Source: Styela clava
Taxonomy: Eukaryota; Chordata; Ascidiacea; Stolidobranchia; Styelidae
Direction of reading: 5' to 3'
DNA: 64,000 nucleotides
NCBI RefSeq assembly: GCF_964204865.1
Contig: NC_135250.1
Location: forward strand, 28,263,395 to 28,327,394
Shown here: piece after piece, positions 1 through 64,000 of the stretch
Numbering within the stretch: position 1 is the stretch's first letter
Layout of the letters: each line of letters opens with the position of its first letter
Notes under the pieces: generated by a model
Told to the model about the DNA's origin: nothing
The model's database searches: none
Seen by the model: only the letters and a program-made list of their open reading frames with translations
Position numbers and translations under genes: made by a program

Positions 1-1946
1 TGGAAACATTAACACAATTTTCTAATAGATTGTTAGCGATCGCTTGAGCGTAGTGTCCAACGTTACACTTAGCTTCATGAGGTCGCATGTTGAATGATTG
101 ATGCCAAATCAGAAAGATTGTTGTCTTTTCAAACTACAAAGTTCCTCACTTAGAAGTGGTTTATTGACGTGAGGAGGCCTGTTCGGGGCGTATATGTACA
201 TAATATGAAAAATTATTTTTCCCTCTTCGGGAAGCGGTGCTCTAAGTCAGTGGTTACTAACCTTTTTTGAGAGACCCAAATTTATTTTTTAAATAAATTT
301 TGTAAACTTTCGCAATCCAAGGACATGTTCAAATATTAAACAGCTTGTATTACTTTTATTGCCTCAAACCTAATGTCTAATATAAAATATTAATTTTTAC
401 ATAACATTTATTCCCTACCCCAAAGTAAAAAGGCAGTGATTGTTTGCCATCAGCAAGTTTCTGATATGGTGATGTGGCTTTACTTAGTAAAATGATGACT
501 GCTAACTTTTCACGCATTGATACTTTCCACATGTACAATTGTTATTGAGCAACACTTCGATAACAAATACATAATAAACAATAAAATTTACTGGAAAATA
601 ATTGTTAAATTTTAGGTTTTACGATCCACAGGTTGGGTAACACTGCTCTAAGCCATGGCATATGCACAAAGATGTGGATCTTATCATCATTTTGTATTAT
701 TTGAAATTTCCTGACACTGAACTAATAAACCTACACAAAAAAACTAGTCTTAGTAGCATGCAAAACACATAGTAATTTTTTTACCTGATGGTGGCAGAGT
801 CACTCTATTTTATCTACTGGAACAAGCATGCGATGGTATCGAAAATAATAAGTAATTCTAAGTCATACTCATTTCAATCTTGGCAAACGACTAACCAAAA
901 GAAATTTGGTATATATTGACTCGGACACCATTTTAGTGACGTACAATAAAAACATTATATTTGAGCGGAAGAACGCGTAGGATAGCTCGTGATTTCAGCA
1001 ATAACGCTCGCCTACTTGACTTTAAAACAGACTCAGCAAAATTACAGATATTTTGTAGTAAAGGAAGCTTTGAAATTCCCTATTATTGCAAATAATTATA
1101 ATTACAATTAAACTCTATAAAGTTAGATGATAAAAAAAAAATGATTTTTGAGAATGTAGTCTTGGATTTGTGTCGAATATTTTATTTGTGTTGTAACAAC
1201 CTAAAATATTTGTTAATTTGCTAGATTTCGTTAAAAGTGTTGCTTCAAGGATATGTACGTTGGTAATTTGAATCTGTCACCGTGTATATGTTATGTAGAA
1301 ATACACTGGCATTCCAGATTTTAGATTAGCCAAATCATAGAAATTCTAGAGATTTAGAAAAAACTTATAAAAGACAAGTATATAGTATTTCGAGAGCAGC
1401 TTTAATTAAATGCAGGTTCGAAGGTATTTTTTTTCTTAATCACGCCTTCCGCTCCAAAGAAGTCTCTATTTAATTAGGAGGCCGCTGATATCTAAAAACT
1501 TGACTTGATATCGCAACTTGAATTTCCTGAAAAGAAACATGTGTGATGGGAATAGTGACAATAGCTAGAAGCATCATTAGAAAACTTATTAACGTAGATT
1601 TTAGCCTAATATTCATTTTTAGTTTCCGCCTAACAAGCTATTTCAATGCAGCTGAAATATAAAGCTAATGCTATATTGATGCATTTATGATATTTCGGCG
1701 ACTACGATTGATATGTTCTCGAGATACTACATACACACACACACACAGTACGCACATACGCGTACATACAGCACGTACATATGTCGATCAAATCTCAACG
1801 TCGATGTACTCTAATATTATATTTTATTCTAGGTTTTCAAATCTTTGATATATAATCTCACATATTATATACAAAAATCATATTTGAACTGAGTATTTGA
1901 TTTTCAAAAATAAAAGGGCAGTTCTAACGCCAGGTCGTCTTTAACA
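1..1946. other. Intergenic region upstream of the first gene
   Basis: I see no convincing coding exon here. The stretch contains one hAT-like MITE (248-645), an AC-rich simple repeat near 1731-1750 and AT-rich spacer. Upstream exons of the gene starting at 1947 could lie here or further left, because a TAA precedes that ATG in frame and no clear splice acceptor is close to it. Confidence 0.5.
248..645. mobile_element. Non-autonomous hAT-like element (MITE)
   Basis: The left end begins CAGTGGTTACTAACC. The right end, reverse-complemented, begins CAGTGTTACCCAACC, so the ends form imperfect terminal inverted repeats. The flanks are CTCTAAGT (240-247) and CTCTAAGC (646-653), an 8-bp target duplication matching at 7 of 8 bases. 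An 8-bp duplication with CAG...CTG ends is the hAT signature. The 398-bp interior shows no coding potential. Confidence 0.75.
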
Positions 1947-3886
1947 ATGTCCGGGATCTTGGATATAACGACAAGTCAATATTCAGGAGATGGGGATGAC
2001 CCTACAACAGCAGAAGGTAACTCCATTTACCGCTTTATAAATGATAAACGCCAGGAAAATGATTATACGAAGAGAAATACAACTTGTTTTTATTAGTGAT
2101 ACAATGTTTGCAATTTGCAATTTATTGACGCGATTTACTTACTGATTTCGGTAGAATTCCAGTTTTGTCATTTTAGCGGTTGCCAGTCATGATCATGGTA
2201 TTTAAATTTTGATAGTATATTGTAGAAGAACAATGCTTCGCAAACTTGTTAAGCCGTGCTCAGTTTTTAGAATTTGTGAAGTTTCGTGCCCCATCTTAAA
2301 AATAACTGGCTAAGCTATAATAAACTACAAATAACAGATAGTAAGATGAAAATATGTTTTATTAAAAAAAAAAAAACGTTGGCAATAGATGGATGGAACG
2401 CAAATAATGAAATGAATGTAAAGTTTTGAAACATAAGTAACCAAAATAAGGCGGGGAAGATCGAATCTGACAAATATTTTTATTTTTAATTAGCTTCACG
2501 TCCCCTCAAAAAACTGTCTACGCCCCATGAGAACCACTGTACTAGAAGTAAAAACAAAACTTTTGGTCTATGGCTAGTAAGCTTATGAAGTGAGATTCAT
2601 GTTATGATAAAGTTTTCTTTCGGTGAATTACAACAATATATATATATATATAAATACACGCAGAACGTTTTAAAAGTTTAAACGTACGACATTGATACGA
2701 TATTCTTTTATAAACACTTGTGGGACAATTAGGACTAATGCTCTAAAATAGGCAAGTGCACTGATTGGGGACATCTGTGCGGCAAATGAGACAAGTTGTA
2801 CAAATTTCAGGAACCTGATATTTTACAATTTTTAGCATTGAGAAAATTTAATGTACTTTTTGCAGCAAACAACACTACGCTGCATATTCTTACTTCTTCA
2901 TCTTTCCCCAATGTTTATGATGGGTGGCAATTCGACGGCGTCAGTTTTCTTATTGGTTTAATTATTATGATGGTACCGTTGGCCATGGTGATATGGAAAC
3001 TGCTATTATACCGAAAACAGGCAATGAAGTAAGTATTTATTATTGTTATATTAAGACCAGTCAAAAACCTAACTTAGTTTGATGTTTTTCTAAGGATAAG
3101 TTTGTATATTTTGATGTGTTCGGTCATTTTGGTATGCCTTTTTGGGATGGAATGTTTCTTCACCTACTATTCATGTTTTCTCTGTTTTTAATATATTGGA
3201 TTGTCAATATATCTGTTTCTCGTCTGTTTTTTCGTTTTTAATTTACCGGATAATGGCAAAGTGGGTTCTTAATAAATATTCCCTCGAAATACAGTGTGAA
3301 TACTATGTTATTTTATTGTTCCACATTTCAGTATTGAAATTGAGGAGGACGACCCGGTAGAGATGAGAAGATATGAAGATATTCCGGACATGATGCCCGG
3401 TAAATGAGCCTATCTTATTATTTTGGTAATTCACCCTTCCTTTATTGTGTAATCAATAAAAATCAGCAAATTCAATCCTTCTCATACACAATCTTTTTCT
3501 TCAAATCTCGAGATCTTTAAGTCTTTTACTGTCAAAATACGTCTGTCACTGAATAACTAATTTCCAGGCGTTCTAGAAGTATGTGTACTATTATGGAGGG
3601 ACTCGTAATAGAACCAAAATATGAAAAATCGGAATAAAATTATACCCTAACCCAAACCTGGTATACTACTGGAGTACCATTTAGACATTCGAGCATAAGT
3701 ATTTTTTTATTTTACAGAATGATTTTTTATTTTTCAGAAAAAGAGAACGAAGAATCAAATGCGAATGCCCAAAGCAAGGCTGAATATGAAAACGTCGTCA
3801 GATACGAAATACCTATAGGGAAAACTCCAAATATGATAGATAGTCCTTACGAGTCTTACACTAACAATTCTGTGTCCGAATTTTAA
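1947..3886 (+). CDS. Single-pass membrane protein with acidic N-terminus and tyrosine-containing tail
   Basis: I infer four exons: 1947-2016, 2866-3028, 3332-3399 and 3738-3886. All junctions are GT-AG and keep one frame, giving 149 aa. The N-terminal ectodomain of about 45 residues has no signal peptide, an acidic YSGDGDD motif (a possible sulfotyrosine or glycosaminoglycan site) and overlapping NNT/NTT sequons. One hydrophobic segment follows (GVSFLIGLIIMMVPLAMVIW) and then basic residues (KLLLYRK), so the topology is probably N-out, C-in. The roughly 75-residue tail is acidic and holds tyrosines in YEDIP, EYENVV and SPYESY contexts, ending SVSEF. I do not recognise the family. The start is the first ATG in the open frame, but upstream exons cannot be excluded. 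It does not resemble the protease or lectin genes that follow. Confidence 0.68.
3570..3680. repeat. Short palindromic MITE-like repeat in an intron
   Basis: In the last intron of the first gene, GTTCTAGAAGTATGTGTACTA on the left faces AGTATACCAG...ACTACTGGAGTACC on the right. The core AATAAAATTATACCCTAACCC is shared with the repeats near 4400 and 25170. Boundaries are approximate. Confidence 0.4.
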
Positions 3887-4026
3887 CTTTGGATGCTGTA
3901 GTGAAACCCAGGAGTGGAACCGAAGAGGAAGTTGGACCGTTTTCTTGGCTGTTATCAACCTAAACATTACTACTATACTAAAATGATATAGAACTATAAT
4001 TTACAAGATGTAGCAAGATGCACGCA

Positions 4027-4032
4027 AATAAA
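4027..4032 (+). terminator. Polyadenylation signal of the first gene
   Basis: An AATAAA hexamer lies 141 nt after the stop codon at 3884-3886, a normal distance for a 3' UTR. Confidence 0.5.
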
Positions 4033-4269
4033 ATAACACCCAATACTTGTTTTGCCGCGTGGCTTAAAAATCAGATCGCTTGGTGATGGTGGCACGGTGC
4101 TCACATCAGGCAAAACTATTTCAATTTCATCACAGGTGCTGCTAGAGTACGAGGTCTACGTCAATATACGACCTACAAAAGCTGGAGTTAGAGTTAGAAA
4201 TAATTGATATTTACTTAAAAAAAAACGGTACTATCGAAATATGGGAGCCAATATGTCGGACAACGGATC

Positions 4270-4432
4270 GTAGTATGTGTACCACGTTAGGGTTAGGCAA
4301 TAATTTTAGGTACAAATACAATGGGAGTCACTTGGTCAGTCCCCGAACTCGCAATAGAACTAAAGTATGGAAAATAGGAATAAAATGATGGCCTAATCCT
4401 AACCTGGTACACGTACTACTACATTGCGCTGC
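4270..4432. repeat. Inverted-repeat element of the 'taaccctaacctggtaca' family
   Basis: The left arm (TAGTATGTGTACC, then GTTAGGGTTAGGC) is the approximate reverse complement of the right arm (GCCTAATCCTAACC, then GGTACACGTACTA). Related sequence occurs near 3570-3680 and 25150-25225, each with AATAAAATTAT followed by CCTAACC and CTGGTA. It is probably a dispersed MITE family. Boundaries are approximate. Confidence 0.5.
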
Positions 4433-5312
4433 AGTACTGGCTTGTGTAGCTCTCACGCTGTAGTGCAAGCTTAAAGTAGTTCTCACAGTGTTCTAGACCG
4501 CATGACATAGTACTATCTTGGTAGACCTCACAATAAACTGATATTTTCACGCAATCAACTTTAGTATATTATTTTAATACTATTTTAAAATAAGTAGACA
4601 TTATCAATCGGGCCGATTAGAGTATTTTTGAAGAGTAATATTTTCAAACAGTAGCGTACTAAGGGGGCACGGGGTCATGCCCATCTCCCTGTTACTAGAA
4701 ATGGATATTAGGACGTCATGTTTTTGGTACCATGACGTTCTTACAATTTGCCTGTATGCTCTCTGTATAAGGTCGCGTTCGGAGTGAAAAAGTAAATTCC
4801 CTAATAAAATCCAACATTTTGAATAAATATTTAAAATTTGGATCCTAATCTTACGCTATTGCTACCATTTTGCCAAGTTTTCCACTTCTTATATTACTAA
4901 ATGAAATGAACCAAAGTTTTTTTTAAATCATTTTTTCAATCAAGTTTAAATTTGTATCATTAGAAACTAAAAAATTAGTTAAAATCATATACTGTAAACA
5001 CAAACTGCAAAGTGGTGAAGTCACTTATAATCACCCGTATATGTCACCAAATGACCAAAAAAGAGAACATAAATTTTTTGATTACTATTACGAAAATGAA
5101 TAAATTTATTTATGAATTAAAATTTTCCTAATGTATGATTATACTCAAAGGATTTAGTAATCATGGACGATTTGCACAAACGTTATGTTTCATACAAAAT
5201 ATCTGTCCTGTTTTTGGGGATCACCCTACTGTAGTAAATTTTTTCTAAGACGATTTGATGATTCTATTTTTGATTGACAAAATAAATGCTTATTTGATCA
5301 TTTATACTTTAT

Positions 5313-5373
5313 TTACACTTTTCCTTTCATGCACTTGTACTTCATCGTTTCCCCTGGCTCTGGGCCGATGTAT
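5313..5373 (-). other. Tentative terminal coding exon and poly(A) signal of the minus-strand meprin
   Basis: The exon ending at 5820 breaks after AG in an arginine or serine codon, exactly as in the paralogue, so one more exon is needed. On the minus strand an AG at 5375-5374, preceded by a pyrimidine-rich tract, opens a frame reading [20 protein letters not shown] and then TAA. AATAAA at 5313-5308 overlaps the stop. The length (19 codons after the split codon) matches the paralogue's last exon (18 codons), but the sequence differs apart from an initial RY-hydrophobic motif. This is inference. Confidence 0.45.
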
Positions 5374-8300
5374 CTAGTATGTACCAATACAAAAGAAAAT
5401 GATTGAAATATTAAATATATAAACCTAGAATTTATTATGCATTTTTTTTTATTAATATTAGTTTCTAGTTTGAAATTCATAAAGAGAGTCTCAACATCTT
5501 GAATTGGTCTTTTCCTAAAAACTCTTGCAAAATTTTGACAATTGTATTCTTCCTAATAAATGCGTGATAATATTTTTTGATGACACTGAAACTTCATAGT
5601 GGGAGTTATTAGGAATCGACATGAAAAAGTTGGAAGCTATACTGGCAGATAATCACCCAAAAAATTAAAAAAATAAATTGTTTTCTAAATTGCTATATCT
5701 AACCCGAATAACGAGAACACTCTGGGGATATTTTTAAATTTACCTATATTCCCAATGAGGTAGACAAAAGGAAGAGTTAGTTTCACGAGAAAAATAAAAA
5801 TTGAGAACCACATGCTTACCTAATATTATTCATGATGGTGTATTCCATCTGTAGACGGTTGCGATTAGCCTTTGCCACGGCGCAGATCGCGAATGCCATG
5901 ATCAGGAACACAATTCCAGATGTCACCGTGACAATGATTGAAGCAGACTTAACGGAAATCATGTCCTGCTCGTTGTCATCTGGGCGGTAATCAATTAATT
6001 CGTCATCGCCATCGGGAGTGCTTTCGACAGATAAGACATTTTGTTCAGGAATGGCAAGAATACTATCTCGTTTACGTAGAACTGGGTTTGACATTTTTGC
6101 TGATATTTCTGTGCTTCCCTCGTAAGGTCTCATGTCTGTAAGAAAAAAATATATAACAATGTTTAAATATATGGACACGGAGGTCTTGTATCGATACGGG
6201 CACGGTCCTATAAAACATGCGTACGTGACAGAAGACTAAGTTTTTGGTAAAATATCGGCTCCTATAGTATTCAGGGGCCCGACAACAAGAAAACAAAAAC
6301 AGCATTAATAGTGTTATGTATCAGTGGTCGAATGTTTCCACACTTTTGAGCTTCGTTATGAGTAAATGAGTTAAAACGCCACTAGTGTTTGCGATATTAG
6401 CATCTGCGATTGATTGATTTGGGTTTGCAATTTCATTTTTTGTCTATCTGCAGGTATTCAGGCTTTTGGTTATTTGTATAATGAGCGTTTCGTTTTAATT
6501 CATCTGAAATAATCTTCTGGCTGGGCGAAATGGCGCATCAAGCTGAGCGTGCCACCGCAGCTTTGGTTACCCTAGGAGAGTTCCTTCGTTCGTTCTAAAC
6601 TCATACTCGACATGAACTAGTAACCGTAGAAGACGCCGTGGCACACCATATGATTAAGCAATTTTATCAGCGTTCTTTTCATTCGGCATAAATATAAAAA
6701 TCAGGTCCTACTAAAGATAAAGCAATATTCCCCAACCGCACGCTGGAGCTCGCGAGTATCATTGTACTAGTTGCTATGGATACTGCGAGAAGTAATGTGA
6801 GGAGCAGGAAACAGGGTATACGCCAAGACGATGTTACATAGCTTTGCATTATGTAAGAAATCATGTGTTTGAATGGTCGATGATACCAGAAAGTTATATT
6901 CGGATATTTTGGAAAAGTTTACCTGTAACCTGGATGGAGTAATACGCAGTATCATGTCTTAAATACGATCTAGTGTTCATTCGCCACTTCGGCATAAAAG
7001 TTCTGTAACCAACTGGCGTGTTGGCAACCTGCAATAACAAGAACAAAAACAAATTTATTTCAAATACGCGGAAAATGTACTTGTATTAGAATAATTTCAG
7101 CGATGAATAATTGACGTACTGTTCACGTTATAGAACTACCTGAAGCAGTTGGGTAAATTATGCTTTTACGTAATTTTTTGTGGCTTCATAATAACTAAAC
7201 ACCAAAATGTAAAAGTGCAAAAAACACATTATTATCATTACAATTTTAGGGAAAATTGGCGATTTTTACCAAATTTAATAATAGTATACAAAAAAGGTGC
7301 AAAACGCGTTTCTTTTCATCCAAATTAAATAAAAAAATTGGGATTTTTTCCGACAGAATCATTAAACAACGCCCGTTGTAAAACCTTGTCCGTTTAAAAC
7401 AACCAAATTTTTCATCGGGCAATATAAGTTTTGAAAAGTTTTAGTTTTAGTTTTAGGAAGTTTTAGGATTTTTTTAAAATAATTTGTCATGACTTAATAT
7501 AAATTAGATAACAAGAAATATTTGACTTAATTCTTATAGAATTTTTTATGTACATGGCCATGTTAATTAAACTCTAAGGGCTGCATTTAACGTTTCAAGA
7601 AGGTATAAAAAGTCGGTGTGAATCTGCATTGATAACAATTCGTGGTTCAACCGTGTCTGGTTCACTCAAAAGCTAAACTACAATAAATATATTTAAAATC
7701 TTGTTTAAATGATCCGTTGTACCTACAAACATCATCTTATTACAATTATACTTACGCCGAGTCCAGTTGGTTTTTCCCAGGATGCATTAAGTGACGAATC
7801 TTTGCTCGTTAGAAAGTTATAATACCAATTCATTCGTGTTTGAGGGTTGGGATCTTGGTCGGTAATTAGAAGCCTAATGTATTGCTTGTCAAAAGGCCAT
7901 TCTAATTCATCGTCGTATTTTCCTCCAACAAGTTGGAACGAAAACCCGAGGTAATCCGTGTACCCTGCGTCAACAGCACTCTGGCTTCCATTTGGATAAA
8001 TCTACAAAAAATAATTTCATTTTCAACAATCAAGATGTTTTTGGACACGTCAGTGTACATAACGATCGTTTCAATATTATGTTGTTGTTCTTGTTATTCT
8101 TCTTTTTTGTCATGATGAAATCGCTTTTCTCTTTGAATAATGAACCAATTGCTTTGAAATTTTCAGTTGGGTATTACTTTTACTTATTTCAAAAATTTCT
8201 GTGGACTTTTCTGTGGTCAGAATAAAAAATAGCGACACCTTGTGACGTGTCCATATATTCGAGCACAGTTCTCTTGTTTATTATCATGTCATTTTTAGCT

Positions 8301-11300
8301 CCTGGAAAGCGTTAAATTGAGATTTTGTGTCGCGAATTAGTTTCAAATTTGGGCATTGGGAGTATGCTTGCAATTGATTACCCGGACAGAGGCACAGCCA
8401 GGAATGTTTGAATTATGGTGGTACTCAATTTTCCAATTACCAAGTTAAAACAAAACTGATAGCGGGTCTGGTTATTTTCAAGAGTCTCGAGGGTACGAAA
8501 AGCCTCCCAAGCTACGTAAAATTGTTGTTTATGATACAGAAAAATGCTTTTTACTTTTTTGGAGGGGGGAGGGGGTCCGGCCCCCCTGGCCAATGTATGC
8601 ACCGAGAAACGATTCATAGGTTGAAATTTTTTAAGGATAAGAATGTAAGACATTTGTCGCTTTGTCATAATCACATTAGCCTAGTATAAGTTTGGTTTTT
8701 GCTAACACTCATTTGCTAATACAAACAGAGAAAGGTGAATCCATAACCCAGGGGTCGGCAACCTGTTGTCGCTCGCAGGCCAAAATTAAAGGTTGCAAGT
8801 CATTGGCGGGCCGCACATATTTTTAGAAAGTTGAAAACCGAACGGATGATCGATGAATCACATTTTTTCACACAGATCAGTGGTTAAATTTTAAGCAGCG
8901 CCCAAAGACTGAGCATTTGAATATTTTTTTGCGCCATTAAACCATTTGCACTTAGCATCAACTTTTCGGCGTTTTGTTGCCATTTGTCTAAATTATAATT
9001 AAATTATAGGCTCATTAAACGAGTAATTGTGACTTATATACTTGTAACGTTATAATATGATTTAGTCTACACGTAAGTTCTTTTGCGTAAAGAATATAAT
9101 CGACAAAACAGCCGTTTTGTTACTACAATTCAGTGAAGCGTCGCGGGCCGGATCCAGCCCGCGGGCCGCAGGTTGCTGATCCCTGTCATAACCGAATCAA
9201 ACCTAACATTTACATGTGGGACAATACCACCTTACATGGACGAATACCACCTGAAACATATACCAACATTACGTCGTACGATAGACCCAAAACCAAACAT
9301 TTTTCCTTTGAAAATCCCCAACAAAAATTGTCAGTTTTCTCAATTACAATCAAATTTCGAAACATACTACAGCTTGAAATGCATATCCCGGAGTTCCAGT
9401 ATACATGGTGTCACTAATAATGGCCTCGTTGACCCCATAAGTGTTAGCTTTCTCTGTGTAGTCGTTGACAGTAAAATAGGCAGTGTCACATTCTCTGTCT
9501 TGAACGCTCACGTCATCAATGGCTATGACGTCACTCGGATATCCTCCTGTAAAATACATGTTTATTTTAGTCATAGATTATTTCATGAGACGATATCATA
9601 TATTACCAAAAAACAAGGCCTGTACTGTAACACTTGTACGGCTTACAGCATAGGTTCTCAGAGTGCTCAGAAGTGCTCTCAACGTGCAAAGTAAGAAAAA
9701 CCTAGTGGGGCGAGCTATTTGTTTACTTATTGAAATACTGTCTTGGCTAATTTTGTAACTGACCAAAGAATCAACAACGGCATTGATAAAATTAGATAAT
9801 GGTATAGTATCAAAATGTGACAACAAAGCGGTAATTCAAATATGGCATTATCTATAAGTTCCAGTAGATAACGCCATACTTCAATTTCTGCCATGTTGCC
9901 ACATAATCCGACACAACTTTAGTGATATGTTAGTCAAATGGCAAAATTTTCGCTTTAATATAATTTATCTGTAAAATTTAGATTTCTTTCTAGCTTGTAT
10001 TAAATGAAAAGCAACGAATACATCAGAGTTATTGAATAAAGTATTTTCATTTACTCAGCAATACTAATCGGTAAGCAACAATGTTTTATTTTTTATTTTC
10101 ATAAATTTATTTTGGGGCTCCGTAAATAATAGTCAATCTGTTCACGGCCTCCATAACACCAAAAGTTTGAGAACCCTTAGCCCAGTGTACATAATTTAAC
10201 CCTGGGCTAGGTAGCGTTTTTAAACGAACCTTTGATCACTCTACCATGGCGTGATCAATTAAGTAGTAAATGCTGAGCCGGAAAGATTAATGTTTATCTA
10301 AAATTGAATTGGGTGCTTGTACTTGTGAAACGAAATGTATATAAGAACGTGGTAAAAAATATTCTTTATTGGTCTGCTAAATTCTTCACTGCTGATCTCC
10401 TTTCCTAACCGCGTTGAGAGTTGATATACGTCTTGTATAAACGTATCAAGCACCGTTCTTTTAAATGTTTCCTTATCAGTTGCTGATTACAATTTGAAAT
10501 TTTTTTAAATTTTTGCTTGAGTTATTATGAGGCCGTAATTTAAAGATTGCGGATTTGCACGCATTTATTCTCATTACCTCAGATAGGTTGCTAGGCAATT
10601 CCGAGTGAGAAGATACTGTTTCTTCAAAACTCAAAGGGCTGTTTGTACATATATCCTACTGCTTGTTATGGGATTGAAAAAAAATGATAAGAAGCATATC
10701 ACTATCATTCTCAAAGCATTACCTGTTTTTGCGTAGAACACAATCCTATAGCTGCTCTGAGCAGATATCGTCATTCTTTGCACATTCCACTCGTCACCGT
10801 ATTGTCCTTGAAACGTTTGCAACGGTGAACCGTAAGAAGTAATTTCGCCGGTTACCGGATCCAAAGCAGCGATGTAAACCCTGAAAAAAATTGAAAATTC
10901 CAATACCACATAAATCGAGCGTTTTACTTGCCATATTTTGCGCTCTTAAACTTGCCCACTTCGAAACCAGTTTTTCTCAATGTGATTTGTGAAATGGGCC
11001 TAAAATTTTCATTGAGCCTATAGCAGTTGATTACTTACTGAAAAGGAAGTACTACGCCTGAGATTGATCCAAGAGTTGGAAGTTCAAGTCGACAAGTTGA
11101 TAAATAGACGTAAGGATTAGTTTGGTCATTGACAATTTTACTGTAGGCTTCTGTTTTTATTTAAACAAGAAAACATTTTTTTATTAAAATAGAGTTTTAG
11201 TAGAGGTTTTTTGGTGTCTTGAATGTTTGTGACACGAAAAATGGGCCACAAGATAATAAATGACAGAAAAACTTATATTCTTTGCAATATTCTTCAAAAA

Positions 11301-14300
11301 GAAGAAGAAAGAGCATAACTGACTCAAAAAAGATGAATTTAAGAAGAAACTTTTAAATGGACACGACCCCCTTTTTTGGACACGAAATGAACCTACGAAA
11401 CGTTTTATTATTATAATATTGTATTATTATCATTCTTATTGTCTTCTTGTTGTTAGTAAAAATATACCTTCTATTATTAACTAAAGGGACCAATTGCTTG
11501 AAATTTTCAATGATTAAAGATTGCATTTTAATTTCAATAACTTTTATTTATTTCAAAACTTTCTGTAGACTATGGGATAACTTCTCGAAAATTAATACCG
11601 ATTATTTGTAGAGGCTCTTCGACTTCTCTCGTGCTACTTAATTTCTTAATTCGCGAAAGTCGGAAGTTTTATGACGGTAAAGGCCTTGTCGAAGGTAAGG
11701 TAGACCATTGCTCTACTTGGGGCTTCGCGTCCATATATTTGAGCATCGCACTCTTGAAAGTTCATCATAGTTATTTAAAGTATATTGCTGTTTCAAATGA
11801 ACATAAAATTTGTACTCACGTCATAGCAGCTTGGCTAGAAGAACCCACATTCATGTAATACCAGAATTCCAGACACTGATGAGCGACGGTGCTTGTATAA
11901 CGCATTGATTTGATTAATCCTGCTTGTCCTGGGAATCTGTTGCCAGTGTCCAAATACATAAAGCTGCCTGTCAAAGTTAATTTACCTTGTTAATCTTGTG
12001 CTTATATCTGAATGCAAATATGTTCTCATAAATATGTATGGAATATTTCATGGTACTGGACGCGAAGTGTATATATGGATCGTTTTTATGAATTGTCGTT
12101 GTTGGGGTCGTTGTCGCTGTAGTAGTTTGAAACCAGCTTGTGCTATACCACAGTGAAAACAGTCAGTTTAAAATTTTGACAACCGAACCGAATTTATTTT
12201 TTTAGTTTTCTTCAAATTTCATATGAGTTCCAAGGGGATCAAATTTTTATTTCAACTTTTATTCTCTTCAATTTTTTTTATACCTATAGAGCACACTTCA
12301 GTGCATATGACATCAGATCAAATTCTGTTCAGCTTCTTATAACGTTCTATTTTTGTGATATGTGAATTTGAATATATTGACAATTTGTTGTTTAGGGTAA
12401 TCCTTAGGCCTATGCCGTCGTATTTATTTGGTATACGCATGAATCGTGAAGTAAAGTTACTTCACCGTGATTTTGTACTTTGTTAAAATAAATACGAATA
12501 CGAATGTGAGACTTGATATTACCTTTTATCCCTAACCATGCCGTCTAAATCTAGAGCAAACAATACACATATAGGCCCACGGAATAGTTGAAGTCTTCTA
12601 TGATTAAAAGTTGACCCACCTTCTCCTTCTATGCCGAGCGTTGCATCGAATGTGGGCAAATATCGAGTTGTAGCTCCTGAAGTATCCGATGTCGCCAGAT
12701 CATGTTTCAACCATTTGGCGTCGCTTTGCAAACCCTGTTGTGAAAATCCGCCAATATTTTGTTCATCGAAGTTCACATGATTGCTGACTCTTAAGGTGTC
12801 GCCTAAATATAATTGGAAAAATGGGTACCCGTTGTCGCCCAAATAGTGTATGCAAGTTAATAGGTGAACATTGTTTGTATAATTCAATCAATAATTCAAT
12901 AAGAAATATATGATTCAGCTGTGACCAAAGTACTACGCTACTTTCAAGGTATTATAATAATAATAAAAAACCAGAATCAATGTCCACACAAAACTTTCTG
13001 TACCAGTCAAAGACTAAGAAAGCTAATTTTGACGCGGTTTTTGTGCAAGTTGCAAAATGCGATCAAATGTATGCAGTTCTGGTGACAACATTGAAATTTT
13101 CATTTTAATTATTATTCATTGTTTATTTAGAATTGAACATTTTGATAATGAAGTCTCCAGATAAATTTGTTACTCAAATGAAAAAGCCTTTACTCACTGC
13201 AGTCATACATTCTGTTAATTTTCGTTATGTCACCAGGACTGAAGGTGCTGCGTTGACCAATGACGTCTTCAAATGTTGGATCTCGCGTTTGAATTGTTGT
13301 ATTTCCATCGATTCTGTAAGTGAGAGTTTGTAAATATTACGATTCTACTAAGAGAGATACTTTTCATTTAAAAAGAAACAAAAGCATAGCTAATAGGCCT
13401 TTTACCGTAACTTGGATTTTAAATTAATAATCAATGATTAATGACGTGACATTGATTTAGTATGTTACATGCAAGATGCATATGTTCATTTCTAATTCTT
13501 GAAATTAATATGAAAAGCGTGTCATGATAACAGTAAGAGGACAAAGCTCAAATATGAAAGTGGCAGACCAAAAGTCGCGCACCGATAACAGTAGGCCTTG
13601 GCAAAGCAATGACTTTGCGAAATATAAGGGCGAATAAGAATGGCATAATAGTGTTGCCATATTCATAGAAAAGTTCTACCGTGAATTAAAAAAAAACGTT
13701 GGTCAAAATTTCGGCATTCTGAACATCGAAAAGAGATTAGTCGCAACATAAAGCTAATTAAAAAAAAAAAAAGTTCAACGCATAAAGTTTTGGCAAGCTA
13801 TCAGAATTGCCGTTCTATGTGATTGTATTGTAGATCGCAATTTTCTCTACTTGTCTTGTGTATTCTAAACTTTTATTATACCATGAAATATTCAAAATAA
13901 ATTATTTATTTAATTACTCACGTGAATGCGGTCTTGCTGTAGTGCATGACGGAGTTAAAATCGTAAGGCACTCTTCTGTCATCTGTTTCATTGAACGGGT
14001 AGTTATTGAAGTTGTGTTCACGACCTAGATTGAAACAAGAGTTTGGTCAATTATTTGAGTATAAAAAAGAATCAATATCAATCAAGATCATTTCTTTAAT
14101 TTACGGAGTATATCTGGCGGGTTTCTGTGGCGGAGTGCCTACATCTTGTTTTACGTTTCTCGTTTTATATTAGATTAATATGCAACCAAGTAGCCAAAAA
14201 ACGTGACACGAGGAATAGACAGTTCATCACAATGTAGCCACAAAATATATTTTGGATGGCGCGCAGAAAATCCGAAAATGTCAGACGTGTACCGTATATC

Positions 14301-17300
14301 CGAATATTGGCCATGCTTACTCCGAGACTTTATGCTCCCCAGTTTTTCGTTCATAGTGAGGATGGAGTATTAGATATTTTGCTATTGACAATGAAACTGT
14401 TTGTAAATCATAAAATGTTTTAAATATTTGACTGACCGCCTGCACTTGTATATACGCCACTATCTGGATATTTGAACACAATTATATTTTGATAACTAGC
14501 AAAATGTAGGAAATAGTGCATGGGAGCCGTGAAAATGTATTACCATCATTTAGGAAGAAAAAAGTGGTGGTTAGGTTTGAATTTTACTGAATATTACCTT
14601 CCCCAACATAGTCCCATACGATTTCAACATAATCATCTCTATCTGCCCTCGATTGCTCGTGCCATATTCCTAGTGCATGCATAATCTCGTGCTCAATCGT
14701 AGCCATCTTTTCACATCCTCGTCCGATAGAAATGTTCTGAGATCCTCCATTCATTCCGACGTAGGACCAACATCTATATCACAAAATGAAAAATAATCAA
14801 TGTAATAATACAAATAATAAATATTTTACAAGTGGTGTCACGCAACATGGAGAGAGTAGAAGGCGAGGGAGTATAAGTAGGTGACGAAGAAAACTATTTT
14901 TAGCATATAACAACAATCACGCCAACAATAGCAACAACAACAGTTTAGCTAAGCAATACGTGTCCCGAAGCATAACTTCAACACTCAATTAATGAGATTA
15001 GGTCCACGCTTCTCAAACAAATAAGCGGATAACTATTCCCATATTCGACCTAGACTGCTAACCGGACGAGAGACCGTAAGAAGTCCCATCACTTTCTTCT
15101 CCCCAAGATAAATATTAAAATTCCTATTCCATTACCCTGATAATGTTGTAAATTGAATGAAGTTTTCCTCGTCGGTTCTTTCAGGCAATGACAAACATGT
15201 TCGCAGTTCATATTCTCTCCTGGTTTCGTCGATCGCTGCTTTTGCCTGTAAAACACAAGAAATATATGTGAATATTGAATATTACAAATAAAATGTAGAA
15301 AAAAGTGAGCGGCCGTCTATCAATATAACGATTATATATAATAAAATAAAGAGGTGAGGAAATAGAAATCCTGGTACTGGCAACAGTATGTAATTCATTT
15401 TTATATGAATGACGCGTATCTGTGTTGACCAGGTTTATTATGATGGGTTCCCAGGAGGCCTCGGAACGAGTTTCCGGAGTTCACAAAAAAGATCCATTTG
15501 TACCATTCGGAATGACTACATTCATTTGAAGTTGATTGACTGCAATTAGTTCAATTTACTTACTACACTGAATTTATTTTTTTGGTTTCGATCGTTGGCT
15601 TATCATTTTTAAAATATTTATATATTTTTTATGGAAAAGTAAGGGGCCATAAATGTTAATTGTTTCAAGTTTGGAGAGGGAGAACACGGATCATGAAATT
15701 TTGAGAAGCACATGAAAATAAACTTTTGAAGCTTATCACTTTCTTCGTGGAATTCAGTGCAAGTACTTATAACTACCATGAATCATACGTTATTTTACAG
15801 TTCGTTTAAATGCAATCAAAATTTCGTAACTTCCATGCAAACAAAAGATACGAGTCGCAATCTGTTTGCATGACCTCGCTTTGGGTGGCTGTAAACAAGC
15901 GCTTACGCATGAACAAAACAAATAATCTGTATGTCATGTCAGTTGTGCGTGCCACTGTTGTTACTTATGTCAACTTTAGAAAAAATACTAAATTTTCACC
16001 AATACCGATCGGTTTCTACTCAGTATAGGGGAGACCTGAGACAGACTCAAGTCACAAATTATCAAAGTCTTGAAGTCACTCGAGTCATCTACATATAATT
16101 ACTCAAAATAGTACTAAACTAACCGCCAATGAGATTTACCTAATTAATAACTTGATTTACCTCATTGATGACTTCAGACAGATGGCATTTATTTCGATTT
16201 TTAATTTCTAATTTCTCTGACGTATTGTTACATTGTTTTATATTGAAATAAAAATGTATGTTAAAAACGTATATTTCCAACATAAAGCAACATGTAACGA
16301 GTATCGGAAACACTTAAATGCGTTAGAACTAAACAAGGTCTAAACAGTCGTGAGAATCAGGTGGTAGGGAACCCGTTATTTGAAGTGTCGTGATAATAAG
16401 CTAACTTGTAATTGTTTTTGTTTTAAACCTTGGACGACTGCAGAAAATGGGTTAATTGCATCACAGCTGACGGATATTGTTATATTTGGCAATTTGGGAG
16501 AAAAATGCATTAGATTTAAGTAAAGAACGTCATATTACTTTATATTAAGCAGCGACATACATATATTTTCTGAAATGATGGAATCCTCGATGATGAATAA
16601 GATACAAAAGAAAACCTTTACTTATACAATTCTGAATCACACCATTGATTACGAGTCCCTAATCTAGAAGTTATCTACTCGTATAACTGAATGTATACCT
16701 TGCTTATATAGTAAAGTTCTGCATAAGAAAACATACCAATAAACTAATGGTGCCATCGTATATAACTGGTATTTCTTTCGGCCACAGATATTCTTCGTAT
16801 GTTGGACTCAACAATGTATTACGTTGTTTCAGTTGCATGATATCGCCTTCTTGTAAGCTAAGATCTGAAATAAAAAATTGAAGTTTATATATAATAAATT
16901 ATGTGAATTCTTTTTTAGAAAATGGGAATTAACATTGTATTTTATTGGGAACAGATGATGATTGTAAATTTTCCCAATTTTTTTCATAAAGTTTTAGTCA
17001 ATATTCAAATAAAATAGCAAAAGTTGAAACTAGGTGATAGATTGAAATTTCCATTGAAACAGTCGAAAAAAATGCTTTTTGTAATTTGCACTAGAACTTA
17101 AAATGCTTTTCTGACCGTGTTGACATGTACTGTTAAAATTTATGTTACGAGATCAAATTAAATAAGATTAAATCATGATTCTCATTAATAGAATGTTTTT
17201 TTAACAAGAAAATTGAATACAAAAAGATAACGCGCTCTCTCTGAAAAGCAAATAAGGTACGGACTAGCGAGTTCATATAATCAGATAATCAATAATGTAT

Positions 17301-18243
17301 TGAATTTCATATAATTGACAGGGTATGTCGACTGAAAACCTTTTTAAAGGGACAATTTTAAAACATTTTGTCAATGTAAAAGATTCAATGCAGTCAATTC
17401 GAACACATTGTTTCCCACTTTAAGGATGTGTTTTAATTCAATATCGCCTATCAGTGAATTTGCTCTGGCAATTGAAATGATCATAAAACAATTCCAAAGA
17501 AATCCGTTTACTGATATAATTCTATAAAGACATAAACATGCCACTATTATTTTTTACCTTTGTTTATGTCTGTTATTTCAGCTTGTTCATCGAGATAAAA
17601 AGCCTTCGGTTCTGTTGAAGTGTCTTTGCGCACTGTAATATAAGAGAGTGATATTATATAAAGGGAAACTTTCATATCTCCTATTATGGGCTTTCATTTT
17701 TTATTTGGTCAACGCGTCATCTGCAAGTTCATTGGCTTATTTTATCATTTAATATAATATACTATGAACCTTACATGTTTTTCTCACTCGCGCAATAGGA
17801 CCTTTTTGGTCGAGGCCCATCAAGCCGGCTCTTGGAATTCCCGCCTGTAGAAAAAATAAAAAATAAAAAAATATTAAAAAACTCCAAAATTAAAAAACAA
17901 AGTAATCTAGAAACTTGTTTGGACCTTCAATTAAAAATACAATAAGAGTTTGAAATAAAACAACAAGTTAAAGTAATTTTAGTTTTATTGCTAGCTTTCT
18001 AACCCATCTTGAGTAATTTTATTTTATTTTCACTATCTTTGACAGCATGTGTTATTTGTTTTCATAAACCTTACGACTAATTATTACATTTTGAACAAAA
18101 CTGTTTTTAGATATAACAAGACTCAGTAAGTAGAAGTACGTACATGAGAATTATTTTTTTTATTTGCAAGAAATCATAATAAAGCGACCTACCTGAGATA
18201 AAGCCAGCATCGCTGCTAAATAGGTGAATATTCTGACATCCAT
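5313..18243 (-). CDS. Meprin-like membrane metalloprotease (astacin-MAM-MATH-TM)
   Basis: Sixteen exons on the minus strand: 18193-18243, 17775-17844, 17558-17632, 16737-16864, 15136-15245, 14598-14773, 13922-14024, 13198-13313, 12620-12802, 11820-11967, 10723-10880, 9371-9546, 7756-8001, 6923-7028, 5820-6135 and a tentative last exon 5313-5373. They give 740 aa in one frame. The signal peptide starts [16 protein letters not shown] and a propeptide follows. The astacin domain has [15 protein letters not shown] (first zinc His near residue 173) and the Met-turn SVMHY. A MAM domain includes QCLEFWYYM and ends [16 protein letters not shown]-like part includes IYPNG and ELEWPFDKQ. One TM helix (about 682-704) precedes a short tail. 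Zinc ligands and the catalytic Glu are present, so an active type I membrane protease is expected. No EGF module, usual in vertebrate meprins, is seen. The paralogue at 21733-32962 shares the exon plan. Confidence 0.9.
8749..9185. mobile_element. hAT-like MITE in a meprin intron
   Basis: The 437-bp element begins CAGGGGTCGGCAACCTG and ends CAGGTTGCTGATCCCTG, so the terminal inverted repeats are clear. Flanks are CCATAACC (8741-8748) and TCATAACC (9186-9193), an 8-bp target duplication at 7 of 8. GC-rich subterminal blocks (gggccgcac, gcgggccgg) are typical of this hAT group. It lies in the intron between exons 7756-8001 and 9371-9546. A second, 5'-truncated copy in inverse orientation is at about 51915-52251. 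Confidence 0.82.
10060..10184. repeat. Fragment of a hAT-like repeat ending in CAAAAGTTTGAGAACCC
   Basis: The stretch with CTCCGTAAATAATAGTCAA and CACCAAAAGTTTGAGAACCC matches 38215-38361 closely. The reverse complement (GGGTTCTCAAACTTTTGG) is a common hAT terminus. Only one end is visible in each copy. It lies in a meprin intron. Confidence 0.55.
11039..11140 (-). other. Possible in-frame cassette exon in the minus-strand meprin MAM region
   Basis: Between MAM exons 11820-11967 and 10723-10880, a 102-nt stretch is flanked by AG and a strong donor (A|GTAAGT). It is open throughout and both sides are phase 2, so including it adds 34 residues without changing frame. The peptide includes [18 protein letters not shown] and looks protein-like. 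The paralogous gene joins the flanking exons directly and shows no counterpart in its intron at 28742-29020. The weak point is the acceptor, which lacks a clear pyrimidine tract. Confidence 0.5.
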
Positions 18244-21200
18244 TCTGTCAGAAATATCCCGGGTGTTTATGTAAGCTAATTTTTTTCGGAAAATAATTTT
18301 TTTTTCTAGAACCAAATACAAATATTAGATTTGTTGAACAACAATGTTCGGAAAAAGGCTGAACAAAGTAATACACCTGGTACATATTACACACGAGCTG
18401 AATGTTCAGAGAAAAATCGGGTATCATGTGAAAAAAATACTTGTTTCTTTCTATTTTCCAACTAGAAAGTTTAGATGAAAACTGATCTTTAAAACCCACT
18501 GACAATTGTGGAGAAACTGGAAAATTTGCAAAATAAGAAATAATATATTTGAGTGAATATTCCATGTTAACTGTTTATTTCGAATGATAGAGTAATCAGG
18601 TAATTTAAAAAGCCTGCCTGTTTTCAGGTATCCATGTGTTGACTAGTATGAAAATCTCAGTCCAAACCCCTACTGTGATGACTTGAAGTCATGATATCAC
18701 CAGCTAGTATTCAACAAAGCTAGTGTAACTCATGTGTATATGGTGGTTATAAGAAAATATCCATCTATGATTGCGTGCAGTCAATATTACTTCCTAATTT
18801 CACCTATCCTTAGTTTTGCAACTATATTTCTGAACAGTGGCGTAGCAAGACTCTCGTGGGCCTCCTCGCAAAATTATTTCATGGAAACGACCCTAAAAAC
18901 CCTCGGACATAAGCTAAAACAACGCTCTTTTATTTCGTCAAAAAGCATAACATGTCGCTATAAAAAGGCAATGGTAACATAAAATTTTCCGTTTATCTTG
19001 GTTACTTTAGTTTTTTTCATACGTGCTTCTTCTTCAGTCCTTTTTTTGCGTTTCTGTGCGCCACTGAGAGGTTTTGCTTTCGACATCATTCTGACAGCCT
19101 TCGTAATTTTGCCGGTGCGATCAAAGCACAAGACATCCAAAATCCACGACTCCCTGGCATTGTTACGTAACAAAACGATTTGAACAGAACTAACATCAAC
19201 GTTAGATGTTCATTACTGGTTTTGCAATGCAACTTTTGATTTTGCGACTTACATTTCTAAATTCTAACCGCTTGGGCCCCTTTGCGCTGTGGGCCCTCCC
19301 GCGACCGCGGGGGTTGCGGGGGTGTATGCTACGCCACTGTTTCTGAAGATAAAAATCAACAAAACCATAAACTAAATTTATTGAAATCATTTCATTTCCT
19401 ACCGTTTTACTTATCTAGGTAACTCATCATACTTCGAATTGAAACGACCGTTGTTGTTCTTTAATTTGAATAATTTTAGGGACTGCACTACGCACCACTA
19501 CCGAAATTAAGAGATCACGACTATCTGAAATTACTTTCGAGAACGGTCAATCTGATTTATACCAAATCAGAAATAGAAACTAAGATAAGCTCCGCTAACA
19601 CAAGAGTCTCAACTTATAGTTACAGGTAAAACCTCAAATTGCGATTGTTTCCTAATCGAGAGAAATACAAATATTCAGCTATGAGATCAAGCAAACCAAT
19701 ACATAAATTTTAATACAGAAGTTTTGTCTATAAGTGGTCCTCTCTCAGAAAGAACTTAAAATTCTTTCAGAGTCGATCAAGCATGTATGCATAAAAAAAT
19801 CTTATATTAATATATGTTGTGTTATCATGATCTTATTCAAATACGGTCTATTATACACTGATATTTGGTGCCCCATGTATAATCAAAGATTGTTAAGTCA
19901 AAAACCACGAGACTGTCATAGAAGACTCCGCTTTTGTTTATCAACTGATTAACTTAATATATTACAAAACAAATATTTGTAGAGTATGGTATGTGCTGAC
20001 AAAGATCAGCTTGATGAACATTTACAACACAAATATATCCAATTTGAAATTGTTGTAGAAGAGATTTTACTAACATACCATGAAATAGAACCAAGCGCTT
20101 CAATTTCTTTCTTAGTTGCACCTTTAGTCCTAATAAAGCTTGGTTTTGTTAATATAGAAACATTAAATGCTATTAAAATAGTACAACATGAAATTTGTGG
20201 CTACCTCAAACATGACTGTATTACTCAGTATTACTGTATTATTAAGTAAAGCAACTTAGGTTTTTCACTAATTTGCAATTTGCATTGTATTACACATTTA
20301 TCACATGTTCTAGTTTAATAATTTTTTATGTATTCGACCGTGCGTGTATTCTTTATTTTTCGTGTGCATAGGTGTTGTTGGGTGATAGTTATCAAAAGTA
20401 TTTTCATTGAAAGCCCAAGATATTTTTAACAACCCAGTTAACCTTGAACAGCATTCTAAAACTTACAATTTAATTTAAAAAAAATTTGAAATTTTTTCAC
20501 ATTCACGAGTTTTTATCTAAATCTCGAAAGAATAACCAGGAGCCAGGAGGATATATATACCGGACAATATAAGTTCGAGTAAAAGCTTGGACCTTCACGA
20601 TGCAGAACATTGGTTAAATAATCGTTGTTTACTTTGTTAACACGACCACAACACTGTTTAGAGAACCGCAAATTTACCATATTTTCGACGAAATCAAGTT
20701 CTAAAGCGGACAAATGTCTAACCTTACTATATTATTAACGAGCTTATACATCCCAACAAAACTAAAAGTTAAATCTTGAAAATCAATTTTAATGCTAATT
20801 ATAGTGTTAATGTTAAATTCCTAACAGTATGATTATTGGAACATTGATGAAGTCGCAAATCAATTTTGATAGCATTTTTAATAAAAGTTTGCCCTATACA
20901 AGTATATTGTTTTATTGAAAAATGATTAATTGCTCCAACAACTGTTTGTGGACATTACGCATGCAATTTTTAAAGCTGGTCGAAGTCTACATCGTAAAAT
21001 AATGCGCTGATAACATTTAAAACCTTGTTCATTGCGATACAGGCTAATACGTGGTTAATTCACTTTGTTCTACGTTATGCTATATCCATATGCGGCTTCG
21101 TTCAGGAGAATTTAGAAACATGAGAAATTCAAGAGTTTATAGAAAGAGAATTGCATAAGTTATTTATTTTATCATTTGTGAAATAACAATTGATTTTAAA

Positions 21201-21732
21201 TAGTTTAGGAAAACTTCGATCTCGAATATAAGCATACGTTTTGATTTTATATTATCTGTAAAAATAAGAAATATTTAACTTAGGAAAACGTTATAAGAAG
21301 AGTTTAGATATTCATAAATCCATGGATTAGAGTTTCATTTCGTTCCTATAGGTAATAAATAACCTATAGCAAAGAGAATTTGCAGTCCATCTCGAAATTT
21401 GTTCTAGATTTCTAACATACCGTACTTTTTGGAGTGCCTTCTCCAACTTTTTGAAGAGTAGGGCGTTGTGGTTGAGAGCTAACGACTCGAACTTAATGCA
21501 AACTTATGAAAAAAATGAAATATTTTGTTTTGTGTTAAGGTATATAACATTTTCAGAGCTACTCTTTTTCACGTTTGATTTTAACCCTTACATATTCGAA
21601 TAGCAGTATACTTTATATTTAGCAAGGTCACTTACGTAAAGATATTTTTTTGTAGCATAAACCATTTAAAAAAAAATTAATTTGTTTTGTGTCAGATAAT
21701 AAAGCTAATTTCTACTGCCATTCACCTTCGTG
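18244..21732. promoter_or_regulatory. Shared 5' region between the two divergent meprin-like genes
   Basis: The start codons of the two divergent genes are 3490 bp apart, so both promoters must lie here or in unseen 5' UTR exons. I cannot point to a TATA box or initiator with confidence. The region holds a complete hAT element (18835-19339) and AT-rich sequence. Open frames near 19986-20249 and elsewhere show no domain and no splice context, so I do not call them genes. Confidence 0.5.
18835..19339 (-). mobile_element. hAT element with perfect 8-bp target duplication and transposase fragment
   Basis: The ends are CAGTGGCGTAGCA and TGCTACGCCACTG, perfect inverted repeats of 13 bp. Both flanks are TTTCTGAA (18827-18834 and 19340-19347). 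On the minus strand 19086-18958 encodes a peptide beginning MSKAKPLSGAQKRKKRTEEE, which resembles the basic N-terminus of hAT transposases of the TTF-type zinc-finger group. The coding part stops after about 42 residues, so at 505 bp this is an internally deleted, non-autonomous copy. Confidence 0.85.
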
Positions 21733-24700
21733 ATGAGGTTTATTATTCTATTGTTGTTGACGTTCATCATCGGGGTGAGTTAAATATCTATCTTATTTTG
21801 CTGTATATATGAAAAGTACCTATTTGTTACCTAATACCTAAAAGTTAGTTAAAAGTTATGTTGTCTCTAGATATGTTTCCCCGATCTGGGTTTAGGTTCT
21901 TGGGTATCAACACGTTCTGTGTAATTTATAGTATAGGCATAGGGTGTGAATGTTCAACTTTGTTTGAAACATTTTTCGTATTGACTATTTCAACAAATGC
22001 AGCGATTGTTTATCTCACCCATAATAATAATCTGATTCATGAAAAAATCTACGATTTAGTGTTTATTTTAGAAATGCATAAAGCTTTCCATAGAAATTGA
22101 GTTAATTTTGACACTGAGTATTTAGCACTAAGGCAAATTACCATTAGTGAAAATTTCCTTTAGTGACCGATTACTATTATTCTTTTCATATGAATTTACT
22201 TGATATTGGTGATTGTTCATCAAATTGCCTTCGCAAAAATTTGAAATGAATTTTGTTGTATTTAACATATTAAAAAATATTATTTTTAGGCGAATTGCAA
22301 ATATATTGCTTCTGCTGGGGAAAAAAAAAGTTATGCAGAGCAAGGGGTGCAAAATGAATACACAAGTAAGTAATGTATTACCAGTACAGAAGTAAAAGCA
22401 TAGTATTTGTTAAAAAGTATCATATCACGAAACCAGACACTAATAAAAAGGTTATTTGGACCTGCACGAATGCTAACAGTGCGGCCGCCTGCAAACCAAC
22501 CAGTAAGTGCGTATTGACGAATACCGATTGAATTACCTTTGCGAGTAAAATAAAAATTCCATTCTTTATGCTCCTTCATCAGCTGAAGGCAGCGATGAAT
22601 GTAACTAATTATGGCGTTACGTTTTTGAAAGTATTCTCTCCTAACAAGACTTTGTTCAAGCAAATATTAAATTTTTCGATCTGCTCTGTGCAGTATAGAA
22701 CCCATGTGTATGGTACATTTTACTGGAATCCCACCTTTTTTTTTAGACAAACATGATCAGGGTACGCGTCCTCCACAGAAGCGCTTGTGATTTGAAAAAA
22801 AAATTTTAGGTGGTATATCCGACGTAGTTATAACTCGCTATCGTTGTTATGAACATTTGCGCTAATGGATCCATATGCGTATAATGCAAATGTTGGGGAA
22901 CAATATTTGTGCTAGTACGCAGCGAGACTTTCGGGTGAAATGTAACAAATATATTATACCTTGTTCATTTTTAGTTGAAAAACAAACAGAAAAATTGTCA
23001 ACAATTGACGTTGGTGTTCACCCAGGAATTCTTAAAGTGAATGAAGGTTTGCTTTTTTACGTATCATTGTAATCTTTTTGAAAAACTAAAATTTGAATAA
23101 ATGGCATTTTTCAAAGTTATTATAGTTGTTAAGCACTTCGCTTGAGTATAGCACATTGTGCTTGATTGTTAAATTAATATGATAGTATTATTCAGAAAAG
23201 GGCGAAATAAAGAGTTTTTTTTAATCAAAAAATGAAACGATTTTGAAGATTTCAATAGCATTTGTATTTTTGAAATTTCAGTGAAGCGCGACTCGAAGCT
23301 GCTTCAAAATGAGACCATATCAAAATTTTAAAATTTTTATTAACGTCTTTCCGTATGTTATTGTTCAAATCGTTTGTAAATGTTCAAAGGAATTAGTTAT
23401 TAATTTTACTCATTTATACAATGTTGAAAAGTGCTAATAAAGGAAGAATAACTTAACTTGTTGAATTCTCTTCCATCATCATTAATTTACAGATTACTCT
23501 TGAAGTTGTTTTTTTTGAGTTCTGTTCATGACAAACTTAAAACTAAGTATGTTAGTTATAGCGGGTACTTGTAACTCTACTATCAGTCTCAGTTAGCTAT
23601 TTTTCGTTGAGTTCGCCAGCGTTAGTTTTGAGAGAACTTGCACAAAATATTCCAACTATCCTGTCTGATTTTTACAGAATCAGGAGTCCTCGATGGACTT
23701 TTAGAAGGCGACATTATCAAACCAAAGAAAGAAACACGCAACACGATACTAGACGAATTTACTGAATTGTTCTGGCCAACTAAATTCATTCCAGTGGCAT
23801 TTGCAAACGGAACTAACTTATTTGTAAGATTTTAGGAATATTTTGCATTCCAAAACACAAAGTTTAAATCCACAAAGGAAAAGCTACTCATTTGTTTTAG
23901 TTGATAAAGAGCTCTAGTGGTTGGAGCTTTTCATCCATTCTTCGTCGTTTTTTTATGACATTTTTTTGAAATATTTTGAAACATAGGATTTCCTCGTTTT
24001 CAAAAAACGTTATGTTTTATGTGATGTTCTTTCTTCACTTTTGTTGAATGCAAATCTTGATCATTAGTTTCTACGGAACATGATTGTGGCGTTGTGGATA
24101 ATTTACCATTTCCTCGAAAAAAAGTTTGTCACAATCTGACGATTCCAATTGTATAAAAATTTCAGCTTCAACTTTAGATCCAAAATTCGATAAAATCAAT
24201 TTTTAATAACAAAATGTTAGTGTAAGACACCAGACTTTTCAATTGAGTTGCTTGGTAAATTTTAACACATTCTTCACTATCAAAAATCTGAAATCTCACT
24301 GCAACTTCAATTCCTAATTTCGACTCCATCTCCGACACCGGATTTTGAAAAGTCGACTCCGGCTCCGATTCCAGTGAAAACAGTCCAAAGGTCGGAGATC
24401 TCGTACGGTTTCGAAAAGACCAATTACTTGGCACCTCGATATGTCTATACCCAAATAATTTTGCTTAGCCCATACTATGCTACAAAATTTCCTGTCGTAT
24501 GTTTCTCTTCCAAAATACATTAAATCTCACATTAATCAAATTTAAGTATTTATTTGATTTTGATTATTATGTTAATTCAATTTTCTATTAAAGATTGATG
24601 TCATTTTTATATATTTCATCACAATCTTTTGTTTTCAGGGAAGAGCAGCGATTGACGAAGCCAGAAGAGAATACGAATTGAGAACATGTCTGAGTTTTCC

Positions 24701-27700
24701 TGCAAGAACCAATGAGACAAACTATATAACGTTTCGACGTTTAAATGGGTACGTTTGTGACCATTTTATACCACCTTTCCTACACTTTAACCTTTTTAAC
24801 AATCAAATCTTTGTCTAAGCTTCCACTAAGGGTAAAAAGGTTACTATTTACGGATGAACCAGAATATTTCAGGTCAAGCACTGCCTACTGAATTCATCAC
24901 ACTCGGGGATAAGTTTAACGATATTTTTTTGTTTTGCACAAGGCTCTGATCTAGAGCTAACTTACCTACTGTTATGTTATATATAGGGTGTCCTCGCCAT
25001 CGTAGGATGGTTCACGTATCCGCTGATTAGTTATGGCTTCCTCCACCATCAAGTCCATGCTTACGAAAACAAAAAACTGGCTAACTAATTCCATATCCAA
25101 ACATCGACAGGTAACCGCACGAGATGCCGTAGTTCACCTTAAGCCAGTTTGTTGGCGCTCCAGAATCGGAATAAAATTATAGCCTAACCCTAACCTGGTA
25201 CACACACTACGGGAGTACCGTTTCATCGGCTTTCACTTTCCCCGTGATAAATTCGTAAATCATATCCTATCCTATATATATTTAATAGGCGATTTAACTT
25301 CGTGGTAATGTAGTTTGTCAACCAATAAACCAAGACCAGAAAAGATAATGCATTTGTGTGTCATTATATTTGCGTTCTTTATACAGGTGCTTCTCGAGCA
25401 TTGGAATGCAAGGAGGCGGTCAGGTAATTTCAATTGGAGATAGATGCGAAGAAATGTACACAGTGCAACATGAGATGATGCATGCGATTGGAATTTGGCA
25501 TGAACAATCACGAGCCGATAGGGACGAATATGTACAGATTATGTGGGGAGACATCACCCCCAGTAAGTAAACAAAAGAGCAATGCTCAAATATTTTGACA
25601 CGGAGTCCGAAACGAATTGTTATCAAAATGTTTACAGTACAGACAGACAGTTAACATAAATCAAAATTACTCATACTGGCAGACCACCGGATCGCTGAAA
25701 TGCAATCGAGGAACTGCCACAGGGTGCGCAATTTTTAATTTTGATGACGTAATCATCCTAAACTAAAAAATAAAAACGAATTCCAGAGATCCCACAGAAT
25801 TTATATAATCATTAGATTTCTAGCGGCGACAAAATTCCTTGTCTAAAAATGTTAAAATATCATAAATAAGGTAGAAACCTGCTAGACCACTTATGCCTTC
25901 AACAGAAACTTCATATGACGTTTAATGACTGTAGCACATGGGTAAAGTGCACCGCCGCTGACGACTCGCATTACATTTAGCGTTTCTAATGTTATGTATT
26001 AGAGCTATGAAGCGTGTTTTATGTAAACGTATCTAACGTAGTAACACACATACTTTTTATAAAATGAGGGAATCAGTTCTTGGTGATTCCTATACCCACA
26101 ACTGCTAAAGAGGCCAATTATTTTGCAGATACTGTAAACAACTTCAACAATTATGACTACACTGAAATCGACAATAGGAGAATCGCATATGATTTTGATT
26201 CTGTGATGCATTATGGAAAAACAGCGTTCACGTAAGTTTAAAAGATAGCAATTAATCTAAGTAATAGTTTTTAATAGTAAATATCTTGAAAATATGTTTT
26301 GATTTAATATATTAAAACTGACCAGTAACGAAACATTTTACGTATTTGCCTATAATAAAGTGAAAGAAAGGGTTGTTGCGCAAACGTATCAATGTTATTT
26401 AAAAATTTCCTATCAGATCGAAGTTGATGATTATGTAGTTACAACATGTGGTTAACTAAAGACATCGCCAAAACTAAAAGTTTTGAAAATATTTGCTTGC
26501 ATCATACTCGACAAGATTGCGACTTTATTTTCATACCCTTAGTCTATGTGGCTAATTAAGGATGGCATCGAAATTTATGGGTTATGATATATTTGATCAT
26601 ATCTTATCAATGCAGAATTCAGAATTAATAAGAATTGCGACGTTATTTCTATTTCAGCAAAAACGGCAACAACACGATTCGAACACGTGATCCAAAATTC
26701 CAAGATGTGATTGGTCAACAAAGCACATTCAGTCCCGGTGACGTCATCAAGATCAACCGAATGTACGACTGCAGTAAGTATCACGATTAACAGAAAAACA
26801 GAAAAAATAAGCAGGAAGCAACTCAAATAAATATCAGAATGTTACCTCTGGGACCTTAGTATGTAAAAATATGTATAAAATTGTTTGTCTAAACCGACAT
26901 CAATAACTCATAAGGTCGAGCAACGACGGACATGCTTAATGTGATAAAAAAGTGTTATGAATGAAAATAAAGTAGCCAACTTTTCAGTGAAATCGGACTC
27001 AATATAACTCAGAGTCCATTTATAAATTTTTTCTTTATAAATGATGAAATTCTGCAAATTCTGTCTATTTATGAATAAACTTGTACAATAAATATTCGTT
27101 TTATTTTTAGGTGATACAGTACGAATTACGAACAGTGTTAATTTCGAAGAAACAAACGCCGGTGGTTACGCAATGGAAGACAGCGACACCATGTGGCTGA
27201 GACATAACATCGCCACTTCAGACGCCTCTGGTCCAACAACCAAATATCTCCCAAAGTTTGATTCGTCATTTGGTCAAGAAGGCACCGGTAAATATAATAT
27301 TAGGAATTTGGTAATATATTTATTTTGAACATTTTGGCAATATTTAGATTTAATTACTTACAGTTAAAACAAATACCAGCATAAAATCGTACTGTTGCAT
27401 TCGGGCATATACTCCTTATACTCATCAGCATACACCACATTATTCTTGTGACGCCTCTCGTCCGGTTACTAGTTCATGTCGAATATAGAGTCACTTAACA
27501 AGATAATCGTTTCGTGCCTTAACCTTCGGACAGCTCAAATCCCTGACCATTTTATGGGTATTTTTAAACTTATTTTTTTTGTCAACCATTAAGCCCTAAA
27601 TCTTAACTCATGGCTTTTTGAAAGCGTCTGCTAGAGTTCTATTCAGCAATATATCTTTAAAACACACTCATCGAAAAAAAATTTTTGCAAAAAAATTTCA

Positions 27701-30700
27701 TAAATTTCTAAAAAAAAATTGAACTTTGAGATATTCTGTGTACAGTAGAGGGTTAATAATTAATTCCTAATTAATTAATTTTTTCTTCAACGTTTTCGTC
27801 AAGTTTTTCCTAACATAACAATACCAAAACGACTATTATAGCATAAATGGTTATTACTCTGAAATTCACAATTGTATTTACAGTATTGTCAAGTTCAAGG
27901 TCAAATTACCGATATTGATGACGTCACAGCTCTTATTATTACTGCAAAGACCACCCCCAATGCAAAAAAATTAAATTTTTTCGACGGAAATGCGCGTAGA
28001 ACGACGTAAACAATCCCATACGCACATTTACGCGTTAAAATTACCATTAAATTTACGTTTTTTTTACATACAAAAAATCTCCATACCTCTGCCAACTATG
28101 GAGCAGTCAAAATCATATTTATCAAAACAACACAGCGCCAGGGATGGTCAGGGATAGTTAGTATGACTGAAAATACATGCTAAAACAATAATAAGTCGTT
28201 ATAAAGGAGTATTTCCTGTCTGAGCTGAGTCGACATTTTCAGACGTCTGACAGGCAATTTTGAAATCCACGCTATTTATACGATTCGCACTTTGCGTCAC
28301 GGCTGGAAGGTTGTATCGCTTCTCTCATACCAGGGCATTACGTCAATAAACAGCTAAGAGCGATAGTAACAGTAGGTTACCATGCGCTAGCCTTAATAGC
28401 GTTGAAAAGCCCATATGGGCTTACCGGCTGTGGGAGGGTTTTAATGGGCATGCATAAAATCTGTAAATTTAACTTTATCAATATATAGTTAAAGGTATAG
28501 TTGAAGGAATTAGTATTTGAGATTAGAATTGCATTTCAGGGTAAATTTAAGGTAGAATGTCTTTTATAAACGGAAACATTTTCCTATTTGCAGGCAGTTT
28601 TATGTACTTGGATACGTCTTCGAAGTTTCCAGGCCTCACGGGACAAATGAAGTCCATGCGCTACGCAACAACAGTAGCTCGCCAATGTCTGGAGTTCTCA
28701 CATTACATCAACTTGAACGATGAAAGCGGTGCATCTATGGCGTAAGTATATATCGGGGTAAACTAAAAGAAGCTCAGTTAAAAATGACCGTTTTAAATTG
28801 CTTCACGGCTGAGCTTATATGTAATGACGAGCATGCATCTTACTTTTTGAGATAATTATTCTGATAAACCCGTTGTTAAAATTCGGTATTTTTCTAAAAC
28901 TTGGCTTGGTAAATCCTGCAAACACAACAGACAAATTTTAAATTTTCGTTCTACAACATATACTTAGTCATGATAGCTTTGAAAAACTCCTCTTTAATAT
29001 TTAACCTTTCTTCTCCTCAGGCTATATTTGGCATCGATAGATCCTATAACTGGCGAAATAACATCTTACGGTGATCCGTTGAAGACATTTGGCGGCAAAT
29101 ACCTCGGTACTCATGAATCAGAATGGAATGTGGAACGAATGACAATTTCAGCACCTGAAGTGTTCAGATTGGTATTCTGGGCAAAAACAGGTAATACTCG
29201 ATAAAGTTTGGAGATTGTTTCTAAGAACTGCTCCATTCTCTTAAACTTTGTGTTAGTGGGTTCCTAATGCACCGACTGCGAAAATCGAAAATTAGATTTC
29301 TTCAGACAAGCAGCCAACAGTTATTGTATACTTATTTAAACAACCGAATATAATATTTTCACAGTAAATATTCTTTTTGTTAAATATTTTTTCAAAGCTT
29401 AGCATAAATCGACTATTTAAATGTAGACTGATAAACATAGAAAGTTACCCTAATTTCTCACTGTATTGAGATCAGACATCATCATTTATTATAAGGCGCT
29501 TTATCACTTCCACTCTAAACAAATCGTGAAAATTTGACCTCTTTGATCCCCTTGAGAGCTTTGCCTTCTGCCTCGGAATAACATCTCCAGGGAAAACAGA
29601 ATTTCACTCCTGACTCTGAGATTTTTGAAAATACGATTCCGGCTCGGACTCCAGCAAAATCATGAGAACTTGACATCACTAGTCCCCACATTTAAAAATG
29701 CAAATATTATCCGGTATAAATCGGCACAGTATTTATTGGCCTTTTAAACTTTCTTTTTATGATAAATATTAAAAAAAACAAGTCCTTGAATTTTATCTAC
29801 ATTTAATATTTTCACTACAGGAGGGTATTACACTGACATCATCGCCATTGATGACGTAAGCATCGTTGACAAAGAATGCGACTCTTCTTATTTTATGATT
29901 CCTCAATATTCAAGGCTGCTCGAATCGTATTCAGTCGACGAATATTCAGCGAGTCACATTATGTATACAGGAAATCCTGGATACGCATTTCAACTTCTGG
30001 TAAAATGCATTTGATGAAATATTTAAATATACAGGGTGACCAAGAGAACACAGAACATACATTTCTTCCTCAATTCAACAAAAACCTTGAACTTCTGTTT
30101 AAATATGATTGCACTACAAAGTTTCAGTAGTGTAAGACAAGTTGCAGAAAATTTATATTCTTTTCAGTATAGGTTCCAAATAACTTAGTTTCCGTTTTTG
30201 GGTCACCCAGTGATATTGGCAAGGAAATTTAGTTATTGAAGGCTTTTTTAATAACAGAAAAATATTTAAACTAAATTTGAAAAAAAAACATTCAAGGTTT
30301 TTGAATATATCATAATGGAAAATAAAAATATTTTTATACAATGAATTAAAGTAAATAAATAGAAAATATTTAAATGTAGTGAATTTCGATATTAAATATT
30401 TATCGCAATGGTGAACAATCAAAAACGGACGATTCGCATTGTTTGTATAGCCGTTATAAAAATATAAAAAAAATTAAGTGAATGTGACTATATTTACTAA
30501 TAATTGTACAGTTTCAACCTCATTTCTGAAACTTTTAGATCTACCCCAACGGTCAACAATCAGCAATCGATGAAGGATACGAAGACTACATGGCAATCTA
30601 TTTCCGTCTTGTGGGTGGGAAATATGACAATGAGTTAGAATGGCCATTTGACAAGCAATTTGTCCGAATTGTGGTGACAGACCAGGGACCAAATCCATTG

Positions 30701-32962
30701 ACTAGAATGAACTATTACCTCAACTTCCTGACGGATGCTACATCACTTGATTTTGCTGCTTTCAGAAAGCCGGGTGGCTTAGGAGTAAGTTGAAATGCAC
30801 AATCTTTGAATTACGTTGTGATGATCAAATTAAACACGTTAATTTTTCATATACAATCGGTATTTATATATTTTTAAACAAGGCAGACGTGACACGAAGA
30901 ACATACAAATAAAGATTGAAAATGCTTTCAAAAGCGTTAATAGGAAATAATCGTTTTGAAAAATCTTTGCACAAAAATGTAGGAAATATAGAAGCATGTT
31001 TAAATAGAATCTGCTTTACAAGCAACCCCCACTTCGTAAAATCCTAATTTTGGACAGAAAAAATGTTTCTGGTTCGTTAATGCCTATCCAATATACTACA
31101 ACATACGGGTAGAGTGGGATAAACTTTTTTACCAGATTCATATATTTAATTCCGTCATGTAAAATTAATATGCGTTGTGAAAATAATAAAAAAACAAATA
31201 CAAGTATAAAAAATTATGCGGGATCATTGCAGCTGATAAAATCAATGTAACTAACTTTTTTACTAATTTATTTCAGTCATTTAATAATCCTGTTGGATAC
31301 AGTCACTACATATCGAATACAAGACTAACAACAAGTGTTGGAAGAAGATATCTCAAACATGACGTACTATATCTCTCTGTACAAGTTACCGGTATGTATA
31401 AAAGAACTATGGTATAAAATATGGGCAATTTTATTAATTGGACTGAGGGTGGCCAAGGTTTTTAAACCTGGGGTCAAAATATTTGCCGATATAGACTGGC
31501 GGGCAATGTAAGAGTGACGTAAAGTTCACATTTTATTACCAATATTTATTTTGTTACAAAAGTAAAACTTAAAAACAATATGTTCCGCGCCAAGACTGAA
31601 TTTAATCGCAATCCCTGCAAATTCCATGAGCTATTTCTGGCTAGGGGCCGACGAGCGGGAGTTTGCTTGCGCCAGGACAAGAAAATGGACTTGATGACGT
31701 CATTATTTATGACGTAAATTTAGTTATGTATATTTTATATATATTGTAAGATTACTATTCTTTTTACATTTATGATGGATTTTTTTTATTAACTATCCCT
31801 GACTTGGAATAAATGTATAGTAAATATCATAATGTATCGTATAAATAACAAGTAAGCCCATGAGGCAATATCATATAAGGGAGTATTTTTTCTATATTCC
31901 ATTCATATCAAAAAGTACACTATAACCCTTATCCTTATTTTTTACAGATATGCGTCCATTTGAAAATGGAAGCAACGAGATTTCGGCTCAACTTCGTAAT
32001 CCCGTTATCAGAAACGCCCGTGACCTTCAACCTCTCCTGACCCCGGAAGTCTACGAAACTTCCGATCAGGAACCCATGGAGAAGGAATCGGACGCAGAAA
32101 ATTTCATGGAAGAAACCAACAACAACAACAACAACGATGGAATGATCACAGTCAAAACCACTGTTATCATTGTTGTAACATTATCGTCCATGATATTCTT
32201 ATTCATGGCTTTCCTCATTTGCGCCGTGGCGTCCTCCAATAGCAATAAAATGAAACAGGTTCCGACTGTTCAAAATAATATCAGGTAAATTGTTTTTGAA
32301 AAATAAATATGATTAGGACATTGTTTTTAAATAATCTTATTTTCAAAAAAAAATATCAGGAATTTTAAAATTTTTGAAATAATATCGAATAACACATTTG
32401 CTGACCTTTGGAAATTTCTTGAATTAGATAGATCAATTGGTCTTATTCACGAAATTTTCTAATGACAGAAAGAATTTAAACTGTTGACCTATATGCGCTA
32501 AAACTGCTCTCTCCCAAAATTGCTTTTGCCATCCGTTGTACACAACTGTTTGTGAGATGCAACACTACATGCAAAGAACATTTTCACTATTTTTTTTCCA
32601 AATACAATATTTATGTGAAATTTACCACCTAATATATGTGTTTCTGATTACATTTGGGGTTCGCAAATGGTTGATCGGCCTTTGCATGAAATTACGTCTT
32701 TTTCACTTTAAAGCAGTGGTTCTCAAAGGAGACTTGAAAATTTTTAAAAAGGGGCGCGGTTTAAAAAGTTTGAGAACAACCGCTTTAGAGTAAGTTTACG
32801 TGACCCTGGTATGGGCAAGATTTCTTGAAAATGCAATTTAATCGAGTTGACCGTCATTATAATACCGACAGTATTAAACTAAATATTTTTATGTTTATTT
32901 TCAGTCATGAAGCAAGATACGTGATCAATCATTCTTATGGATACGGAGATGAAGAAATATAA
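21733..32962 (+). CDS. Meprin-like membrane metalloprotease (astacin-MAM-MATH-TM), second copy
   Basis: Sixteen exons: 21733-21774, 22290-22365, 22975-23046, 23678-23823, 24639-24748, 25387-25562, 26129-26231, 26658-26773, 27111-27287, 28594-28741, 29021-29190, 29821-29999, 30539-30784, 31277-31391, 31948-32284 and 32905-32962. All are GT-AG and in one frame, giving 756 aa. The signal core is MRFIILLLLTFIIG, then a propeptide. The mature protease starts near LFWPTKFIP. The zinc site is [15 protein letters not shown] (first His near residue 177) and the Met-turn SVMHY near 234. MAM runs to IDDVSIVDKEC and a MATH-like part has IYPNG and [10 protein letters not shown] juxtamembrane region rich in acidic and Asn residues precedes a TM helix (about 697-720). 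The tail contains YVINHSYGYGDEEI. Exons 5-8, 10 and 13 have exactly the same lengths as in the minus-strand paralogue (110, 176, 103, 116, 148, 246 nt). Catalytic residues are intact; no EGF module is seen. Confidence 0.92.
32714..32782. mobile_element. Very short hAT-like MITE (69 bp)
   Basis: CAGTGGTTCTCAAA on the left faces TTTGAGAACAACCG on the right. Flanks CTTTAAAG (32706-32713) and CTTTAGAG (32783-32790) form an 8-bp duplication at 7 of 8. It lies in the last intron of the plus-strand meprin gene and is little more than its two ends. Confidence 0.65.
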
Positions 32963-33080
32963 AGAAACTACTAAACCTAATTCTTCTTAATTTTTCAAAT
33001 TATCGTACAATTGAAATTCATTTTTTGTCCTAAATGTGGTGTCACTATCAGATATACAAACAAATAGATCTTAGAATAGA

Positions 33081-33086
33081 AATAAA
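33081..33086 (+). terminator. Polyadenylation signal of the plus-strand meprin gene
   Basis: AATAAA lies 119 nt after the stop at 32960-32962, with a second AATAAA just after it. Both are plausible cleavage signals. Confidence 0.55.
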
Positions 33087-33578
33087 TATAAATAAAATTT
33101 GTAATGCTGAATTATTACTCAATTCTGTTTTTTAAATGATTTTTTGTATATAATTCTCATAGCCATGATAGCCAAACAGCAAATTCTATGATATATTATA
33201 TATTACGAACACTGGTTCTAACGAACAATTCAACATTGAAACATTCCAATACAAGTTATACTACTGTTATACTTTTTCCACAAAATTAAAAAAAAATTAT
33301 TAAAGGAGGCAGCGAATGGTAAACTCATCAAGTCGTTTGGAAACAATAGTCGTTATTCAGATTTCAGAAATATGGTTGATTAATCTTATTTAATCCTAGA
33401 TTGAATTGCCCAGTGTGTAATTCACATGCGTAACCTAAATTAGGGCAATAAGAAGTCATAGTTAATAAAATTGATGACAATTTTCAAATTATGTTATTGT
33501 GTTCGCAACAATCTGAAATTACAGATAAGTTATCACTCTATCAAGTTAAACAGAAGATCTGAGACGAACAAAAACCTG

Positions 33579-33684
33579 TACTCCTGAAATATGCGCACCA
33601 AGATGTCGCATAACCTGAACCCTAACCTGGTACACAACCTGAGTTCAGGTTGTGCGTCATCTTGGTGCAAATACTTCAGGAAGT
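33579..33684. mobile_element. Palindromic MITE (copy 1 of 3)
   Basis: The left arm ACTCCTGAAATATGCGCACC, then AAGATG, is the near-perfect reverse complement of the right arm CATCTTGGTGCAAATACTTC, then AGGAAGT. The inner part holds CCTAACCTGGTACACAACC, flanked by GTTCAGGTTGTGCG. Other copies are at 50304-50407 and 55973-56069. The hairpin structure and dispersed copies support a MITE. Confidence 0.75.
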
Positions 33685-34741
33685 CCCAAAAACCTTTACT
33701 ATATAATATCAACTGAAATAAAAACTTACGATTTGATCTGCAGTTATTGTGAACAACTTTTCAGTACTTGAAGATAAAACGATGTGGCGGAAAGGCTACT
33801 ACTTTCATTTTTTTTTTCGAGTGTCAACCAGGAACGAACCCAGATGGACAGATGCTTTTTTGCGGATCGCGCTCCATTTTGAACGTAAAAAAACATCATT
33901 CTAGATCAATCATAGCTTTTTTAGGTAGCTGGAACGCTTTGTTTACTCTCAAGACTATGAAAAACTCAATCTTTGGCCTCGACCGTACCCGATGGTTATT
34001 ACGATCTTATTTGTCAATTAGAAAGTTCAGACCCCCTGTTTATTAGGTTTTAAATTGAAATTCCCCAACCGGGGCTGTTTGGGGTGGGACTGAACAAATT
34101 AGGTATTTTTATGCATAATTAGAGAGGGATAAACATTTCCAAATTAAAAAAAAGATATAGATTGGAAAATATATATATATATATGAATCCAATCACTTTA
34201 TATATCATTTTATGATACAACTTTACATTGAAATACGTACAAAGCATAGTTAAACATTCACGCAATATAATATACGATTCTGATTTTGAGCAATAAAAGG
34301 AAGTATGACATTTTCGGTAGCAAAATAGCACTATTCGAGTATTAGCCCAGTGACCTCGTATCAAATTGCGTTGGAGTTGAAACTAATTAGGCAATCCGCT
34401 GACACAAATTTGCCTCATGAAATTACTCATACATTGTTGAATATAGCCACAAAATTTATGTAATTTTTATATCAATCAAGGTCTAATGTAACTTGTGCCG
34501 TGATGAGAACAGTATTTTCTCCACATGTATGCGTATAAAGTCGACTGTAGTAACCAGATATTCATTTTAACGGCCATTGGAAATATTTACTGACACAAAC
34601 TCTACCAACTATTTTTTCCATAATTTTTAAATGTATTGGCGTAGCGCACTCTGTTATAATATTCACCTTTAGGTACTTGTTGAGTATGCGCAACCCGCAC
34701 TTTAGTGTAAAGATTTCTGGGGAATGGAGCAGGAAGGTATA

Positions 34742-37700
34742 ATGGCGAAAATCTGCTTTGTAGCAGTAATTTTGCTTGCCGCGACAACATCTGTTAAGGG
34801 TAAGTACCTCTTGGCTAAATATTTACACCAATATGGTTTTGAATCAAGAATCAAAAACAATGTAATGTGTAGTAATAAAGTATCAACTGCGCATTCTTGT
34901 TGGCATTTTTGTGCCTCAATTCAAAGATATTATTGAAATAGATTATCGTGTGAAATGAGGCGAAAAATCACCGTTATGTAATAGCGTGGCTAATATTGTG
35001 ATTATTACAGTTATCAAGCAATAAAAAACCAAATATTTTCATGCTGATAGCATAAAAAAATATTTCAAAATTCAAAAATACGTTAAAAATAGGCCCTCTC
35101 ACTTTGTTATTTATTGTGCCTCTAAAAATATAAATGCATGTATTTTCTATATACAAAGCTCAAGCAACAGAAAATAATGAACAATGCACTGGTGAAAGCC
35201 ATGAAATAACTTTTGAGGTATGATCTCATTTGCAATATACTTGTTCAAACAAATGCTAAATCTACAGCTACATACATTCCAATGGCAGATAAACATATTC
35301 TTCCAAATATTAGCTCAAAGCAAGGACACGAACCACCTCAGAAGCAAAGGAGAAATGTTAGGGCGACTACTGATTTACTGCCTAGAGCTTAGATCAACCT
35401 TGTATTAAAACAATATTTATAATTTTTTCAGGCATACAACGAAGAAGGTGAGTAAACCTCTCATATTCTAAAACTAATATTCTAAAACACATGAAGGGGC
35501 ATCGAATTTTTAGGCTTGTTCTGTTAATTACTACACTGAATGTTTTTCATTTTACTCACAAAAAAAGGCTTACAAATAATGGATTAGCACTCCATTGTCA
35601 TAATACGTTGTTTGATTGTATAGTGTGTGGTATTGTATACTTGATTGTATTGTACTAACTGTATTAGCAGTTAAGGTTTGGGAATAGGGAGCCAAATCAA
35701 ATGTGGATTCAGAGTCCGCAGTCAAAACTTAGTGTGAGAGAGTCTAGAGTCGAGAGCATAGATTGAAAGTGAAATGATGAAAACTCAAAGTACGAGCCCA
35801 GAATCCAATCTTGTAGTTTGAGACCCGAGTCAAAATTTGGAGTGGAATGTCTGAAGTCGAATCCTGGATTAGGCGCCTTGAGTCGAATCTTAGATTAGGC
35901 GTCTAGAGTCGAATCTTAGATTAGGCGTCTAGAGTCGAAACCTTAAGTGAACGTCAGGAGTCGAAAAATGTTATCCGGAACCGGAAAGATTTATAATGTC
36001 CTGAAGTAAAATCATACTTTTGTCAAATATACTGCTCTTGTTGAAAAATTCAACAAAATGAATCTCGGAATAAATATGAAATTATTTTAACAGTTACAAT
36101 AGGTCAAAGTAAATTTATGGTTTTTCACAACATCTTACAATAACTAAAAATAATATGTAATTAATAGTTATTATTTATGTTATGTTCAGAATTGAGAAAA
36201 AAGCTTGAAGACATCTTTACACCAATTTTAATCAACAACCCAAATGCTGAATTGTCAATTTCTTCGGGATTTGATCGAAATGGTGCAAATAATCCCTCAG
36301 TTAGTTTTTCTACAGAAAACGAAGCAACCGATATCGCTACAACTGACCCGATAACTACCGAGAACCAGGAAAGCCCCTCTGACTTTTCGAATGCAACTAG
36401 TGCAAACACAAGTCTCGCCACCGCCACAGTCGACCCTTCAACTGTAATTGGCGAGGATACCCTATCAACAGCAGATTTACCAGGTAAGATATTCATAAAA
36501 ATAAATCGGGTTAGTCGAAACTCCATCTTTAATGACGTTAGCAAATCTAGTTACGCTTGTAACAAAACTTGTATTAAGATATATACCCCCCTTCTTTCTA
36601 TTTTACAATTTTACAAATATCATGCTCATTCAAAGAAAGCCCCGTACGCGCAACCGCAGATACATGTATATTCTTTTCCAAAAAAGACCGTAATGGCTTC
36701 GGCTCAAAATTCCTCACCCAATTTATTGTACCCCGGGTTAGGTTGGGAGGAATGCTGCAGTAAAAATTGTTCCTGAATAAATATATAAAAACAAGAACTC
36801 AAAGATACTTAAAGAGATATTATTTTTAAAGAATAGCCCCCCCCCCCCCCCTTGTCGCTTCGGTTCAAAATTTCCAGCATAATTTGTGTTACCCTGGGTT
36901 AGGTTGGGAGCTTTGTTGCAATTAAACTGTTTCCGGTTGAATATACAAATCTTTATAAATTTATGACAAGTAACGTCGCTATTTTCTACCTAAGCCTACA
37001 AATATACTGACAGAAGATACTTGCGATCACTAATGCACTACATACTATATGTACAAATTATATTTTATTTTGTGGAGTACTGAAAAGTGGGTGTTGACAC
37101 AAGACTTGGAAAAGTTTAATCTACCGTGTCTGGAAAACCAGCTAGGTCAATATAATTATACAAAACGGTTGTTGTTGTTGTTAAAAAGTTAAAAGGTACT
37201 ATAAAGAACCAAGGTACCAAATTCAGAAATAATAGGTTGTATATTTCAGTCTGGCAGGACTGACCATTTTTTTTCATATATGCCTTTTAGAAGCATGCGG
37301 TGGTGTCATATACAACCAAACCTGCTATGAAGCAATTATTCGTGACCGGAGCGTCTATTATCCAAGTGGAGCCAAATCGGCGTGCAAAGCTAAGGGATGG
37401 GAGATAGCTGATATTTATGATGCCTCACATTACGATATTATTGTGAATTACATACTGGAAGAGATTTTGGTTCCCCCTTTTTTTACAAAAATCTACCTGT
37501 GGACCGGGATGACATATAAAGTAAGCTATTTGTATTTATTTTTACTTTTGCTATACCCTCGTATTGAGTTGGGCCATGCTGCAACCAATCGCTTGGGTAA
37601 GCTATAGCCATTATTATTGGGTAATACCATAGAATAGAATACTATTCTAAAAAAACATAAAATACGTGGTAAACTGTCAACTATAAATAAATTGGAGTCG

Positions 37701-38742
37701 TATTTTGCGATTTTGGGAATTGTCAAACTTGATTTGATTTTTTGCACTCGAGATTATTTTTAAGCAAGATATCGCCGTTTGAAAAATCACAAGGTTTGGG
37801 CAAACGATTGAAATTTATTTCATTGCATGCGGCTCCGTCGGTAGTTTCAGAATGAAAAAAAAAGTACATCGCGCGCACAATTGACTGTGTTTCGATTTCG
37901 CAGTTACTACAATGAATAACCCAAGAAAACCTAACATAACACCAAATTTTGTGATAAAAGCGTTTTTAATCTGACGTGAGTCTGCTGAAACCCAACTTAT
38001 GATGTGATCTACCATTTCAAGTTATAATATTTTAGAATGCCGTTTTTCAATCAATAAATTTGAGCTGCGGATTTACAAGATTGCTGATTTAAAAGATTCG
38101 ACCCCTAATTTATCAAAATGTTTGTCAAGTGTCAAATTTACAGTTTTAGTATATATATAGTATCTTTGAAATTTAGATTTATTTATGACTTGTATTACCT
38201 CTATTAAAAAGGTTAAGCATTTAAATTAAGTAAAAAATTTTACCTTACCCCAAAATGTTAATTAATCGGAAAGTAACAATTTTAACATTTTTTGAGGCGT
38301 TCCGTGAATAATAATCAACCTTTTCAAGGGCTCCGCAACACCAAAAGTTTGAGAACCCCTGCCCTATATAACTATCAAGCTTTATATTTTATAAGAACTA
38401 TTACACTTGTTATTCAACATTATTTAATATAAATAGGGTAAGTTTTGTTACCTAGGAGACCAACATTCTTCTGCAGAAATGGAATGTGCTCTATTTACGA
38501 TCTAATCTGCATATTACTTATAGTGCTCAATTACTTATATTTAGGAAAATCAAGTCGTGCTTTCTACAGGTCGAAATATCACCCTACCGGATCGAGTATG
38601 GTGCTCGGATTGTCCTCATAAAAATGACGCTTCATTTTTTCACATACGAATTTGGGTTGATTACAGCCCGGTAATAGCATTTGGAGGTCTTCAAAACTGG
38701 CGGGATGTCCGTATTCGCGGAGTTCTTTGTCGAATACCCTGA
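34742..38742 (+). CDS. CTL-A: secreted C-type-lectin-like protein with Ser/Thr-rich stalk
   Basis: Exons 34742-34799, 35159-35217, 35432-35447 (16 nt), 36190-36483, 37291-37520 and 38545-38742 join in one frame to 284 aa. The signal peptide is MAKICFVAVILLAATTSVKG; an ATG 18 nt upstream in the same frame is less suitable. Exon 2 carries one Cys (NEQCTGE). Exon 4 begins with an amphipathic segment (ELRKKLEDIFTPILINNPN) and continues Ser/Thr-rich with NAT/NTS sequons, a mucin-like stalk. Exons 5-6 form a divergent C-type-lectin-like fold: CGGVIYNQTCY, Cys in SACKAKGW, IYDASHYD, YLWTGMTY and a final RGVLC. The usual EPN/QPD and WND calcium-binding motifs are absent, so calcium-dependent sugar binding is doubtful. 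No C-terminal membrane segment is seen. It groups with CTL-B by its exon 4. Confidence 0.85.
35700..35965. repeat. Degenerate minisatellite, about 26-bp unit
   Basis: In the intron between microexon 3 and exon 4 of CTL-A, the unit GAGTCGAATCTTAGATTAGG, then CGTCTA, is repeated nearly perfectly at about 35880-35940. More degenerate GAGTC-containing units extend upstream. It is non-coding. Confidence 0.65.
36690..36960. repeat. Tandem duplication of an intronic segment around a poly-C tract
   Basis: Two similar segments of roughly 95 bp (about 36694-36790 and 36856-36955) share GCTTCGG, TCAAAATT, GGGTTAGGTTGGGAG, GTT and CC. They are separated by a run of 14 C (about 36838-36851). Both lie in the CTL-A intron between exons 4 and 5. 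The second copy has diverged considerably. Confidence 0.5.
38215..38361. repeat. Fragment of a hAT-like repeat, related to 10060-10184
   Basis: It shares CCGTGAATAATAATCAA and CACCAAAAGTTTGAGAACCC with the fragment in the minus-strand meprin intron. Only the right terminus (GAGAACCCCTG) is identifiable. It lies in the last intron of CTL-A. Confidence 0.5.
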
Positions 38743-41700
38743 GTTACCATCTAGCTACACTTGAACTTCTCCCGAAGCCTATAAAAGAGTTGATATAAAC
38801 TAATTTCCTCATTTACCTTTTGTTATTGATTTGATATCGAAAACGTAAAAAACAAATCAATGAATGTACATGTAAGCAATCACACCTGTTTTGATTCAGC
38901 AAATAGTTAAAATCCGTGGTGGTTACCTAATAGATCACTAAACCAATTTTTTTCAATAAATTGGCTTCAATTAACTTATTTCTATCTAAACACAATAATT
39001 TTTTATTGGTTCCAATTTTAAAAAAGCAACAGCTTGATACTCTTTGTATGTATGAATTAAATTTCTGTTAATTTATTCTGTTTTTATTTATGACTTGACT
39101 TATTTTTTTGCTTGTTTAATATTCTTTACCGTCACTTCTCATATAGTGATATCTAGTGTATATCGTGTTAATTGTGCAACTCCAAGTTTGCTATTCTGCA
39201 CAATCAAATTCAAGAATATTTTCAATTTAATAGTAATAATTACCATTTTATTACCGGTTAACAAGTGAAAATATAGTAAATCTCAATGTTTATCAATCAT
39301 TCCTTAAAACCTTTGTTCAGGCTGAATAAAAAAAATATTCCATATTTTACCGGTTTTAATTTTGCAAAACCAAAGAGATTATTTCATACAATGTGAATGA
39401 GATAATTGTATTTTGGAATTTTATAATTTTATATAGTTTTTTGTTTTCCTATTATCTTTTGAGTTGCACAGACTGCAATAAACTTGTAAATATTTAAAAG
39501 GTGGGAATACTTTAAATGTTAATGTGTTTTCATAGAAAGTATTTCAAAGAAAGGTCACTGGAACGCGCATAAAAGTAAAAGAAACTCATTTTGTTCGACC
39601 CTATCAACTTGGTCTTCTTCAAGTACCAAGTCAGTTCGTATTTATTGATGTGTAATTCTGCGCTTTAATTCTTCATAGTATCAGGAGCTCATGACGCTCT
39701 GGTGGTGGTCTGTAACTTTGCACAGAGATTAGTCTCCTTTCTGAGTGATGGGCGTGAGCAAATTCTTTATATATTAATAAAGAAAATAGCGTGAAATTAA
39801 ATAATAGTAAATATTAGACATAGTTTAATAAAAAACAAATGATCTTGTTTATTAGTAATCAAACTGACAAAACAATTGATAGAACGTTAATCCATTAGAA
39901 TAGGTATCGTCATATTTTGAAACTAAGACAAAGGCGTTTGAATGCAGAAACATCAATTTCCATATTAAATAAACATCTTTTATTTTGCTCGCTTTTATAT
40001 TGATATATGTAGCAAACCAAACGCAATACTTATTTTTTAATTTTATTTATATTTAGTAATTTTATTTTTGTTTGTGCTTTTTTACCTTGAAGGCATGGCA
40101 TTATGAACGAATAAAGAAGGGCTTAATTAAAGTAGTGCTTATCTAATGTTGTCGGTTTTACTATTCCACGAGATCAGCCTACGTTATTCGAATGCTCTTT
40201 ACTTGTGCAGAATTAGAGTAAAATATAAATAGTTCATATAATAGTTCAAATTACAATACCCATGAAGTGAATTTGAAAATACTGTATATAGTATAACGAA
40301 GTCGTTCTTAGACTTTCATGATCAATCGCCTATTCACAAAGTCTTTCACAAAGACTATGACTTGTGACCTTTCGCCATTTATTAAAAATAACTAGTTTTA
40401 GTTTTAACAAGTTTTTATCAATTAAACCAAGGTGGTCCAAACAGCGGCCTGCTGACACATTCCGTGCGCCCGCAGAACAATTTTAACGTGCACTAATAAA
40501 CCATTGGCAGATATTTGTATTTATTAGCAGAACAATTTTGATTTATTTTTAAACTATTCCAACTGGTAATAGTCCTTTTCTTAATCCCGATGTCGGAACT
40601 AATGTTTGTTAAAATCACGGAATTTCATTGTTGTATCTACACACGTCAAAACGGTGGGTATATGGGGATGATGTCCTGTGATTGGTAAAAGGAGAATGAA
40701 TTGTTTTGTGCAGACAGGACCAAGCCGATGAGATGAGCTCGCGTCAAGTACCTCCTCATTTGAAGAGACGTTTTGTGCCTTTATTTTAGTCAGAAAACTC
40801 CTATATTTTCAAGCATTTGCCATGTGACAGCAATGACGAACCGCAGGGCTGACTTAGCGCAGTGCGATCCAGTTTTTATTTATATCTGGGTCCGAGGTCG
40901 ACGGACTTGGTTGTTTTTTGACGTAGGCCTGCTGCTCACGCTACAAGTAATAAATTCATCATACAATGAGTGTATGAAAAAAGTGATTAAAGTGAACGTA
41001 TTTTCTTACCCACAACAACGTTACACCACAGTGTCTGGTGTGTTTCCAAGTAATATCTGTCACGGAAGAATATAATTTTGAGCGACATCACCAAACCAAA
41101 CACGAGAAAAGATCCCCAAAAAACCATGTTTTTTTTTCAGGAAGCAATTCTAAAATAACGAAAGGCTTTATATATTTACCTTGAAAAACTGATTAGAACA
41201 ACAAACTTAAATGTTTTTAAATGTTTTGATCACTTTTGGGTTTTTCCGACTGAGGCCCGCGAGACCGCCTCAAAAGTTTTTGCGGCCCTTCAACCTCGCA
41301 ACCTTGGACCACCCTGTGTTGAACTATATTCGTTTTAATAATGTAACGATATAAAACTGAAGAAATTAAATACATTACAATTAAAAACTAAACTTTTCAC
41401 AGTTAAATTATTTTAAATCAATATTGTCATCGCTTATGAAAAACTTTTGCCCGCGTCCCCCGGAGAATGCTCCATGGCACAATGGGAGGCAATGAGCCTA
41501 GTTTGGGAAACTCTGGTTTATGCAAGCTGAATGTTGGAATTAACGATTAAAATGTTAAATGAGTTCATCACGCTTCAATTGCGTTAATATTAGAAATAAC
41601 TAAGATTGAAAACATATTTGAATGCAGTACTGCATTTGGTATAATGTAACAAAGATAAGACCTTAATTTAATAATACAAAATTTTGTAATATTTATAAAA

Positions 41701-43848
41701 ACGCAACATAGAAATTTGACAAGAATAGTGACTGGCCCAGTGGTGGTCGGAATTCTAGAACGGGTTCTATTTTGTATCGACACTAACAACAGGTTCTCGC
41801 ATTTCCGAAAAAATATATGTTTTTTACTATGCGAGCTTCTTCAACATGACACGCGTATCATAAATCTAATATATAAAACTCTGCATAGAACGCCAGTTGT
41901 CATCTGCGGTGCACAGGGGGATCCGCTAGCTGTTACGGTCTAACTTGGCAATTATAAATTTCGGACCTTCCCCCCTTGAAAATTTCTGGCTACTCCTCTG
42001 GCGGTGCATGTAACCTTTTTTGGCTCCAACCTTTATAAACTGTAACAAAATAGACAAAAAAAGATTCGCAGATTATCACACCATTTTCACGAACTTCCTA
42101 AATTGCAACACTGGTCTAATAACATCGGGAATTGTGATTAAAGTTTCATTTAACCAGCTATTGATGTAAGATGGAATACTGAACGTCATCACCTCTGGTT
42201 GCTGGTATTTAAGTATACTCATTAACTATTGCAAAAGCAGAGTAATTATAAGTAGACCCGCGATATAAGTGTTGGAAGCGATCAAGACGTGTTGAAAGCT
42301 GAACTTGAGATTTCCATAGTATAGAAAATGTTGACGATTTTAAAACATGTATAGTGAATATTTGCAGCATTTTGATCGACACGAAGTGAATCGTTTTGCT
42401 AAATTTTTGTTGTTGTTGTTGTTGTGAGAATAACCTTTCTCCGTCAATATTGCCCCGTCAACTTCAAAATTGTAGTACTTAAAGAGGGATGAATCTGCCA
42501 AAATCTACGTATATACGCATTAAAAGTTACATGATGCGAGTTAGTTCACTACATTATATTGTATATTCGCGCATCGAATTTAAATAGGAAGTTCAATGCT
42601 TTCTCATGCGAGATGGCGAGTATAATACTCTTTGTGAGTTTTTATATCTAATTTATTTTTTTAATATCTTTTAAAAGGTACAGTCTGATATAGTGGCATA
42701 GTAGAATTAATGTGGGAATTGGGTCATTGTCGCCAAAATCTGAAATTTATAAATTGCGCATTCAACTCATACAAATATAATAACGCATTATAATAGCAAA
42801 AAAACAGCGAGTCTCATGCTAAATGAATGGGGGTTTTGTTAGCGTTTATATTACACCTAACCGAAATCGACCTGCTATTGAAAGGTACATGTCGTTGAAT
42901 TCAAAAATACTTTTCATTATTATTCTTGTTGTTATGACTGTTGTTTTTTAAATATTTCACATTTCCCCTGGAACATGATGGTTCACCCAAAAATATAGTG
43001 TTTTATATTAATTACAGTAGAACATATTTTCATTCCGCTAAGCCTTTTCACCGATCTTTTCAGCAAAATTCTCACTTCATCGATATCGACGTGCGGCCTA
43101 CGTGTCTTTATATTTGAGTTTTATTCTCCTATTGATTACATAAACATTTCCTTTGGCATCCATGATTTAGCACATTTTATAGCTCATTATATAACTTGTA
43201 GTTTATGACTATCATAGCCGAAGATCATTTCAAAATGTTTTTAATATTTTACTCATGCCTATGCGTTTACACGTTTACTCTGTGAATTCACACCTGGTCA
43301 ACCCCAAGGGATTTTTGGAATGTGGTAATTAGTGAGTTCAATCGAATGCAAGTTACATAGTTTGAGTGTGTATAAAGGCCACTTCCGCTTGCATTCGGGT
43401 GTCAAATTTTAATTGAATTTCGGTTCATCTCATTAGTGGAATTTTAATCATAGAATTACTCACAAAATGCAAAAAACTCAGAAAACTAGTAACAGATAGC
43501 TCGCTTTCTTGGACAATATTTTAAGAAGATGACACGCGATACAATCCATCCATACAGGCACTCTTATACGCTTATGTAAAACATGGGTCTAGTACAGTAA
43601 ACAGTGTAGACATGACTCTTGTTATTTACTTTATGTTTTATTACCTTGTGATTCATTTAATTATGTGTAGTATTTTTAGCAGCAACCTACTTTAGAATTA
43701 TACAACGGTTGACAGTCAAAACAGTAGAGATGAACCTGTATAGCAGTGGATTGCTAATCTAACAAACCGGGATAGCTGGTAGCATCTAAGTACCAGCACA
43801 AAGCATAATAGTGTGTTGCAATTCCTAGTTGAAAGTCTCAATACGAAG
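38743..43848. other. Long spacer between CTL-A and CTL-B
   Basis: About 5.1 kb without a supported exon. It includes possible CTL-A poly(A) signals (AATAAA at 38955-38960), a hAT-like element (40428-41316), a fragment ending in TTTGGGAAACTCTGG near 41440-41515 that looks like another hAT terminus, GTT trinucleotide repeats near 42409-42424 and the CTL-B promoter side. A TATAAA-like motif lies near 43373-43378 but is too far from the CTL-B ATG to assign without a transcript. Confidence 0.5.
40428..41316. mobile_element. hAT-like non-autonomous element
   Basis: The left end CAAGGTGGTCCAAAC and the right end TTGGACCACCCTG are inverted repeats. GC-rich subterminal blocks (gcggcctgc on the left; aggcccgcgag and tgcggccctt on the right) fit the same hAT group as the element at 55393-56145. 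The flanking 8-mers agree only at 5 of 8, so the exact boundary or age is uncertain. No transposase frame is intact. Confidence 0.6.
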
Positions 43849-46734
43849 ATGAGATTGATCTTTCCTATTTGGCTTGCACTACTAGCACTAGTCATTGGTA
43901 AGTGAATATGTTTACTTGCTTATAATATGTAGAAGCATGTAGGATTGTTATCAAGACTTTCGAAACAAAAATGCTCATTTTATATTGCGGGTTAGTCATT
44001 TTATTCCTAATATCGATATTTTCTCGCACATCTTGCTTAAAAACAACTTTCTTAACAAATTGGAGTTAATGTTAGATAAATATTTTAAAAATAATCTAAT
44101 TTATGAACAACAAGGATTATAAAACAAATTTTTCTCATATGGCGTTGAAAATATCAATTTTGTTAATTAAACACGAAGTGGAATTAATGTTTTCGTTATT
44201 ACTTGAAATTTCGATTTGTTGAAAATTGTTGTTGTCGATAGAAGACTATTATTTATTAAAAAAAATTCTGTGGGCTTCATGGAATTCCTCTTGCTCTGAA
44301 TATTTGTGTGATTATGTCATCAAGATCTATAATTGTCCGACTGTGTGACTGATTCGCAATTGCATTTTAGCAATTTGGAGGTCAACGGAGTGGAGAGTTG
44401 TTTGATAAAAAAAGAATAAGGGTATCGGTGCTGTAGAAGATTTTGTGATAATTCTTTGATTTGGTCTTAGCGTTCATATATTTGAGCATTAATCTCTTGT
44501 TTTCTTAATTAAGAATGCACGACGGTGGAAATATATTGATATTACATCATGTCAATCTTACATATATTTTTTTATAATTATAGCTGAACCTACTCCAGAT
44601 GAAGAAAAATGCGATATAGAAACAACTCATGAAAAAATTATTGAGGCAAGTCGAATATATATTACATCAAGTTGAAACCATAGGCTAACATCACAGATAT
44701 AAACAAATTTTTTTCTGGTTTACTTTGCATGATCAAATTTGGTAAAAATAAATCTAAATCTGAAAATATCCTAAAACAATAAAACTATTATCTATATTTC
44801 TGAGATTTTATTTATAAGCAAGCATTTGTAATGTTTTTCTCAAATATTATGATTTGTGCAATCAATTTTATGGTAAATTTCTTAAATTTCAAGTTAATCT
44901 TAACTTAAAGATTTATTTTGTCTTTTCAGGGCTTCGGTGGAGAAGGTAAATGCACTTTAAAGTTATAAAAGTTTAGAGTATCTGAAATAGCTCAAACCAC
45001 TGAATACCTTATAAAATTCAAAAATTATTAAATAATTTATACAATATAGATAGTAACAGTGAGGATGCAATAGGCCATGGGGACAGAAAGAGTACATCTT
45101 CTACGTTGTCGTATCACGTATTGGAATATTTATTTATCTATTTATCTTACCCAGGGTTGTATGGATTGATTGAAAAGATCATAGATGCACATATTTTTTT
45201 GTAAACCTTAATGGCAACCTGTAAACCTGAATAAGATGCATTGGCTGGCTGCACATCCGCTTTAACTCAAATTTGCAACTATCGTTTAGTGGGAATTGCT
45301 TTGAATCAAGTAAACGCGCATTCAATATGAGGTAAAGAGGACATGAGTTAGACAATAATAAAAACAAATCAACGATTATTTTGCTAATGCGCGACAATGT
45401 ATATTTTTCAAATATGGAATATTATAGTTCAAAATTCATTTAATAAAACTTTCAGCATAGTTATACTGTAAATGTAAGTCTTCTTTTTTTGTTCACTTTA
45501 AGAACTTCGAAATAAGTTGGAAGAAATCTTGACTCCAATTTTGATGAACAATCCGAATGCTGAATTGAAAATTTCGACTTTTATCGACGACGAATACATC
45601 ACCCAGCCAACTGAGATTTTTCCTATTCGGTCAAGTAAAACCGTCCCTAGCAAGACATTGAGTGAATCTACAACAAAGCATCCTACCACACCACCTGAAA
45701 TCACAGATAGAACTACTGACCCAACAGGAGAGACAATGAATCCTACTTCACCTGGTAAACAAATAACTAAATCACAACTAAATTGGGTAGCTAATGATGA
45801 ATCGGATAGATTTTTGTAATAGTAGCTACAGAACTAAAAGTGGGTTCACGTACAGAGCCCTATAAAAGTTCTAAATACCTTAAATTACATACTTAATGAA
45901 ACGCAGGTTACGTTTGATAATAATGTTATTATGATTACCTAGCTAAAATAATTTAACAATATAAATGATGACAATATTGATCTTTTCGACTTTTTTTAGA
46001 TAACTGCAATTTGATCTATGAGAATAGCTGCCTCCATGTAATTGTTGTTAATAATGAAATAAATTTCGACATGGCCACGCAGCAATGCACAGCCAATGGT
46101 ATGAAATTGGGGAATATCTACGATACTGCTCACTTCAACTCGGTTGTAAACTACTTTCGTACGAACTTCTTGACTGGCATTACATATAATTACATTGACA
46201 TTTGGACTGGAATGACTATCAATAATGCAAGTATTTTATTGGGTATTCAAAAAAAGTTGCAAGGAATAATAAAAATAAATTATAGTTACAAACAAGCGCG
46301 GATAGCTAAAAATCAAAGTAATCCACAAATTTTAGGTAAAAGCCGGTAGATACCATAATTTACACGTCAATTTAATTATTTCGGGAAAAAATGGCTGGGG
46401 AAAGGGTGTGAGTAAAACAAATCAGCTAAGCTGTACTAATTAAGTTTAAATAAATAAAAATTTCAATTTCGTAGCTAAAATATCGGAAATAAATTTATTC
46501 GTCTAATTGATCATTATTTTATTGAAGGTTAGCGGAAGAAAAATTATTCTCACAACCGGAAAAGAAATTGGACTTCCACATTGGCTTGAAAATCCGTCCG
46601 CGGCTTCGACATACAAAAATATAGCACTCCGAATTAATAAAAATGCTGGATCTACAAATAGTGGCATTTTCAACAAACCTCCAAGTGGATTACTAAGCGG
46701 GGCGCTTTGTGAAAAGCCGAAAGATCTTTTTTGA
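43849..46734 (+). CDS. CTL-B: secreted C-type-lectin-like protein with Ser/Thr-rich stalk
   Basis: Exons 43849-43897, 44584-44645, 44930-44945 (16 nt), 45503-45754, 46000-46226 and 46528-46734 join to 270 aa. The signal peptide is MRLIFPIWLALLALVI. Exon 2 has one Cys (EEKCDIE). Exon 4 starts ELRNKLEEILTPILMNNPN, very close to CTL-A, then turns Thr/Pro-rich (TTKHPTTPPEITDRTTDPT). The lectin-like exons contain CNLIYENSCL, TAQQC-type spacing (TQQCTANG), NIYDTAHFN, IDIWTGM and GALCEKP near the C-terminus. No EPN or WND calcium motif and no TM segment are present. Two introns use GC donors: GAG|GCAAGT after 44645 and AAT|GCAAGT after 46226. These follow the usual GC-AG consensus, and the frame is preserved only with them. 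AATAAA occurs at 46827 and 46904. Confidence 0.84.
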
Positions 46735-48599
46735 AAAACCTTGCTCGTGTTTAAACATCAATGCTGCTTACAGAAAAATAGATGTCAATAGATCTATGTC
46801 TAGATTTCTATCGAATATTTTTTAAAAATAAATTTTAATTTTTCTCGCTCATTTTTTCTGAAAACTATATAATTTATTTGTTCATTCTTAAGTTGCTATC
46901 TATAATAAAGATAATAGTTTTTATGTTAGTTCGTTAAATTCTATTTTAACACTATATTTATTTCCTGGGTCAACGACACACAACTGACTGTTGAATAATA
47001 ATCAGCAAAACATTTTAATGTGAACGATATAAAGCAATCATACTTTATAATTTTTTGAAGTTTCGATTCCGGGCCCTATCTATGTGATATGGGGAAGTAA
47101 ATATCTTCTTCCTAAGACCCGTTAATCTCGAAGAGATATCGATATTGATTCATTTCTATTTTATACGCGACATACACACGCTTTCCGCTATGTAAAAGTC
47201 CCTGTGCAAAAAGCTACATATATCTCAAAATAAATGTTGTTTGGAAAGACCAGAATGTTTCAGGATACAAGACTTCCTACTTTCCTTTTATATGTTGGTG
47301 TAAATTGATCTACATTTCGATTTTTTTTATATTTTGATTAGTATGTTATTGTTAGACGGTTTTTATTTATGTCAAGAGGTGTTACATGCTTGAAAGAGCA
47401 CCATGGTTTACAATCGGGCCGTTGTTGAAATTGGTTGACTGGTTGAAATCCACCGCGCTATTTTTTGGATGCATACCATACCTGTGAAAGAAATCTTTTT
47501 ATCTTATACTTCAAAATGTTTTGTTTGAATTTTCTAATGAATTAATAAAACTGAACAAAAACTGTATTAAAGCAGTCTGTTTTTCCAAATCATGCCGGAT
47601 AGGCCTAAAGAAATTTAAAAAAAGGGAAAAAAGTCAAAATCATGTTTTCTTTCATTTTCAAATTTGTATGCGACCAATTAAACATCAAAAATAATAGAGA
47701 AATGCTTTACGCTAGGTTTGAATCACCCTGTGAGCACTTTTTCGTGTGATACATTTTCACTCAGAACAAGGCTATTTACAATCATCCAATTATATGTTAA
47801 TTGTTACCAATTCATTAGTTAATTTTTACCTTGCTCAACGCAAGGCCAAGCGCAGTCACCTAGAATGATATAAGCCACATTTAACACAAGTTGGAGCGTA
47901 ATTAAGCCAAACAAACATTTGAAGCGTGGTTGAATTGGAATTATGACATATATTAGTGGTAAAAATTTGCAATTGGTGTCAAATCATTTTAAAAATTTAT
48001 AGTTTTTCAATCTGCTTTTCCACGGTATTTTGAGGATAATAATTTTCACTTTTTGCCTAAAAATCATCAATGGATTTGTGTACTAGAGCTAGTTGCGTAA
48101 AGGCAATATAGCATTATGAAAAGGATCGTCAGATGACCCGTTTTGCCTACGGACGTTATCGCTCATTAAAATGCACCACACAAGGAAGTCACTGACAATA
48201 TTACTCATATGATCATGTATAGACCATGCTTACTCGTGTATAATAAAAGTAGTGTCTGAGCCCGTATCTCATCTGCGTTCAAGTAAGATTGATATGTGTT
48301 ATTCACCGAATGAATAAGACATCTTAAATCGAGCATAGTCAAGATGAAACGCTGTTTTTATTATGATTTAAATAATTACAAATTTTATTCTGCCCACGCA
48401 TGAGTGATAGAATTATAATAAACATTATAGTTGCGTTGTTATGCTGCCGTGAAAAGGTTTCAATATATGAAAATTTGTGACGTAATATGACTCTTTTAAA
48501 CGTGTGGAAACTTTTAATAAATTATTTGTTCTGTGGGCTTGATAGCTTATATAGGTAGATGTAATTGTGAAGTGGCATACAAAAAAGTCTAATAGAAAA
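46735..48599. other. Spacer between CTL-B and CTL-C
   Basis: It contains the CTL-B 3' UTR with poly(A) signals, AT-rich sequence and the left arm (48010-48147) of an inverted repeat whose other arm lies beyond CTL-C exon 1. I see no other exon. Confidence 0.5.
48010..48147. repeat. Left arm of a 138-bp inverted repeat flanking CTL-C exon 1
   Basis: This arm is the reverse complement, with few mismatches, of 48758-48895. The best core includes ATCAATGGATTTGTGTACTA, then GAGCTAGTTGCGTAAAGGCA. The arms are about 610 bp apart and enclose CTL-C exon 1 (48600-48651). Confidence 0.8.
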
Positions 48600-51500
48600 A
48601 TGGCAAGTGTTTATTTTATCTTTTTGTTTTTGTTAGCTGGATCGACTTCAGGTAAGTTCCGCACCTCTGTTTTGGTGTAATTCCACTTTTTCGAATTTAA
48701 TAAAAAACTCATCAGTGACTTCCTTATGTGATGCATTTTAATGAGCTTCTGGTCTGTGGTCAAAACGGTTAATCTGACGATAATTTTCATAATGCTTTAT
48801 TGCCTTTACGCAACTAGCTCTAGTACACAAATCCATTGATGCTATTAGACAAGAGGTGACAATTTTTGTTCCTAAAATACCGAAGAAAAGCAGATGGTAA
48901 CCCGTTTCAAATACTTTACAAATCATATTCAAAAATGTGTTATGAATAGTGTAATGTGTAGTTACATTCCTTCAAATTATAAAACCGTGATTTTTCTTTA
49001 AAAATATTAATAAAATGATTGAAATAGTTTCCTTAATTCAAATCATTGTCTAGCCTTGTTGAAAAAGTTTTGCAAAACGACATCGATCAAATAAATAAGT
49101 ACAAAGGGGATTTCATGTATAAAGTTGGAATATATATGTATCACGACAATCTTCTTACACTTTTTTTTAGTCGCAACCAGCTTAGTTGAAACATGTGATG
49201 GACAAATTACAAATGTTGATATTTCAGTAAGTATTAGTAAATAAAGTTCATTGTTTGCGTATAGAAATGATTGTTATGTAAGGTCCCTATACTAATAATC
49301 AAACGTAAAAATGATTCAGATTATGAGGAGCCGCATAGTAAACAATTATAATATGATTCATTTAATTTGTCATGATAAGCTTGTCGAGACTATTTTCTGA
49401 GAAAACTGTTACCATTTATTCTCGGTACGTTTACTTAAATATATTTGTGTCAACATAAACATATTGCACGCCATTTTGCTACTGAAGGCTACTTAAGCGC
49501 TCATCGCCTTGCTTCTGTTAAATTTGTATGAATATAATTTCAAAAATCTAATTTCTTTGTTTTAGTTTGAAAGCGAAGAAGGTAAGCTCAACCTATTTTT
49601 ATTGCTTAAATATTCTGGTATATATATAAAGTAGTGGGATTTAGAGGGCTTGCACAGTTCGCGCAAACCCAGTCTTGGAATGTCGTGATAATCAAGGAAC
49701 CCGTCCTTGATTTTTTTGTTTTGTACGTTTGATTACTGCACAATATTGGACAAACTTCATATTTGGCGTTTCTATAGTTTGCTATTAGATCCAGGTAAAG
49801 AGTGTCGTGATAATGCATCTTACACAGTGGCATACATATATTCTGAAATGAGGGAATCTGTTGTTGATGAGTTCGATACAATAGAGAACTAGTTCCAAAA
49901 TTTAAATCCCACCACACATTAAACACACATTAATCGTATTCTGTGGATAGTTGGCCTATGTTCACAATTTATCTCTCAGTTCTGGGTAATTCTGGGTTCG
50001 CTCGTGACTTAGTTTTCAGTGCACTGCTGAGTCTTTTAGCAATTTTACAGCTCCATTATAAGTCGGACTTCAATTGTTCCCTGTATTACGTCAAACATTG
50101 TTTTTCGGTATCTATGCTAAGGACGTATCTCTGTATACTTAGTATTTCCTGGTGTTTCAGGGCAGGCTTGTGACTTTACTTTGAAGCTTTCTTCTATTGA
50201 GTAATGAGCATATACGTAAATTTACCTCGAAATTCGCAGACTTAATAAGTGAACGCATGCCCATGACAAATTTTCATAAAAAGTTTACATAGATATTTTT
50301 CTGTACTCCTGAAGTATGCGCACCAAGATGTCGCATAACTGAACCCTAACCTGGTACACAACCTGAATTCAGGTTGTGCGCCATCTTGGTGCGCATACTT
50401 CAGGAGTTCCTATTTTTCATTGTCTTTATTTTTTTAATTTTATTTTTTCAGATTTAAGAAATCAACTGACAGAGCACTTCATTTCACTTCTGACTAGGAA
50501 TCCAAGATTATTACATAGTGAAGTAACAATTCAGACAGAACTGGCACACATTCTAGGAAATACTGAATCCAAAACAGAAAGTCCACATAACTCTACAACT
50601 GGTAATTTGACAACGACACCAAAACACGTCGGATCCACTGGAAAAGTAGAGACTGCAGATTCCTCTAAAATCTTACCGACCTCTGACAAACTTACAGTTT
50701 CACCTTTATTCTCTGCTGTAGATGATACAGAAACCAAATTTGTGACCTCTGGCGTAACTTCCAACTTCGAAACATCGACGTACTTCACCACCACAAGTGT
50801 AGCTTTGACTACTTTGTCAGGTATTTTAAGCACTTAACTATCATGAGAGGTTACGTAATTTAACTTCTTATTTCTTTTCCTTTCTTTTCACTGGTGGATT
50901 CGTATGCATGCAATGCAATAGTGCTGTAGCAAGAATATTGGCGCATACTGATCGAATTATTTTTGTGTATTTCTGCGTAACTTCAATGAAAATGTAGTAA
51001 ATGAAAACAATCCAATGAATATTCCGATCCTTCCAAAATGAGTAATTTCTAATATCAGTTGATACTTTTATACAACATTATTTTAATCAAAATTCGTTAA
51101 TGACTGTCACATGACAAAATATATGAAGTAACTAACAGATAAGTCAGTCTTTAACAATAGTTTTGTTTACCAAATAAATGTTGTATTCTGCTAGCGTTTT
51201 TATTTCAACCATTGTGCTGATGATCTCGTATACCGTAATTTAATAATTCTGTAGCAAGAAAAGTTTATATATTAAAAGTTAAAGATTATAATATTCTAGG
51301 ACAACATATCTAATCTGTGGCGTTTGGAATTTGAAATCGAGATGTGAGACCTGCGTTCGCAAGACAGTTAAATCTAACTCTTTCACCACGAAGCTATCGC
51401 GACCACAACTTTTCTAATATTTGGATCATTAAATCTAAATATTCACCAATAGCTTATGAGGTATATTAATGAATACTATAAATATGTAACTATGAAATTA

Positions 51501-52685
51501 ACAGAATGCGATTTCACTTTCGATGGAAAATGCTTCAAGATAGTCAACCCGGAACCGAATTATAAATCAAACTTTGACAAAGCGAAAAGTTTATGTAAAT
51601 CATGTTCCATGTCCATGGGAAATATCTACAGCCTTGAACATTACAACAAAATTCAGAAATACATAAGAGATTATATTTTGAACTCCGGATCAATCGGAAA
51701 CCTATTTCTGTGGACGGGAATGCGATACAGGGTTAGTAGTTACAATTCAGTATTTTTTCCAAAATGCATAGAGATATAATTTACAGGTATATGTTCGATG
51801 ATCTGTAATGTGAAGTATTGTATTGCGTTAATTTTGACATCGAAATTCAATTTGAAAGAGGCCTTTCCTATGAGGTATTCATAATGTTTGGAGGTGGAAA
51901 TATTGACTGGAATATAATAACAAAACAGCTGTTTTGGCGAATAAATTCTTTACGTAAGAGAATTTAATTGTGAGACACGTGTAGACAAAAGTGTATTATA
52001 ATCTAACAAGTATAAAATTCTCGGTCATTGAGCCTGTATTTTAATTATAACAAATGGCAGATTGTATTTTTTGAGATGCAATTCAATGAGGAAATAAATC
52101 TATATTCTATTCGTGAGATGTATCACTGTTGATTTTCATTATAGAAGGTATCATCTGTTCGGTTTTCAAGTTTCTAAAAATTTGTGCGGCCCGGCAATGA
52201 CTTGCATCCTTTAATTTTGGCCCGCGAACGACAAAAGGTTGCCGACACCTGGTCTAATGGTTCCACTATACATACGATTAGTTAGAATATATGTTTGTCA
52301 TCTGCGTTCAACAAATGATATTTGTCAACAGTCAATTTGCTGCTTGCTCTGATCCCTATTCTGTGCGTAGATGTGTGTGCAAGTGCATTGTCCCATAACC
52401 AGAAAGTAGTCTGAAAAACTGAGCTATAAATGCGATTCATATTAATATTTGTTCATTTCAATATCTCAGAACAAAGAAATACTTCAGACATCTGGGACAA
52501 AAAGCAAATTGTCAAATTGGCATATAAACTGGCCCAATACAGAAAAACATTACGAAAATATTGTGATCTGTGTGGACAGGAATGCAAATGAGGAAAAACA
52601 AGGGATTTTGAACTACTTGCCGACTAAAACTTCTGTTAATGGAGCACTATGCGAACGGTCCATGGTCGGAGATGATGTCGAATGA
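48600..52685 (+). CDS. CTL-C: secreted C-type-lectin-like protein with long Ser/Thr-rich stalk
   Basis: Exons 48600-48651, 49171-49226, 49566-49581 (16 nt), 50452-50820, 51505-51731 and 52470-52685 join to 311 aa. The signal peptide is MASVYFIFLFLLAGSTSG. Exon 2 has one Cys (VETCDGQ). Exon 4 begins DLRNQLTEHFISLLTRNP and SEVTIQTEL, the form shared with CTL-D and CTL-E, then a long Ser/Thr-rich stalk with NST and NLT sequons. The lectin-like part has CDFTFDGKCF, SLCKSCSMSMGNIYSLEHY, LFLWTGMRY and GALCERS. An extra Cys in KSCS is unlike the other paralogues. The C-terminus runs a few acidic residues past the final Cys. No TM segment and no canonical calcium motif. The exon 5 acceptor (TTAACAG) lacks a strong pyrimidine tract, but the phase and the paralogues support it. 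Confidence 0.84.
48758..48895. repeat. Right arm of the inverted repeat flanking CTL-C exon 1
   Basis: Partner of 48010-48147, located in the first intron of CTL-C. Core on this strand: TGCCTTTACGCAACTAGCTC, then TAGTACACAAATCCATTGAT. Confidence 0.8.
50304..50407. mobile_element. Palindromic MITE (copy 2 of 3) just upstream of CTL-C exon 4
   Basis: ACTCCTGAAGTATGCGCACC at the left is the exact reverse complement of GGTGCGCATACTTCAGGAGT at the right, a 20-bp perfect terminal repeat. The inner part matches 33579-33684. It ends only 44 bp before the exon 4 start at 50452, close to where the branch site and pyrimidine tract should be. Confidence 0.82.
51915..52251. mobile_element. Truncated hAT-like MITE, inverse copy of 8749-9185
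   Basis: Read on the minus strand from 52251 it begins CAGGTGTCGGCAACC, then follows the 8749-9185 element closely (GGCCAAAATTAAAGGATGCA, then CATTGCCGGGCCGCAC, then GAAAACCGAACAGATGAT). The far end lacks the terminal repeat, so the copy is truncated. It lies in the CTL-C intron between exons 5 and 6. Confidence 0.7.
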
Positions 52686-54758
52686 AAAACTTAAAAACAT
52701 TTGATACGAACTATAGTAAGCACTCTAACAATAACTTCGAAAAACACTATATGGTGGATTTACAATATACTTCTTAAAGACGACGATTAACTTTAAGCTA
52801 AGGTCAATAGTGATTATAAGTACATCATGAACGAATGATTTATTGCAGAAAACCATTCCCACTGTTGTATCTACAAATTACCGCTAGATGCTATTTAAGA
52901 TGTCATTTTCATCCACTTTGCGTTGAGGGAATTCCTGAAGGACGCCCTTCGAATGGTGGAGGTGGTCTTGCTAGCATGTCTATCGCTGCATAAACTCTAA
53001 CAATCTTTTTCATATATATATTGTGCGTGCTTTCTTTATTTTATGGACGGTAAATAAACACTATGCCACTGTGCCCGAATCGCACAGGAGTTCAATCAAT
53101 TTTCTATGATTTGACGATATTAAGATATTCTGTTTTTTTTTCTTTTTTTTTAAATTCAATTTTCTTAATGGTATAAGAGGCAGGCAAAAAGTTTTAAATG
53201 TAACATAAAAAGTGCGAGATGTCGGGATGTGAGATTTTTTATTTTAAATATGCATACATTCTTTTTTCATACCAGATTAAATTTTGTGTGAATCATAATA
53301 AAAAATAGAAAACTTATTTTTTGTATTAGTAGTTATACAGTTCAGATATCCCGTGGTCTATATTATTGGGGAAGGCAGTACTATCAGATACGAAGTGGAG
53401 TTGTTTATCATTTGCTGGAATGTTTTTTTATTGGTATCAATATTTTCTTCTGTCTTTTCCTTATGGAACTGGCCCAAATTGCTTTCGAATAATCTATTCA
53501 GTTAGCTCATTTGTGCCCTATAATAATATGATACTGCCTCCACGTACACACAAAATATATGTTTATTTGAAACATGATAAAACGTAGTTTGCAGTTATTT
53601 TTTTCTTAAAACAACCAAGGAAAGAGCTGCATGAAACAGGAGCAATAATCGCATGCCACTCGCTAACCGCGGGTTGGCCAGCCATGTTCTAGAGTTATCG
53701 GGTTGTGATAATGTAGCGAGTTTTTTTGTATGTGTATGCTTATCGGGTTCAGGTAATCTGGACCTTGTTTCGGCCATACTTAAAACAAAAATGTGTTGAG
53801 AACTTCATCTATAATTAAACTAAGGAATCTTTAGTTTATTAATTTTACGAGAAATGAAACAATATCACCTGCTTAAGCGAATGATTCTCCTCTACATTGT
53901 AAAATGTTTAAAAGATCTAACATACGAAGAGGAAAAATAACTTGTAAATTGAATATTTAAAACAATCTAATAAAATCTAGTTTTCTGATTTGCTTAGAAT
54001 TGTGAAAATGGCCTTTTGATGCCTGCTCATCGAATATTTTAATTTCGTTATAACGTTTCAAAGCGGATGGAGACGGGGCCCGATTCGAAGAATATGATAG
54101 TAGTGTTGTTTTACCCAACTATTACATAATTACACGTAGTTGCAATATTTATTTTGGACACGATTCATCCATAATCCAATCCATTCTTCTTCTTATCGTT
54201 ACAGAGCATCGGAGGAAATAGTTGGCAAAAACAGAATAATTAGCCACCGATTACATTCACGTTTTTATCGGTATTCATTTCATTGAAAATGTAAAGTAAT
54301 ATATGTAATTAATAAATTTTGCATAAAGGTAGTATTATATACATTAGATATATTTAACCTGGCAGATAACAGTGACGCATTCATATATTCAAAATAAATC
54401 TTTTAGTGTAAAATGTCAACCTATTAACATTAGTTAAATTTTGGGCACCACATAATGAAACTACCATTGATTCATTGTTTGTATACGCATTTCATTGGTC
54501 AAATTAGGCCATGCATATATTATTGAAAGGTCACAATATTTGTAGTAATATTACCTCTGGCTTCAATGTGGTGCAAATGAAAACACACATAGGCATTTAG
54601 TTCAATGAACACTCTGACGCATCCTGTCGCTTAATAGTTCTGATAGGTACGATAAAAAGACATTTGTGCATTGTGTTCTACTTTGTCAGTACAGCATTGG
54701 AGGCATCACGCTACAAACAAAAGATTTAGGTTGTACTTTCAGGCCAGAAAGAGTAAAA
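52686..54758. other. Spacer between CTL-C and CTL-D, with the CTL-D upstream region
   Basis: It includes the CTL-C 3' region (AATAAA at 53053-53058) and, from about 53690, sequence duplicated upstream of CTL-E (about 60860-61700) and at 59410-60195. That makes it the likely promoter-bearing segment of CTL-D. The long minus-strand frame at 53595-53777 has no supporting context. Confidence 0.5.
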
Positions 54759-57700
54759 ATGGAAACAACCTTCTTTCTTTTTGTATTATTTCTATTCAAT
54801 TGGAAATGTTTGGGTGAGTTACAAGATGAAATTAGCATATTTGTATGACAATTATTTGGGTCGGTGTTGAAGCGTGAAAGCGACGTCATATAACGAAGTA
54901 CACGCAATCGTTTTTGCAATCGTTGAGTAATTGAATCAAAATCTATATTATATTTTATGAAATTAGGTAATAGATCTTTTTTTCGCATTAGGATAATTGC
55001 GCTATACGTTATTATATTATATTATACGTTATTGTCTGGTGGTTAACGAGTCTGCTGCAGATTGTATATTAAATAGTTCATACAAATGACATCTTATATG
55101 GGGAAGATATGAACTTAAAGATATCATATTGAATTTTCAAGTAGCTAGTACAATCTATAGGTGATAAAATTGTTGACGTTTTAGAGTGTACTCATAAAAT
55201 TACTTTTTGTTGACAAATTATTACTATAGTTACAGCCGCAACCAATTCAGATGAGTCATGCGATGGGCATAGTGCAGCGTTTGAAATTGTGGTAAATACT
55301 TATATTTAATTTGCTAAACTAAAACAAACTAACTTCAAATATTAAAAATTGGAAACACAGAAAACTACAAAAAATGAATTAAAAACTCTAGAACATAGAT
55401 GTCCAACCTGCGGCCCGCGGGAGCAAAGTTGTTGAAAGCATTTAAAGAGAGTTTCGATTAATTGCAAAATTCGACGGTCTCTTTAAAATTTTGTATGCCT
55501 CCCGTTGACATTCGGGTAGAAGAGGCCCCAGAATATACGCAAAGAAGATAGAAAACTTATACTCTACAGTGAGTGTATCAATAATAATGAGACAAATGGT
55601 AATGCGTATTGCAGCGGCAATGGAAACAACGTATATGTGCAAATCTTTCTTTTCGAAATTGAAAGTTATGAAATCGGAGCATAGGAGTAAGCTGTCGAAC
55701 GACAACTTGACAAGCTAGTTAGTTACGTTGTGAGGTACCAAAGCCCAAAGCTAGCCGTTAATATTGGACAGTTGAGCAATAACATTCAAAAGCAAGTTTT
55801 GCACTAGTTGAAAAAAAAAAGAATTGCTGACTTCGTGTTGTCCGGGTGCAAGTTGTGAAAGGGTGAAATCCGCAAAAGAATCCAGGCGTTTGATTTAGCG
55901 ACGCTCAAATTCTAACGTAAATCGGCACTGGGCTGGTATTCTAGTTGGGTAAAAACGTTTGTGCTCCTGAAGTATCCGTATAAAGATGGCGCACAACCTG
56001 AACATAGTATGTGTACCAGGTTATAGTTCAGGTTGTGCGTCATCTTCGTATAAAAATACTTCCGGAGCGCCAAAACGTTTGCGGCCCGCAATGAATTTCT
56101 TCATGTGAAAGTGGCCCGCGACACTAACAAGGTTGGACATGCCTGCTCTAGACAATTAAAATTACTTGAATATTACAATATATAAATATTTACAGCTGCT
56201 CTATCCGAACATAACTTCGTACTGGCAAATTGGCTAATGTAATATGTTTTAGGTACTTCAACGATTTATCATCATTAAATATTTAAAAACTTTTATTTTC
56301 AGTCTGAAAGTGAACATGGTGAGATTTGACTCTATGATAAATGCTCAATAAACCGCTCAAAGATAAATAAAACAGTGAAAAATTTTGATATTTAGCTCGG
56401 TATGGTACTTTCCTATTTTTTTTTCATTACAATTCACACACACTTCAACATAAAGTATTTAAAACTAACATTTATTTATTTGGAGGATTGTAAATTGAGT
56501 CAATGAGAGATATGTATAAAGTGATCACCAAATCAGGAGTTGTAAGCTGTTAATACAATGTGATCTTGAATTTAATTTGTTGTCTGTCACCTTAGCTTTA
56601 TCTCTGCTAAAATAAATATGAAGAAGTTCTAATTCTATTTCTTATTCTCGCACTTACTTCTTTGAAAATTTAAAAATCTAAATCACTATTACTGTGTTTT
56701 CAGATTTGAAAAGGCAACTGGAGGAAAAGTTCACGTCACTTTTGAGGAAGTATCCAAACTTGTTTCAAAGTGAAGTCAACATTCAAGCAACATTAAGAAA
56801 CCCACATGCGACAAAGACATCTTTCACAACATTACCAAATTTTTCAACAAATGCTTCATTCAATGCGACAAACAAACGACCCTGCCAATCTACCGCAAAT
56901 ACTCACTCTATTAAACCTTTAACTGAAGCCTACAACAAAACAACCTCCAGTGTTACGACTTTCCCTATAACAACTAGAAACTTTATCTCCACTGCTGCAT
57001 CAACTATGGAAACACTAACTGATTCAACCGAAACCACAGTTATTCTCACAACTTTACCAGGTTAGCTATTCTATGCATTGTGTTTGTTATGTAACTCACC
57101 TTTGCAGGCTGAAGTTGTATGTAATATGCACCATGCCTTTGCTCTATATGAGATTTGTGTTTACAGAAACTAATGCGATTTAAAAAAAAAACTTCTTCTT
57201 TCGTTTGGCAGACAGTATTAAATTGTATTTCCTCATATTTGATTTAAGATATATGTGGAGCCATATACAACAACACTTGCTACATTGCGATCCTTAGGCT
57301 TGGAGACTTCCAAAAGGCTGTGGAGTTATGCCAAGCTGAAAATTGGACTATGGCAAACATCTACAGTGCTGATCACTATGACATGATTGTCAACTACATA
57401 CGACAAACAATTTTGCCTTTTTGGAATATGGAGTATATTTACTTGTGGACAGGAATGGAATATAAAGTAAGTGAACTTTTTTTACTTTGTGATAGAATTT
57501 ACTCGATATAAAAACAGGAGGAGAAAATCCGTTTTGGGTATTTGTATTGACTAAATATTGAATCAAAAATGTTAATTTATGCAATGGGAAATTATATTCT
57601 ATTTGAAACTTGTTAAATGCGATAAACTAAAAATAAGCTAGTCAAGGTGTACTAATTTAAAGCCTAATAACTTTGTTCCATTACGACTATTCGTATCATG

Positions 57701-58210
57701 CGTAATATACATATAATTGGATATAATGATAAAATAAAGTTCGACTAATTGTCATTAAGAAAACAACGCAAAAAATATAGCAATTATCTCATTATGCCAA
57801 TTTTATCTTGTTAGTCAAAAATCTGTAATTTGAGCTACTTTCATTTCACCCACATAGTAATAATTTTGCCAATCTACATAATATAATTAGTGCATTTAAA
57901 ATATTGCAAAACAGTAAATTTCCCGTATAAATTATTGCTTTCCTTGATTTATGTGAATATGTGAAAATTCAAATAAGAAGTTTGAAAACCTCTTCTTTGT
58001 TGTTTTTTACAGAACAATCAAGTGTATCTTGATTCTGGCGAGACAATTTCTTTACCTGCTGAAATATGGTACCCTTCTTTTCCTCAAGACACTGCTTTAA
58101 GCTCGCACATAGTTATTCGCATTGTATCAGATTCAGATTCGATTAGACAGGGACTTATGAACTATGAAGCTTCTCAACCCTGGTACGGGGCTTTGTGTGT
58201 AATGCCTTGA
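54759..58210 (+). CDS. CTL-D: secreted C-type-lectin-like protein with Thr-rich stalk
   Basis: Exons 54759-54813, 55236-55291, 56303-56318 (16 nt), 56704-57060, 57249-57466 and 58013-58210 join to 299 aa. The signal peptide is METTFFLFVLFLFNWKCLG. Exon 2 has DESCDGHSA. Exon 4 starts DLKRQLEEKFTSLLRKYP, then a Thr/Ser-rich stalk that contains a single AYNKTTSS element, the apparent ancestor of the repeat expanded in CTL-E. The lectin-like exons have ICGAIYNNTCY, VELCQAENW, NIYSADHYD, YLWTGMEY and YGALCVMP at the end. No calcium-binding EPN/WND motif and no TM segment are seen. The first long intron (55292-56302) contains a hAT element with a nested palindromic MITE. AATAAA lies at 58407-58412. 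Confidence 0.86.
55611..55806 (+). pseudogene. Relic of hAT transposase C-terminal dimerisation domain
   Basis: Translation on the plus strand shows the conserved ETTYMCKSFFSKLK, KSEHRSKLSNDNL segment of hAT transposases. It is then interrupted by a TAG near 55719 and resumes in another frame to the stop near 55806. The catalytic N-terminal and RNase-H-like parts are missing. It has no function in CTL-D. Confidence 0.72.
55973..56069. mobile_element. Palindromic MITE (copy 3 of 3), nested in the hAT element
   Basis: The arms GCTCCTGAAGTATCCGTATA, then AAGATGGCGCACAACCTGAA, and the reverse-complement right arm TTCAGGTTGTGCGTCATCTT, then CGTATAAAAATACTTCCGGA, are as in copies 1 and 2. The centre reads GTATGTGTACCAGGTTATAG. 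It inserted into the hAT copy, so it is younger than that element. Confidence 0.7.
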
Positions 58211-58406
58211 AAGGTTTATTCTACATTCCACAAACTGCTAAGAGCTCATGTGTTAACACAACAATCCGTTTTGATATACTGTCTATGCATATTTAATGCT
58301 GCATTTTAACTCAAATGTATTTCTGTGAGATTGTCAGACTTCTTCAGACAATTAGACTTCAAAAATGACAAGAAATTCACAATCCTGTAGTTTAAATGTA
58401 GAGATA

Positions 58407-58412
58407 AATAAA
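58407..58412 (+). terminator. Polyadenylation signal of CTL-D
   Basis: AATAAA lies 196 nt after the stop codon at 58208-58210. Confidence 0.5.
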
Positions 58413-59409
58413 CTTGAAATTAAAATCTTAAAGAGATTGTATACAATTTGGATATAATATTGTTAACAACCACATGATAAAGACAAACCTCTAAATCTTT
58501 AAAGGCATTCATATTTAATTTTTTAGTATGCATATCTTATATTATTCGGTACTTTTAGTTTAGTTTCTGTTGGTGGAATCGTCTAAAAATGATTGTACTT
58601 ATGTCGACGAGCATACGTAGTGAGATTTGAGGATTCCAGTTATGAATCCAAAGTATTATTCAAATGCAATAAATATATTTTTTGAATTTATAAAATTTCT
58701 AATGTTAATTTTTACTTTTTATGGTTGCTTCAGATAAACTTTTAATTTAAATGATGTATGTGAACTTGCATGAAATCGAACACTCTTAAATTATTAATTT
58801 TTGTTAAAAAGTCGGAGCGCAAATAAATTTCATCGAAACGTTCTGTACTTGGAATTGTAACTTATATAAACTTAAGATATGGTTGTAATGATTTTACAGA
58901 AATAATAAACGTAAAAATATTAACAAATGTTAATGAAAAACGACTAATTACTGAGAGAATAATTTTACGGTAATTTGGAGCTTTTAGGGCTTAACAAACT
59001 TAATCTTAGCAACCAATCAGAAAACACATTTGTCTCAAATAAAACTATTAATACTATGAATTCTGACTGTGCCCATGCTCATTATATGTTTTGATCTAGA
59101 AATCAAATGACCCACATAGCTCTGAACACCGACAAAAAATTCGAAAATTCCAACTACTGAATGCTGAATTTTATAACGAATTATTTGTAATAATAAAAAA
59201 GTATTGCTTCAAAAAGTATTGCTAAAAACATTTTAAAAGTTAATGGTATTTTTTACTGCTATTAGTTTCACTCTTTTCTTCTTTTGTTTTTAATTGCACT
59301 TTCTACCATTTTGTTCAAATAGCTTTTCAGTTATTTCCTATACGTATTCTATGTATGTAAAGCAAAACTTAAATGAAGACTCGTTTCAATTTTGAAATTC
59401 AACCTGTCA

Positions 59410-60195
59410 TTATGTGGCGTTTGGTGAATTTATGTTTGAGTTTTCTATTTGTAGCTAATGAGGTTTAGGTAATTTGGACATTGCCTCCATCATACTTGTA
59501 CAGAATTGTGTTGAGTGCATCATTTAAATTTGGTCATTAAAAATATTAGGTTATTGATTTAATGGGGAACTTAACTATACCAATGTTACTGCTTAGGCAA
59601 ATAGTTCCTCCACATTGTATACATTTTAAAAGATGTAATAAACGGAGGGAAAAATAAAGTGCAATATTAAAAATTAAATATTCGAGGAAAATTAAGTTTA
59701 CTGTAATTACTGTAATAAAGAAAATAACCTTGTAATGACTGCTCATTGAATATTTCGATTTTGATATTCAACTAATGGTAACAGGACCCGAATCAAAGTT
59801 CTGATAAATATAGTAATACAATTACTCTGGATATTGTTAACCAAACTGGTAACATTTAAAGCATTCCTATATTTAAAATAAATGTTTTTAGTGTCAAATG
59901 TCAACCGGTTGACTTCGGAAACATTAAACGTTGTGCACCACTTGAGGAAATTACTATTGATGCACTGATTGCATACAAATTTTCTTGATCAGGTTAGGCC
60001 ATGCATTTACTAATAAAAGTTCACTATATTTATCTTAAAATTATCCCCGGCTTTAATGTGACAAATGAAACCACTCACATAGGCATTTAGTTCGAAGAAT
60101 CCTTTGACTCATCTTGTCGCCTAATAGTTCTGATAGGTATGATAAAAAGTCATTTGTGCATTGGTTTCTACTTTGTCAGTACATCCTGGGACATC
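59410..60195 (+). repeat. Orphan copy of the CTL upstream region
   Basis: Shared landmarks with CTL-D and CTL-E upstream DNA include GCTAATGAGGTTTAGGTAA, GAGTGCATCATTTAAATTTG, GTGTCAAATGTCAACC, CACATAGGCATTTAGTTCG, TAATAGTTCTGATAGGTA and CATTTGTGCATTG, then TTCTACTTTGTCAGTACA. Where CTL-D and CTL-E have their signal exon shortly after, this copy runs into unrelated sequence. Confidence 0.7.
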
Positions 60196-60859
60196 ACGCA
60201 GCGAACGAGAAGTGTATAGCGTTTTTTACATTTGTTTTGTGACAAATTGATCGTACCTATAAGATTGTAGGATTAACAAACAGACTCACACTTCAAGCAA
60301 GTATTCAAAAACAACTTTGTTTCAAATAAATATACCAACATCATCAACTCTGTTTGTGCACGTGGTTTTTATGTTCCTTTGAGATTATACTGTTTTGACT
60401 TAGAAATTGAATGGCTGTCATGTCTTTGAACACTGAAATAAAAGTCAAAAATTCAAATTATTGACTGCTAAATTTTACAACAAATTATTCGTAATAATGA
60501 AAAATTATTGCTTATTTTTTTCACAAGGTAATAATATTTTTACTGCTATCATTTTTACTCTTTTCATCTTTTGTTTAGAATTGCACTTTCTACACTTCTG
60601 TTTACATGTCTATTCAAATATTTCCTTTGTTCTATATTTGAAAAACAAATATATTCCTAAATCAAGACTCGTTTGACTTTTAGAATTCAACATTGGTGTA
60701 ACAGTTGTGGTGACATTTTAATAGGTCCTGGAGTACGGTTTTTTTTATGTTTAGGGTGCTAGCATATATTGATCTGTGTTGAGAGAATAATAAAATACAC
60801 AGTTTTTTGCATGAGTCTACCTGAGTCTCGTCTCAGCATGCAACAAAAGGTATAAGAAG

Positions 60860-61700
60860 TTATAATGTAGCGTTTGGTAATTTTGAGTTTTCTATTTGTA
60901 AGCTAATGAGGTTTAGGTAAACTGGACATTGCTTCTATCATACTTGTACAAAAATCTGTTGAGTGCATCATTTAAATTTGGTCATGAAAATTATTAGGTT
61001 ATTAATTTCATGAGAAAAAAAACTCGAAGCGGATGGAAACAAAGCCCGATTCAATGGTTTTTGTAGCGGTATAGTTTTATCCAGCTATTACATAATTACA
61101 CGTAAATGCAACATTTCATTTGCATATTATTCATCCATAATCCAATCCATTCTTCTTCTAATCGTTACAGACAATCGGAGGAAAAAGTTTGCAAAAACAG
61201 GATAATTAGCCACCGATTACATTCACGATTTTATCGATATTCATTTCATTGAAAATGTAAAGTAATAGATGTAATTAATTAATTTTGCATAAATGTAGTA
61301 TTATATACATAAGATATATTTAACCTGGCAGATAACAGTGACGCATTCATATATTCAAAATAAAATCTTTTAGTGTAAAATGTCAACCTATTAACATTAG
61401 TTAAATTTTGGGCACCACATAATGAAACTACCATTGATTCATTGCTTGTATACGCATTCCATAGGTCAAATTAGGCCATATATGTACTATTAAAAGTCAC
61501 AATATTCGTAGTAATATTATCCCTGGCTTTAATGCGGTGCAAATGATAACACACACATAGGCATTTAGTTCGATGAAAACTCTGACGTATCCAGTCGCTT
61601 AATGGGCATTTGTGCATTGGGTTCTACTTATTCAGTACAGCATTAGGGCATCACGCTACAAACGACATATTTAGGCCGTATTTTTAAGCCAGGAATAGTA
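60860..61700 (+). repeat. CTL-E upstream region, duplicate of 53690-54755
   Basis: Long near-identical stretches are shared with the CTL-D upstream region, for example ACCTGGCAGATAACAGTGAC, then GCATTCATATATTCAAAATA, and CCTATTAACATTAGTTAAAT, then TTTGGGCACCACATAATGAA. The duplication includes the promoter side and the first exon, so CTL-D and CTL-E are a recent tandem pair. Confidence 0.75.
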
Positions 61701-61703
61701 GAA

Positions 61704-64000
61704 ATGGGTACAACCTTCACCATTTTTGTACTGTTTCTATTTCATTGGACATATTTGGGTGAGTTACAAAATTATAATTTGAACCGCTAATGAAATTAGC
61801 ATATTTGCATGAAAATTATCTTTCAAGTTTTAAAATGTAGGCAAGATCCAATTGAATGCCAATTTTGAGTTGATCAAAATTCCGGATATTAATATAAATC
61901 CAATGTCTGTTAGTTATGTTATTATTGGTTCCTCTTGTTATCGTGGCAATTTGAATGGCGAACAGCTAAAAGGAAGGTGTTTATAAACAAAATAGCCATG
62001 TTCATATTAGAAGCTGTTTATCGAAAACTTTGTGCGGAGTTGAGGCGTGGAAAACATCATGTAACCGAATACAAATAATCGTTTTTAGGATTGAGTAATT
62101 TAATTAAAACATATATTTTATTTTATAACATTTTAGGTATTAATTTTTGTTGGCACCATCGTCTTAAGGTTAATGTGCTGCAGATTTTATATTAAATATA
62201 TTTTTTGTTTAAATGAAATTAAATCGTATGTGGCGAAAGAATGCACTTAAAGATATAATATTGAATTTCTAGTTGCTACTACAATCAATACGTAATAAAA
62301 TTGTTTACGTTATATAGTGTACTTATAAAACTACTTTTCGTTGACAAATTATTACTGTATTCACAGCCGCAAACCAGTTGGATGAGTCATGTGACGGGCA
62401 AAGTGCAGAGTTCGAAATTGTGGTGAATACTTATATTTAATTTATTTAACATCAAAATTGGAGCAATAAACTAAAACAAACTAAGTTCAAATATAGAAGA
62501 GTGAAATAAAATTCGTTACACACAGAAAACTATAAAAAATGAATTAAAACCTCTAGAGTCTAGACAAATAAAATTGCTTGGTTATTACAATATATAAGAA
62601 TTTAGAGCTGGTCTCTCCGAACATAACTTCCTTCAGGCGATTTGGCTAATGTTCTATGTTTTAGGTACTTCAAAGATTCATCAACATTAAATATTAAAAA
62701 CCTTTTATTTTCAGTTTAAAAGCGAACATGGTGAGATATTCTATTATAACTAATGTTTTCTGCTCAAAGATATATAAAACATTAAAAAAACTGTGATAAT
62801 CATCTCGGTATGGTACTTTTCTGATTTTATTTTTTATTTCAGTCCACCCATAAACAACCACAACATAATTTATTTTAAAACTAACATTTATACAATTGGA
62901 GAATTTAAAATTGAGACAATGAAAGATATGTATAAAGTGTTTGATAAGTGTAAGGAACACACTTGTTGTAGCACCGCTGGTTAACATATGTAGCGGGATT
63001 TAATGGTGTTTGTGTGTTTGATAATTGTTAAAATATGTCTTCCTTATATCTACGTACATATTATAATACAGTGAATGATAAACATAACTATCCAGGCCTG
63101 AGCATTTAAATCTTAGTAACTATTCCCTTACAAAATCAGGAGTTGTAATCTGTGGATATTATGCGATAATGAATTTAATTTGTTGTCTGTCATTTTAGCT
63201 TAACCTCTGCTAAAATAAATTTGAAGAATTTCCAATTGTATTTCTTATTATCGCACGTTTTCTTTAGAAATTTAAAATTTGAACATATAAATTAGAATAT
63301 TTGTGTTTTCAGATTTGAGAAGGCAACTGGAAAAAAATCCACGTCACTTTTGGCGAAGCATCCGGACTTGTTAAAAAGTGAAGTCAACATACAAGCAACA
63401 TTAAAAAAAAAACATGCGACAAAGAAATCTGTCAAAACATTTCCAAAATTTTCAACAAACACTATATTCGAAGCGACAACCAAGCGCCCCCGTCAATCCA
63501 CTACAAATACTCACCTTACTAAACCTCCAACTAAAACCTACAACAAAACAACCACTCATCCATTCAAAGCGACTTACAACAAATCAACCTCCGCTCCATT
63601 CAAAGTGACCTACAACAAAACAACCTCTGCTCCATTAGAAGCGAACTACAATAAAACAACCACTGCTTCATTCAAAGCGACTTACAACAAAACAACCTCT
63701 GCTCCATTCAAAGCGACCTACAACAAAACAACCTCTGCTCCATTCAAAGCGACTTACAACAAATCAACCTCCGCTCCATTCAAAGCGACTTACAACAAAA
63801 CAACCTCTGCTCCATTAGAAGCGAACTACAATAAAACAACCACTGCTTCATTCAAAGCGACTTACAACAAAACAACCTCTGCCCCATTCAAAGCGACCTA
63901 CAACAAAACAACCTCTGCTCCATTCAAAGCGACTTACAACAAATCAACCTCCGCTCCATTCAAAGCGACTTACAACAAAACAACCTCTGCTCCATTAGAA
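61704..64000 (+). CDS. CTL-E: partial CTL-D-like gene with frameshift and expanded coding repeat
   Basis: Exons 61704-61758 (signal MGTTFTIFVLFLFHWTYLG), 62367-62422 (DESCDGQSAEFEIV), 62715-62730 (16 nt) and exon 4 from 63313 correspond one-to-one to CTL-D. Exon 4 begins DLRRQLEK but has one base fewer than CTL-D in a run of seven A (63331-63337), which shifts the frame and puts a TAA at about 63371. In the other frame homology to CTL-D resumes at once (LLKSEVNIQATL) and stays open to the window end through the 36-bp repeat. The lectin exons would lie beyond 64000. Either the copy is a recent pseudogene, the deletion is an assembly error in a homopolymer, or splicing restores the frame. The long open repeat argues against an old pseudogene. 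Confidence 0.7.
63539..64000 (+). repeat. 36-bp coding tandem repeat with 180-bp higher-order period
   Basis: The unit TACAACAAAACAACCTCTGC, then TCCATTCAAAGCGACT, is 36 bp and encodes 12 residues of the form YNKTTSAPFKAT. Twelve complete units and part of a thirteenth fit before the window ends. Variants (SAPLEAN, TASFKAT, NKSTSAPF) recur in the same order every five units: 63601-63780 and 63781-63960 are nearly identical, a 180-bp higher-order repeat. Each unit has an NKT/NKS N-glycosylation sequon and several Thr/Ser. Confidence 0.92.

Follow-up and report, generated by a model that had tools for sequence, protein, structure and literature searches.

What kind of proteins are encoded by the row of lectin-like, stalk-bearing genes at this locus of the ascidian Styela clava, and what would such a row be for? 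The window, i.e. the whole stretch of 64,000 nucleotides that was analysed (C1:28263395-28327394 of a 376.6-Mb genome), was extended by reading 55 kb onward, to C1:28381999. As judged from the sequence, the array is real and mostly intact, comprises six genes (A-F), and encodes tunicate proteins with a C-type lectin-like domain (CTLD) of a new variety. The reading preferred here, to which we assign a probability of roughly 60%, is that these are secreted lectin-like proteins with an N-terminal Cys, a helix-like module, a Ser/Thr-rich stalk, and a C-terminal CTLD, and that they would serve in recognition.

Gene models and copies beyond the window

Genes A-D, all four of them complete, follow one another in the same orientation on the + strand (34742-58210; Table 1). 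The six-exon plan with common phases described in the first-pass annotation recurs in every one of them (start phases 0, 1, 0, 1, 1, 0), the third exon being 16 nt long each time and the introns being GT-AG apart from two in B, where the donor is GC. Its estimate of at least five genes has grown to six, since past position 64000 exons 5 and 6 of E and a sixth gene, F, were found, with E apparently broken in the assembly; the final 41 kb of the downstream sequence read gave no match at E<=0.01. The motifs that it quoted were also recovered, with WTGM and the terminal G.LC both present in 4/4 of A-D and with the helix motifs reading as given, the E form of the helix sitting in another frame. Over the first 28 residues of exon 4 (the ELR.KLE.I.TPIL.NNPNAEL segment), A and B are 71% identical, and C, D, and F, which have the other helix form, are 54-82% identical. 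Comparison of exon 5 among A-D by tblastn gave E-values of 3e-7 to 1e-17, far past chance.

The encoded proteins begin with a hydrophobic stretch; an N-terminal Cys, a conserved helix-like module of ~45 residues, a stalk, and the C-terminal CTLD follow in this order. The N-terminal module had no match in Pfam, and no PDB chain scored below E 0.2. The stalks of A, B, C, D, and F are 53-92 residues long with a P+S+T content of 42-55%; their “mucin” status would follow from this P/S/T-rich composition, a long tandem repeat being present only in E. No 19-residue stretch past residue 25 with a Kyte-Doolittle mean >1.3 occurs in A-D, which are thus predicted to be without a clear membrane segment beyond the signal, and no collagen Gly-X-Y repeat lies upstream of the CTLD in any of A-F.

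Gene E departs from this pattern in its exon 4, which is frame-shifted relative to D near the A-run at 63331-63337, and in its stalk-coding array of 36-bp repeats, where the first nine bases of the unit, sought in three forms, were matched 119 times over 4.6 kb, three of the spacings being 35 bp and shifting the frame. E looks broken in this assembly, either as a true pseudogene or through assembly error. Between D and E their promoter region occurs once more, this time not followed by any exon match; it is probably the relic of a lost gene copy.

Table 1. Coordinates of the array genes and associated features (window positions unless a segment is named).
Feature	Position	Strand	Remarks
Gene A	34742..38742	+	284 aa
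Gene A exons	34742-34799, 35159-35217, 35432-35447, 36190-36483, 37291-37520, 38545-38742	+	
Gene B	43849..46734	+	270 aa; GC donors after exons 2 and 5
Gene B exons	43849-43897, 44584-44645, 44930-44945, 45503-45754, 46000-46226, 46528-46734	+	
Gene C	48600..52685	+	311 aa
Gene C exons	48600-48651, 49171-49226, 49566-49581, 50452-50820, 51505-51731, 52470-52685	+	
Gene D	54759..58210	+	299 aa
Gene D exons	54759-54813, 55236-55291, 56303-56318, 56704-57060, 57249-57466, 58013-58210	+	
D/E promoter-region copy	59804..60208		no exon match behind; probable relic
Gene E exons 1-4	61704-61758, 62367-62422, 62715-62730, 63313-	+	cut at window end
36-bp tandem repeat, E stalk-coding	63539..64000, continues in L009	+	12 residues such as TYNKTTSAPFKA
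Gene E exons 5-6	segment L009 4867-5079 and about 5617-5811		beyond 64000

The C-terminal domain and its relatives

That the C-terminal domain is lectin-like, as initially claimed, is borne out by sequence profiles that reach C-type lectin proteins in the PDB. The best matches of the A-D CTLD profile are all of this kind (E 2e-7 to 4e-5), unrelated proteins appearing among the matches above E 0.1; they include LY75 (E 2.3e-7 summed over several CTLDs, the best single one scoring 15 bits), mosGCTL-1 (2.1e-5), and the IgY receptor (4.2e-5), followed by PLA2R (1.1e-3), with the IgY receptor and PLA2R aligned over profile positions 6-141 and 7-141 of 142. With a profile of 34 exon-5 sequences, 12/12 chains at E<=0.01 are CTLD-type proteins, several of them multi-domain chains in which no single stretch passes alone; snaclecs, CD69, and the type II antifreeze protein, all of which have the C-type lectin fold, are among the matches. 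The Pfam Lectin_C gathering score of 22.6 bits is reached by none of A-D (D 16.3 bits, E 0.017; C 12.4 bits, E 0.28; A and B no match), the same model finds 5/34 of the exon-5 sequences at E<=0.1, and a search of NCBIfam returned only matches taken as chance. The Cys of the second-helix region, a W, and the final G.LC are kept throughout A-D, so that the conserved Cys pair is in place, and an AlphaFold model of exon 5 alone, although poor (pLDDT 51), has the order strand-strand-helix-helix as in CTLDs. None of the 34 exon-6 sequences, several of which are partial, contains EPN, QPD, or WND, and QPS (in 4), EPS (in 1), and WID (in 1) are all located elsewhere. Because these motifs are absent from 34/34 sequences, ordinary Ca2+-dependent sugar binding seems unlikely.

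The larger interest of the locus is the CTLD family that surrounds it. The exon 5 of C, used as a genome-wide query, matched at least 150 places (150/150 of the best of 443 candidates), and Pfam Lectin_C gave at least 149 matches among the best 150 of 697 candidates; judged by eye, the two sets of places do not coincide, and Pfam mostly misses the A-F type of CTLD. Forty distinct genes (A-F and 34 others) were taken from the best matches and clusters and therefore form a non-random sample. The module upstream of the CTLD is collagen in 12 of them, S/T-rich in 7 (B-F, C10:9296581, and C8:4038967), and neither in 21, a class that includes A, whose stalk falls below the cut-off, and two genes with <1 kb of upstream sequence; a short neck helix was matched in 17 of these 21. 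The gene on C8 carries a weakly A-like module (39%, E 0.1) ahead of its S/T stretch. Five occurrences of the D-type helix were located, four of them in C-F and one on C18. The C18 copy is dead, as its exon 4 contains stops and no exon 5 could be located, and its exon 6 and 3' flank are F-like. Taken together, A-F look like collectin-like lectins in which a helix and stalk stand in collagen's place.

Among the alternatives to our reading, the best surviving one, which we nonetheless regard as unlikely, is that of complement-initiating lectins like GBL of Halocynthia, in which the helical stem would bind MASP-like proteases and the CTLD would target microbes. GBL is without a collagen domain and is counted among the complement-activating lectins in the portion of PMC514892 at hand, and an H. 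roretzi C-type lectin interacts with MASP according to the accessible part of a cited paper. Against this, A-F have no collagen and hence no MASP-binding motif. A sequence near that motif, P-G-K-x-G-P, occurs in 11/12 of the collagen relatives, but its x is Arg or Lys in 10/12 and Ser in 1/12 (the motif is missing in 1/12), while an aliphatic residue is given for this position in the available part of a cited paper.

Module exchange and selection

The annotation's division of the genes into two subfamilies stands for the N-terminal module and fails for the CTLDs, which group otherwise; two subfamilies of whole genes have been dropped on account of this disagreement between stem and CTLD. Gene F is the clearest case. 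Its DNA tracks that of D through exon 4 and ends doing so ~95 bases into intron 4 (L010 3386), and identity to D is 82% over the first 28 residues of exon 4, 35% in exon 5, and 30% in exon 6. An origin of F by the joining, within intron 4, of D-like exons 1-4 to a CTLD of unrelated sequence is well supported. An assembly slip was considered as the origin of the join and excluded, because the dead copy on C18 combines D/F-like 5' parts with the F-like exon 6 and 3' flank. In the CTLD tree, for which the program warns of meeting long branches, a D+E+F clade is rejected (p 0.030) and A falls together with D and E, at a support of 91/91 alone and of 96/83 when 34 rows are included, the groupings A+B (p 0.060) and C+D+E+F (p 0.061) not being rejected; an older swap of stem and CTLD between the A/B and C/D types is suggested. 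The stalk repeat of E and the chimera F illustrate two routes to new family members, and the birth-and-death evolution originally proposed is supported by the dead copy, by promoter copies without genes, and by near-identical duplicates.

The diversifying pressure that had been expected did not appear in the array where it was measurable, and did appear in the relatives, chiefly in exon 6. The CTLDs of D and E, which are 75% identical, give an omega of 0.46 (exon 5 0.30, exon 6 0.69), and D and F give 0.16 for the helix and 0.59 for the stalk, so that no positive selection on the stalk was found in this single pair tested; most other A-F pairs are too diverged for dS, and the array CTLDs offer no site-selection test. 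Within the 40-gene set, among close pairs with dS>=0.05, which are not independent of each other (138 exon-5 and 72 exon-6 pairs before this filter), omega exceeds 1 in 0/133 exon-5 and 26/67 exon-6 pairs, the medians being 0.44 and 0.94, respectively.

Within the neck-type set (15 genes, 102/105 pairs used, and including C18:515747, whose exon-5 stop was masked), exon-6 dN is greater than intron-5 divergence in 43/102 pairs and greater than dS in 62/102, as compared with 19/102 and 1/102 for exon 5; the median exon-6 dN of 0.254 lies below the median intron divergence of 0.286, the excess lying in the closer pairs. Whole-exon omega is 1.17 for exon 6 (p 0.37, not different from 1) and 0.64 for exon 5. 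Custom M1a/M2a code applied to 14 distinct neck-type sequences, with recombination as a possible source of inflation, gave a 2dlnL of 55.5 for exon 6 (30% of codons, omega 4.2, 10/62 sites at P>0.95) and 40.5-42.8 for exon 5 (9% of codons, omega 5.1, 6/72 sites), the maxima in 15 neutral simulations per exon being 3.5 and 11.1. The selected exon-6 sites lie past the W..P..P stretch and around GM.N..PS.S.HG, which we infer to be the usual EPN and WND positions. These results support strong diversifying selection in the neck-type relatives, acting for the most part on residues of exon 6 close to where the sugar site usually lies.

Such selection would also suit a role in allorecognition or gamete recognition, as would the tandem divergent genes and the long repeat stalk of E; this alternative is nevertheless improbable, as no link of the locus to gametes or fusion emerged and as defence is the better fit for a family that is scattered across many contigs and includes collectin forms. 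That the proteins are structural components of mucus or tunic whose divergence is mostly relaxed constraint would agree with the broken E and with the closer-to-neutral values of the D-F stalk and D-E exon 6, but the constraint on the helix and on exon 5 and the relatives' site classes with omega well above 1 make it similarly improbable.

Proposed function and known systems

In the preferred reading of secreted recognition proteins, the N-terminal Cys and the helix module would make oligomers, the stalk would be glycosylated and keep the CTLDs apart, and the CTLD face would bind varied ligands on microbes or other cells, which the protein would opsonise or agglutinate in mucus or blood. Collectins work by binding many weak ligands at once through spaced CTLDs, and oligomers of A-F with spaced CTLDs might do likewise. 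New genes would arise by tandem duplication, complemented by stem/CTLD exon exchange via intron 4. We infer a function in secreted recognition, probably immune. Held more tentatively, and with some doubt, is a wider proposal that the genome encodes well over 100 secreted lectins as a recognition repertoire, with a hypervariable CTLD exon, exchangeable stems (collagen, neck, or glycosylated stalk), recombination in a shared phase-1 intron as the exchange point, and strong diversifying selection around the old sugar site. If true, a large and mostly Pfam-invisible CTLD family whose stems can be exchanged and whose sites diversify under selection would be a concrete candidate for many-target recognition with germ-line genes.

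Elsewhere in the host genome, PF13632 (glycosyltransferase-2; C9:16177301, E 2.8e-14) lies 2.1 kb before PF01341 (GH6; C9:16179895, E 1.5e-6) on the same strand, which places a cellulose synthase beside a GH6 domain. The fusion of these two is a tunicate trait, and their adjacency supports a tunicate origin of the genome. Transferred cellulose synthase in tunicates is described in the part of PMC8704543 at hand.

A literature search at title level showed, among the titles listed, nothing on a stalked tunicate CTLD array or on a family with the A-F CTLD. CD93 and thrombomodulin are membrane-bound and combine an N-terminal CTLD with a mucin-like stalk; A-F share the pairing of a CTLD with an S/T-rich stalk, but their CTLD is C-terminal and no clear membrane segment is present. 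CTLDs of the mannose-receptor family (LY75, PLA2R) are among the best sequence matches to those of A-D, and many of them likewise do not bind sugar, but LY75 and PLA2R are large multi-CTLD membrane receptors, in contrast to the small, single-CTLD proteins A-F with no clear membrane segment. GBL of Halocynthia roretzi is helical in its N-terminal half. The annotation's remark that it knew of no family built in just this way has to be qualified in that GBL, a collagen-less complement lectin, is the closest precedent found in print; likened by description, both it and A-F are tunicate C-type lectins lacking collagen, but the portion of PMC514892 at hand mentions no S/T stalk for GBL, which, by its name, binds sugar, while A-F are without the usual sugar site. 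As for the collectins/MBL, nine of which are listed for Ciona in the same portion of PMC514892, they differ in that A-F have no collagen and in that the A-F CTLD is without EPN/QPD and WND, but they share with A-F the order of signal, Cys, stem, and C-terminal CTLD, and collagen is also found in the relatives that share the A-F type of CTLD.

Introns, repeats and promoter copies in and near the lectin array

Three introns of the lectin array start with GC, two in gene B and one in gene E. A MITE-like hairpin element is present in the window in three copies with a mutual likeness of 75-94%, two of the three lying in introns of C and D. The arms of an inverted repeat (84%) flank exon 1 of gene C. 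No gene was found behind either of the two copies of the D/E/F promoter region.

Coordinates of features (L009, stretch of the same genome past the window end, own numbering)
Feature	Position	Strand	Basis
GC-starting intron, B intron 2	window 44645
GC-starting intron, B intron 5	window 46226
GC-starting intron, E intron 5	L009 about 5080
MITE-like hairpin copies	window 33576-33681, 50301-50405, 55964-56075		sequence likeness
Inverted repeat arms	window 48010-48195, 48712-48895
D/E/F promoter-region copy	window 59804-60208		sequence match
D/E/F promoter-region copy	L009 7046-7398		sequence match
Putative astacin-MAM pair segments	window 5819-6235, 14587-14778	-	
Putative astacin-MAM pair segments	window 25349-25567, 31926-32285	+	

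Lectin_C exons on other contigs

Pfam-visible Lectin_C exons lie close to members of the window's CTLD family on contigs C8 (4.02-4.11 Mb) and C13 (16.62-16.94 Mb) of the same genome.

Probable astacin-MAM segments

The zinc motif HExxHxxGxxHE occurs twice at the segments within window 5819-32285, which also gave a single MAM match (0.0021, under the Pfam cut-off); they probably represent two astacin-MAM genes in inverted orientation to each other, both meprin-like and with a membrane tail.
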